Shown in pieces: positions 1 to 64,000 of a stretch of DNA of 64,000 bases (positions are counted from its first letter, which is position 1; the number at the start of each line of letters is the position of its first letter). Both the position numbers and the translations under genes were made by a program. Where the stretch lies: positions 1-64,000 of the forward strand of contig NW_003112829.1 in NCBI RefSeq assembly GCF_000003605.2. The letters are read 5' to 3'. This DNA is from Saccoglossus kowalevskii. Taxonomy: Eukaryota; Hemichordata; Enteropneusta; Harrimaniidae. The notes beneath the pieces are model-generated. The model saw only the letters and a list, made by a program, of their open reading frames with translations, ran no database searches and was not told the origin of the DNA.

Positions 1-724
1 GAATAGTAGAAACGGGACTGTAGCCCGACCTGTACACTACTTTTGACGAGTAGATAACGAGACTGTAGCCCGAACTGTACCCTACTTGGAATAGTAGATA
101 ACGGGACTGTAGCCCGAACTGTACATTACTTTGACTAGTAGATAACTGGACTGTAGCCCGAACTGTACACTACTTTGACTAGTAGACAACGGGACTGTTG
201 CCCGAACTGTACATTACTTTGACTAGTAGATAACGGGACTATAGACCGAACTGTACACTACTTTGACGAGTAGATAACAGGACTGTAGCCCAAACTGTAC
301 ATTACTTTGACTTGTAGATAACGGGACTGTAGCCCGAACTGTAGACTACTTTGACTAGTAGATAACGGGACTATAGCCCGAACTGTACACTACTTTGACG
401 AGTAGATAACGGGACTGTAGCCCGAACTGCACACTAATGTTGACTAGTAGATAACGGGACTATAGCCCAAACTGTACACTACTTTGAATAGTAGATAACG
501 GGACTGTAGCCCGAACTGTACACTACTTTGAAAAGTAGATATCGGGACCGTAGTCCGAACTGTACCATACTTTGAATAGTAGATAACGGGACTGTCGCCC
601 GAACTGTACACTACTTTGAATAGTAGATAACGGGACTGTAGCCCGAACTGTACACTACTTTGACTAGAAGATAACGGGACTGTAGTCCGAACTGTACACT
701 ACTTTGACTAGTAGATAACGGGAC
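1..724 (+). repeat. Mixed GACTAGTAG/GACGAGTAG/GAATAGTAG monomers
   Basis: Ordinary monomers with frequent GACTAGTAG linkers. The stretch at about 130-480, which carries GATAACTGGAC, GACTGTTGCCC and GATAACAGGAC variants in a fixed order, recurs at about 12,867-13,220 (offset 12,737 at the GATAACTGG marker), so the two are duplicates. Nothing other than satellite is seen. Confidence 0.85.
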
Positions 725-740
725 TACAGCTCGAGCTGTA
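725..740. repeat. 16-bp perfect palindrome (P-block 1, left)
   Basis: TACAGCTCGAGCTGTA is its own reverse complement, with CTCGAG at the centre. It occupies the place of TGTAGCCCGAACTGTA in an ordinary monomer and is followed by AACTACAACTGAC instead of CACTACTTTGAC. Confidence 0.95.
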
Positions 741-1371
741 AACTACAACTGACTAGTAGATAACGGGACTGTAGCCCCACCTGTACACTACTTTGACTGT
801 AGCCCGAACTGTACACTACTTTGAATAGTAGATAACGGGACTGTAGCCCGAACTGTACACTACTATGACGAGTAGATAAAGGGACTGTAGCCCGAACTGT
901 ACACTACTTTGAATAGTAGATAAGGGGAATGTAGCCCGAACTGTACACTACTTTGACTAGTAGATAATGGGACTGTAGCCCAAACTGTACACTACTTTGA
1001 CCAGTGGATAACGGGACTATAGTCAGAACTGTACACTAATGTAGACTAGACGATAACGGGACTATAGCCCGAACTGTACACTACTTTGACTAGTAGATAA
1101 CGGGACTGTAGCCCGAACTGTACACTACTTTGAAAAGTAGAAACGGGACTGTAGCCCAAACTGAACACTACTTTGACGAGTAGTTAACGGGACTGTAGTC
1201 CGAACTGTAAACTACTTTGAATAGTAGATAGCGGGACGGTAGCCCGAACTGTACACTACTTTTGAATAGTAGATAACTGGACTGTAGCCCGAACTGTACA
1301 CTACTTTTGTCGAGAAGATAACGGGACTGTAGTCCTAACTGTACACTACTTTGACTAGTAGATAACGTTAC

Positions 1372-1387
1372 TACAGCTCGAGCTGTA
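1372..1387. repeat. 16-bp perfect palindrome (P-block 1, right)
   Basis: Same palindrome; the preceding monomer core is AACGTTAC instead of AACGGGAC, the mark of every right-hand member. AACGTT is itself a palindrome. Confidence 0.95.
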
Positions 1388-1440
1388 AACTACCACTGAC
1401 TAGTAGATACGGGACTGTAGCCCGAACTGTACACTGCTTT

Positions 1441-2762
1441 AAATAGTAGATAACGGGACTGTAGCCCGAACTGTACACTACTTTGACTAGTAAACAACGG
1501 GACTGTAGCCCGAACTGTACACTACTTTGAATAGTAGATAACGGGACTGTAGCCCTAACTGTACACTACTTTGACTAGTAGATAACGGGACTGTAGCCCG
1601 AACTGTACACTACTTTGAATAGTAGATAACGGGACTGTAGCCCGAACTGTACACTACTTTAAATAGTAGATAACGGGACTGTAGCCCGAACTGTACACTA
1701 CTTTGACTAGTAAACAACGGGACTGTAGCCCGAACTGTACACTACTTTGAATAGTAGATAACGGGACTGTAGCCCTAACTGTACACTACTTTGACTAGTA
1801 GATAACGGGACTGTAGCCCGAACTGTACAATACTTTGAATACTAGATAACGGGACTGTAGCCCGAACTGTACACTACTTTGAATAGTAGATAACGGGACT
1901 GTAGCCCGAACTGTACACTACTTTGAATAATTGACAACGGGACTGTAGCCCGAACTGTACACTACTTTGAATAGTAGAAAAAGGGACTGTAGCACGAACT
2001 GTACACTACTTTGAATCGTAGATAACGGAACTGTAGCCCGAACTGTACACTACTTTGAATAGTAGATAACGGGACTGTAGCCCGAACTGTACACTACTTT
2101 AAATAGTAGATAAAGGGACTGTAGGACGAACAATACACTACTTTGAATAGTAGATAACAGAACTGTAGCCCGAAAAGCACACAACTTTGAATAGTAGATA
2201 ACGGGACTGTAGCCCGAACTGTACACTACTTTGAATAGTAGATAACGGGACTGTAGTCCGAACTGTACACTACTTTGACTAGTAGATAACCGGACAGTAG
2301 CCCGAATTGTACACAAATGTTGAGTAGTAGATAACGGGACTGTAGCCCAAATTGTACACTACTTTGACTACTAGATAACAGGATTGTAGCCCGAACTGTA
2401 CACTACTTTGAATAGTAGATAACGGGACTGTAGCCCGATCTGTACACTACTTTGAATAGTAGATAACGGGACAGTAGCCCGAACTGTACACTACTTTAAA
2501 TAGTAGATAAAGGGACTGTAGCACGAACTGTACACTACTTCGAATAGTAGATAACGGGACTGTAGCCCGAACTGTACACTACTTTGAATAGTAGATAACG
2601 GGACTGTAGCCCGAACTGTACACTACTTTAAATAGTAGATAAAGGGACTGTAGCCCGAACTGTACACTACTTTGACTACGAGATAACGGGACTGTAGCCC
2701 GAATTGTACACAAATGTTGAATAGTAGATAACGGGACTGTAGCCCAAATTGTACACTACTTT
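1441..2762 (+). repeat. Consensus-rich GAATAGTAG monomers
   Basis: Mostly consensus monomers. A roughly 220-bp run (AAATAGTAG, GACTAGTAAACAACGG, GCCCTAACTG) appears twice in tandem at about 1,435-1,650 and 1,660-1,860. A GGACGAACAATAC ... GAAAAGCACACAAC pair at 2,124-2,190 is the leftmost member of a marker pair common in the 29-52 kb domain. The AAATAGTAGATAAAGGG/GCACGAAC/CTACTTCG subfamily appears at about 2,490-2,550. Confidence 0.8.
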
Positions 2763-3065
2763 GACTACTAGATAACCGGACAGTAGCCCAAACTGTACAC
2801 TACTTTAACTAGTAGATAACGGGACTCTAGCCCGAACTGCACACTACTATTGACTAGTCGATAAAGGGACTGTTTCCCGAACTGCACACTACTATTGATT
2901 AGTAGATAACGGGACTCTAGCCCGAACTGCACACTACTATTGACTAGTAGATAACGGGACTGTAGCGCGAACTGCACACTACTACTGACTAGTCGATAAA
3001 GGGACTCTAGCCCGAACTGTACACTACTGTTGGCTAGTCGAAAAAGGGACTGTAGCCCGAACTGT
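2763..3065 (+). repeat. G-block 1
   Basis: The first of 18 blocks of a diverged subfamily. Diagnostic features are GACTACTAGATAACCGGACAG at the left edge, CTCTAGCCC in place of CTGTAGCCC, GAACTGCACAC in place of GAACTGTACAC, TATTGACTAG linkers, and GTCGATAAAGGGACTGTTT monomers. The right edge is a GTTGGCTAG linker. This copy carries TACTGACTAGTCG and GTCGAAAAAGGG at its right end, shared with the 52.0, 53.5 and 59.7 kb blocks. Confidence 0.85.
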
Positions 3066-4042
3066 ACAGTACTTTGACTAGTAGATAACGGGACGGTAGC
3101 CTATACTGTACAATACTTTGAATAGTAGATAACGGGACTGTAGCCCTAACTGTACACTACTTTGATTAGTAGATAACGGGACTATAGCACGAACTGTACA
3201 CTACTTTGACGAGTAGACAACGGGACTGTAGCCCGAACTGTACACTACTTTGACTAGTAGACAACGGGACTGTAGCCCGAACTGTACACTACTTTGAATA
3301 GTAGATAACGGGACTGTAGCCCTAACTGTACACTACTTTGACTAGTAGATAACGGGACTGTAGCCCGAACTGTACATACTTTGAATAGTAGATAACGGGA
3401 CTGTAGCCCGAACTGTACACTACTTTGAATAGTAGATAACGGGATTGTAGCCCGAACTGTACACTACTTTGAATAGTAGGTAACGGGACTGTAGCCCGAA
3501 CTGTACACTACTTTGAATAGTAGATAACGGGACTGTAGCCCGAACTGTACGCTACTTTGACTACTAGATAACCGGACAGTAGCCCGAATTGTACACAAAT
3601 GTTGAATAGTAGATAACGGGACTGCAGCCCAAATTGTACACTACTTTGACTACTAGATAACAGGACTGTAGCCCGAACTGTACACTACTTTGAATAGTAG
3701 ATAACGGGACTGTAGCCCGATCTGTACACTACGTTGAATAGTAGATAACGGGACTGTAGCCCGAACTGTACACTACTTTAAATAGTAGATAAAGGGACTG
3801 TAGCACGAACTGTACACTACTTCGAATAGTAGATAACGGGACTGTAGCCCGAACTGTACACTACTTTGAATAGTAGATAACGGGACTGTAGCCCGAACTG
3901 TACACTACTTTAAATAGTAGATAAAGGGACTGTAGCCCGAAGTGTACACTACTTTGACTACGAGATAACGGGACTGGAGCCCGAATTGTACACAAATGTT
4001 GAATAGTAGATAACGGGACTGTAGCCCAAATTGTACACTACT
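3066..4042 (+). repeat. Consensus-type monomers between G-blocks 1 and 2
   Basis: Begins with GACGGTAGCCTATACTGTACAATAC, the marker that follows most G-blocks, then a run with GACAACGGG and GCCCTAACTG variants, a short GTACATAC monomer at about 3,370, and the AAATAGTAGATAAAGGG subfamily at 3,778-3,940. It closely resembles 5,540-5,990 and 53,760-54,690. No gene is seen. Confidence 0.8.
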
Positions 4043-4365
4043 TTGACTACTAGATAACCGGACAGTAGCCCAAACTGTACACTACTTTAACTAGTAGATA
4101 ACGGGACTCTAGCCCGAACTGCACACTACTATTGACTAGTCGATAAAGGGACTGTTTCCCGAACTGCACACTACTATTGACGAGTAGATAACGGGACTCT
4201 AGCCCGAACTGCACACTACTATTGACTAGTAGATAACGGGACTGTAGCGCGAACTGCACACTACTATTGACTAGTCGATAAAGGGACTGTTTCTCGAACT
4301 GTACACTACTGTTCGCTAGTCGATAAAGGGACTGTAGCCCGAACTGCACACTACTTTGACTAGTA
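4043..4365 (+). repeat. G-block 2
   Basis: Seven-monomer G-block. It differs by eye from the 11.8-kb block at only three bases within 4,050-4,349 (4,101 A/C, 4,182 G/T, 4,314 C/G). The minus-strand open frame here starts with GTG, not ATG, and owes its length to lost stops in variant monomers. Confidence 0.85.
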
Positions 4366-6039
4366 GATAACGGGACGGTAGCCTATACTGGACAATACTT
4401 TGAATAGTAGATAACGGGACTGTAGCCCTAACTGTACACTACTTTGACTAGTAGATAACGGGACTATACACCGAACTGTACACTACTTTGACTACTAGAT
4501 AACGGGACTGTAGCCCGAACTGTACACTACTTTGACTTGTAAATAACGGGACAGTAGCCCGAATTGCAGACTACCTTGACTCGTAGATAACGGGACTATA
4601 GCCCCAACTGTTCACTACTTTGAATAGTAGAAACGGGACTGTAGCCCGAACTGTACACTACTTTGACGAGTAGATAACGGGACTGTAGCCCGAAGTGTAC
4701 CCTACTTTGAATAGTAGATAACGGGACTGTAGCCCGAACTGTACGCAATTTTGACTACTAGATAACGGGACTCTAGCCCGAACTGTACACTACTTTGACG
4801 AGTAGATAACGGAACTGTAGCCCGAACTGTACATTACTTTGAATAGTAGATAACGGGACTGTAGCCCGAACTGTACACTACTTTGACTAGTAGAAAACGG
4901 GACTATAGACCGAACTGTACACTACTTTGACTAGTAGATAACGGGACTGTAGCCCGAACTGTACACTACTTTGACTAGTAGATAACGGGACTATAGCACG
5001 AACTGTACACTACTTTGACGAGTAGATAACGGGACTGTAGCCCGAACTGTACACTACATTGAATAGTAAACAACGGGACTGTAGCCCGAACTGTACACTA
5101 CTTTGACTAGTAGATAACGGGACTGTAGCCCTAACTGTACACTACTTTGACTAGTAGATAACGGGACTGTAGCCGGAACTGTACACTACTTTGAATAGTA
5201 GATAACGGGACTGTAGCCCGAACTGTACACTACTTTGAATAGTAGATAACGGGACTGTAGCCCGAACTGTACAATACTTTGAATAGTAGATAACGGGACT
5301 GTAGCACGAACTGTACACTACTTTGAATAGTAGATAACGGGACTGTAGCCCGAACTGTACACTACTTTGAATAGTAGATAACGGGACTGTTGCCCGAACT
5401 GTACAATACTTTGAATAGTAGATAACGGGACTGTAGCACGAACTGTACACTACTTTGAATAGTAGATAACGGGACTGTAGCCCGAACTGAACACTACTTT
5501 GACTAGTAAACAACGGGACTGTAGCCCGAACTGTACACTACTTTGAATAGTAGACGATAACGGGACTGTAGCCCGAACTGTACACTACTTTGACTAGTAG
5601 ACAACGGGACTGTAGCCCGAACTGTACACTACTTTGAATAGTAGATAACGGGACTGTAGCCCTAACTGTACACTACTTTGACTAGTAGATAACGGGACTG
5701 TAGCCCGAACTGTACATACTTTGAATAGTAGATAACGGGACTGTAGCCCGAACTGTACACTACTTTGAATAGTAGATAACGGGATTGTAGCCCGAACTGT
5801 ACACTACTTTGAATAGTAGGTAGCGGGACTGTAGCCCGAACTGTACACTACTTTGAATAGTAGATAACGGGACTGTAGCCCGAACTGTACACTACTTTGA
5901 CTACTAGATAACCGGACAGTAGCCCGAATTGTACACAAATGTTGAATATTAGATAACGGGACTGTAGCCCAAATTGTACACTACTTTGACTACTAGATAA
6001 CAGGACTGTAGCCCGAACTGTACACTACTTTGAATAGTA
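4366..6039 (+). repeat. GACTAGTAG mixture followed by consensus monomers
   Basis: Contains GACTTGTAAATAACGGG, GTAGAAACGGG and GTACGCAATTTTGACTAC markers shared with the 7.6-9.6 kb and 25 kb regions. Then comes a consensus-rich stretch at 5,150-5,510 whose ACAATACTTTG monomers repeatedly remove the minus-strand stop, giving a 120-codon open frame that I regard as fortuitous. The segment 5,580-5,990 is a near copy of 3,240-3,650. Confidence 0.8.
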
Positions 6040-6300
6040 GATAACGGGACTCTAACCCGAACTGCACACTACTATTGACTAGTCGATAAAGGGACTGTTT
6101 CACGAACTGCACACTACTATTGACTAGTATATAACGGGACTCTAGCCCGAACTGCACACTACTATTGACTAGTAGATAACGGGACTGTAGCGCGAACTGC
6201 ACACTACTATTGACTAGTCGATAAAGGGACTGTTTCTCGAACTGTACACTACTGTTGGCTAGTCGATAAAGGGACTGTAGCCCGAACTGCACACTACTTT
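6040..6300 (+). repeat. G-block 3
   Basis: The left edge is chimeric: a consensus GAATAGTAG monomer joins directly to GGGACTCTAACCCGAACTGC, so the usual ATAACCGGACAG monomer is missing. It also has GACTAGTATATAAC and GTTTCACG variants, the latter shared with the 59.7-kb block. The right edge (GTTGGCTAG, then GACGGTAGCCTATAC) is typical. Confidence 0.8.
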
Positions 6301-7135
6301 GACTAGTAGATAACGGGACGGTAGCCTATACTGTACAATACTTTGAATAGTAGATAACGGGACTGTAGCCCGAACTGTACACTACTTTGACTAGTAGATA
6401 ACGGGACTGTAGCCCGAACTGTAGACTACTTTGACTCGCAGATAACGGGACTATAGCCCGAACTGTACACTACTTTGACTAGTAGATAACGGGACTGTAG
6501 CCCGAACTGTACACTACTTTGTATAGTAGAAACGGGACTGTAGCCCGAACTGTACACTACTTTGACGAGTAGATAACGGGACTGTAGCCTGAACTGTACA
6601 TTACTTTGAATAGTAGATAACGGGACTGTAGCCCGAACTGTACACTACTTTGACTAGTAGATAACGGGACTATAGACCGAACTGTACACTACTTTGACTA
6701 GTAGATAACGGGACTGTAGCCCGAACTGTACACTACTTTGACTAGTAGATAACGGGACTATAGCACGAACTGTACACTACTTTGACGAGTAGATAACGGG
6801 ACTGTAGCCCGAACTGTACACTACTTTGAATAGTAGATAACGGGACTGTAGCCCGATCTGTACACTACTTTGAATAGTAGATAACGGTACTGTAGCCCGA
6901 ACTGTACACTACTTTAAATAGTAGATAAAGGGACTGTAGCACGAACTGTACACTACTTCGAATAGTAGATAACGGGACTGTAGCCCGAACTGTACACCAC
7001 TTTAAATAGTAGATAAAGGGACTGTAGCCCGAATTGTACACTACTTTGACTACGAGATAACGGGACTGTAGCACGAATTGTACACAAATGTTGAATAGTA
7101 GATAACGGGACTGTAGCCCAAATTGTACACTACTT
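6301..7135 (+). repeat. Mixed monomers between G-blocks 3 and 4
   Basis: GACTCGCAG, GTATAGTAGAAACG and GATAGACCG variants, then the GCCCGATCTG and AAATAGTAGATAAAGGG/CTACTTCG subfamily (6,850-7,010) that commonly precedes a G-block (compare 11,430-11,760 and 22,430-22,770). No non-satellite sequence. Confidence 0.8.
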
Positions 7136-7455
7136 TGACTACTAGATAACCGGACAGTAGCCCAAACTGTACACAACTTTAACTAGTAGATAACGGGACT
7201 CTAGCCCGAACTGCACACTACTATTGACTAGTCGATAAAGGGGACTGTTTCCCGAACTGCACACTACTATTGACTAGTAGATAACGGGACTCTAGCCCGA
7301 ACTGCACACTACTATTGACTAGTAGATAACGGGACTGTAGCGCGAACTGCACACTACTATTGACTAGTCGATAAAGGGACTGTTTCTCGAACTGTACACT
7401 ACTGTTGGCTAGTCGATAAAGGGACTGTAGCCCGAACTGCACACTACTTTGACTA
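7136..7455 (+). repeat. G-block 4
   Basis: Standard monomer order, but with an extra G in the ATAAAGGGG run near 7,233. That single base shifts the minus-strand frame and shortens the open frame seen in sibling blocks. The shift in an otherwise well-kept block suggests the frame is not under coding constraint. Confidence 0.8.
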
Positions 7456-8490
7456 GTAGATAACGGGACGGTAGCCTATACAGCACAATACTTTGAATAG
7501 TAGATAACGGGACTATAGCCCTAACTGTACACTACTTTGACTAGTAGATAACGGGACTATAGACCGAACTGTACACTACTTTGACTAGTAGATAACGGGA
7601 CTGTAGCCAGAACTGTACACTACTTTGACTTGTTGATAACGGGACTGTAGCCCGAATTGTAGACTACTTTGACTCGCAGATAACGGGACTATAGCCCGAA
7701 CTGTACACTACTTTGACTAGTAGATAACGGGACTGTAGCCCGAACTGTACACTACTTTGAATAGTAGAAACGGGACTGTAGCCCGAACTGTACACTACTT
7801 TGACGAGTAGATAACGGGACTGTAGCCCGAACTGTACCCTACTTTGAATAGTAGATAACGGGACTGTAGCCCGAACTGGAGGCAATTTTGACTACTAGAT
7901 AACGGGACGCTAGCCCGAACTGTACACTACTTTGACGAGTAGATAACGGAACTGTAGCCCGAACTGTACATTACTTTGAATAGTAGATAACGGGACTGTA
8001 GCCCGAACTGTACACTACTTTGAATAGTAGATAAAGGGACTGTAGCCCGAACTGTACACTACTTTGTCTAGTGGATAACGGGACTATAGACCGAACTGTA
8101 CACTAATGTTGACTAGTAGATAACGGGACTATAGCCAGAACTGTACACTACATTGACTAGTAGACAACGTGACTGTAGCCCGAACTGTACACTACTTTGA
8201 CGAGTAGATAACGGAACTGTAGCCCGAACTGTACATTACTTTGAATAGTAGATAACGGGACTGTAGCCCGAACTGTACACTACTTTGACTAGTAGATAAC
8301 GGGACTATAGACCGAACTGTACACTACTTTGACTAGTAGATAACGGGACTGTAGCCCGAACTGTACACTTACTTTGACTAAGTAGAAACGGGACTATAGC
8401 CCGAACTGTACACTACTTTGACGAGTAGATAACGGGACAGTAGCTCGAACTGTACCCTACTTTGAATAGTAGATACGGGACTGTAGCCCG
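7456..8490 (+). repeat. GACTCGCAG / GGAGGCAATTTT segment
   Basis: Follows the G-block with GACGGTAGCCTATACAG, GATAGACCG, GACTTGTTGATAAC, GACTCGCAG and GTAGAAACGGG monomers. At 7,878 it has the rare GGAGGCAATTTTGAC variant, which recurs at 10,341, 12,504 and 23,462 and marks a higher-order boundary. Next are GTCTAGTGGATAAC, GCCAGAACTG and GACAACGTGAC. Small indels near 8,370-8,385 disturb the period. Confidence 0.8.
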
Positions 8491-9300
8491 AACTGTACGC
8501 AATTTTGACTACTAGATAACGGGACTGTAGCCCGAACTGTACACTACTTTGACGAGTAGATAAACGGGACTGTAGCCCGAACTGTACACTACTTTGACTA
8601 GTAGACAACGGGACTGTAGCCCGAACTGTACACTACTTTGAATAGTAGATAACGGGACTGTAGCCCTAACTGTACACTACTTTGAAGAGTAGATAACGAG
8701 ACTGTAGCCCGAACTGTACACTAATGTTGACTAGTAGATAACGGGACGGTAGCCTATACTGTACAATACTTTGAATAGTAGATAACGGGACTGTAGCCCC
8801 AACTGTACACTACTTTGAAAAGTAGATAACGGGACTGTAGCCCGAACTGTACATACTTTGAAGAGTAGATAACGGGACTGTAGCCCGAACTGTACACTAC
8901 TTTGAATAGTAGATAACGGGACTGTAGCCCGAACTGTACGCTACTTTGAATAGTAGATAACGGGACTGTAGCCCGAACTGTACAATACTTTGAATAGTAG
9001 ATAACGGGACTGTAGCCCGAACTGTACACTACTTTGAATAGTAGATAACGGGACTGTAGCCCGAATTGTAGACTACTTTGACGAGTAGATAACGGGACTG
9101 TAGCCCGAATTGTAGACTACTTTGACTCGTAGATAACGGGACTATAGCCCGAACTGTACACTACTTTGACTAGTAGATAACGGGACTGTAGCCCGAACTG
9201 TACACTACTTTGAATAGTAGAAACGGGACTGTAGCCCGAACTGTACACTACTTTGACGAGTAGATAACGGGACTGTAGCCCGAACTGTACCCTACTTTGA
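8490..9300 (+). repeat. Tandem higher-order duplication, left copy
   Basis: Starts at the GTACGCAATTTTGACTAC monomer and runs through GAAGAGTAGATAACGAG (8,684), GACGGTAGCCTATAC, a GAAAAGTAG monomer, a short GTACATAC monomer and GAATTGTAGAC monomers. The same order follows 1,055 bp downstream. One extra consensus monomer lies in this copy just before the GAATTGTAGAC run. Related copies lie at 25.8-26.3, 56.0-56.4 and 62.8-63.1 kb. Confidence 0.8.
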
Positions 9301-9544
9301 CGAGTAAATAACGGAACTGTAGCCGGAACTGTACATTACTTTGAATAGTAGATAACGGGACTGTAGCCCGAAATGTACGCAATTTTGACTACTAGATAAC
9401 GGGACTCTAGCCCGAACTGTACACTACTTTGACGAGTAGATAACGGAACTGTAGCCGGAACTGTACATTACTTTGACTAGTAGACAACGGGACTGTAGCC
9501 CGAACTGTACACTACTTTGAATAGTAGATAACGGGACTGTAGCC

Positions 9545-10310
9545 CGAACTGTACGCAATTTTGACTACTAGATAACGGGACTGTAGCCCGAACTGTACAC
9601 TACTTTGACGAGTAGATAACGGGACTGTAGCCCGAACTGTACACTACTTTGACTAGTAGACAACGGGACTGTAGCCCGAACTGTACACTACTTTGAATAG
9701 TAGATAACGGGACTGTAGCCCTAACTGTACACTACTTTGAAGAGTAGATAACGAGACTGTAGCCCGAACTGTACACTAATGTTGACTAGTAGATAACGGG
9801 ACGGTAGCCTATACTGTACAATACTTTGAATAGTAGATAACGGGACTGTAGCCCGAACTGTACACTACTTTGAAAAGTAGATAACGGGACTGTAGCCCGA
9901 ACTGTACATACTTTGAAGAGTAGATAACGGGACTGTAGCCCGAACTGTACACTACTTTGAATAGTAGATAACGGGACTGTAGCCCGAACTGTACGCTACT
10001 TTGAATAGTAGATAACGGGACTGTAGCCCGAACTGTACAATACTTTGAATAGTAGATAACGGGACTGTAGCCCGAATTGTAGACTACTTTGACGAGTAGA
10101 TAACGGGACTGTAGCCCGAATTGTAGACTACTTTGACTCGTAGATAACGGGACTATAGCCCGAACTGTACACTACTTTGACTAGTAGATAACGGGACTGT
10201 AGCCCGAACTGTACACTACTTTGAATAGTAGAAACGGGACTGTAGCCCGAACTGTACACTACTTTGACGAGTAGATAACGGGACTGTAGCCCGAACTGTA
10301 CCCTACTTGA
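9545..10310 (+). repeat. Tandem higher-order duplication, right copy
   Basis: Partner of the 8,490-9,300 copy. The GAAGAGTAGATAACGAG marker is at 9,739. The intervening 9,300-9,545 holds GACGAGTAAATAACGG and GACTCTAGCCC monomers of the 4.8-kb type. The last monomer of this copy has ACCCTACTTGAATAG with one T fewer. Confidence 0.8.
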
Positions 10311-10340
10311 ATAGTAGATAACGGGACTGTAGCCCGAACT

Positions 10341-12503
10341 GGAGGCAATTTTGACTACTAGATAACGGGACGCTAGCCCGAACTGTACACTACTTTGACG
10401 AGTAGATAACGGAACTGTAGCCCGAACTGTACATTACTTTGAATAGTAGATAACGGGACTGTAGCCCGAACTGTACACTACTTTGAATAGTAGATAAAGG
10501 GACTGTAGCCCGAACTGTACACTACTTTGTCTAGTGGATAACGGGACTATAGACCGAACTGTACACTAATGTTGACTAGTAGATAACGGGACTATAGCCA
10601 GAACTGTACACTACATTGACTAGTAGACAACGTGACTGTAGCCCGAACTGTACACTACTTTGACGAGTAGATAACGGAACTGTAGCCCGAACTGTACATT
10701 ACTTTGAATAGTAGATAACGGGACTGTAGCCCGAACTGTACACTACTTTGACTAGTAGATAACGGGACTATAGACCGAACTGTACACTACTTTGACTAGT
10801 AGATAACGGGACTGTAGCCCGAACTGTACACTACTTTGACTAGTAGATAACGGGACTATAGCACGAACTGTACACTACTTTGACGAGTATATAACGGGAC
10901 TGTAGCCCGAACTGTACACTACTTTGACTAGTAGACAACGGGACTGTAGCCCGAACTGTACCCTACTTTGAATAGTAGATAACGGGACTGTAGCCCTAAC
11001 TGTACACTACTTTGACTAGTAGATAACGAGACAGTAGCCCGAACTGTACACTAATGTTGACTAGTAGATAACGGGACGGTAGCCTATACTGTACAATACT
11101 TTGAATAGTAGATAACGGGACTGTAGCCCGATCTGTACACTACTTTGAAAAAGTAGATAACGGGACTGTAGCCCGAACTGTACATACTTTGAAGAGTAGA
11201 TAACGGGACTGTAGCCCGAACTGTACACTACTTTGAATAGTAGATAACGGGACTGTAGCCCGAACTGTACACTACTTTGAATAGTAGATAACGCGACTGT
11301 AGCCCGAACTGTACGCTACTTTGAATAGTAGATAACGGGACTGTAGCCCGAACTGTACGCTACTTTGAATAGTAGATAACGGGACTGTAGCCCGAACTGT
11401 ACACTACTTTGAATAGTAGATAACGGGACTGTAGCCCGATCTGTACACTGCTTTGAATAGTAGATAACGGGACTGTAGCCCAAACTGTACACTACTTTAA
11501 ATAGTAGATAAAGGGACTGTAGCACGAACTGTACACTACTTCGAATAGTAGATAACGGGACTGTAGCCCGAACTGTACACTACTTTGAATAGTGGATAAC
11601 GGGACTGTAGCCCGAACTGTACACCACTTTAAATAGTAGATAAAGGGACTGTAGCCCGAATTGTACACTACTTTGACTACGAGATAACGGGACTGTAGCC
11701 CGAGTTGTACACAAATGTTGAATAGTAGATAACGGGACTGTAGCGCAAATTATACACTACTTTGACTACTAGATAACCGGACAGTAGCCCAAACTGTACA
11801 CTACTTTAACTAGTAGATACCGGGACTCTAGCCCGAACTGCACACTACTATTGACTAGTCGATAAAGGGACTGTTTCCCGAACTGCACACTACTATTGAC
11901 TAGTAGATAACGGGACTCTAGCCCGAACTGCACACTACTATTGACTAGTAGATAACGGGACTGTAGCGCGAACTGCACACTACTATTGACTAGTCGATAA
12001 AGGGACTGTTTCTCGAACTGTACACTACTGTTGGCTAGTCGATAAAGGGACTGTAGCCCGAACTGCACACTACTTTGACTAGTAGATAACGGGACGGTAG
12101 CCTATACAGTACAATACTTTGAATAGTAGATAACGGGACTATAGCCCTAACTGTACACTACTTTGTCTAGTAGATAACGGGACTATAGACCGAACTGTAC
12201 ACTACTTTGACTAGTAGATAACGGGACTGTAGCCCGAACTGTACACTACTTTGACTTGTTGATAACGGGACTGTAGCCCGAATTGTAGACTACTTTGACT
12301 CGCAGATAACGGGACTATAGCCCGAACTGTACACTACTTTGACTAGTAGATAACGGGACTGTAGCCCGAACTGTACACTACTTTGAATAGTAGAAACGGG
12401 ACTGTAGCCCGAACTGTACACTACTTTGACGAGTAGATAACGGGACTGTAGCCCGAACTGTACCCTACTTTGAATAGTAGATAACGGGACTGTAGCCCGA
12501 ACT
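10341..12503 (+). repeat. 2,163-bp higher-order unit
   Basis: Bounded by GGAGGCAATTTT monomers at 10,341 and 12,504. Order: GTCTAGTGG, GACAACGTGAC, GATAGACCG, GAGTATATAAC, GTACCCTAC (10,950), GAGACAGTAGCCC, GACGGTAGCCTATAC, GCGACTGTAG (11,290), paired GTACGCTAC monomers, GCCCGATCTG, the AAATAGTAGATAAAGGG subfamily, G-block 5, then GACTCGCAG monomers. Most of it recurs rotated at 21,945-24,700, which is what unequal exchange within tandem units would give. The 7,878-10,341 interval (2,463 bp) is a longer relative. Confidence 0.8.
11764..12075 (+). repeat. G-block 5
   Basis: Reference-quality G-block with the private GATACCGGGAC variant near 11,818, shared with the 22.8 and 41.8 kb blocks. Those three blocks therefore form one recent lineage. 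Confidence 0.85.
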
Positions 12504-13640
12504 GGAGGCAATTTTGACTACTAGATAACGGGACGCTAGCCCGAACTGTACACTACTTTGACGAGTAGATAACGGAACTGTAGCCCGAACTGTACATTAC
12601 TTTGAATAGTAGATAACGGGACTGTAGCCCGAACTGTACACTACTTTGAATAGTAGATAAAGGGACTGTAGCCCGAACTGTACACTACTTTGTCTAGTGG
12701 ATAACGGGACTATAGTCCGAACTGTACACTAATGTTGACTAGTAGATAACGGGACTATAGCCAGAACTGTACACTACATTGACTAGTAGACAACGTGACT
12801 GTAGCCCGAACTGTACACTAGTGTTGACTAGTAGATAACGGGACTATAGCACAAACTGTACACTACTTTGACTAGTAGATAACTGGACTGTAGCCCGAAC
12901 TGTACATTACTTTGACTAGTAGACAACGGGACTGTTGCCCGAACTGTACACTACTTTGACTAGTAGATAACGGGACTATAGACCGAACTGTACACTACTT
13001 TGACTAGTAGATAACAGGACTGTAGCCCGAACTGTACATTACTTTGACTTGTAGATAACGGGACTGTAGCCCGAACTGTAGACTACTTTGACTAGTAGAT
13101 AACGGGACTATAGCCCGAACTGTACACTACTTTGACGAGTATATAACGGGACTGTAGCACGAACTGCACACTAATGTTGACTAGTAGATAACGGGACTAT
13201 AGCCCAAACTGTACACTACTTTGACTAGTAGATAACGGGACTGTAGCCCGAACTATACACTACTTTGACTAGTAGATAACGGGACTGTAGCCCGAACTGT
13301 ACACTACTTTGACTAGTAGATAACGGGACTATAGGCCGAACTGCACACTACTTTGACGAGTAGATAACGGGACTGTAGCCCGAACTGTACACTGCTTTGA
13401 CTAGTAGATAACGGGACTGTAGCCCAAACTGTACACTACTTTGACTAGTAGGTAACGGGACTCTAGCCCGAACTGTAAACTACTTTGACTAGTAGATAAC
13501 GGGACTACAGCTTGAGATGTAAACTACAACTGACTAGTAAATAACGGGACTGTAGCCCAAACTGTACACTACTTTGACTGTAGCCAAAACTGTACACTAC
13601 TTTGACTAGTAGATAACGGGACTGTAGCCCGAACTGTACA
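12504..13640 (+). repeat. GACTAGTAG-dominated segment
   Basis: Continues from GGAGGCAATTTT through GACAACGTGAC (12,790), then duplicates 130-480 (about 12,867-13,220). Later it has a decayed palindrome, CTACAGCTTGAGATGTAAAC near 13,505, and a short 28-bp monomer near 13,575 with GCCAAAACTG. It resembles 28,120-28,760. Confidence 0.8.
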
Positions 13641-13654
13641 CTACTTTGACTACT

Positions 13655-14760
13655 AGATAACCGGACTGTAGCCCAAACTGTACACTATTTTGACTAGTAG
13701 ATACCGGGATTCTAGCCCGAACTGCACACTACTATTGACTAGTCGATAAAGGGACTGTTTCCCGAACTGCACACTACTATTGACTAGTAGATAACGGGAC
13801 TCTAGCCCGAACTGCACACTACTATTGACTAGTGGATAAAGGGTCTATTTCCCGTACTGTACACTTCTGTTGGCTAGTAGATAACGGGACGGTAGCCTAT
13901 ACTGTCAAATACTTTGACTAGTAGATAACGGGACTGCAGCCAATACTGTACACAAATGTTGACTAGTAGATAACGGGACTACAGCTAAAAGTGTACACTC
14001 CTGATGACTAGTAGATAACCGGACTGTAGCACAAACTGTACACTACTTTGACTAGTAAATAACGGGACTGTAGCACGAACTGTAAACTACTATGACTAGT
14101 AGATAACGGGACTGTAGCCCGAATTGTACACAAATGTTGATTAGTAGATAACGGGACTGTAGCCCAAACTGTACACTACTTTGACTACTAGATAACCGGA
14201 CTGTAGCCCAAACTGTACACTACTTTGACTAGTAGATAACGGGACTCTAGCCCGAACTGCACACTACTATTGACTAGTCGATAACGGAACTCTAGCCCGA
14301 ACTGCACACTACTATTGACTATTCGATGAAGGGACTGTTTCCAGAACTGTACACTACTGTTGGCTAGTAGATAACGGGACGGTAGCCTATACTGTACAAT
14401 ACTTTGACTAGTAGATAAAGGGACTATAGCCCGAACTGTACACTACTTTTACTAGTAGATTACCGGACTGTAGTCCGAACTGTACACTACTTTGACTTGT
14501 AGATAACGGGACTACAGCTCGAGCTGTGAACTACAACTGACTAGTAGATAACGAGACTATAGCCCGAACTGCACACTACTATTAACTAGTAGATAACGGG
14601 ACTGTAGCGCGAACTGCACACTACTATTGACTAGTCGATAAAGGGACTGTTTCTCGAACTGTACACTACTGTTGGCTAGTCGATAAAGGGACTGTAGCCC
14701 GAACTGCACACTACTTTGACTAGTAGATAACGGGAGGTAGCCTATACTGTACAATACTTT
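13655..14760 (+). repeat. Diverged region with three partial G-blocks (6, 7, 8)
   Basis: Partial G-blocks at about 13,655-13,880 (GTGGATAAAGGGTCTATTT, CCCGTACTG), 14,182-14,370 (GATGAAGGGACTG) and 14,560-14,720. Between them are unusual monomers: GACTGCAGCCAATACTG, GCTAAAAGTGTACAC, CTCCTGATGAC. A one-base-degraded palindrome sits at 14,513-14,528. Monomers here diverge more from each other than elsewhere, consistent with an older, less homogenised patch. Confidence 0.75.
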
Positions 14761-15340
14761 GAATAGTAGATAACGGGACTGTAGCCCTAACTGTACACTA
14801 CTTGACTAGTAGATAACGGGACTATAGACCGAACTGTACACTACTTTGACTAGTAGATAACGGGACTGTAGCCCGAACTGTACACTACTTTGACTTGTAG
14901 ATAACGGGACTGTAGCCCGAATTGTAGACTACTTTGACTCGTAGATAACGGGACTATAGCCCGAACTGTACACTACTTTGACTAGTAGATAACGAGACAG
15001 TAGCCCGAACTGTACACTAATGTTGACTAGTAGATAACGGGACGGTAGCCTATACTGTACAATACTTTGAATAGTAGATAACGGGACTGTAGCCCGAACT
15101 GTACACTACTTTGAAAAGAAGATAACGGGACTGTAGCACGAACTGTACATACTTTGAAGAGTAGATAACGGGACTGTAGCCCGAACTGTACACTACTTTG
15201 AATAGTAGATAACGGGATTGTAGCCCGAACTGTACAATACTTTGAATAGTAGATAACGGGACTGTAGCCCGAACTGTACACTACTTTGAATAGTAGATAA
15301 CGGGACTGTAACCCGAACTGTACAATACTTTGACTAGTAG
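14761..15340 (+). repeat. Consensus/GACTAGTAG monomers
   Basis: GATAGACCG, GACTTGTAG, GAATTGTAGAC, GAGACAGTAGCCC, GACGGTAGCCTATAC and a GTACATAC short monomer, in the order seen at 11.0-11.3 and 22.0-22.3 kb. It ends where GCACAAACTG monomers begin. Confidence 0.75.
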
Positions 15341-16014
15341 ATAACGGGACTGTAGCACAAACTGTACACTACTTTGGATTAGTAGATAACCGGGACTGTA
15401 ACACTAACTTTACACTACTTTGATTAGTAGGTAACGGGACTGTAGCACAAACTGTACACTACTTGGACTAGTAGATAAGGGGACTGTAGCACGAACTGTA
15501 CACTACTTTGACTAGTAGATAACGGGACTATAGTCCGAACTGTACACAAATGTTGACAAGTGGATAACGGGACTGTAGCCCGAACTCTACACTACTTTTG
15601 ATTAGTAAATAACCGGACTGTAGCACAAACTGTACACAAATGTTGACTAGTAGATAACGGGACTGTAGCCCGAACAGTACACTACTTTGACTTGTAGATA
15701 ACGGGACTGTAGCCCGATCAGTAAACTACTTTGACTAGTAGATAACGGGACTATAGCCCGAATTGTACACAAATGTTGACTAGTAGATAACGGGACTGTA
15801 GCCCGAACTGTACATTACTGTTGACGAGCAGTTAACGGGACTGTAGCCCGAACTGTAAACTACTTTGACGAGTAGATAGCGGGACTATAGCCCGAATTGT
15901 ACACAAATGTTGACTAGTATATAACGGAACTGCAGCCCGAACTGTACACTACTTTGACTAGAAGATAACGGGACTGTAGCCCGAACTGTACACAAATATT
16001 GACTAGTAGATAAC

Positions 16015-16139
16015 TGTGATAACTTCGTATCTATATTTAGTACGCTAGATGTTCTTTTGTTAGTGGTCACATGACCACCTTTGAGTTTGTAATGGCGGCA
16101 AAGCTTGCCAAGTTGTAGTCTGCAGTTCCACAGAATAAA
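16015..16139 (+). other. 125-bp non-satellite insert, copy 1
   Basis: Unique sequence replaces the GGG of one monomer: left flank GTAGATAAC, right flank ACTGTAGCACG. Visible parts: a 7-bp inverted repeat GTGGTCA-CA-TGACCAC (16,063-16,078); ATGGCGGC opening an 8-codon plus-strand ORF, MAAKLAKL (16,092-16,118); a second inverted repeat GGCAA-AGC-TTGCC (16,097-16,109); and AATAAA (16,134-16,139). The TCACATGA core resembles E-box/M-box bHLH-Zip sites and ATGGCGGC resembles a YY1 site that often overlaps start codons, so a captured promoter/first-exon fragment is possible but unproven. No terminal inverted repeats or clear target duplication are seen. The left flank here has AAATATTGAC instead of AAATGTTGAC. 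Confidence 0.85.
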
Positions 16140-17200
16140 ACTGTAGCACGAACTGTACACTACTTTGACTAGTAGATAACGGGACTATAGTCCGAACTGT
16201 ACACAAATGTTGACAAGTGGATAACGGAACTGCAGCCCGAACTGTACACTACTTTGACTAGTAGATAACGGAACTGTAGCCCGAACTGTACACAAATGTT
16301 GACTAGTAGATAACGGGACTGTAGCACAAACTGTACACTACTTTGATTAGTAGATAACCGGACTGTAGCACAAACTGTACACTAATTTGACTAGTAGATA
16401 ACGGGACTGTAGCACAAACTGTACACTACTTTGACTAGTAGATACACGGACTGTAGCACAAACTGTACACTACTTTGACTAGTGGATAACGGGACTGTAG
16501 CCCGAACTGTACACTACTTTGACTAGTAGATCACCGGACTGTAGCACAAACTGTACACTACTTTGACTAGTAGATAACGGGACTGTAGCACAAACTGTAC
16601 ACTACTTTGACTAGTAGATAACGGGACTGTAGCACGAACTGTACACTACTTTGTCTAGTAGATAACGGGACTATAGTCCGAACTGTACACAAATGTTGAC
16701 AAGTTGATAACGGGACTGTAGCCCGAACTGTACACTACTTTGACTAGTAGATAATGGGACTGTAGCACAAACTGTACACTACTCTGACTAGTAGATAACG
16801 GGACTATAGCCCGAATTGTACACAAATGTTGACTAGTAGATAACGGGACTGTAGCCAGAACTGTACACTACTTTGACTTGTAGATAACGGGACTGTAGCC
16901 CGATCAGTAAACTACTTTGACTAGTAGATAACGGGACTATAGCCCGAATTGTACACAAATGTTGACTAGTAGATAACGGGACTGTAGCCCGAACTGTACA
17001 TTACTGTTGACTAGCAGTTAACGGGACTGTAGCCCGAACTGTAAACTACTTTGACGAGTAGATAGCGGGACTATAGCCCGAATTGTACACAAATGTTGAC
17101 TAGTATATAACGGAACTGCAGCCCGAACTGTACACTACTTTGACTAGTAGATAACGGGACTGTAGCCCGAACTGTACACAAATGTTGACTAGTAGATAAC

Positions 17201-17325
17201 TGTGATAACTTCGTATCTATATTTAGTACGCTAGATGTTCTTTTGTTAGTGGTCACATGACCACCTTTGAGTTTGTAATGGCGGCAAAGCTTGCCAAGTT
17301 GTAGTCTGCAGTTCCACAGAATAAA
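17201..17325 (+). other. 125-bp insert, copy 2
   Basis: Identical to copy 1 by eye, in the same orientation, with the same junctions and flank order (AAATGTTGACTAG left; GACTATAGTCC and GACAAGTGG right). Copies 1 and 2 lie 1,186 bp apart (27 monomer lengths would be 1,188), consistent with duplication of a block of monomers. Confidence 0.85.
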
Positions 17326-18300
17326 ACTGTAGCACGAACTGTACACTACTTTGACTAGTAGATAACGGGACTATAGTCCGAACTGAACACAAATGTTGAC
17401 AAGTGGATAACGGAACTGCAGCCCGAACTGTACACTACTTTGACTAGTAGATAACGGAACTGTAGCCCGAACTGTACACAAATGTTGACTAGTAGATAAC
17501 GGGACTGTAGCACAAACTGTACACTACTTTGACTAGTAGATACACGGACTGTAGCACAAACTGTACACTACTTTGACTAGTGGATAACGGGACTGTAGCC
17601 CGAACTGTACACTACTTTGACTAGTAGATCACCGGACTGTAGCACAAACTGTACACTACTTTGACTAGTAGATAACGGGACTGTAGCACAAACTGTACAC
17701 TACTTTGACTAGTAGATAACGGGACTGTAGCACGAACTGTACACTACTTTGATTAGTAGATAACGGGACTGTAGCACAAACTGTACACTACTTCGACTAA
17801 TAGATAACGGGACTGTAGCACAAACTGTGCACTACTTTGACTAGTAGATAAACGGACTGTAGCACAAACTGTACACTACTTTGACTAGTGGATAACGGGA
17901 CGGTAGCCCGAACTGTACTCTACTTTGACTAGTAGATAACGGGACTGTAGCACAAACTGTACACTACTTTGACTAGTAGATAACGGGACTGTAGCCCGAA
18001 TTGTACACTACTTTGACAAGTATATAACGGGACTGTAGACCGAACTGTACACAATGTTGACTAGTATATAACGGTACTGTAGCACAAACTGTATACTACT
18101 TTGATTATAGATAACCGGACTGTAACACTAGTGTACACTACTTTGACTAGTAGATAACGGGGCTGTAGCACAAACTGTGCACTACTTTGACTGGCAGATA
18201 AACGGACTGTACACTACTTGGACTATTACATAACGGTACTGTAACACAAACTGTACACTACTTTGACTACTAGATTAACGGGAGTATAGCCCCGAACTGT

Positions 18301-20330
18301 ACACTACTTTGAATATAAGATAACGGGACTGTACCCCGAACTGTACACTACTTGAAATATTTGATAACGGGGCGGTAGCCCGAACTGTACACTACTTTGA
18401 ATAGTAGGAAAACGGAGATTGTAGCCCGAAATGTACACTACTTTGAATAGTAGATAACGTGACTGTAGCCCGAACTGTACACTACTTTGAATAGTAGATA
18501 ACGGAACTGTAGCCCGAACTGTACAATACTTTGAATAGTAGATAACAGGACTGTAGCCCGAACTGTACACTACTTTGAATAGTAGATAACGGGACTGTAG
18601 CCCGATCTGTACACTACTTTGAATAGTAGATAACGGGACTGTAGCCCGAACTGTACACTACTTTAAATAGTAGATAAAGGGACTGTAGCACGAACTGTAC
18701 ACTACTTCGAATAGTAGATAACGGGACTGTAGCCCGAACTGTAAACTACTTTGAATACTACGTAACGGGACTGTAGCCCGAACTGTACATTAATATTGAC
18801 TAGTAGATAACGGGACTGTAGCCCGAACTGTACACTACTTTGAATAGTAGATAACGGGACTGTTGCCCGAACTGTACACTACTTTGAATAGTAGATAACG
18901 GGACTATAGCCCGAACTGTACACTACTTTAAATAGTAGATAAAGGGACTGTAGCACGAACTGTACAATACTTCGAATAGTAGATAACGGGACTGTAGCCC
19001 GAACTGTACACTACTTTGAATAGAAGATAACGGGACTGTAGCCCGAACTGTACACTACTTTGAATAGTAGATAACGGGACTGTAGCCCGAACTGTACACT
19101 ACTTTGAATAGTAGATAACGGGACTGTAGCCCGAACTGTACACTACTTTGAATAGTAGATAACGGGACTGTAGCCCGAACTGTACACTACTTTGAATAGT
19201 AGATAACGGGACTGTAGCCCGAACTGTACACTACTTTGAATAGTAGATAACAGGACTGTAGCCCGAACTGTACACTACTTTGAATAGTACATAACGGGAC
19301 TATTGCCAGAACTGTACACTACTTTGACTAGTAGATAACGGGACTGTAGCCCGAACTGTACACTAATGTTGACTAGTAGATAACGGGACGGTAGCCTATA
19401 CTGTACAATACTTTGAATAGTAGATAACGGGACTGTAGCCCGAACTATACACTACTTTGAATAGTAGATAACGGGACTGTAGCCCGAACTGTACACTACT
19501 TTGAATAGTAGATAACGGGACTGTAGCCCGAACTGTATACTACTTTGTATAGTAGATAACGGGACTGTAGCCCGAACTGTACAATACTTTGAATAGTAGA
19601 TAACGGGACTGTAGCACGAACTGTACACTACTTTGAATAGTAGATAACGGGACTGCAGCCCGAACTGAACACTACTTTGACTAGTAGACAACGGGACTGT
19701 AGCCCGAACTGTACACTACTTTGAATAGTAGATAACGGGACTGTAGCCCTAACTGTACACTACTTTGACTAGTAGATAACGGGACTGTAGCCCGAACTGT
19801 ACACTACTTTGAATAGTAGATAACGGGATTGTAGCCCGAACTGTACACTACTTTGAATAGTAGGTAGCGGGACTGTAGCCCGATCTGTACACTACGTTGA
19901 ATAGTAGATAACGGGACTGTAGCCCGAACTGTACACTACTTTAAATAGTAGATAAAGGGACTGTAGCACGAACTGTACACTACTTCGAATAGTAGATAAC
20001 GGGACTGTAGCCCGAACTGTACACTACTTTGAATAGTAGATAACGGGACTGTAGCCCGAACTGTACACTACTTTAAATAGTAGATAAAGGGACTGTAGCC
20101 CGAACTGTACACTACTTTGACTACGAGATAACGGGACTGGAGCCCGAATTGTACACAAATGTTGAATAGTAGATAACGGGACTGTAGCCCAAATTGTACA
20201 CTACTTTGACTACTAGATAACCGGACAGTAGCCCAAACTGTACACTACTTTGAATAGTAGATAACGGGACTGTAGCCTGAACTGTACACTACTTTGACGA
20301 GAGATAAAGGGACTGTAGTCCGAACTGTAC
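18301..20330 (+). repeat. Consensus-rich monomers
   Basis: Mostly GAATAGTAG consensus, with AAATAGTAGATAAAGGG/CTACTTCG monomers at about 18,660, 18,930 and 19,940 and a GAATACTACGTAACGGG variant at 18,752. The 18,740-19,460 stretch resembles 60,510-61,290, including GACTATTGCCAG and GTACAT(A/C)AC, so it is a distant duplicate. At 18,407 a GGAAAACGGAGATTG monomer contains extra bases. Confidence 0.8.
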
Positions 20331-21944
20331 ACTACTTTGACTAGTAGATACGGGACTACAGCGCAAGCTGTACACTACTTTGACGAGTAGATAACGGGAC
20401 TGTAGCCCCCAACTGTACACTACTTTGACTAGTAGACAACGGGACTGTAGCCCGAACTGTACACTACTTTGAATAGTAGATAACGGGACTGTAGCCCTAA
20501 CTGTACACTACTTTGAAGAGTAGATAACGAGACTGTAGCCCGAACTGTACACTAATGTTGACTAGTAGATAACGGGACGGTAGCCTATACTGTACAATAC
20601 TTTGAATAGTAGATAACGGGACTGTAGCCCGAACTGTACACTACTTTGAAAAGTAGATAACGGGACTATAGCCCGAACTGTACACTACTTTGAATAGTAG
20701 ATAACGGGACCGTAGCCCGAACTGTACGCTACTTTGAATAGTAGATAACGGGACTGTAGCCCGAACTGTACACTACTTTGAATAGTAGATAACGGGACCG
20801 TAGCCCGAACTGTACGCTACTTTGAATAGTAGATAACGGGACTGTAGCCCGAACTGTACAATACTTTGAATAGTAGATAACGGGACTGTAGCCCGAACTG
20901 TACACTACTTTGACGAGTAGATAACGGGACGGTAGCCTATACTGTACAATACTTTGAATAGTAGATAACGGGACTGTAGCCCTAACTGTACACTACTTTG
21001 ACTTGTAGATAACGGGACTGTAGCCCGAATTGTAGACTACTTTGACTTGTAGATAACGGGACTGTAGCCCGAATTGTAGACTACTTTGACTCGTAGATAA
21101 CGGGACTATAGCCCGAACTGTACACTACTTTGACTAGTAGATAACGGGACTGTAGCCCGAACTGTACACTACTTTGAATAGTAGAAACGGGACTGTAGCC
21201 CGAACTGTACACTACTTTGACGAGTAGATAACGGGACTGTGGCCCGAACTGTACCCTACTTTGAATAGTAGATAACGGGACTGTAGCCCGAACTGTACAC
21301 AATTTTGACTACTAGATAACGGGACTCTAGCCCGAACTGTACACTACTTTGACGAGTAGATAACGGAACTGTAGCCCGAACTGTACATTACTTTGAATAG
21401 TAGATAACGAGACTGTAGCCCGAACTGTACACTACTTTGACTAGTAGATAACGGGACTGTAGCCCGAACTGTACACTACTTTGACTAGTAGAAAACGGGA
21501 CTATAGCACGAACTGTACGCTACTTTGACGAGTAGATAACGGGACTGTAGCCCGAACTGTACACTACTTTGACCAGTAGACAACGGGACTGCAGCCCGAA
21601 CTGTACACTACTTTGAATAGCAGATAACGGGACTGTACCCCTAACTGTACACTACTTTGAAGAGTAGATAACGGGACTGTAGCCCGAACTGTACACTAAT
21701 GTTGACTAGTAGATAACGGGACGGTAGCCTATACTGTACAATACTTTGACTAGTAGATAACGGGACTGTAGCCCGAACTGTACACTACTTTGACTAGTAG
21801 AATAACGAGAACTGTAGCCCGAACTTGTACACTACTTTGACTAGTAGATAACCGGGAACTGTAGCACAAACTGTACACTACTTTGACTAGTAAATAACGG
21901 GACTGTAGCACGAACTGTAAACTACTATGACTAGTAGATAACGG
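20331..21944 (+). repeat. GACGAG/GACTTGTAG mixed segment
   Basis: Contains an imperfect palindrome relative, TACAGCGCAAGCTGTA (about 20,357-20,372, 6-bp arms). Then comes the GAAGAGTAGATAACGAG / GACGGTAGCCTATAC order, GAATTGTAGAC monomers and GTAGAAACGGG. The 20,990-21,720 portion closely matches 55,040-55,770 and 61,800-62,530. Single-base insertions cluster at about 21,800-21,860. Confidence 0.8.
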
Positions 21945-23461
21945 GACTGTAGCCCGAACTGTACCCTACTTTGAATAGTAGATAACGGGACTGTAGCCCT
22001 AACTGTACACGACTTTGACTAGTAGATAACGAGACAGTAGCCCGAACTGTACACTAATGTTGACTAGTAGATAACGGGACGGTAGCCTATACTGTACAAT
22101 ACTTTGAATAGTAGATAACGGGACTGTAGCCCGATCTGTACACTACTTTGAAAAGTAGATAACGGGACTGTAGCCCGAACTGTACATACTTTGAAGAGTA
22201 GATAACGGGACTGTAGCCCGAACTGTACACTACTTTGAATAGTAGATAACGGGACTGTAGCCCGAACTGTACACTACTTTGAATAGTAGATAACGCGACT
22301 GTAGCCCGAACTGTACGCTACTTTGAATAGTAGATAACGGGACTGTAGCCCGAACTGTACGCTACTTTGAATAGTAGATAACGGGACTGTAGCCCGAACT
22401 GTACACTACTTTGAATAGTAGATAACGGGACTGTAGCCCGATCTGTACACTGCTTTGAATAGTAGATAACGGGACTGTAGCCCAAACTGTACACTACTTT
22501 AAATAGTAGATAAAGGGACTGTAGCACGAACTGTACACTACTTCGAATAGTAGATAACGGGACTGTAGCCCGAACTGTACACTACTTTGAATAGTGGATA
22601 ACGGGACTGTAGCCCGAACTGTACACCACTTTAAATAGTAGATAAAGGGACTGTAGCCCGAATTGTACACTACTTTGACTACGAGATAACGGGACTGTAG
22701 CCCGAGTTGTACACAAATGTTGAATAGTAGATAACGGGACTGTAGCGCAAATTATACACTACTTTGACTACTAGATAACCGGACAGTAGCCCAAACTGTA
22801 CACTACTTTAACTAGTAGATACCGGGACTCTAGCCCGAACTGCACACTACTATTGACTAGTCGATAAAGGGACTGTTTCCCGAACTGCACACTACTATTG
22901 ACTAGTAGATAACGGGACTCTAGCCCGAACTGCACACTACTATTGACTAGTAGATAACGGGACTGTAGCGCGAACTGCACACTACTATTGACTAGTCGAT
23001 AAAGGGACTGTTTCTCGAACTGTACACTACTGTTGGCTAGTCGATAAAGGGACTGTAGCCCGAACTGCACACTACTTTGACTAGTAGATAACGGGACGGT
23101 AGCCTATACAGCACAATACTTTGAATAGTAGATAACGGGACTATAGCCCTAACTGTACACTACTTTGACTAGTAGATAACGGGACTATAGACCGAACTGT
23201 ACACTACTTTGACTAGTAGATAACGGGACTGTAGCCAGAACTGTACACTACTTTGACTTGTTGATAACGGGACTGTAGCCCGAATTGTAGACTACTTTGA
23301 CTCGCAGATAACGGGACTGTAGCCCGAACTGTACACTACTTTGAATAGTAGAAACGGGACTGTAGCCCGAACTGTACACTACTTTGACGAGTAGATAACG
23401 GGACTGTAGCCCGAACTGTACCCTACTTTGAATAGTAGATAACGGGACTGTAGCCCGAACT
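21945..23461 (+). repeat. Duplicate of the 10.95-12.50 kb segment
   Basis: Markers fall at a constant +11,002 from the left copy (GTACGCTAC pair 11,316/22,318; G-block 11,769/22,771), then +10,958 after one monomer was lost near 23,310. GTACCCTAC at about 21,960 marks the left boundary: upstream sequences differ. The near identity implies a recent event. Confidence 0.85.
22766..23077 (+). repeat. G-block 9
   Basis: Matches G-block 5 by eye, including GATACCGGG, and is followed by GACGGTAGCCTATACAGC. Confidence 0.85.
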
Positions 23462-24720
23462 GGAGGCAATTTTGACTACTAGATAACGGGACGCTAGCCC
23501 GAACTGTACACTACTTTGACGAGTAGATAACGGAACTGTAGCCCGAACTGTACATTACTTTGAATAGTAGATAACGGGACTGTAGCCCGAACTGTACACT
23601 ACTTTGAATAGTAGATAAAGGGACTGTAGCCCGAACTGTACACTACTTTGTCTAGTGGATAACGGGACTATAGACCGAACTGTACACTAATGTTGACTAG
23701 TAGATAACGGGACTATAGCCAGAACTGTACACTACATTGACTAGTAGACAACGTGACTGTAGCCCGAACTGTACACTACTTTGACGAGTAGATAACGGAA
23801 CTGTAGCCCGAACTGTAGCCCGAACTGTACATTACTTTGAATAGTAGATAACGGGACTGTAGCCCGAACTGTACACTACTTTGACTAGTAGATAACGGGA
23901 CTATAGACCGAACTGTACACTACTTTGACTAGTAGATAACGGGACTGTAGCCCGAACTGTACACTACTTTGACTAGTAGATAACGGGACTATAGCACGAA
24001 CTGTACACTACTTTGACGAGTATATAACGGGACTGTAGCCCGAACTGTACACTACTTTGACTAGTAGACAACGGGACTGTAGCCCGAACTGTACCCTACT
24101 TTGAATAGTAGATAACGGGACTGTAGCCCTAACTGTACACTACTTTGACTAGTAGATAACGAGACAGTAGCCCGAACTGTACACTAATGTTGACTAGTAG
24201 ATAACGGGACGGTAGCCTATACTGTACAATACTTTGAATAGTAGATAACGGGACTGTAGCCCGATCTGTACACTACTTTGAAAAGTAGATAACGGGACTG
24301 TAGCCCGAACTGTACATACTTTGAAGAGTAGATAACGGGACTGTAGCCCGAACTGTACACTACTTTGAATAGTAGATAACGGGACTGTAGCCCGAACTGT
24401 ACACTACTTTGAATAGTAGATAACGCGACTGTAGCCCGAACTGTACGCTACTTTGAATAGTAGATAACGGGACTGTAGCCCGAACTGTACACTACTTTGA
24501 ATAGTAGATAACGGGACTGTAGCCCGAACTGTACACTACTTTGAATAGTAGATAACGGGACTGTAGCCCGAACTGTAAACTACTTTGAATAGTAGATAAC
24601 GGGACTGTAGCCCGAACTGTACACTACTTTGAATAGTAGATAACGGGACTGTAGCCCGAACTGTACACTACTTTGAATAGTAGATAACGGGACTGTAGCC
24701 CAAATTGTACACTACTTTGA
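23462..24720 (+). repeat. Duplicate of the 10.34-11.3 kb segment, then consensus
   Basis: Starts at the fourth GGAGGCAATTTT monomer and repeats the 2,163-bp unit order to GCGACTGTAG (24,424). It carries a private 12-bp expansion at about 23,800-23,830, where ACTGTAGCCCGA is doubled. After 24,440 consensus monomers follow instead of the GCCCGATCTG run. Confidence 0.8.
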
Positions 24721-24725
24721 ATAGT

Positions 24726-24910
24726 ACATAACCGGACTATTGCCCAAACTGTACACTACTTTAACTAGTAGATAACGGGACTGTAACCCGAACTGCACAC
24801 TACTATTGACTAGTCGATAAAGGGACTGTTTCCCGAACTGTACAATACTATTGACTAGTAGATAACGGGACTCTACCCCGAACTGCACACTACTATTGAC
24901 TAGTAAATAA
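24726..24910 (+). repeat. G-block 10 (partial)
   Basis: Shortened G-block with GACTGTAACCC and GTACAATAC changes and a CTCTACCCC variant. It lacks the right-hand GTTGGCTAG edge and passes into GACTTGTAG monomers. Confidence 0.75.
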
Positions 24911-26744
24911 CGGGACTGTAGCCCGAACTGTACACTACTTTGACTTGTAGATAACGGGACTGTACCCCGAATTGTAGACTACTTTGACTTGTAGATAACG
25001 GGACTGTAGCCCTAATTGTAGACTACTTTGACTAGTAGATAACGGGACTGTAGCCCGAACTGTACACTACTTTGAATAGTAGAAACGGGACTGTAGCCCG
25101 AACTGTACACTACTTTGACGAGTAGATAAACGGGACTGTAGCCCGAACTGTACCCTACTTTGAATAGTAGATAACGGGACTGTAGCCCGAACTGTACGCA
25201 ATTTTGACTACTAGATAACGGGACTCTAGCCCGAACTGTACACTACTTTGACGAGTAGATAACGGAACTGTAGCCCGAACTGTACATTACTTTGAATAGT
25301 AGATAACGAGACTGTAGCCCGAACTGTACACTACTTTGACTAGTAGATAACGGGACTGTAGCCCGAACTGTACACTACTTTGACTAGTAGATAACGGGAC
25401 TATAGCACGAACTGTACGCTACTTTGACGAGTAGATAACGGGACTGTAGCCCGAACTGTACACTACTTTGACTAGTAGACAACGGGACTGCAGCCCGAAC
25501 TGTACACTACTTTGAAGAGTAGATAACGGGACTGTAGCCCGAACTGTACACTAATGTTGACTAGTAGATAACGGGACGGTAGCCTATACTGTACAATACT
25601 TTGAATAGTAGATAACGGGACTGTAGCCCGAACTGTACACTACTTTGACTAGTAGATAACGGGACTGTAGCCCGAACTGTACACTACTTTGAATAGTAGA
25701 AACGGGACTGTAGCCCGAACTGTACACTACTTTGACGAGTAGATAACGGGACTGTAGCCCGAACTGTACCCTACTTTGAATAGTAGATAACGGGACTGTA
25801 GCCCGAACTGTACGCAATTTTGACTACTAGATAACGTGACTGTAGCCCGAACTGTACACTACTTTGACGAGTAGATAACGGGACTGTAGCCCGAACTGTA
25901 CACTACTTTGACTAGTAGACAACGGGACTGTAGCCCGAACTGTACACTACTTTGAATAGTAGATAACGGGACTGTAGCCCTAACTGTACACTACTTTGAA
26001 GAGTAGATAACGAGACTTTAGCCCGAACTGTACACTAATGTTGACTAGAAGATAACGGGACGGTAGCCTATACTGTACAATACTTTGAATAGTAGATAAC
26101 GGGACTGTAGCCCGAACTGTACACTACTTTGAAAAGTAGATAACGGGACTGTAGCCCGAACTGTACATACTTTGAAGAGTAGATAACGGGACTGTAGCCC
26201 GAACTGTACACTACTTTGACGAGTAGATAACGGGACTGTAGCCCGAACTGTACGCTACTTTGAATAGTAGATAACGGGACTGTAGCCCGAACTGTACAAT
26301 ACTTTGAATAGTAGATAACGGGACTGTAGCCCGCACTGTACACTACTTTGACGAGTAGATAACGGGACGGTAGCCTATACTGTACACTACTTTGAATAGT
26401 AGATAACGGGACTGTAGCCCGAACTGTACACTACTTTGAATAGTAGATAACGGGACTGTAGCCCGAACTGTACACTACTTTGAATAGTAGATAACGGGAC
26501 TGTAGCCCGAACTGTAAACTACTTTGAATAGTAGATAACGGGACTGTAGCCCGAACTGTACACTACTTTGAATAGTAGATAACGGGACTGTAGCCCGAAC
26601 TGTACACTACTTTGACTACTAGATAACGGGACTGTAGCCCGAACTGTACACTACTTTGAATAGTACATAACGGGACTGTTGCCCGATCTGTACACCACTT
26701 TGACTAGTAGATAACGGGACTGTAGCCCGAACTGTACACTACTG
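24911..26744 (+). repeat. GACTTGTAG/GACGAG segment and GAAGAG order
   Basis: GACTTGTAG, GTAGAAACGGG, GTACGCAATTTT and GTACGCTACTTTGACGAG monomers, then at 25,505-26,380 the GAAGAGTAG / GACGGTAGCCTATAC order shared with 8.6, 9.7, 55.7 and 62.4 kb. Consensus monomers fill 26,390-26,690. One extra A at about 25,128 (GATAAACGGG). Confidence 0.8.
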
Positions 26745-26970
26745 TTGACTATAAAATAACGGAATGGTACCCTATACTGTACCTTACTTTGAATATTAAA
26801 TAACGGAACGGTACCCCAAACTGTACACTACTTTGATTATTAAATAACGGAATTGTACCCCAAACGGTACATTACTTTGATTATAAAATAACGGAACGGT
26901 ACCCCGAACTGTACACTACTTTGACTAGAAAATAACGGAACTGTACCCCGAACTGTCACCTACTTTGAAT
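26745..26970 (+). repeat. Diverged GGTACC-bearing monomer cluster
   Basis: About five monomers share ATTAAATAACGGAA or ATAAAATAACGGAA first cores and GGTACCC in place of TGTAGCC. Three GGTACC hexamers lie at 26,766, 26,810 and 26,898. This form is seen nowhere else in the window. The shared changes show local amplification of a private variant, embedded between ordinary monomers. Confidence 0.85.
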
Positions 26971-27275
26971 AGTACATAACGGGACTGTATCCCGAACTGT
27001 ACACTACTTTGACTACTAGATAACGGGACTGTAGCCCGAAGCTGTACACTACTTTGACTACTAGATAACGGGACTGTAGCCCGATCTGTACACTACTTTG
27101 AATAGTAGATAACGGTACTGTAGCCCGAACTGTACACTACTTTAAATAGTAGATAAAGGGACTGTAGCACGAACTGTACACTACTTCGAATAGTAGACAA
27201 CGGGACGGTAGCCCGAACTGTACACTACTTTGAATAGTAGATAAAGGGACTGTAGCCCGAATTGTACACTACTTT
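26971..27275 (+). repeat. Consensus monomers before G-block 11
   Basis: GACTACTAGATAAC and GCCCGATCTG monomers, then the AAATAGTAGATAAAGGG/CTACTTCG type, matching the usual run-up to a G-block. One extra base makes GAAGCTGTAC at about 27,040. Confidence 0.75.
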
Positions 27276-27497
27276 GACTACTAGATAACCGGACAGTAGC
27301 CCAAACTGTACACTACTTTAACTAGTAGATAACGGGACTCTAGCCCGAACTGCACACTACTATTGACTAGTCGATAAAGGGACTGTTTCCCGAACTGCAC
27401 ACTACTATTGACTAGTCGATAAAGGGACTGTTTCTCGAACTGTGCACTACTGTTGGCTAGTCGATAAAGGGACTGTAACCCGAACTGCACACTACTT
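27276..27497 (+). repeat. G-block 11 (two monomers shorter)
   Basis: Lacks the central CTCTAGCCC and GTAGCGCGAAC monomers of G-block 5, so two GTCGATAAAGGGACTGTTT monomers stand adjacent. This is a simple 88-bp contraction by unequal exchange between the two GTCGATAAAG monomers. Confidence 0.85.
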
Positions 27498-28970
27498 TGA
27501 CTAGTAGATAACGGGACGGTAGCCTATACTGTACAATACTTTGAATAGTAGATAACGGGACTGTAGCCCGAACTGTACACTACTTTGACTAGTAGATAAC
27601 GGGACTATAGACCGAACTGTACACTACTTTGACTAGTAGATAACGGGACTGTAGCCCGAACTGTACACTACTTTGACTTGTAGATAACGGGACTGTAGCC
27701 CGAAGTGTACCCTACTTTGAATAGTAGATAACGGGACTGTAGCCCGAACTGTAGGCAATTTTGACTACTAGATAACGGGACTCTAGCCCGAACTGTACAC
27801 TACGTTGACGAGTAGATAACGGGACTGTAGCCCGAACTGTACATTACTTTGAATAGTAGATAACGGGACTGTAGCCCGAACTGTACACTACTTTGACGAG
27901 TAGATAACGGGACTGTAGCCCGAACTGCACACTAATGTTGACTAGTAGATAAAGGGACTGTAGCCCGTACTGTACACTACTTTGACTAGTGGATAACTGG
28001 ACTATAGTCCGAACTGTACACTAATGTTGACTAGTAGACAACGGGACTATAGCCAGAACTGTACACTACATTGACTAGTAGACAACGTGACTGTAGCCCG
28101 AAGTGTACACTAATGTTGACTAGTAGACAACGGGACTATAGCACAAACTGTACACTACTTTGACTAGTAGATAACGGGACTGTAGCCCGAACTGTAGACT
28201 ACTTTGACTAGTAGATAACGCGACTATAGCCCGAACTGTACACTACTTTGACGAGTAGATAACGGGACTGTAGCCCGAACTGCACACTAATGTTGACTAG
28301 TAGATAACTGGACTATAGCCCAAACTGTACACTACTTTGACTAGTAGATAACGGGACTATAGCCCAAACTGTACACTACTTTGACTAGTAGATAACGGGA
28401 CTGTAGCCCGAACTCTACACTACTTTTACTAGTAGATAACGGGACTATAGGCCGAACTGTACACTACTTTGACGAGTAGATAACGGGACTGTAGCCCGAA
28501 CTGTAAACTGCTTTGACTAGTAGATAACGGGACTGTAGCCCAAACTGTACACTACTTTGACTAGTAGGTAACGGGACTCTAGCCCAAACTGTAAACAACT
28601 TTGACTAATAGATAACGGGACTACAGCTTGAGATGTAAACTACAACTGACTAGTAAATAACGGGACTGTAGCCCAAACTGTACACTACTTTGACTGTAGC
28701 CAAAACTGTACACTACTTTGACTAGTAGATAACGGGACTGTAGCCCAAACTCTACAAAAATGTTGAATAGTAAATAAAGGGACTGTAGCCCAAACTGTAC
28801 ACTACTTTAACTACTAGATAACAGGACTGTAGCCCGAACTGTACATTACTTTGACTTGTAGATAACGGGACTGTAGCCCGAACTGTATACTACTTTGACT
28901 AGTAGATAACGGGACTATAACCCGAACTGTACACTACTTTGACGAGTAGATAACGGGACTACAGCTCGAT
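27498..28970 (+). repeat. GACTAGTAG-dominated segment, partner of 44.7-45.5 kb
   Basis: GTAGGCAATTTT, GACAACGTGAC, GCCCGAAGTGTAC and GATAACTGGAC markers occur in the same order at 44,750-45,470 (offset 16,952 at GCCAGAACTG). A decayed palindrome CTACAGCTTGAGATGTAAAC at about 28,621 and a short 28-bp monomer at about 28,690 mirror 13,505-13,590. Near 28,970 a CTACAGCTCGATCTGCAC relative appears. Confidence 0.8.
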
Positions 28971-31900
28971 CTGCACACTACAACTGACTAGTAGATAACG
29001 GGACTGTAGCCCGAACTGTACAAAATGTTGAATAGTAGATAACGGGACTGTAGCCCGAACTGTACACTACTTTGAATAGTAGATAACGAGACTGTATCCC
29101 GAACTGTACACTACTTTGAATAGTAGATAACGGGACTGTAGCACGAACTGTACACTGCTTTGAATAGTAGATAAAGGGACTGTAGCACGAACTGTACACT
29201 ACTTTGAATAGTAGATAACGGGACTGTAGCCCGAACTGTACACTACTTTGAATAGTAGATAACGGGACTGTAGCCCGAACTGTACACTACTTTGAATAGT
29301 AGATAACGGGACTGTAGCCCGAACTGTACACTGCTTTGAATAGTAGATAAAGGGACTGTAGCACGAACTGTACACTACTTTGAATAGTAGATAACGGGAC
29401 TGTAGCCCGAACTGTACACTACTTTGTATAGTAGATAACGGGACTGTAGCCCGAACTGTACACTACTTTGAATAGTAGATAACGGGACTGTAGACCGAAC
29501 TGTACACTACTTTGAATAGTAGATAAAGGGACTGTAGCCCGAACTGTACACTACTTCGAATAGTAGATAACGGGACTGTAGCCCGAACTGAACACTACTT
29601 TGACGAGTAGTTAACGGGACTGTAGTCCGAACTGTACACTACTTTGAAGAGTAGATAACGGGACTGTAGCCCGAACTGTCCACTACTTTAAATAGTAGAT
29701 AAAGAGACTGTACCACGAACTGTACACTACTTCGAATAGTAGATAACGGGACTGTAGCCCGAACTGTACACTACTTTGAATAGTAGATAACGGGACTGTA
29801 GCGCGAACTGTACACTACTTTAAATAGTAGATAAAGGGACTGTAGGACGAACAGTACACTACTTTGAATAGTAGATAACAGAACTGTAGCCCGAAAAGCA
29901 CACAACTTTGAATAGTAGATAACGGGACTGTAGCCTGAACTGTACACTACTTTGAATAGTAGATAACGGGACTGTAGCCCGAACTGTACACTACTTTGAA
30001 TAGTAGATAAAGGGACTGTAGCACGAACTGTACACTACTTTGAATAGTAGATAACGGGACTGTAGCCCGAACTGTACACTACTTTGAATAGTAGATAACG
30101 GGACTGTAGACCGAACTGTACACTACTTTGAATAGTAGATAAAGGGACTGTAGCCCGAAATGTACACTACTTTGAATAGTAGATAAAGGGACTGTAGCCT
30201 GAACTGTACACTACTTTGACTAGTAGATAATGGGACTGTAGCCCGAACTGTACACTACTTTGACTAGTAGATAACGGGACTATTGCCCGAACTGTACACT
30301 ACTTTGACGAGTCGATAACGGGACTGTAGCCCGAACTGTACACTACTTTGACGAGTAGATAACGGGACTGTAGCCCGAACTGTACACTACTTTGAATAGT
30401 AGATAACGGGACTGTAGACCGAACTGTACACTACTTTGAATAGTAGATAAAGGGACTGTAGCCCGAACTGTACACTACTTCGAATAGTAGATAACGGGAC
30501 TATAGACCGAACTGTACACTACTTTGACTAGTAGATAACGGGACTGTAGCCCGAACAGTACACTACTTCAAATAGTAGATAACGGGAGTGTAGCCCGAAC
30601 TGTAAACTACTTTGAATAGTAGATAACGGGACTGTAGCCCGAACTGTACACTACTTTGAATAGTAGATAACGGGACTGTAGCCCGAATTGTACACTACTT
30701 TGAATAGTAGATAACGGGACTGAAGCCCGAACTGTACACTACTTTGAATGGTAGATAACGGGACTGTAGCCCGAACTGTACACTACTTAGAATAGTAGAT
30801 AACGGGACTGTAGCCCGAACTGTACACTGCTTTGAATAGTAGATAAAGGGACTGTAGCACGAACTGTACACTACTTTGAATAGTAGATGACGGGACTGTA
30901 GCCCGAACTGTACACTACTTTGAATAGTAGATAACGGGACTGTTGCCCGAACTGTACACTACTTTGAATAGTAGATAACGGGACTGTAGACCGAACTGTA
31001 CACTACTTTGAATAGTAGATAAAGGGACTGTAGCCCGAACTGTACACTACTTCGAATAGTAGATAACGGGACTATAGACCGAACTGTACACTACTTTGAC
31101 TAGTAGATAACGGGACTGTAGCCCGAACTGTACACTACTTCAAATAGTAGATAACGGGAGTGTAGCCCGAACTGTACACTACTTTGAATAGTAGATAACG
31201 GGACTGTAGCCCGAACTGTACACTACTTTAAATAGTAGATAACGGGACTGTAGCCCGAACTGTACACTACTTTGACTAGTAAACAACGGGACTGTAGCCC
31301 GAACTGTACACTACTTTGAATAGTAGATAACGGGACTGTAGCCCGAACTGTACACTACTTCGAATAGTAGATAACGGGACTATAGACCGAACTGTACACT
31401 ACTTTGACTAGTAGATAACGGGACTGTAGCCCGAACTGTACACTACTTCAAATAGTAGATAACGGGAGTGTAGCCCGAACTGTACACTACTTTGAATAGT
31501 AGATAACGGGACTGTAGCCCGAACTGTACACTACTTTAAATAGTAGATAACGGGACTGTAGCCCGAACTGTACACTACTTTGACTAGTAAACAACGGGAC
31601 TGTAGCCCGAACTGTACACTACTTTGAATAGTAGATAACGGGACTGTAGCCCTAACTGTACACTACTTTGACTAGTAGATAACGGGACTGTAGCCCGAAC
31701 TGTACAATACTTTGAATAGTAGATAACGGGACTGTAGCCCGAACTGTACACTACTTTGAATAGTAGATAACGGGACTGTAGCCCGAACTGTACACTACTT
31801 TGAATAGTAGATAACGGGACTGTAGCCCGAACTGTCCACTACTTTAAATAGTAGATAAAGAGACTGTAGCACGAACTGTACACTACTTCGAATATTAGAT

Positions 31901-32154
31901 AACGGGACTGTAGCCCGAACTGTACACTACTTTGAATAGTAGATAACGGGACTGTAGCCCGAACTGTACACTACTTTAAATAGTAGATAAAGGGACTGTA
32001 GGACGAACAGTACACTACTTTGAATAGTAGATAACAGAACTGTAGCCCGAAAAGCACACAACTTTGAATAGTAGATAACGGGACTGTAGCCCGAACTGTA
32101 CACTACTTTGAATAGTAGATAACGGGACTGTAGCCCGAACTGTACACTACTTTG
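28971..32154 (+). repeat. Consensus-rich domain with GGACGAACAG markers
   Basis: Mostly GAATAGTAG consensus with CACTGCTTTGAATAG monomers, CTACTTCGAATAG, CTTCAAATAGTAG and GGGAGTGTAGCCC. The GGACGAACAGTAC ... GAAAAGCACACAAC pair is at 29,845 and 32,001. The segment 31,035-31,300 repeats in tandem at 31,345-31,600. The segment 29,660-30,480 matches 43,740-44,590 and in part 51,320-51,960. Confidence 0.8.
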
Positions 32155-32216
32155 ACGAGAAGATAACGGGACTGTAGTCCGAACTGTACACTACTTTGAC
32201 TAGTAGATAACGGGAC

Positions 32217-32232
32217 TACAGCTCGAGCTGTA
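32217..32232. repeat. 16-bp palindrome (P-block 2, left)
   Basis: Exact match; AACGGGAC precedes it, as in all left-hand members. Confidence 0.95.
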
Positions 32233-32817
32233 AACTACAACTGACTAGTAGATAACGGGACTGTAGACCCACCTGTACACTACTTTGACTGTAGCCCGAA
32301 CTGTGCACTACTTTGAATAGTAGATAACGGGACTGTAGCCCGAACTGTACACTACTATGACGAGTAGATAAAGGGACTGTAGCCCGAACTGTACACTACT
32401 TTGAATAGTAGATAAGGGGAATGTAGCCCAAACTGTACACTACTTTGACCAGTGGATAACGGGACTATAGTCAGAACTGTACACTAATGTAGACTAGACG
32501 ATAACGGGACTATAGCCCGAACTGTACACTACTTTGACTAGTAGATAACGGGACTGTAGCCCGAACTGTACACTACTTTGAAAAGTAGAAACGGGACTGT
32601 CGCCCAAACTGAACACTACTTTGACGAGTAGTTAACGGGACTGTAGTCCGAACTGTACACTACTTTGAATAGTAGATAGCGGGACTGTAGCCCGAACTGT
32701 ACAATACTTTGAATAGTAGATAACGGGACTGTAGCCCGAACTGTACACTACTTTGACGAGAAGATAACGGGACTGTAGTCCGAACTGTACACTACTTTGA
32801 CTAGTAGATAACGTTAC

Positions 32818-32833
32818 TACAGCTCGAGCTGTA
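32818..32833. repeat. 16-bp palindrome (P-block 2, right)
   Basis: Exact match after AACGTTAC; 349 bp before insert copy 3. Confidence 0.95.
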
Positions 32834-33166
32834 AACTACAACTGACTAGTAGATAACGGGACTGTAGCCCGAACTGTACACTACTTTGAATAGTAGATAA
32901 CGGGACTGTAGCCCGAACTGTACACTACTTTGAATAGTAGATAACGGGACTGTAGCCCGAACTGTACACTACTTTGAATAGTAGATAACGGGACTGTAGC
33001 CCGAACTGTACACTGCTTTGAATAGTAGATAAAGGGACTGTAGCACGAACTGTACACTACTTTGAATAGTAGATAACGGGACTGTAGCCCGAACTGTACA
33101 CTACTTTGAATAGTAGATAACGGGACTGTAGCCCGAACTGTACACAAATGTTGACTAGTAGATAAC

Positions 33167-33291
33167 TGTGATAACTTCGTATCTATATTTAGTACGCTAG
33201 ATGTTCTTTTGTTAGTGGTCACATGACCACCTTTGAGTTTGTAATGGCGGCAAAGCTTGCCAAGTTGTAGTCTGCAGTTCCACAGAATAAA
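33167..33291 (+). other. 125-bp insert, copy 3
   Basis: Same sequence and junctions as copy 1. The minus strand stays open across the insert and neighbouring variant monomers for 432 bp (32,881-33,312), starting at GTG. I take this as chance, amplified with the unit. Followed by GACTATAGTCC, GACAAGTGG and GGAACTGCAGCCC monomers, as at 16.2 kb. Confidence 0.85.
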
Positions 33292-34464
33292 ACTGTAGCA
33301 CGAACTGTACACTACTTTGACTAGTAGATAACGGGACTATAGTCCGAACTGTACACAAATGTTGACAAGTGGATAACGGAACTGCAGCCCGAACTGTACA
33401 CTACTTTGACTAGTAGATAACGGAACTGTAGCCCGAACTGTACACAAATGTTGACTAGTAGATAACGGGACTGTAGCACAAACTGTACACTACTTTGATT
33501 AGTAGATAACGGGACTGTAGCCCGAACTGTACACTACTTTGAATAGTAGATAACGGGACTGTAGCCCGAACTGTACACTACTTTGAATAGTAGATAACGG
33601 GACTGTAGCCCGAACTGTACACTACTTTGAATAGTAGATAACGGGACTGTAGCCCGAACTGTACACTGCTTTGAATAGTAGATAAAGGGACTGTAGCACG
33701 AACTGTACACTACTTTGAATAGTAGATAACGGGACTGTAGCCCGAACTGTACACTACTTTGAATAGTAGATAACGGGACTGTAGCCCGAACTGTACACTA
33801 CTTTGAATAGTAGATAACGGGACTGTAGACCGAACTGTACACTACTTTGAATAGTAGATAAAGGGACTGTAGCCCGAACTGTACACTACTTTGAATAGTA
33901 GATAACGGGACTGTAGCCCGAACTGTACACTACTTTGAATAGTAGATAACGGGACTGTAGCCCGAACTGTACACTGCTTTGAATAGTAGATAAAGGGACT
34001 GTAGCACGAACTGTACACTACTTTGAATAGTAGATAACGGGACTGTAGCCCGAACTGTACACTACTTTGAATAGTAGATAACGGGACTGTAGCCCGAACT
34101 GTACACTACTTTGAATAGTAGATAACGGGACTGTAGACCGAACTGTGCACTACTTTGAATAGTAGATAAAGCGACTGTAGCCCGAACTGTACACTACTTC
34201 GAATAGTAGATAACGGGACTATAGACCGAACTGTATACTACTTTGACTAGTAGATAACGGGACTGTAGCCCGAACTGTACACTACTTCAAATAGTAGATA
34301 ACGGGAGTGTAGGACGAACAGTACACTACTTTGAATAGTAGATAACAGAACGGTAGCCCGAAAAGCACACAACTTTGAATAGTAGATAACGGGACTGTAG
34401 CCCAAACTGTACACTACTTTGAATAGTAGATAACGGGACTGTAGCCCGAACTGTACACTACTTT
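33292..34464 (+). repeat. Insert-to-P-block spacer, unit A
   Basis: The AAATGTTGAC flank, then consensus monomers in which a roughly 300-bp run (CACTGCTTTG, GCACGAAC, GTAGACCG, GATAAAGGGAC) occurs twice in tandem (33,660-33,880; 33,965-34,190). Ends with CTTCAAATAG and GGACGAACAG (34,312). Confidence 0.8.
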
Positions 34465-34527
34465 GACGAGAAGATAACGGGACTGTAGTCCGAACTGTAC
34501 ACTACTTTGACTAGTAGATAACGGGAC

Positions 34528-34543
34528 TACAGCTCGAGCTGTA
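34528..34543. repeat. 16-bp palindrome (P-block 3, left)
   Basis: Exact match after AACGGGAC. Confidence 0.95.
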
Positions 34544-35172
34544 AACTACAACTGACTAGTAGATAACGGGACTGTAGCCCCACCTGTACACTACTTTGAC
34601 TGTAGCCCGAACTGTACACTACTTTGAATAGTAGATAACGGGACTGTAGCCCGAACTGTACACTACTATGACGAGTAGATAAAGGGACTGTAGCCCGAAC
34701 TGTACACTACTTTGAATAGTAGATAAGGGGAATGTAGCCCAAACTGTACACTACTTTGACCAGTGGATAACGGGACTATAGCCCAAACTGTACACTACTT
34801 TGACCAGTGGATAACGGGACTATAGTCAGAACTGTACACTAATGTAGACTAGACGATAACGGGACTATAGCCCGAACTGTACACTACTTTGACTAGTAGA
34901 TAACGGGACTGTAGCCCGAACTGTACACTACTTTGAAAAGTAGAAACGGGACTGTAGCCCAAACTGAACACTACTTTGACGAGTAGTTAACGGGACTGTA
35001 GTCCGAACTGTAAACTACTTTGAATAGTAGATAGCGGGACGGTAGCCCGAACTGTACACTACTTTGAATAGTAGATAACTGGACTGTAGCCCGAACTGTA
35101 CACTACTTTGTCGAGAAGATAACGGGACTGTAGTCCTAACTGTACACTACTTTGACTAGTAGATAACGTTAC

Positions 35173-35188
35173 TACAGCTCGAGCTGTA
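35173..35188. repeat. 16-bp palindrome (P-block 3, right)
   Basis: Exact match after AACGTTAC; no insert follows at 349 bp. Confidence 0.95.
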
Positions 35189-35921
35189 AACTACAACTGA
35201 CTAGTAGATAACGGGACTGTAGCCCGAACTGTACACTACTTTGAATAGTAGATAACGGGACTGTAGCCCGAACTGTACACTACTTTGAATAGTAGATAAC
35301 GGGACTGTAGACCGAACTGTACACTACTTTGAATAGTAGATAAAGGGACTGTAGCCCGAACTGTACACTACTTCGAATAGTAGATAACGGGACTATAGAC
35401 CGAACTGTACTCTACTTTGACTAGTAGATAACGGGACTGTAGCCCGAACTGTACACTACTTCAAATAGTAGATAACGGGAGTGTAGCCCGAACTGTACAC
35501 TACTTTGAATAGTAGATAACGGGACTGTAGCCCGAACTGTACACTACTTTAAATAGTAGATAACGGGACTGTAGCCCGAACTGTACACTACTTTGACTAG
35601 TAAACAACGGGACTGTAGCCCGAACTGTACACTACTTTGAATAGTAGATAACGGGACTGTAGCCCGAACTGTACACTACTTTAAATAGTAGATAAAGGGA
35701 CTGTAGGACGAACAGTACACTACTTTGAATAGTAGATAACAGAACGGTAGCCCGAAAAGCACACAACTTTGAATAGTAGATAACGGGACTGTAGCCCAAA
35801 CTGTACACTACTTTGAATAGTAGATAACGGGACTGTAGCCCGAACTGTACACTACTTTGACGAGAAGATAACGGGACTGTAGTCCGAACTGTACACTACT
35901 TTGACTAGTAGATAACGGGAC

Positions 35922-35937
35922 TACAGCTCGAGCTGTA
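35922..35937. repeat. 16-bp palindrome (P-block 4, left)
   Basis: Exact match after AACGGGAC. Confidence 0.95.
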
Positions 35938-36566
35938 AACTACAACTGACTAGTAGATAACGGGACTGTAGCCCCACCTGTACACTACTTTGACTGTAGC
36001 CCGAACTGTACACTACATTGAATAGTAGATAACGGGACTGTAGCCCGAACTGTACACTACTATGACGAGTAGATAAAGGGACTGTAGCCCGAACTGTACA
36101 CTACTTTGAATAGTAGATAAGGGGAATGTAGCCCAAACTGTACACTACTTTGACCAGTGGATAACGGGACTATAGCCCAAACTGTACACTACTTTGACCA
36201 GTGGATAACGGGACTATAGTCAGAACTGTACACTAATGTAGACTAGACGATAACGGGACTATAGCCCGAACTGTACACTACTTTGACTAGTAGATAACGG
36301 GACTGTAGCCCGAACTGTACACTACTTTGAAAAGTAGAAACGGGACTGTAGCCCAAACTGAACACTACTTTGACGAGTAGTTAACGGGACTGTAGTCCGA
36401 ACTGTAAACTACTTTGAATAGTAGATAGCGGGACGGTAGCCCGAACTGTACACTACTTTGAATAGTAGATAACTGGACTGTAGCCCGAACTGTACACTAC
36501 TTTGTCGAGAAGATAACGGGACTGTAGTCCTAACTGTACACTACTTTGACTAGTAGATAACGTTAC

Positions 36567-36582
36567 TACAGCTCGAGCTGTA
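36567..36582. repeat. 16-bp palindrome (P-block 4, right)
   Basis: Exact match after AACGTTAC; 349 bp before insert copy 4. Confidence 0.95.
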
Positions 36583-36915
36583 AACTACAACTGACTAGTA
36601 GATAACGGGACTGTAGCCCGAACTGTACACTGCTTTGAATAGTAGATAACGGGACTGTAGCCCGAACTGTACACTACTTTGAATAGTAGATAACGGGACT
36701 GTAGCCCGAACTGTACACTACTTTGAATAGTAGATAACGGGACTGTAGCCCGAACTGTACACTGCTTTGAATAGTAGATAAAGGGACTGTAGCACGAACT
36801 GTACACTACTTTGAATAGTAGATAACGGGACTGTAGCCCGAACTGTATACTACTTTGAATAGTAGATAACGGGACTGTAGCCCGAACTGTACACAAATGT
36901 TGACTAGTAGATAAC

Positions 36916-37040
36916 TGTGATAACTTCGTATCTATATTTAGTACGCTAGATGTTCTTTTGTTAGTGGTCACATGACCACCTTTGAGTTTGTAATGGCGGC
37001 AAAGCTTGCCAAGTTGTAGTCTGCAGTTCCACAGAATAAA
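36916..37040 (+). other. 125-bp insert, copy 4
   Basis: Full length, 349 bp after the second palindrome. The surrounding minus-strand open frame (36,585-37,061, GTG start) is the longest in the window at 158 codons. It is extended by CACTGCTTTG monomers that turn the usual TAG into CAG. Confidence 0.85.
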
Positions 37041-38124
37041 ACTGTAGCACGAACTGTACACTACTTTGACTAGTAGATAACGGGACTATAGTCCGAACTG
37101 TACACAAATGTTGACAAGTGGATAACGGAACTGCAGCCCGAACTGTACACTACTTTGACTAGTAGATAACGGAACTGTAGCCCGAACTGTACACAAATGT
37201 TGACTAGTAGATAACGGGACTGTAGCACAAACTGTACACTACTTTGATTAGTAGATAACGGGACTGTAGCCCGAATTGTACACTACTTTGAATAGTAGAT
37301 AACGGGACTGTAGCCCGAACTGTACACTACTTTGAATAGTAGATAACGGGACTGTATCCCGAACTGTACACTACTTTGAATAGTACATAACGGGACTGTA
37401 GCTCGAGCTGTACACTGCTTTGAATAGTAGATAAAGGGACTGTAGCACGAACTGTACACTACTTTGAATAGTAGATGACGGGACTGTAGCCCGAACTGTA
37501 CACTACTTTGAATATTAGGTAACGGGACTGTTGCCCGAACTGTACACTACTTTGAATAGTAGATAACGGGACTGTAGACCGAACTGTACACTACTTTGAA
37601 TAGTAGATAAAGGGACTGTAGCCCGAACTGTACACTACTTCGAATAGTAGATAACGGGACTATAGACCGAACTGTACTCTACTTTGACTAGTAGATAACG
37701 GGACTGTAGCCCGAACTGTACACTACTTCAAATAGTAGATAACGGGAGTGTAGCCCGAACTGTACACTACTTTGAATAGTAGATAACGTGACTGTAGCCC
37801 GAACTGTACACTACTTTAAATAGTAGATAACGGGACTGTAGCCCGAACTGTACACTACTTTGACTAGTAAACAACGGGACTGTAGCCCGAACTGTACACT
37901 ACTTTGAATAGTAGATAACGGGACTGTAGCCCGAACTGTACACTACTTTAAATAGTAGATAAAGGGACTGTAGGACGAACAGTACACTACTTTGAATAGT
38001 AGATAACAGAACGGTAGCCCGAAAAGCACACAACTTTGAATAGTAGATAACGGGACTGTAGCCCAAACTGTACACTACTTTGAATAGTAGATAACGGGAC
38101 TGTAGCCCGAACTGTACACTACTT
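37041..38124 (+). repeat. Insert-to-P-block spacer, unit B
   Basis: Same order as the 33.3-34.5 kb spacer but without its internal tandem duplication. A monomer at about 37,395 reads GTAGCTCGAGCTGTAC, a half-formed palindrome. GGACGAACAG is at 37,973. Confidence 0.8.
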
Positions 38125-38188
38125 TGACGAGAAGATAACGGGACTGTAGTCCGAACTGTACACTACTTTGACTAGTAGATAACGGGAC

Positions 38189-38204
38189 TACAGCTCGAGC
38201 TGTA
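38189..38204. repeat. 16-bp palindrome (P-block 5, left)
   Basis: Exact match after AACGGGAC. Confidence 0.95.
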
Positions 38205-38789
38205 AACTACAACTGACTAGTAGATAACGGGACTGTAGCCCCACCTGTACACTACTTTGACTGTAGCCCGAACTGTACACTACTTTGAATAGTAGATAAC
38301 GGGACTGTAGCCCGAACTGTACACTACTATGACGAGTAGATAAAGGGACTGTAGCCCGAACTGTACACTACTTTGAATAGTAGATAAGGGGAATGTAGCC
38401 CAAACTGTACACTACTTTGACGAGTGGATAACGGGACTATAGTCAGAACAGTACACTAATGTAGACTAGACGATAACGGGACTATAGCCCGAACTGTACA
38501 CTACTTTGACTAGTAGATAACGGGACTGTAGCCCGAACTGTACACTACTTTGAAAAGTAGAAACGGGACTGTAGCCCAAACTGAACACTACTTTGACGAG
38601 TAGTTAACGGGACTGTAGTCCGAACTGTACACTACTTTGAATAGTAGATAGCGGGACTGTAGCCCGAACTGTACAATACTTTGAATAGTAGATAACGGGA
38701 CTGTAGCCCGAACTGTACACTACTTTGACGAGAAGATAACGGGACTGTAGTCCGAACTGTACACTACTTTGACTAGTAGATAACGTTAC

Positions 38790-38805
38790 TACAGCTCGAG
38801 CTGTA
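38790..38805. repeat. 16-bp palindrome (P-block 5, right)
   Basis: Exact match after AACGTTAC; 349 bp before insert copy 5. Confidence 0.95.
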
Positions 38806-39138
38806 AACTACAACTGACTAGTAGATAACGGGACTGTAGCCCGAACTGTACACTACTTTGAATAGTAGATAACGGGACTGTAGCCCGAACTGTACACTAC
38901 TTTGAATAGTAGATAACGGGACTGTATCCCGAACTGTACACTACTTTGAATAGTAGATAACGGGACTGTAGCCCGAACTGTACACTGCTTTGAATAGTAG
39001 ATAAAGGGACTGTAGCACGAACTGTACACTACTTTGAATAGTAGATAACGGGACTGTAGCCCGAACTGTACACTACTTTGAATAGTAGATAACGGGACTG
39101 TAGCCCGAACTGTACACAAATGTTGACTAGTAGATAAC

Positions 39139-39263
39139 TGTGATAACTTCGTATCTATATTTAGTACGCTAGATGTTCTTTTGTTAGTGGTCACATGACC
39201 ACCTTTGAGTTTGTAATGGCGGCAAAGCTTGCCAAGTTGTAGTCTGCAGTTCCACAGAATAAA
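39139..39263 (+). other. 125-bp insert, copy 5
   Basis: Full length, exactly 2,223 bp after copy 4, the cleanest measure of the higher-order period. The right flank reads GCACGTACTG, a substitution shared only with copy 7, which links those two copies. Confidence 0.85.
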
Positions 39264-40986
39264 ACTGTAGCACGTACTGTACACTACTTTGACTAGTAGA
39301 TAACGGGACTATAGTCCGAACTGTACACAAATGTTGACAAGTGGATAACGGAACTGCAGCCCGAACTGTACACTACTTTGACTAGTAGATAACGGAACTG
39401 TAGCCCGAACTGTACACAAATGTTGACTAGTAGATAACGGGACTGTAGCACAAACTGTACACTACTTTGATCAGTAGATAACGGGACTGTAGCCCGAACT
39501 GTACACTACTTTGAATAGTAGATAACGGGACTGTAGCCCGAACTGTACACTACTTTGAATAGTAGATAACGGGACTGTAGTCCGAACTGTACACTACTTT
39601 GAATAGTAGATAACGGGACTGTAGCCCGAACTGTACACTGCTTTGAATAGTAGATAAAGGGACTGTAGCACGAACTGTACACTACTTTGAATAGTAGATA
39701 ACGGGACTGTAGCCCGAACTGTACACTACTTTGTATAGTAGATAACGGGACTGTAGCCCGAACTGTACACTACTTTGAATAGTAGATAACGGGACTGTAG
39801 ACCGAACTGTACACTACTTTGAATAGTAGATAAAGGGACTGTAGCCCGAACTGTACACTACTTCGAATAGTAGATAACGGGACTGTAGCCCGAACTGAAC
39901 ACTACTTTGACGAGTAGTTAACGGGACTGTAGTCCGAACTGTACACTACTTTGAAGAGTAGATAACGGGACTGTAGCCCGAACTGTAAACTACTTTGAAT
40001 AGTAGATAGCGGGACTGTAGCCCAAACTGAACACTACTTTGACGAGTAGTTAACGGGACTGTAGTCCGAACTGTACACTACTTTGAATAGTAGATAGCGG
40101 GACTGTAGCTCGAACTGTACACTACTTTTAACTAGTAGATAACGGGACTGTAGCCCGAACTGTACATTACTTTGAATAGTAGAAACGGGACTGTAGCCCG
40201 AACTGTACACTACTTTGAATAGTAGATAACGGGACTGTAGACCGAACAGTACACTACTTTGACTAGTAGATAACGGGACTGTAGCCCGAACTGTACACTA
40301 CTTTGAATAGTAGAAACGGGACTGTAGCCCGAACTGTACACTACTTTGACGAGTAGATAACGGGACTGTAGCCCGAACTGTACGCAATTTTGACTACTAG
40401 ATAACGGGACTCTAGCCCGAACTGTACACTACTTTGACGAGTAGATAACGGAACTGTAGCCCGAACTGTACATTACTTTGAATAGTAGATAACGGGACTG
40501 TAGCCCGAACTGTACACTACTTTGAACAGTAGAAACGGGACTGTAGCCCGAACTGTACACTACTTTGACGAGCAGATAAAGGGACTGTAGCCCGAACTGC
40601 ACCCTACTTTGAATAGTAGATAACGGGACTGTAGCCCGAACTGTACGCAATTTTGACTACTAGATAACGGGACTCTAGCCCGAACTGTACACTACTTTGA
40701 CGAGTAGATAACGGAACTGTAGCCCGAACTGTACATTACTTTGAATAGTAGATAACGGGACTGTAGCCCGAACTGTACACTACTTTGACTAGTAGATAAC
40801 GGGACTATAGACCGAACTGTACACTACTTTGACTAGTAGATAACGGGACTGTAGCCCGAACTGTACACTACTTTGACTAGTAGATAACGGGACTATAGCA
40901 CGAACTGTACACTACTTTGACGAGTATATAACGGGACTGTAGCCCGAACTGTACACTACTTTGACTAGTAGACAACGGGACTGTAG
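39264..40986 (+). repeat. Insert right flank and transition to GACGAG monomers
   Basis: The segment 39,300-40,030, including the private GATCAGTAG monomer, recurs at 45,520-46,230 (offset 6,220). From about 40,100 the type changes to GTAGAAACGGG, GTACGCAATTTT and GACGAG monomers like 9-10.9 kb. Confidence 0.8.
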
Positions 40987-42180
40987 CCCGAACTGTACCC
41001 TACTTTGAATAGTAGATAACGGGACTGTAGCCCTAACTGTACACTACTTTGACTAGTAGATAACGAGACAGTAGCCCGAACTGTACACTAATGTTGACTA
41101 GTAGATAACGGGACGGTAGCCTATACTGTACAATACTTTGAATAGTAGATAACGGGACTGTAGCCCGATCTGTACACTACTTTGAAAAGTAGATAACGGG
41201 ACTGTAGCCCGAACTGTACATACTTTGAAGAGTAGATAACGGGACTGTAGCCCGAACTGTACACTACTTTGAATAGTAGATAACGGGACTGTAGCCCGAA
41301 CTGTACACTTCTTTGAATAGTAGATAACGCGACTGTAGCCCGAACTGTACGCTACTTTGAATAGTAGATAACGGGACTGTAGCCCGAACTGTACGCTACT
41401 TTGAATAGTAGATAACGGGACTGTAGCCCGAACTGTACACTACTTTGAATAGTAGATAACGGGACTGTAGCCCGATCTGTACACTGCTTTGAATAGTAGA
41501 TAACGGGACTGTAGCCCAAACTGTACACTACTTTAAATAGTAGATAAAGGGACTGTAGCACGAACTGTACACTACTTCGAATAGTAGATAACGGGACTGT
41601 AGCCCGAACTGTACACTACTTTGAATAGTAGATAACGGGACTGTAGCCCGAACTGTACACCACTTTAAATAGTAGATAAAGGGACTGTAGCCCGAATTGT
41701 ACACTACTTTGACTACGAGATAACGGGACTGTAGCCCGAGTTGTACACAAATGTTGAATAGTAGATAAAGGGACTGTAGCGCAAATTGTACACTACTTTG
41801 ACTACTAGATAACCGGACAGTAGCCCAAACTGTACACTACTTTAACTAGTAGATACCGGGACTCTAGCCCGAACTGCACACTACTATTGACTAGTCGATA
41901 AAGGGACTGTTTCCCGAACTGCACACTACTATTGACTAGTAGATAACGGGACTCTAGCCCGAACTGCACACTACTATTGACTAGTAGATAACGGGACTGT
42001 AGCGCGAACTGCACACTACTATTGACTAGTCGATAAAGGGACTGTTTCTCGAACTGTACACTACTGTTGGCTAGTCGATAAAGGGACTGTAGCCCGAACT
42101 GCACACTACTTTGACTAGTAGATAACGGGACGGTAGCCTATACAGCACAATACTTTGAATAGTAGATAACGGGACTATAG
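40987..42180 (+). repeat. 1,194-bp tandem duplication, left copy
   Basis: Begins at GTACCCTAC and runs through GAGACAGTAGCCC, GACGGTAGCCTATAC, GCGACTGTAG, the GTACGCTAC pair and G-block 12 to GACTATAG. It is homologous to 10,950-12,140 and 21,945-23,140. It shows CACTTCTTTG at about 41,310, shared with the right copy. Confidence 0.85.
41800..42111 (+). repeat. G-block 12
   Basis: Same lineage as G-blocks 5 and 9 (GATACCGGG). Upstream monomer has GATAAAGGGACTGTAGCGC instead of GATAACGGG. Confidence 0.85.
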
Positions 42181-42780
42181 CCCGAACTGTACCCTACTTT
42201 GAATAGTAGATAACGGGACTGTAGCCCTAACTGTACACTACTTTGACTAGTAGATAACGAGACAGTAGCCCGAACTGTACACTAATGTTGACTAGTAGAT
42301 AACGGGACGGTAGCCTATACTGTACAATACTTTGAATAGTAGATAACGGGACTGTAGCCCGATCTGTACACTACTTTGAAAAGTAGATAACGGGACTGTA
42401 GCCCGAACTGTACATACTTTGAAGAGTAGATAACGGGACTGTAGCCCGAACTGTACACTACTTTGAATAGTAGATAACGGGACTGTAGCCCGAACTGTAC
42501 ACTTCTTTGAATAGTAGATAACGCGACTGTAGCCCGAACTGTACGCTACTTTGAATAGTAGATAACGGGACTGTAGCCCGAACTGTACGCTACTTTGAAT
42601 AGTAGATAACGGGACTGTAGCCCGAACTGTACACTACTTTGAATAGTAGATAACGGGACTGTAGCCCGATCTGTACACTGCTTTGAATAGTAGATAACGG
42701 GACTGTAGCTCAAACTGTCCACTACTTTAAATAGTAGATAAAGGGACTGTAGCACGAACTGTACACTACTTTGAATAGTA
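42181..42780 (+). repeat. 1,194-bp tandem duplication, right (partial) copy
   Basis: Restarts at GTACCCTAC exactly 1,194 bp later and reproduces the left copy as far as the AAATAGTAGATAAAGGG monomer, then leaves it before the G-block. The junction is inside a monomer with no break in the 44-bp phase. Confidence 0.85.
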
Positions 42781-43735
42781 GATTAACGGGACTGTAGCCC
42801 GAACTGTACACTACTTTGAATAGTAGATAACGGGACTGTAGCCCGAACTGTACACTACTTGAATAGTTAGATAACGGGGACTGTAGACCGAACTGTACAC
42901 TACTTTGAATAGTAGATAAAAGGGACTGTAGCCCCGAAACTGTACACTACTTTGAATAGTAGATAAACGGGACTGTAGCCCGAACTGTACACTACTTTGA
43001 ATAGTAGATAACGGGACTGTAGCCCCGAACTGTACACTGCTTTGAATAGTAGATAAAGGGACTGTAGCACGAACTGTACACTACTTTGAATAGTAGATAA
43101 CGGGACTGTAGCCCGAACTGTACACTACTTTGAATAGTAGATAACGGGACTGTAGCCCGAACTGTACACTACTTTGAATAGTAGATAACGGGACTGTAGA
43201 CCGAACTGTACACTACTTTGAATAGTAGATAAAGCGACTGTAGCCCGAACTGTACACTACTTCGAATAGTAGATAACGGGACTATAGACCGAACTGTACA
43301 CTACTTTGACTAGTAGATAACGGGACTGTAGCCCGAACTGTACACTACTTCAAATAGTAGATAACGGGAGTGTAGCCCGAACTGTACACTACTTTGAATA
43401 GTAGATAACGGGACTGTAGCCCGAACTGTACACTACTTTAAATAGTAGATAACGGGACTGTAGCCCGAACTGTACACTACTTTGACTAGTAAACAACGGG
43501 ACTGTAGCCCGAACTGTACACTACTTTGAATAGTAGATAACGGGACTGTAGCCCTAACTGTACACTACTTTGACTAGTAGATAACGGGACTGTAGCCCGA
43601 ACTGTACAATACTTTGAATAGTAGATAACGGGACTGTAGCCCGAACTGTACACTACTTTGAATAGTAGATAACGGGACTGTAGCCCGAACTGTACACTAC
43701 TTTGAATAGTAGATAACGGGACTGTAGCCCGAACT
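42781..43735 (+). repeat. Consensus monomers with clustered single-base insertions
   Basis: Between 42,781 and 43,030 several monomers carry one-base changes in short runs: GATTAACGGG, ATAGTTAGATAACGGGGAC, GATAAAAGGG, GCCCCGAAAC, GATAAACGGG, GCCCCGAAC. From 43,040 the sequence is clean, with GATAAAGCGAC, CTTCAAATAG and GACTAGTAAACAACGG markers matching 34.1-34.3 and 31.1-31.8 kb. Confidence 0.8.
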
Positions 43736-44600
43736 GTCCACTACTTTAAATAGTAGATAAAGAGACTGTACCACGAACTGTACACTACTTCGAATAGTAG
43801 ATAACGGGACTGTAGCCCGAACTGTACACTACTTTGAATAGTAGATAACGGGACTGTAGCGCGAACTGTACACTACTTTAAATAGTAGATAAAGGGACTG
43901 TAGGACGAACAGTACACTACTTTGAATAGTAGATAACAGAACTGTAGCCCGAAAAGCACACAACTTTGAATAGTAGATAACGGGACTGTAGCCTGAACTG
44001 TACACTACTTTGAATAGTAGATAACGGGACTGTAGCCCGAACTGTACACTACTTTGAATAGTAGATAAAGGGACTGTAGCACGAACTGTACACTACTTTG
44101 AATAGTAGATAACGGGACTGTAGCCCGAACTGTACACTACTTTGAATAGTAGATAACGGGACTGTAGACCGAACTGTACACTACTTTGAATAGTAGATAA
44201 AGGGACTGTAGCCCGAAATGTACACTACTTTGAATAGTAGATAAAGGGACTGTAGCCTGAACTGTACATTACTTTGAATAGTAGATAACGGGACTGTAGC
44301 CCGAACTGTACACTACTTTGACTAGTAGATAATGGGACTGTAGCCCGAACTGTACACTACTTTGACTAGTAGATAACGGGACTATTGCCCGAACTGTACA
44401 CTACTTTGACGAGTCGATAACGGGACTGTAGCCCGAACTGTACACTACTTTGACGAGTAGATAACGGGACTGTAGCCCGAACTGTACACTACTTTGAATA
44501 GTAGATAACGGGACTGTAGACCGAACTGTACACTACTTTGAATAGTAGATAAAGGGACTGTAGCCCGAACTGTACACTACTTCGAATAGTAGATAACGGG
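43736..44600 (+). repeat. Duplicate of the 29.66-30.48 kb segment
   Basis: GACGAGTCGATAAC at 44,408 matches 30,306 (offset 14,102). GGACGAACAG at 43,903 matches 29,845 (offset 14,058). The 44-bp difference is one extra monomer here near 44,270, which also occurs in the 51.9-kb copy. Confidence 0.85.
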
Positions 44601-46260
44601 ACTGTAGCCCGAATTGTAGACTACTTTGACTCGCAGATAACGGGACTATAGCCCGAACTGTACACTACTTTGACTCGTAGATAACGGGACTGTAGCCCGA
44701 ACTGTACACTACTTTGAATAGTAGATAACGGGACTGTAGCCCGAACTGTAGGCAATTTTGACTACTAGATAACGGGACTCTAGCCCGAACTGTACACTAC
44801 GTTGACGAGTAGATAACGGAACTGTAGCCCGAACTGTACATTACTTTGAATAGTAGATAACGGGACTGTAGCCCGAACTGTACACTACTTTGAATAGTAG
44901 ATAAAGGGACTGTAGCCCGAACTGTACACTACTTTGACTAGTGGATAACGGGACTATAGTCCGAACTGTACACCAATGTTGACTAGTAGACAACGGGACT
45001 ATAGCCAGAACTGTACACTACATTGACTAGTAGACAACGTGACTGTAGCCCGAAGTGTACACTAATGTTGACTAGTAGACAACGGGACTATAGCACAAAC
45101 TGTACACTACTTTGACTAGTAGATAACGGGACTGTAGCCCGAACTGTAGACTACTTTGACTAGTAGATAACGGGACTATAGCCCGAACTGTACACTACTT
45201 TGACGAGTAGATAACGGGACTGTAGCCCGAACTGCACACTAATGTTGACTAGTAGATAACTGGACTATAGCCCAAACTGTACACTACTTTGACTAGTAGA
45301 TAACGGGACTATAGCCCAAACTGTACACTACTTTGACTAGTAGATAACGGGACTGTAGCCCGAACTCTACACTTCTTTGACTAGTAGATAACGGGACTAT
45401 AGGCCGAACTGTACACTACTTTGACGAGGAGATAACGGGACTGTAGCCCGAACTGTACACTGCTTTGACGAGTAGATAACGGGACTGTAGCCCAAACTGT
45501 ACACTACTTTGACTAGTAGATAACGGGACTATAGTCCGAACTGTACACAAATGTTGACAAGTGGATAACGGAACTGCAGCCCGAACTGTACACTACTTTG
45601 ACTAGTAGATAACGGAACTGTAGCCCGAACTGTACACAAATGTTGACTAGTAGATAACGGGACTGTAGCACAAACTGTACACTACTTTGATCAGTAGATA
45701 ACGGGACTGTAGCCCGAACTGTACACTACTTTGAATAGTAGATAACGGGACTGTAGCCCGAACTGTACACTACTTTGAATAGTAGATAACGGGACTGTAG
45801 TCCGAACTGTACACTACTTTGAATAGTAGATAACGGGACTGTAGCCCGAACTGTACACTGCTTTGAATAGTAGATAAAGGGACTGTAGCACGAACTGTAC
45901 ACTACTTTGAATAGTAGATAACGGGACTGTAGCCCGAACTGTACACTACTTTGTATAGTAGATAACGGGACTGTAGCCCGAACTGTACACTACTTTGAAT
46001 AGTAGATAACGGGACTGTAGACCGAACTGTACACTACTTTGAATAGTAGATAAAGGGACTGTAGCCCGAACTGTACACTACTTCGAATAGTAGATAACGG
46101 GACTGTAGCCCGAACTGAACACTACTTTGACGAGTAGTTAACGGGACTGTAGTCCGAACTGTACACTACTTTGAAGAGTAGATAACGGGACTGTAGCCCG
46201 AACTGTAAACTACTTTGAATAGTAGATAGCGGGACTGTAGCCCGAACTGTACACTACTTT
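44601..46260 (+). repeat. GACTAGTAG segment (28-kb type) then 39-kb type
   Basis: The stretch 44,610-45,500 matches 27.7-28.5 kb; 45,510-46,230 matches 39.3-40.0 kb. At the switch near 45,500, a monomer of the GCCCAAACTG type runs into GACTATAGTCC, which elsewhere follows an insert. The insert is absent here, so this is a recombinant junction. Confidence 0.8.
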
Positions 46261-46367
46261 GAATAGTAGATAACGGGACTGTAGCCCGAACTGTACACTA
46301 CTTTGACGAGAAGATAACGGGACTGTAGTCCGAACTGTACACTACTTTGACTAGTAGATAACGTTAC

Positions 46368-46383
46368 TACAGCTCGAGCTGTA
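46368..46383. repeat. 16-bp palindrome, unpaired
   Basis: Exact match after AACGTTAC (right-hand type); 349 bp before insert copy 6. No left-hand partner lies upstream, so the P-block is cut. Confidence 0.95.
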
Positions 46384-46716
46384 AACTACAACTGACTAGT
46401 AGATAACGGGACTGTAGCCCGAACTGTACACTACTTTGAATAGTAGATAACGGGACTGAAGCCCGAACTGTACACTACTTTGAATAGTAGATAACGGGAC
46501 TGTAGCCCGAACTGTACACTACTTTGAATAGTAGATAACGGGACTGTAGCCCGAACTGTACACTGCTTTGAATAGTAGATAAAGGGACTGTAGCACGAAC
46601 TGTACACTACTTTGAATAGTAGATAACGGGACTGTAGCCCGAACTGTATACTACTTTGAATAGTAGATAACGGGACTGTAGCCCGAACTGTACACAAATG
46701 TTGACTAGTAGATAAC

Positions 46717-46841
46717 TGTGATAACTTCGTATCTATATTTAGTACGCTAGATGTTCTTTTGTTAGTGGTCACATGACCACCTTTGAGTTTGTAATGGCGG
46801 CAAAGCTTGCCAATTTGTAGTCTGCAGTTCCACAGAATAAA
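46717..46841 (+). other. 125-bp insert, copy 6
   Basis: Full length, 349 bp after the single palindrome at 46,368. It carries GCCAATTTGTAG (G to T) near 46,813, shared only with copy 9. Only the right half of a P-block precedes it. Confidence 0.85.
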
Positions 46842-48337
46842 ACTGTAGCACGAACTGTACACTACTTTGACTAGTAGATAACGGGACTATAGTCCGAACT
46901 GTACACAAATGTTGACAAGTGGATAACGGAACTGCAGCCCGAACTGTACACTACTTTGACGAGTAGATAACGGAACTGTAGCCCGAACTGTACACAAATG
47001 TTGACTAGTAGATAACGGGACTGTAGCACAAACTGTACACTACTTTGATTAGTAGATAACGGGACTGTAGCCCGAATTGTACACTACTTTGAATAGTAGA
47101 TAACGGGACTGTAGCCCGTACTGTACACTACTTTGAATAGTAGATAACGGGACTGTAGCCCGAACTGTACACTACTTTGAATAGTAGATAACGGGACTGT
47201 AGCCCGAACTGTACACTGCTTTGAATAGTAGATAAAGGGACTGTAGCACGAACTGTACACTACTTTGAATAGTAGATGACGGGACTGTAGCCCGAACTGT
47301 ACACTACTTTGAATAGTAGATAACGGGACTGTTGCCCGAACTGTACACTACTTTGAATAGTAGATAACGGGACTGTAGACCGAACTGTACACTACTTTGA
47401 ATAGTAGATAAAGGGACTGTAGCCCGAACTGTACACTACTTCGAATAGTAGATAACGGGACTATAGACCGAACTGTACACTACTTTGACTAGTAGATAAC
47501 GGGACTGTAGCCCGAACTATACACTACTTCAAATAGTAGATAACGGGAGTGTAGCCCGAACTGTACACTACTTTGAATAGTAGATAACGGGACTGTAGCC
47601 CGAACTGTACACTACTTTAAATAGTAGATAACGGGACTGTAGCTCGAACTGTACACTACTTTGACTAGTAAACAACGGGACTGTAGCCCGAACTGTACAC
47701 TACTTTGAATAGTAGATAACGGGACTGTAGCCCGAACTGTACACTACTTCGAATAGTAGATAACGGGACTATAGACCGAACTGTACACTACTTTGACTAG
47801 TAGATAACGGGACTGTAGCCCGAACTGTACACTACTTCAAATAGTAGATAACGGGAGTGTAGCCCGAACTGTACACTACTTTGAATAGTAGATAACGGGA
47901 CTGTAGCCCGAACTGTACACTACTTTAAATAGTAGATAACGGGACTGTAGCCCGAACTGTACACTACTTTGACTAGTAAATAACGGGACTGTAGCCCGAA
48001 CTGTACACTACTTTGAATAGTAGATAACGGGACTGTAGCCCTAACTGTACACTACTTTGACTAGTAGATAACGGGACTGTAGCCCGAACTGTACAATACT
48101 TTGAATAGTAGATAACGGGACTGTAGCCCGAACTGTACACTACTTTGAATAGTAGATAACGGGACTGTAGCCCGAACTGTACACTGCTTTGAATAGTAGA
48201 TAAAGGGACTGTAGCACGAACTGTACACTACTTTGAATAGTAGATAACGGGACTGTAGCCCGAACTGTACACTACTTTGAATAGTAGATAACGGGACTGT
48301 AGCCCGAACTGTACACAAATGTTGACTAGTAGATAAC
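46842..48337 (+). repeat. Consensus, CTTCAAATAG and GACTAGTAAA monomers
   Basis: The stretch 47,090-47,740 follows the 30.7-31.6 kb order, including GTAGATGACGGG and GGGAGTGTAG. The run at 47,440-47,720 is repeated at 47,745-48,020. No P-block lies between insert copies 6 and 7. Confidence 0.8.
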
Positions 48338-48462
48338 TGTGATAACTTCGTATCTATATTTAGTACGCTAGATGTTCTTTTGTTAGTGGTCACATGACCA
48401 CCTTTGAGTTTGTAATGGCGGCAAAGCTTGCCAAGTTGTAGTCTGCAGTTCCACAGAATAAA
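48338..48462 (+). other. 125-bp insert, copy 7
   Basis: Full length, with the GCACGTACTG right flank of copy 5. The normal AAATGTTGAC/GACAAGTGG right flank is lost: 60 bp downstream it joins a consensus plus GGACGAACAG (48,601) run, leading to a P-block. Confidence 0.85.
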
Positions 48463-48816
48463 ACTGTAGCACGTACTGTACACTACTTTGACTAGTAGAT
48501 AACGGGACTATAGTCCGAACTGTACACTACTTTGAATAGTAGATAACGGGACTGTAGCCCGAACTGTACACTACTTTAAATAGTAGATAAAGGGACTGTA
48601 GGACGAACAGTACACTACTTTGAATAGTAGATAACAGAACGGTAGCCCGAAAAGCACACAACTTTGAATAGTAGATAACGGGACTGTAGCCCAAACTGTA
48701 CACTACTTTGAATAGTAGATAACGGGACTGTAGCCCGAACTGTACACTACTTTGACGAGAAGATAACGGGACTGTAGTCCGAACTGTACACTACTTTGAC
48801 TAGTAGATAACGGGAC

Positions 48817-48832
48817 TACAGCTCGAGCTGTA
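48817..48832. repeat. 16-bp palindrome (P-block 6, left)
   Basis: Exact match after AACGGGAC. The monomer that follows it is the sequence found inverted at 50,021-50,047. Confidence 0.95.
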
Positions 48833-49416
48833 AACTACAACTGACTAGTAGATAACGGGACTGTAGCCCCACCTGTACACTACTTTGACTGTAGCCCGAA
48901 CTGTACACTACTTTGAATAGTAGATAACGGGACTGTAGCCCGAACTGTACACTACTATGACGAGTAGATAAAGGGACTGTAGCCCGAACTGTACACTACT
49001 TTGACTAGTAGATAACGGGACTATAGACCGAACTGTACACTACTTTGACTAGTAGATAACGGGACTGTAGCCCGAACTGTACACTACTTTGACTTGTAGA
49101 TAACGGGACTGTAGCCCGAACTGTACACTACTTTGACTAGTAGATAACGGGACTGTAGCCCGAACTGTACACTACTTTGAAAAGTAGAAACGGGACTGTA
49201 GCCCAAACTGAACACTACTTTGACGAGTAGTTAACGGGACTGTAGTCCGAACTGTACACTACTTTGAATAGTAGATAGCGGGACTGTAGCCCGAACTGTA
49301 CAATACTTTGAATAGTAGATAACGGGACTGTAGCCCGAACTGTACACTACTTTGACGAGAAGATAACGGGACTGTAGTCCGAACTGTACACTACTTTGAC
49401 TAGTAGATAACGTTAC

Positions 49417-49432
49417 TACAGCTCGAGCTGTA
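49417..49432. repeat. 16-bp palindrome (P-block 6, right)
   Basis: Exact match after AACGTTAC; about 600 bp before the 50,021 breakpoint. Confidence 0.95.
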
Positions 49433-50020
49433 AACTACAACTGACTAGTAGATAACGGGACTGTAGCCCGAACTGTACACTACTTTGAATAGTAGATAAC
49501 GGGACTGTAGCCCGAACTGTACACTACTTTGATTAGTAGATAACGGGACTGTAGCACAAACTGTACACTACTTCGACTAGTAGATAACGGGACTGTAGCC
49601 CGAACTGTACACTACTTTAAATAGTAGATAACGGGACTGTAGCCCGAACTGTACACTACTTTGACTAGTAAACAACGGGACTGTAGCCCGAACTGTACAC
49701 TACTTTGAATAGTAGATAACGGGAATGTAGCCCTAACTGTACACTACTTTGACTAGTAGATAACGGGACTGTAGCCCGAACTGTACAATACTTTGAATAG
49801 TAGATAACGGGACTGTAGCCCGAACTGTACACTACTTTGAATAGTAGATAACGGGACTGTAGCCCGAACTGTACACTACTTTGAATAGTAGATAACGGGA
49901 CTGTAGCCCGAACAGTACACTACTTTGAATAGTAGATAACAGAACTGTAGCCCGAAAAGCACACAACTTTGAATAGTAGATAACGGGACTGTAGCCCGAA
50001 CTGTACACTACTTTGAATAG

Positions 50021-50047
50021 CAGGTGGGGCTACAGTCCCGTTATCTA
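50021..50047 (-). other. 27-bp inverted monomer fragment at a breakpoint
   Basis: The plus strand reads CAGGTGGGGCTACAG then TCCCGTTATCTA. This is the exact reverse complement of the P-block monomer TAGATAACGGGACTG-TAGCCCCACCTG found at about 34,558 and 48,848. It is the only orientation reversal I found. On the right it joins the middle of the 125-bp insert, sharing CTA (50,045-50,047) with both partners. On the left the array has a GAATAGCAG-like edge sharing CAG. Short inverted piece plus microhomology suggests template switching. Confidence 0.9.
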
Positions 50048-50139
50048 GATGTTCTTTTGTTAGTGGTCACATGACCACCTTTGAGTTTGTAATGGCGGCA
50101 AAGCTTGCCAAGTTGTAGTCTGCAGTTCCACAGAATAAA
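50045..50139 (+). other. 125-bp insert, copy 8 (5'-truncated)
   Basis: Retains the last 95 bp or so, including both inverted repeats, ATGGCGGC and AATAAA; the left 30 bp (GATAACTTCG to TAGTACG) are absent. The right flank is normal except CACTTCTTTG. Copy 9 with a full insert lies only 800 bp downstream. Confidence 0.9.
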
Positions 50140-50843
50140 ACTGTAGCACGAACTGTACACTTCTTTGACTAGTAGATAACGGGACTATAGTCCGAACTGT
50201 ACACAAATGTTGACAAGTGGATAACGGAACTGCAGCCCGAACTGTACACTACTTTGACTAGTAGATAACGGAACTGTAGCCCGAACTGTACACAAATGTT
50301 GACTAGTAGATAACGGGACTGTAGCACAAACTGTACACTACTTTGATTAGTAGATAACGGGACTGTAGCCCGAACTGTACACTACTTTGAATAGTAGATA
50401 ACGGGACTGTAGCCCGAACTGTACACTACTTTGACGAGAAGATAACGGGACTGTAGCCCGAACTGTACACTACTTTGAATAGTAGATAACGGGACTGTAG
50501 CCCGAACTGTACACTGCTTTGAATAGTAGATAACGGGACTGTAGCCCGAACTGTACACTACTTTGAATAGTAGATAACGGGACTGTAGCCCGAACTGTAC
50601 ACTACTTTGAATAGTAGATAACGGGACTGTAGCCCGAACTGTACACTACTTTGAATAGTAGATAACGGGACTGTAGCCCGAACTGTACACTGCTTTGAAT
50701 AGTAGATAAAGGGACTGTAGCACGAACTGTACACTACTTTGAATAGTAGATAACGGGACTGTAGCCCGAACTGTATACTACTTTGAATAGTAGATAACGG
50801 GACTGTAGCCCGAACTGTACACAAATGTTGACTAGTAGATAAC

Positions 50844-50968
50844 TGTGATAACTTCGTATCTATATTTAGTACGCTAGATGTTCTTTTGTTAGTGGTCACA
50901 TGACCACCTTTGAGTTTGTAATGGCGGCAAAGCTTGCCAATTTGTAGTCTGCAGTTCCACAGAATAAA
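50844..50968 (+). other. 125-bp insert, copy 9
   Basis: Full length, with the GCCAATTTGTAG substitution of copy 6. Its flanks (GACGAGTAGATAACGG, then GAATTGTACAC) also match copy 6, so 46.4-47.1 and 50.5-51.25 kb are sister segments. It is the rightmost insert in the window. Confidence 0.85.
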
Positions 50969-51299
50969 ACTGTAGCACGAACTGTACACTACTTTGACTA
51001 GTAGATAACGGGACTATAGTCCGAACTGTACACAAATGTTGACAAGTGGATAACGGAACTGCAGCCCGAACTGTACACTACTTTGACGAGTAGATAACGG
51101 AACTGTAGCCCGAACTGTACACAAATGTTGACTAGTAGATAACGGGACTGTAGCACAAACTGTACACTACTTTGATTAGTAGATAACGGGACTGTAGCCC
51201 GAATTGTACACTACTTTGAATAGTAGATAACGGGACTGTAGCCCGAACTGTACACTACTTTGAATAGTAGATAACGGGACTGTAGCCCGAACTGTACAC

Positions 51300-51990
51300 T
51301 ACTTTGAATAGTAGATAACGGGACTGTAGCCCGAACTGTCCACTACTTTAAATAGTAGATAAAGAGACTGTAGCACGAACTGTACACTACTTCGAATAGT
51401 AGATAACGGGACTGTAGCCCGAACTGTACACTACTTTGAATAGTAGATAACGGGACTGTAGCCCGAACTGTACACTACTTTAAATAGTAGATAAAGGGAC
51501 TGTAGGACGAACAGTACACTACTTTGAATAGTAGATAACAGAACTGTAGCCCGAAAAGCACACAACTTTGAATAGTAGATAACGGGACTGTAGCCCGAAC
51601 TGTACACTACTTTGAATAGTAGATAACGGGACTGTAGCCCGAACTGTACACTACTTTGAATAGTAGATAAAGGGACTGTAGCACGAACTGTACACTACTT
51701 TGAATAGTAGATAACGGGACTGTAGCCCGAACTGTACACTACTTTGAATAGTAGATAACGGGACTGTAGACCGAACTGTACACTACTTTGAATAGTAGAT
51801 AAAGGGACTGTAGCCCGAACTGTACACTACTTTGAATAGTAGATAAAGGGACTGTAGCCTGAACTGTACATTACTTTGAATAGTAGATAACGGGACTGTA
51901 GCCCGAACTGTACACTACTTTGACTAGTAGATAATGGGACTGTAGCCCGAACTGTACACTACTTTGACTAGTAGATAACGGGACTGTAGC
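51300..51990 (+). repeat. Third copy of the 29.66-30.25 kb segment
   Basis: GGACGAACAG at 51,505, then GAAAAGCACACAAC, consensus, GTAGACCG, GCCTGAAC and GATAATGGGAC in the same order as at 29.85-30.24 and 43.90-44.34 kb. It shares the extra GTACATTAC monomer with the 44-kb copy. Confidence 0.85.
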
Positions 51991-52004
51991 CCGAACTGTA
52001 CACT

Positions 52005-52268
52005 ACTTTGACGAGTACATAACGGGACTCTAGCCCGAACTGCACACTACTATTGACTAGTCGATAAAGGGACTGTTTCCCGAACTGCACACTACTATTG
52101 ACTAGTATATAACGGGACTCTAGCCCGAACTGCACACTACTATTGACTAGTAGATAACGGGACTGTAGCGCGAACTGCACACTACTACTGACTAGTCGAT
52201 AAGGGACTCTAGCCCGAACTGTACACTACTGTTGGCTAGTCGAAAAAGGGACTGTAGCCCGAACTGTA
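52005..52268 (+). repeat. G-block 13
   Basis: Joins GACGAGTACATAAC directly to GGGACTCTAGCCC. It ends with TACTGACTAGTCGATAAGGGAC (one A fewer) and GTCGAAAAAGGG, like the 53.5-kb block. Confidence 0.85.
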
Positions 52269-53459
52269 CAGTACTTTGACTAGTAGATAACGGGACGGTA
52301 GCCTATACTGTACAATACTTTGAATAGTAGATAACGGGACTGTAGCCCTAACTGTACACTACTTTGACTAGTAGATAACGGGACTATAGCACGAACAGTA
52401 CACTACTTTGACGAGTAGACAACGGGACTGTAGCCCGAACTGTACACTACTTTGACTAGTAGACAACGGGACTGTAGCCCGAACTGTACACTACTTTGAA
52501 TAGTAGATAACGGGACGGTAGCCCGAACTGTACATACTTTGAATAGTAGATAACTGGACTGTAGCCCGAACTGTACACTACTTTGAATAGTAGATAACGG
52601 GATTGTAGCCCGAACTGTACACTACTTTGAATAGTAGATAACGGGACTGTAGCCCGAACTGTAAACTACTTTGAATAGTAGATAACGGGACTGTAGCCCG
52701 AACTGTACAATACTTTGAATAGTAGATAACAGGACTGTAGCCCGAACTGTACACTACTTTGAATAGTAGATAACGGGACTGTAGCCCGATCTGTACACTA
52801 CTTTGAATAGTAGATAACGGGACTGTAGCCCGAACTGTACACTACTTTAAATAGTAGATAAAGGGACTGTAGCACGAACTGTACACTACTTCGAATAGTA
52901 GATAACGGGACTGTAGCCCGAACTGTACACTACTTTGAATAGTAGATAACGGGAGTGTAGCCCGAACTGTACACTACTTTAAATAGTAGATAAAGGGACT
53001 GTAGCCCGAACTGTACACTACTTTGACTACGAGATAACGGGACTGTAGCCCGAACTGTACACTACTTTGAATGGTAGATAACGGGACTGTAGCCCGAACT
53101 GTACACTACTTTGACTAGTAAACAACGGGACTGTAGCCCGAACTGTACACTACTTTGAATGGTCGATAACGGGACTGTAGCCCGAACTGTACACTACTTT
53201 GAATAGTAGATAACGGGACTGTAGCCCGAACTGTACACTACTTTGAATAGTAGATAAAGGGACTGTAGCCCGAACTGTACACTACTTTGAATAGTAAATA
53301 ACGGGAATGTAGCCCGAACTGTACACTACTGTAAATAGTAGATAAAGGGACTGTTGCCCGTACTGTACACTACTTTGACTACGAGATACGGGACTGTAGC
53401 CCGAATTGTAGACAAATGTTGAATAGTAGATAACGGGACTGTAGCCCAAACTGTACACT
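52269..53459 (+). repeat. Consensus monomers between G-blocks 13 and 14
   Basis: GACGGTAGCCTATAC, GACAACGGG and GTACATAC, then the GCCCGATCTG/AAATAGTAGATAAAGGG run. GAATGGTAG and GAATGGTCG variants near 53,070-53,160. CTGTAAATAGTAG and CCCGTACTG at 53,330-53,370 are shared with 59.56-59.59 kb. Confidence 0.8.
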
Positions 53460-53720
53460 ACATTAACTAGTACATAACGGGACTCTAGCCCGAACTGCAC
53501 TCTACTATTGACTAGTCGATAAAGGGACTGTTTCCCGAACTGCACACTACTATTGACTAGTATATAACGGGACTCTAGCCCGAACTGCACACTACTATTG
53601 ACTAGTAGATAACGGGACTGTAGCGCGAACTGCACACTACTACTGACTAGTCGATAAGGGACTCTAGCCCGAACTGTACACTACTGTTGGCTAGTCGAAA
53701 AAGGGACTGTAGCCCGAACT
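53460..53720 (+). repeat. G-block 14
   Basis: Preceded by CATTAACTAGTACATAAC. Near-copy of G-block 17 at 59.7 kb (offset about 6,225). Differs by GCACTCTAC and by ATAAGGGAC at the right edge. Confidence 0.85.
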
Positions 53721-54697
53721 GTACAGTACTTTGACTAGTAGATAACGGGACGGTAGCCTATACTGTACTTTGAATAGTAGATAACGGGACTGTAGCCCTA
53801 ACTGTACACTACTTTGACTAGTAGATAACGGGACTATAGCACGAACAGTACACTAATTTGACGAGTAGACAACGGGACTGTAGCCCGAACTGTACACTAC
53901 TTTGACTAGTAGACAACGGGACTGTAGCCCGAACTGTACACTACTTTGAATAGTAGATAACGGGACTGTAGCCCTAACTGTACACTACTTTGACTAGTAG
54001 ATAACGGGACTGTAGCCCGAACTGTACATACTTTGAATAGTAGATAACGGGACTGTAGCCCGAACTGTACACTACTTTGAATAGTAGATAACGGGATTGA
54101 AGCCCGAACTGTACACTACTTTGAATAGTAGATACGGGACTGTAGCCCGAACTGTACACTACTTTGAATAGTAGATAACGGGACTGTAGCCCGAACTGTA
54201 CACTACTTTGACTACTAGATAACCGGACAGTAGCCCGAATTGTACACAAATGTTGAATAGTAGATAACGGGACTGTAGCCCAAATTGTACACTACTTTGA
54301 CTACTAGATAACAGGACTGTAGCCCGAACTGTACACTACTTTGAATAGTAGATAACGGGACTGTAGCCCGATCTGTACACTACTTTGAATAGTAGATAAC
54401 GGGACTGTAGCCCGAACTGTACACTACTTTAAATAGTAGATAAAGGGACTGTAGCACGAACTGTACACTACTTCGAATAGTAGATAACGGGACTGTAGCC
54501 CGAACTGTACACTACTTTGAATAGTAGATAACGGGACTGTAGCCCGAACTGTACACTACTTTAAATAGTAGATAAAGGGACTGTAGCCCGAACTGTACAC
54601 TACTTTGACTACGAGATAACGGGACTGTAGCCCGAATTGTACACAAATGTTGAATAGTAGATAACGGGACTGTAGCCCAAATTGTACACTACTTTGA
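53721..54697 (+). repeat. Consensus monomers, 3.1-4.0 kb type
   Basis: Follows the order of 3,080-4,040, including GATAACAGGAC, GCCCGATCTG and CTACGAGATAAC. The GACGGTAGCCTATACTGTAC monomer at 53,750-53,770 has lost six bases compared with its relatives. Confidence 0.8.
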
Positions 54698-54962
54698 CTA
54701 CTAGATAACCGGACAGTAGCCCAAACTGTACACTACTTTAACTAGTAGATAACGGGACTCTAGCCCGAACTGCACACTACTATTGACTAGTCGATAAAGG
54801 GACTGTTTCCCGAACTGCACACTACTATTGACTAGTAGATAACGGGACTGTAGCGCGAACTGCACACTACTATTGACTAGTCGATAAAGGGACTGTTTCT
54901 CGAACTGTACACTACTGTTGGCTAGTCGATAAAGGGACTGTAGCCCGAACTACACACTACTT
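54698..54962 (+). repeat. G-block 15
   Basis: One monomer (CTCTAGCCC) shorter than G-block 2, with GAACTACACAC at the right edge. The flanks are the 4.0-4.4 kb type. Confidence 0.85.
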
Positions 54963-55019
54963 TGACTAGTAGATAACGGGACGGTAGCCTATACTGTACA
55001 ATACTTTGAATAGTAGATA

Positions 55020-56420
55020 ACGGGACTGTAGCCCTAACTGTAAACTACTTTGACTTGTAGATAACGGGACTGTAGCCCGAATTGTAGACTACTTTGACTT
55101 GTAGATAACGGGACTGTAGCCCGAATTGTAGACTACTTTGACTCGTAGATAACGGGACTATAGCCCGAACTGTACACTACTTTGACTAGTAGATAACGGG
55201 ACTGTAGCCCGAACTGTACACTACTTTGAATAGTAGAAACGGGACTGTAGCCCGAACTGTACACTACTTTGACGAGTAGATAACGGGACTGTAGCCCGAA
55301 CTGTACCCTACTTTGAATAGTAGATAACGGGACTGTAGCCCGAACTGTACGCAATTTTGACTACTAGATAACGGGACTCAAGCCCGAACTGTACACTACT
55401 TTGACGAGTAGATAACGGAACTGTAGCCCGAACTGTAAATTACTTTGAATAGTAGATAACGAGACTGTAGCCCGAACTGTACACTACTTTGACTAGTAGA
55501 TAACGGGACTGTAGCCCGAACTGTACACTACTTTGACTAGTAGATAACGGGACTATAGCACGAACTGTACACTACTTTGACGAGTAGATAACGGGACTGT
55601 AGCCCGAACTGTACACTACTTTGACTAGTAGACAACGGGACTGCAGCCCGAACTGTACACTACTTTGAATAGCTGATAACGGGACTGTAGCCCTAACTGT
55701 ACACTACTTTGAAGAGTAGATAACGGGACTGTAGCCCGAACTGTACACTAATGTTGACTAGTAGATAACGGGACGGTAGCCTATACTGTACAATACTTTG
55801 AATAGTAGATAACGGGACTGTAGCCCGAACTGTACACTACTTTGACTAGTAGATAACGGGACTGTAGCCCGAACTGTACACTACTTTGAATAGTAGAAAC
55901 GGGACTGTAGCCCGAACTGTACACTACTTTGACGAGTAGATAACGGGACTGTAGCCCGAACTGTACCCTACTTTGAATAGTAGATAACGGGACTGTAGCC
56001 CGAAATGTACGCAATTTTGACTACTAGATAACGGGACTCTAGCCCGAACTGTACACTACTTTGACGAGTAGATAACGGGAATGTAGCCCGAACTGAACAC
56101 TACTTTGACTAGTAGACAACGGGACTGTAGCCCGAACTGTACACTACTTTGAATAGTAGATAACGGGACTGTAGCCCTAACTGTACACTACTTTGAAGAG
56201 TAGATAACGAGACTGTAGCCCGAACTGTACACTAATGTTGACTAGTAGATAACGGGACGGTAGCCTATACTGTACAATACTTTGAATAGTAGATAACGGG
56301 ACTGTAGCCCGAACTGTACACTACTTTGAAAAGTAGATAACGGGACTGTAGCCCGAACTGTACATACTTTGAAGAGTAGATAACGGGACTGTAGCCCGAA
56401 CTGTACACTACTTTGAATAG
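55020..56420 (+). repeat. Left copy of the 55-56 / 62-63 kb duplication
   Basis: GACTTGTAG, GAATTGTAGAC, GACTCGTAG, GTAGAAACGGG, GTACGCAATTTT, GAATAGCTGATAAC, GAAGAGTAG, GACGGTAGCCTATAC. Each marker recurs 6,758-6,759 bp downstream. It is also close to 21.0-21.7 and 25.5-26.2 kb. Confidence 0.85.
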
Positions 56421-57734
56421 TAGATAACGGGACTGTAGCCCGAACTGTACACTACTTTGAATAGTAGATAACGGGACTGTAGCCCGAACTGTACACTACT
56501 TTGAATAGTAGATAACGGGACTGTAGCCCGAACTGTACACTACTTTGAATAGTAGATAACGGGACTGTAGCCCGAACTGTACACTACTTGAATAGTAGAT
56601 AACGGGACTGTAGCCCGAACTGTACACTAATGTTGACTAGTAGATAACGGGGCTGTAGCCCGAACTGTACACTACTTTGAATAGTAGATAACGGGATTGT
56701 AGCCCGAACTGTACACTACTTTGTATAGAAGATAACGGGACTGTAGCCCGAACTGTACACTACTTTGAATAGTTGACAACGGGACTGTAGCCCGAACTGT
56801 ACACTACTTTGAAAAGTAGAAAAAGGGACTGTAGCACGAACTGTACACTACTTTGAATCGTAGATAACGGAACTGTAGCCCGAACTGAACACTACTTTGA
56901 ATAGTAGATAACGGGACTGTAGCCCGAACTGTACACTACTTTGACTACTAGATAACGGGACTGTAGCCCGAACTGTACACTACTTTGACCAGTAGATAAC
57001 GAGACTGTAGCCCGAACTGTACACTACTTTGACTAGCAGATAACGGGACTCTAGCCCATACTCAGGCTGTACACAAATGTTGGCTAGTAGATAGCGGGAC
57101 TATAGTCCGAACTGTACACTACTTTGAATAGTAGATAACGGGACTGTAGCCCGAACTGTACACTACTTTGACTAGTAGATAACGGGACTATAGACCGAAC
57201 TGTACACTACTTTGACTAGTAGATAACGGGACTGTAGCCCGAACTGTACACTACTTCAAATAGTAGATAATGGGACTGTAGCCCGAACTGTACACTACTT
57301 TGAATAGTAGATAACGGGACTGTAGCCCGAACTGTACACTACTTTAAATAGTAGATAACGGGACTGTAGCCCGAACTGTACACTACTTTGAATAGTAGAT
57401 AACGGGACTGTAGCCCGAACTGTACACTACTTTGAATAGTAGATAACGGGACTGTAGCCCGAACTGTACAATACTTTGAATAGCAGATAGCGGGACTGTA
57501 GCCCGAACTGTACACTACTTTGAATAGTAGATAACGGGACTGTAGCCCGATCTGTACACTACTTTGAATAGTAGATAACGGTACTGTAGCCCGAACTGTA
57601 CACTACTTTGAATAGTAGATAACGGTACTGTAGCACGAACTGTACACTACTTCGAATAGTAGACAACGGGACTGTAGCCCGAACTGTACACTACTTTGAA
57701 TAGTAGATAAAGGGACTGTAGCCCGAATCGTACA
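56421..57734 (+). repeat. Consensus run with an anomalous monomer
   Basis: Near-perfect consensus at 56,400-56,600, then GAATAGTTGACAAC and GAATCGTAG markers shared with 1.93-2.02 kb. At about 57,050-57,085 a unique monomer reads GCCCATACTCAGGCTGTACAC, with a CTCAGGC insertion, followed by AAATGTTGGCTAG. Confidence 0.8.
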
Positions 57735-58097
57735 CTACTATTGACTACTAGATAACCGGACAGTAGCCCAAACTGTACACTACTATTGACTAGTAGATAA
57801 CGGGACTCTAGCCCGAACTGCACACTTCTATTGACTTGTAGATAACGGGACTGTAGCGCGAACTGCACACTACTATTGACTAGTCGATAAAGGGACTCCA
57901 GCCCGAACTGCACACTACTATTGACTAGTAGATAACGGGACTGTAGCACGAACTGCACACTACTATTGACTAGTAGATAACGGGACTGTAGCGCGAACTG
58001 CACACTACTATTGACTAGTCGATAAAGGGACTGTTTCTCGAACTGTACACTACTGTTGGCTAGTCGATAAAGGGACTGTAGCCCGAACTGCACACTA
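57735..58097 (+). repeat. G-block 16 (longest)
   Basis: About eight monomers, with additional GTAGCACGAACTGCAC and GTAGCGCGAACTGCAC units and CTCCAGCCC. The minus-strand open frame (57,647-58,093, 148 codons, GTG start) is long only because several monomers replace the stop-bearing CTACTTTG with CTACTATTG and similar. Confidence 0.85.
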
Positions 58098-59504
58098 CTT
58101 TGACTAGTAGATAACGGGACGGTAGCCTATACTGTACAATACTTTGAATAGTAGATAACGGGACTGTAGCCCGAACTGTACACTACTTTGACTAGTATAT
58201 AACGGGACTATAGCCCGAACTGTACACTACTTTGACTAGTAGATAACGGGACTGTAGCCCGAACTGTAGACTACTTTGACTCGTAGATAACGGGACTATA
58301 GCCCGAACTGTACACTACTTTGACTAGTTAGATAACGGGACTGTAGCCCGAACTGTACACTACTTTGTATAGTAGAAACGGGACTGTAGCCCGACTGTAC
58401 ACTACTTTGACGAGTAGATAACGGGACTGTAGCCCGAAACTGTACCCTACTTTGAAATAGTAGATAACGGGACTGTAGCCCCGAACTGTACACTACTTTA
58501 AAATAGTAGATAAAAGGGACTGTAGCACGAACTGTACATTACTTTGACTACGAGATAAACGGGACTGTAGCCCGAACTGTACACTACTTTGACTAGTAGA
58601 TAACGGGACTGTAGCCCGAACTGTACATTACTTGGTATAGTAGATAAAGGGACTGTAGCACGAACTGTACACTACTTTGACTAGTAGATAACGGGATATA
58701 GACCGAACTTTACACTACTTTGTCTAGTAGATAACGGGACTGTAGCCCGAACTGTACACTACTTCAAATAGTAGATAACGTGACTGTAGCCCGAACTGTA
58801 CACTACTTTGAATAGTAGATAACGGGACTGTAGCCCGAACTGTACACTACTTTGAATAGTAGATAACGGGACTGTAGCCCGAACTGTACACTACTTTGAC
58901 TAGTAAACAACGGGACTGTAGCCCGAACTGTACACTACTTTGAATGGTAGATAACGGGACTGTAGCCGGAACTGTACACTACTTTGAATAGTAGATAACG
59001 GGACTGTAGCCCGAACAGTAAACTACTTTGAATAGTAGATAACGGGACTGTAGCACGAACTGTACACTACTTTGAATAGTAGATAACGGGACTGTAGCAC
59101 GAACTGAACACTACTTTGACTAGTAAACAACGGGACTGTAGCCCGAACTGTACACTACTTTGAATAGTAGATAACGGGACTGTAGCCCGAACTGTACACT
59201 ACTTTGAATAGTAGATAACGGGACTGTAGCCCGAACAGTACACTACTTTAAATAGTAGATAACGGGACTGTAGCACGGACTGTACAATACTTTGAATAGT
59301 AGATAACAGGACTGTAGCCCGAACTGTACACTACTTTGAATAGTAGATAACGGGACTGTAGCCAGAACTGTACACTACTTTGAATAGTAGATAAAGGGAC
59401 TGTAGCCCGAACTGTACACTACTTTAAATAGTAGATAAAGGGACTGTAGCCCGAACTGTACACTACTTTAAATAGTAGATAAAGGGACTGTAGCCCGAAC
59501 TGTA
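58098..59504 (+). repeat. Consensus monomers; indel-rich at 58.32-58.56 kb
   Basis: From 58,320 to 58,560 nearly every monomer has a one-base gain or loss: GACTAGTTAG, CCCGACTG, CCCGAAAC, TTGAAATAG, GCCCCGAAC, TTAAAATAG, GATAAAAGGG, GATAAACGGG. After that the array is regular, with GACTAGTAAACAACGG and GAATGGTAG. Confidence 0.8.
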
Positions 59505-60250
59505 CACTACTTTGAATAGTAGATAACGGGAATGTAGCCCGAACTGTACACTACTGTAAATAGTAGATAAAGGGACTGTTGCCCGTACTGTACACTACTT
59601 TGACTACGAGATACGGGACTGTAGCCCGAATTGTAGACAAATATTGAATAGTAGATAACGGGACTGTAGCCCAAACTGTACACTACATTAACTAGTAGAT
59701 AACGGGACTCTAGCCCGAACTGCACACTACTATTGACTAGTCGATAAAGGGACTGTTTCACGAACTGCACACTACTATTGACTAGTATATAACGGGACTC
59801 TAGCCCGAACTGCACACTACTATTGACTAGTAGATAACGGGACTGTAGCGCGAACTGCACACTACTACTGACTAGTCGATAAAGGGACTCTAGCCCGAAC
59901 TGTACACTACTGTTGGCTAGTCGAAAAAGGGACTGTAGCCAGAACTGTACAGTACTTTGACTAGTAGATAACGGGACGGTAGCCTATACTGTACACTACT
60001 TTGAATAGTAGATAACGGGACTGTAGCCCTAACTGTACACTACTTTGACTAGTAGATAACGGGACTATAGCACGAACAGTACACTACTTTGACGAGTAGA
60101 CAACGGGACTGTAGCCCGAACTGTACACTACTTTGACTAGTAGACAACGGGACTGTAGCCCGAACTGTACATACTTTGAAAGGTAGATAACGGGACTGTA
60201 GCCCGAACTGTACACTACTTTGAATAGTAGATAACGGGATTGTAGCCCGA
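59505..60250 (+). repeat. Right copy of the 53.28-54.0 kb segment, with G-block 17
   Basis: CTGTAAATAG, CCCGTACTG, CTACGAGATACGG and GTAGACAAAT run in the same order as at 53.3-53.4 kb. G-block 17 (59,690-59,955) has GTTTCACG, as in G-block 3, and keeps ATAAAGGGAC at the right edge. Confidence 0.85.
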
Positions 60251-61790
60251 ACTGTACACTACTTTGAATAGTAGATAACGTGACTGTAGCCCGAACTGTA
60301 CACTACTTTGAATAGTAGATAACGGGACTGTAGCCCGAACTGTACACTACTTTGAATAGTAGATAACGGGACTGTAGCCCGATCTGTACACTACTTTGAA
60401 TAGTAGATAACGGGACTGTAGCCCGAACTGTACACTACTTTAAATAGTAGATAAAGGGACTGTAGCACGAACTGTACACTACTTCGAATAGTAGATAACG
60501 GGACTGTAGCCCGAACTGTAAACTACTTTGAATACTACGTAACGGGACTGTAGCCCGAACTGTACACTAATATTGACTAGTAGATAACGGGACGGTAGCC
60601 TATACTGTACAATAATTTGAATAGTAGATAACGGGACTGTAGCCCGAACTGTACACTACTTTGAATAGTAGATAACGGGACTGTTGCCCGAACTGTACAC
60701 TACTTTGAATAGTAGATAACGGGACTGTAGCCCGAACTGTACACTACTTTAAATAGTAGATAAAGGGACTGTAGCACGAACTGTACAATACTTCGAATAG
60801 TAGATAACGGGACTGTAGCCCGAACTGTACACTACTTTAAATAGTAGATAACGGGACTGTAGCCCGAACTGTACACTACTTTGAATAGTAGATAATGGGA
60901 CTGTAGCCGGAACTGTACACTACTTTGAATAGTAGATAACGGGACTGTAGCCCGAACTGTACACTACTTTGAATAGTAGATAACGGGACTGTAGCCCGAA
61001 CTGTACACTACTTTGAATAGTAGATAACGGGACTGTAGCCCGAACTGTACACTACTTTGAATAGTAGATAACGGGACTGTAGCCCGAACTGTACACTACT
61101 TTGAAAAGTAGATAACAGGACTGTAGCCCGAACTGTACACTACTTTGAATAGTACATCACGGGACTATTGCCAGAACTGTACACTACTTTGACTAGTAGA
61201 TAACGGGACTGTAGCCCGAACTGTACACTAATGTTGACTAGTAGATAACGGGACGGTAGCCTATACTGTACAATACTTTGAATAGTAGATAACGGGACTG
61301 TAGCCCGAACTGTACACTACTTTGAATAGTAGATAACGGGACTGTAGCCCGAACTGTACACTACTTTGAATAGTAGATAACGGGACTGTAGCCCGAACGT
61401 GTATACTACTTTGTATAGTAGATAACGGGACTGTAGCCCGAACTGTACACTACTTTGAATATTAGATAACGGGACTGTAGCCCGAACCGTACACTACTTT
61501 GAATAGTAGATAACGGGACTGTAGCCCGAACTGTAAACTACTTTGAATACTACGTAACGGGACTGTAGCCCGAACTGTACATTAATATTGACTAGTAGAT
61601 AACGGGACGGTAGCCTATACTGTACAATACTTTGAATAGTAGATAACGGGACTGTAGCCCGAACTGTACACTACTGTAGGCTAGTAGATAACGGGACTGT
61701 AGCCCGAACTGCACACTACTTTGACTAGTAGATAACGGGACGGTAGCCTATACTGTACAATACTTTGAATAGTAGATAACGGGACTGTAG
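60251..61790 (+). repeat. Consensus-rich, 18.6-19.6 kb type
   Basis: GCCCGATCTG, AAATAGTAGATAAAGGG, GAATACTACGTAACGGG (about 60,530 and again 61,545), TAATATTGACTAG, GACTATTGCCAG. The repeat of GAATACTACG + TAATATTG 1.0 kb apart marks an internal tandem duplication. An extra base gives GAACGTGTATAC near 61,396. Confidence 0.8.
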
Positions 61791-63180
61791 CCCTAACTGC
61801 ACACTACTTTGACTTGTAGATAACGGGACTGTAGCCCGAATTGTAGACTACTTTGACTTGTAGATAACGGGACTGTAGCCCGAATTGTAGACTACTTTGA
61901 CTCGTAGATAACGGGACTATAGCCCGAACTGTACACTACTTTGACTAGTAGATAACGGGACTGTAGCCCGAACTGTACACTACTTTGAATAGTAGAAACG
62001 GGACTGTAGCCCGAACTGTACACTACTTTGACGAGTAGATAACGGGACTGTAGCCCGAACTGTACCCTACTTTGAATAGTAGATAACGGGACTGTAGCCC
62101 GAACTGTACGCAATTTTGACTACTAGATAACGGGACTCTAGCCCGAACTGTACACTACTTTGCCGAGTAGATAACGGAACTGTAGCCCGAACTGTACATT
62201 ACTTTGAATAGTAGATAACGAGACTGTAGCCCGAACTGTACACTACTTTGACTAGTAGATAACGGGACTGTAGCCCGAACTGTTCACTACTTTGACTAGT
62301 AGATAACGGGACTATAGCACGAACTGTACACTACTTTGACGAGTAGATAACGGGACTGTAGCCCGAACTGTACACTACTTTGACTAGTAGACAACGGGAC
62401 TGCAGCCCGAACTGTACACTACTTTGAATAGCTGATAACGGGACTGTAGCCCTAACTGTACACTACTTTGAAGAGTAGATAACGGACTGTAGCCCGAACT
62501 GTACACTAATGTTGACTAGTAGATAACGGGACGGTAGCCTATACTGTACAATACTTTGAATAGTAGATAACGGGACTGTAGCCCGAACTGTACACTACTT
62601 TGACTAGTAGATAACGGGACTGTAGCCCGAACTGTACACTACTTTGAATAGTAGAAACGGGACTGTAGCCCGAACTGTACACTACTTTGACGAGTAGATA
62701 ACGGGACTGTAGCCCGAACTGTACCCTACTTTGAATAGTAGATAACGGGACTGTAGCCCGAACTGTACGCAATTTTGACTACTAGATAACGGGACTCTAG
62801 CCCGAACTGTACACTACTTTGACGAGTAGATAACGGGACTGTAGCCCGAACTGTACACTACTTTGACTAGTAGACAACGGGACTGTAGCCCGAACTGTAC
62901 ACTACTTTGAATAGTAGATAACGGGACTGTAGCCCTAACTGTACACTACTTTGAAGAGTAGATAACGAGACTGTAGCCCGAACTGTACACTAATGTTGAC
63001 TAGTAGATAACGGGACGGTAGCCTATACTGTACAATACTTTGAATAGTAGATAACGGGACTGTAGCCCGAACTGTACACTACTTTGAAAAGTAGATAACG
63101 GGACTGTAGCCCGAACTGTACACTACTTTGAATAGTAGATAACGGGACCGTAGCCCGAACTGTACGCTACTTTGAATAGT
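61791..63180 (+). repeat. Right copy of the 55-56 / 62-63 kb duplication
   Basis: Partner of 55.0-56.4 kb at +6,758/6,759. The first duplicated segment (53.3 and 59.5 kb) is offset 6,225, so this side holds about 534 bp more between the two markers. Private changes: TTTGCCGAGTAG and AACGGACTGTAG (one G run shortened). Confidence 0.85.
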
Positions 63181-64000
63181 AGATAACGGGACTGTAGCCC
63201 GAACTGTACACTACTTTGAATAGCAGATAACGGGACTGTAGCCCGAACTGTACACCACTTTAAATAGTAGATAAAGGGACTGTAGCCCGAATTGTACACT
63301 ACTTTGACTACGAGATAACGGGACTGTAGCCCGAATTGTACACAAATGTTGAATAGTAGATAACGGGACTGTAGCCCAAATTGTACACTACTTTGACTAC
63401 TAGAAAACCGGACAGTAGCCCAAACTGTACACTACTTTAACTAGTAGATAACGGGACTCTAGCCCGAACTGCACACTACTATTGACTAGTTGATAAAGGG
63501 ACTCTAGCCCGAACTGCACACTACTATTGACTAGTCGATAAAGGGACTCTAGCCCGAACTGCACACTGCTATTGACTAGTAGATAACGGGACTGTAGCGC
63601 GAACTGCACACTACTATTGACTAGTAGATAACGGGACTGTAGCGCGAACTGCACACTACTATTGACTAGTCGATAAAGGGACTGTTTCTCGAACTGTACA
63701 CTACTGTTGGCTAGTAGATAACGGGACTGTAGCCCGAACTGTACACTACTTTAACTAGTAGATAACGGGACTATATCCCGAACTGTACACTACTTTGACG
63801 AGTAGATAACGGGACTGTAGCCCGAACTGTAGACTACTTTGACTCGCAGATAACGGGACTATAGCCCGAACTGTACACTACTTTGACTAGTAGATAACGG
63901 GACTGTAGCCCGAACTGTACACTACTTTGACGAGTAGATAACGGGACTGTAGCCCGAACTGTACATTACTTTGAATAGTAGATAACGGGACTGTAGCCCG
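63181..64000 (+). repeat. Run-up and G-block 18, then mixed monomers to the window end
   Basis: ACACCACTTTAAATAG, CTACGAGATAAC and GACTACTAGAAAACCGG lead into G-block 18 (63,393-63,715), where GTTGATAAAGGGACTCTAG and CACTGCTATTG are private. The window ends in mid-monomer, so the array continues. Confidence 0.85.

Follow-up and report, generated by a model that had tools for sequence, protein, structure and literature searches.

The first 64,000 nucleotides of the Saccoglossus kowalevskii contig NW_003112829.1 (the window) form a tandem satellite array, within whose monomers the same 125-bp non-satellite segment is carried nine times. This raises the question of how the segment entered the array, how it came to be spread along it, and whether its near-uniformity reflects a function of its own. 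TRF reports a period of 44 with 1454.6 copies across positions 1-64000, and segmentation with an HMM comprising the 44-bp monomer and a background state for non-monomer DNA recovers 1408 full monomers, 1137 of which are 44 bp long. The same model assigns nine segments of the 64 kb to the background state, eight of 125 bp and one of 92 bp (50048-50139), and finds no other background-state DNA in the window; foreign pieces below ~20-30 bp would, by our own estimate, escape its background-state penalties. Within this resolution, the claim of an earlier note on this DNA that the insert is the only non-monomer sequence in the 64 kb holds, and all nine copies that it had listed were recovered at the same positions by the HMM and direct matching (Table 1). 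When as many as 3 mismatches are allowed, a 32-base insert probe matches nine places in the window, all on the plus strand, against a mean of 0.00 expected from 100 shuffles. The insert is no more monomer-like than chance, as 885/1000 forward and 349/1000 reverse shuffles score at least as high in local alignment to the monomer, and this test rules out a decayed or degraded satellite monomer.

Table 1. Coordinates of the satellite array, the insert copies, and related stretches in the window.
Feature	Coordinates	Strand	Context	Basis
Satellite array	1..64000	+	head-to-tail, 44-bp monomer (variants mostly 43-45 bp)	TRF and HMM segmentation
Insert copy 1	16015..16139	+	125 bp; C/D-type satellite on either side	HMM
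Insert copy 2	17201..17325	+	125 bp; C/D-type satellite on either side	HMM
Insert copy 3	33167..33291	+	125 bp; island, a-type monomers next on either side	HMM
Insert copy 4	36916..37040	+	125 bp; island like copy 3	HMM
Insert copy 5	39139..39263	+	125 bp; island like copy 3	HMM
Insert copy 6	46717..46841	+	125 bp; island like copy 3; has the G-to-T change	HMM
Insert copy 7	48338..48462	+	125 bp; common right flank stops after 65 bp, then a-type monomers	flank comparison
Insert copy 8	50045..50139	+	truncated, final 95 bp only	direct match (HMM, 50048-50139)
Insert copy 9	50844..50968	+	125 bp; island like copy 3; has the G-to-T change	HMM
Minus-strand stretch	50021..50047	-	the sole one in the HMM; reversed-monomer match at 50027-50047, none at 50021-50026	HMM, sequence
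Insert-free relative of interrupted monomer	15466..15509	+	similar right neighbor	149/160 bases equal to right flank from 15483
Second insert-free relative	16609..16652	+	reads GATAACGGGACTGTAGCACG	148/160 bases equal from 16626
Right flank of copy 5 without insert	45511..46110	+		0/600 mismatches to 39291-39890

The copies share their junctions as well as their orientation, as had been claimed for them: in the HMM segmentation the right junction is identical in 9/9 copies and the left one in 8/8, the ninth being without a left end. The left monomer remnant stops at position 14 and the right remnant resumes at position 18; since the GGG of positions 15-17 is thereby replaced with the repeat phase maintained across the insert, we read the insert as the product of one insertion. 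The motif AAATGTTGACTAGTAGATAAC occurs 21 times, leading into the insert in seven cases and going on as GGGACT in the remaining 14/14. Two insert-free relatives of the interrupted monomer are present, both having the GGG along with a similar right neighbor, and in the first of them it stands ahead of ACTGTAGCACG; their matches to the right flank (149 and 148 of 160) are only slightly above those of the four further monomers compared (134-143 of 160). No insert-free allele matching both flanks was found in the window, the closest differing at 10/135 bases.

Outward from the junctions, the right flank is common to 8/9 copies for 200 bp and the left flank to 8/8 copies for ~55 bp, beyond which the latter falls into two classes; the flanking monomers are hence mostly alike, as previously noted, on the right, but not on the left past this point. 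The copies at 16015 and 17201 lie in a C/D-type domain, within adjoining duplicates (15631-16823 and 16817-18008, 96.4%), and five others each constitute a ~390-bp island (~60 bp of left flank, the insert, and ~205 bp of right flank) with a-type monomers next on each side. As many as 35/36 copy pairs fall in a single in-register block. For 21 of these 35 (16015/17201 and 20 among the other seven copies), it extends over 510-3367 bp at 94.7-98.7% identity; the 14 pairs that set 16015 or 17201 against the other seven copies reach only 90.1-93.9% outside the core, and common descent is therefore shown there by the core only. The one change within the insert, a G-to-T, is common to 46717 and 50844, and GACGAG, a flank variant at right offset 119, is likewise found in these two copies only. 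Further, the right flank of 39139 recurs exactly for 600 bp at 45511 without the insert, indicating that the copied unit is the satellite.

The shared junctions, orientation, phase, and flanks support one capture that was spread by the copying of satellite segments. Where the earlier note had proposed one capture followed by higher-order amplification, the single capture and the copying stand, but amplification is only a part of the history, given the island in a second array type and the two copies that were later broken. We consider it likely that a 125-bp non-satellite piece was joined once to one monomer and has since been a passive passenger of satellite copying. The events might have run as follows: unrelated 125-bp DNA would have joined one 44-bp monomer once with loss of the GGG (3 bp), possibly in the C/D-type domain at ~15-18 kb and most plausibly as filler DNA during break repair; unequal exchange or break-induced copying would have duplicated satellite segments that chanced to include it; one such copying event would have put the ~390-bp island among a-type monomers, with further copies being made there; and later breaks would have shortened one copy's right flank and cost another its 5' end. 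This looks like ordinary hitchhiking, without a clear sign of a function of the insert's own.

The main rival to filler capture is a short transposon remnant, and the two differ only in how the insert arrived. It is possible, albeit doubtful, that a transposable element, small or truncated (e.g., a SINE or a non-LTR 3' end), was inserted once, with a 5-6 bp target duplication (ACTGT/AACTGT) and a 5-bp deletion on the left, and was then duplicated with the array. Indeed, AACTGT is found at each insert end in the manner of a target duplication, and the insert terminates in AATAAA, which would be in keeping with a retroelement 3' end. However, the left AACTGT copy is outside the monomer context and requires an extra 5-bp deletion on that side because the monomer has GGG ahead of ACTGT. 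Moreover, GATAACTGTAGC is absent from the window (0 matches), no inverted repeat of at least 7 bp links the insert ends, and the insert sequence has no poly-A; many short elements have neither terminal inverted repeats nor poly-A. Also speaking against a transposon, 9/9 copies in the window occupy one site, with no independent insertion sites, and the insert region is without a match in Rfam, PDB, and Pfam, databases that make a weak test for so short an element.

Near-identical arrays are difficult to assemble, and the inverted monomer piece adjoining the truncated copy has no second instance in the window. Nevertheless, the copies are distinct in their flank classes and private variants, making it quite improbable that some of them, or the truncated copy together with the inverted piece, are assembly errors. 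As for the spread, an insert acting as a break or recombination hotspot might drive the duplication of its own neighborhood: of the 40 high-identity offsets most often seen in the window, 12 are insert-to-insert distances, the top four among them, and the near-identical stretch around insert pairs has a mean of 729 bp, which is reached by 2/19 insert-free landmarks of similar copy number. Yet, the median stretch of 524 bp is equalled by 7/19 of these control landmarks, and the 39139 right flank was copied over its 600 bp without any insert; we hence regard such a hotspot as very unlikely. The numbers of tile partners speak for neither view: insert tiles have 0-7 (out of a maximum of 8 possible) against a window mean of 4.0 and median of 3, with insert-free tiles reaching up to 66.

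Selection on the insert, e.g., as a protein-binding site or promoter inside the array, would account for the single variable site among its 8 full copies, a density that is below that of the raw outer flanks both for 16015/17201 (insert 0/125 vs flanks 30/900, p=0.04; 400 bp counted of 420 on the left and 500 bp of 680 on the right) and for the five island copies (1/125 vs 37/940, p=0.12; 320 bp on the left and 620 bp on the right). The island range was cut at these limits since farther out the ungapped alignment falls out of register, 375 bp on the left already giving 51 sites. The insert also has GTGGTCA-CA-TGACCAC, a 7-bp inverted repeat, and ATGGCGGC, motifs that presumably resemble E-box and YY1 sites. 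Against the shared core, however, the variable sites of the insert (1/125 in the 8 full copies) compare with 6/255 in the flanks (p=0.43), this comparison combining two sets of eight copies (the left without 50045 and the right without 48338). The variation of the outer flanks is mostly monomer shuffling: at 33/37 variable flank sites of the five island copies both alleles occur elsewhere in the array, i.e., they are templated, as against 1410/2820 random substitutions (50%, p=5e-7) and 545/940 transitions (58%, p=4e-5), a control that is slightly lenient because it checks the substituted letter alone, whereas the observed count needs both alleles. With the 50% corrected for, the 4 sites that remain over 940 bp predict 1.06 changes per 125 bp in the five island copies, of which 1 is seen; with templated sites likewise set aside for 16015/17201, 1.38 are expected in the insert and 0 seen (P=0.25).

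The mutation load of the insert is accordingly compatible with that of its flanks, the variable sites being few. The contrast that had been drawn between a nearly invariant insert and variable surrounding monomers is seen beyond the shared core, but within the core both are about equally uniform. Likewise, insert and flank divergence are level at the core and at the few untemplated sites, but not for the raw outer flanks, where that of the flanks is higher; on these small counts, the constraint suggested by the earlier note is not borne out, even with the raw outer flanks being the more divergent. One copy also survives without its first 30 bp, and the folding of the insert is unremarkable (z=-1.42, with 20/200 shuffles equally good), for which reason DNA structure was rejected as a feature of the insert. 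We accordingly hold selection on the insert to be very improbable. That it is a captured regulatory fragment (the inverted TGACCAC site with ATGGCGGC), bound by protein and domesticated by the array, appears extremely unlikely; if true, it would make its own satellite stretch transcribed or prone to copying.

A satellite passenger of this sort belongs to a known kind. In composite repeats, non-satellite pieces are amplified jointly with a tandem repeat; they are comparable in that a non-repeat fragment is incorporated in a repeated segment, but the present insert recurs nine times at irregular spacing instead of belonging to each unit as a regular component. The satellite HORs of Meloidogyne chitwoodi/fallax, according to the excerpted text of PMC3694981, carry monomer 2a as an insertion within 1d and 1c monomers, and are similar in possibly holding an unrelated sequence within satellite monomers, with part of the host monomer missing, that is carried in homogenized higher-order units. 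As described in that text, however, the Meloidogyne insert is itself a satellite monomer that replaced a segment of equivalent length, with a conserved box at the site, whereas here 125 bp took the place of 3 bp. For human alpha-satellite HOR arrays, the excerpts of PMC11062924 consider saltatory change, as well as break repair with gene conversion, to be possible routes, and list polymorphic transposons in alpha-satellite regions; this is a different satellite in its monomer size and regularity, and those excerpts do not describe a passenger of the present kind. The 'inserted sequence' in the excerpt of PMC5874043 refers to cloned inserts and has no bearing here. Because it is distinguishable from every monomer, the 125-bp insert is a natural tracer of satellite segment movement, which reveals blocks that are in register, transfer from one array type to another, and variation for which other monomers are mostly the template; as such, it is a useful worked example that leaves the picture of satellite evolution unchanged.

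Exact matches were absent from viral contigs (34-mer of the monomer, 20-mer of the insert) and prokaryote genome contigs (25-mer and 20-mer, respectively). BLAST searches for distant matches gave 5 partial matches to phages (best E=0.04, this match falling largely within the query's satellite flank) and 1 to plasmids (22% of the query, E=0.09). The 4 Rfam matches for 15800-16400 were all far under the gathering score, and peptides from the six frames had no match in PDB (1 peptide) or Pfam (4 peptides). These negatives say little because animal or plant hosts would not be expected in any of the collections. The monomer and insert sequence strings had no match in the collection of papers searched. 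A minus-strand frame open for 41 codons is expected by chance (~14% per frame, by our own estimate), and a likeness of 12 bases to a lox arm was dismissed as coincidence. The truncated copy at 50045 breaks off at the inverted monomer piece, and the last 3 bp (CTA) of the minus-strand stretch belong to the truncated insert too.

The window is spanned throughout its 64 kb by a single head-to-tail array of a 44-bp satellite monomer. A hidden Markov model (HMM) of the monomer, trained on the window itself and given a background state, leaves nine segments unexplained by the monomer. Eight measure 125 bp and the ninth 92 bp, and they sit at all nine coordinates at which the earlier note had placed copies of a non-satellite insert. 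All nine copies (named here by start coordinate) are on the plus strand, and direct matching shows that the truncated copy, 50045, keeps the final 95 bp of the insert (50045-50139). A decayed monomer as the identity of the insert was rejected on its alignment to the monomer versus shuffles.

The left monomer ends after position 14 (GACTAGTAGATAAC) in all eight full copies and the right monomer restarts at position 18 (ACTGTAG...) in all nine copies, indicating that 3 bp (GGG) were replaced with the monomer phase kept. The motif AAATGTTGACTAGTAGATAAC occurs 21 times, running into the insert in seven cases and continuing as GGGACT in the other 14; copy 16015, the eighth full copy, has this motif with one base changed. 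GGG is present in two insert-free monomers (~15.5 and ~16.6 kb), each adjoining a similar right neighbor, which match the insert right flank at 149/160 and 148/160 bases, as against 134-143 of 160 for four other monomers tested. An insert-free allele matching both flanks was not found in the window, the best candidate differing at 10/135 bases. In Meloidogyne, as described in PMC3694981, a dissimilar sequence is inserted into satellite monomers with partial loss of the host monomer, and the inserted monomers are borne in higher-order units. The present insert likewise lies within monomers, part of the host monomer being gone, and we count it as a fresh example of an already described phenomenon. 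For human centromeres, break repair with gene conversion is discussed in PMC11062924 as a route of array change.

As to the origin of the insert, our judgement moderately favors filler DNA acquired during the repair of a break, a short remnant of a transposon being the less likely source. The transposon reading is allowed by the presence of AACTGT at both insert ends, but the left AACTGT does not stand in monomer context, and the window lacks GATAACTGTAGC. Viral and prokaryote contigs, phages, plasmids, Rfam, PDB, and Pfam gave no useful match for a source of the insert or satellite. The insert also contains ATAACTTCGTAT (16019-16030), equal to 12 of the 13 bases of a loxP arm; with no second arm seen, we take this as coincidence.

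The monomer-type map places copies 16015 and 17201 amid C/D-type satellite, within adjoining ~1.19-kb duplicates (15631-16823 and 16817-18008; 96.4%). The C-/D-type-rich domain, in which the D monomers end in ACAAATGTT, extends over ~13.2-18.2 kb. For most of its tiles, near-identical partners in other parts of the window number 0-1, and the domain may predate the remainder of the array. Five further copies (33167, 36916, 39139, 46717, and 50844; the island copies) have common flanks of ~60 bp on the left and ~205 bp on the right, with a-type monomers beyond these on either side in the same map. Copy 48338 has a left flank of the island type and a right flank common for 65 bp only. In all, 35 of the 36 copy pairs (the exception being 48338/50045) fall in one alignable in-register block. 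Twenty-one of these align for 510-3367 bp at 94.7-98.7% identity, with 33167 and 50045 forming the closest pair (98.7% over 778 bp). The other 14, pairing 16015 or 17201 with the remaining seven copies, show 90.1-93.9%; since random in-phase ungapped 200-bp stretches, a rough yardstick given that indels break phase, have a mean identity of 60% and a 95th percentile of 93.5%, we relied for these pairs on the core alone, i.e., the insert with the adjacent satellite common to the copies (~55 bp left, 200 bp right).

The segment 45511-46110 reproduces 39291-39890, the right flank of copy 39139, with 0 mismatches in 600 bp and without the insert; hence, copying of satellite segments takes place whether or not they carry the insert. 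This match, which ends short of the insert, is among the freshest duplications in the window. That the insert itself drives copying of its neighborhood as a hotspot might be read from insert-to-insert distances constituting 12 of the 40 commonest high-identity offsets in the window. When 19 landmarks that lack the insert but resemble it in copy number are compared by the length of near-identical sequence around their pairs, two equal the insert pairs by the mean, but seven do so by the median; given this comparison and the exact insert-free copy at 45511, the offsets are not taken as evidence for a hotspot. Another tracer for segmental copying is a 72-bp repeat with an internal 28-bp period (the monomer minus 16 bp), which recurs at five places in the window.

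Table. Occurrences of the 72-bp repeat
Feature	Coordinates	Source
72-bp/28-bp-period repeat	728-869, 34531-34672, 35925-36066, 38192-38333, 48820-48961	TRF

The near-invariance of the insert relative to surrounding monomers had been put forward as a hint of constraint or recent spread. Among the eight full copies, 1/125 insert sites is variable, against 2/55 (left) and 4/200 (right) in the core flanks of the same number of copies (Fisher p 0.43). Outside the core flanks divergence climbs with distance, and the raw outer-flank comparisons lean toward constraint: 37/940 variable sites versus 1/125 in the insert for the five island copies (p 0.12), and 30/900 versus 0/125 for 16015/17201 (p 0.04). 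Both alleles at 33 of the 37 island-flank sites are present elsewhere in the array as 17-mers, a significant excess over the templated-looking share expected in the same stretch from random substitutions (50%; p 5e-7) or transitions (58%; p 4e-5); accordingly, the outer variation mostly looks like exchange between monomers. The insert, unlike the flanking monomers, can exchange only with its own copies. The four untemplated sites of the island copies, corrected for the 50% baseline, predict 1.06 sites per 125 bp, with one seen; the seven in 900 of 16015/17201, corrected with their own baseline (791 of 2700), predict 1.38, with none seen (P 0.25). The counts are small; constraint is not firmly indicated by them, although a weak constraint would be compatible with them.

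Copy 50045 starts at insert base 31, directly after 50021-50047, the only minus-strand monomer stretch assigned by the HMM in the 64 kb, in which the six bases at the left end are unmatched and the remaining 21 correspond to the monomer in reverse. Three bases at the junction (CTA) are assignable to either the inverted piece or the insert, an overlap that would be in keeping with microhomology-guided joining or template switching. The inverted fragment at the truncated insert looks like the outcome of template switching or of misassembly.
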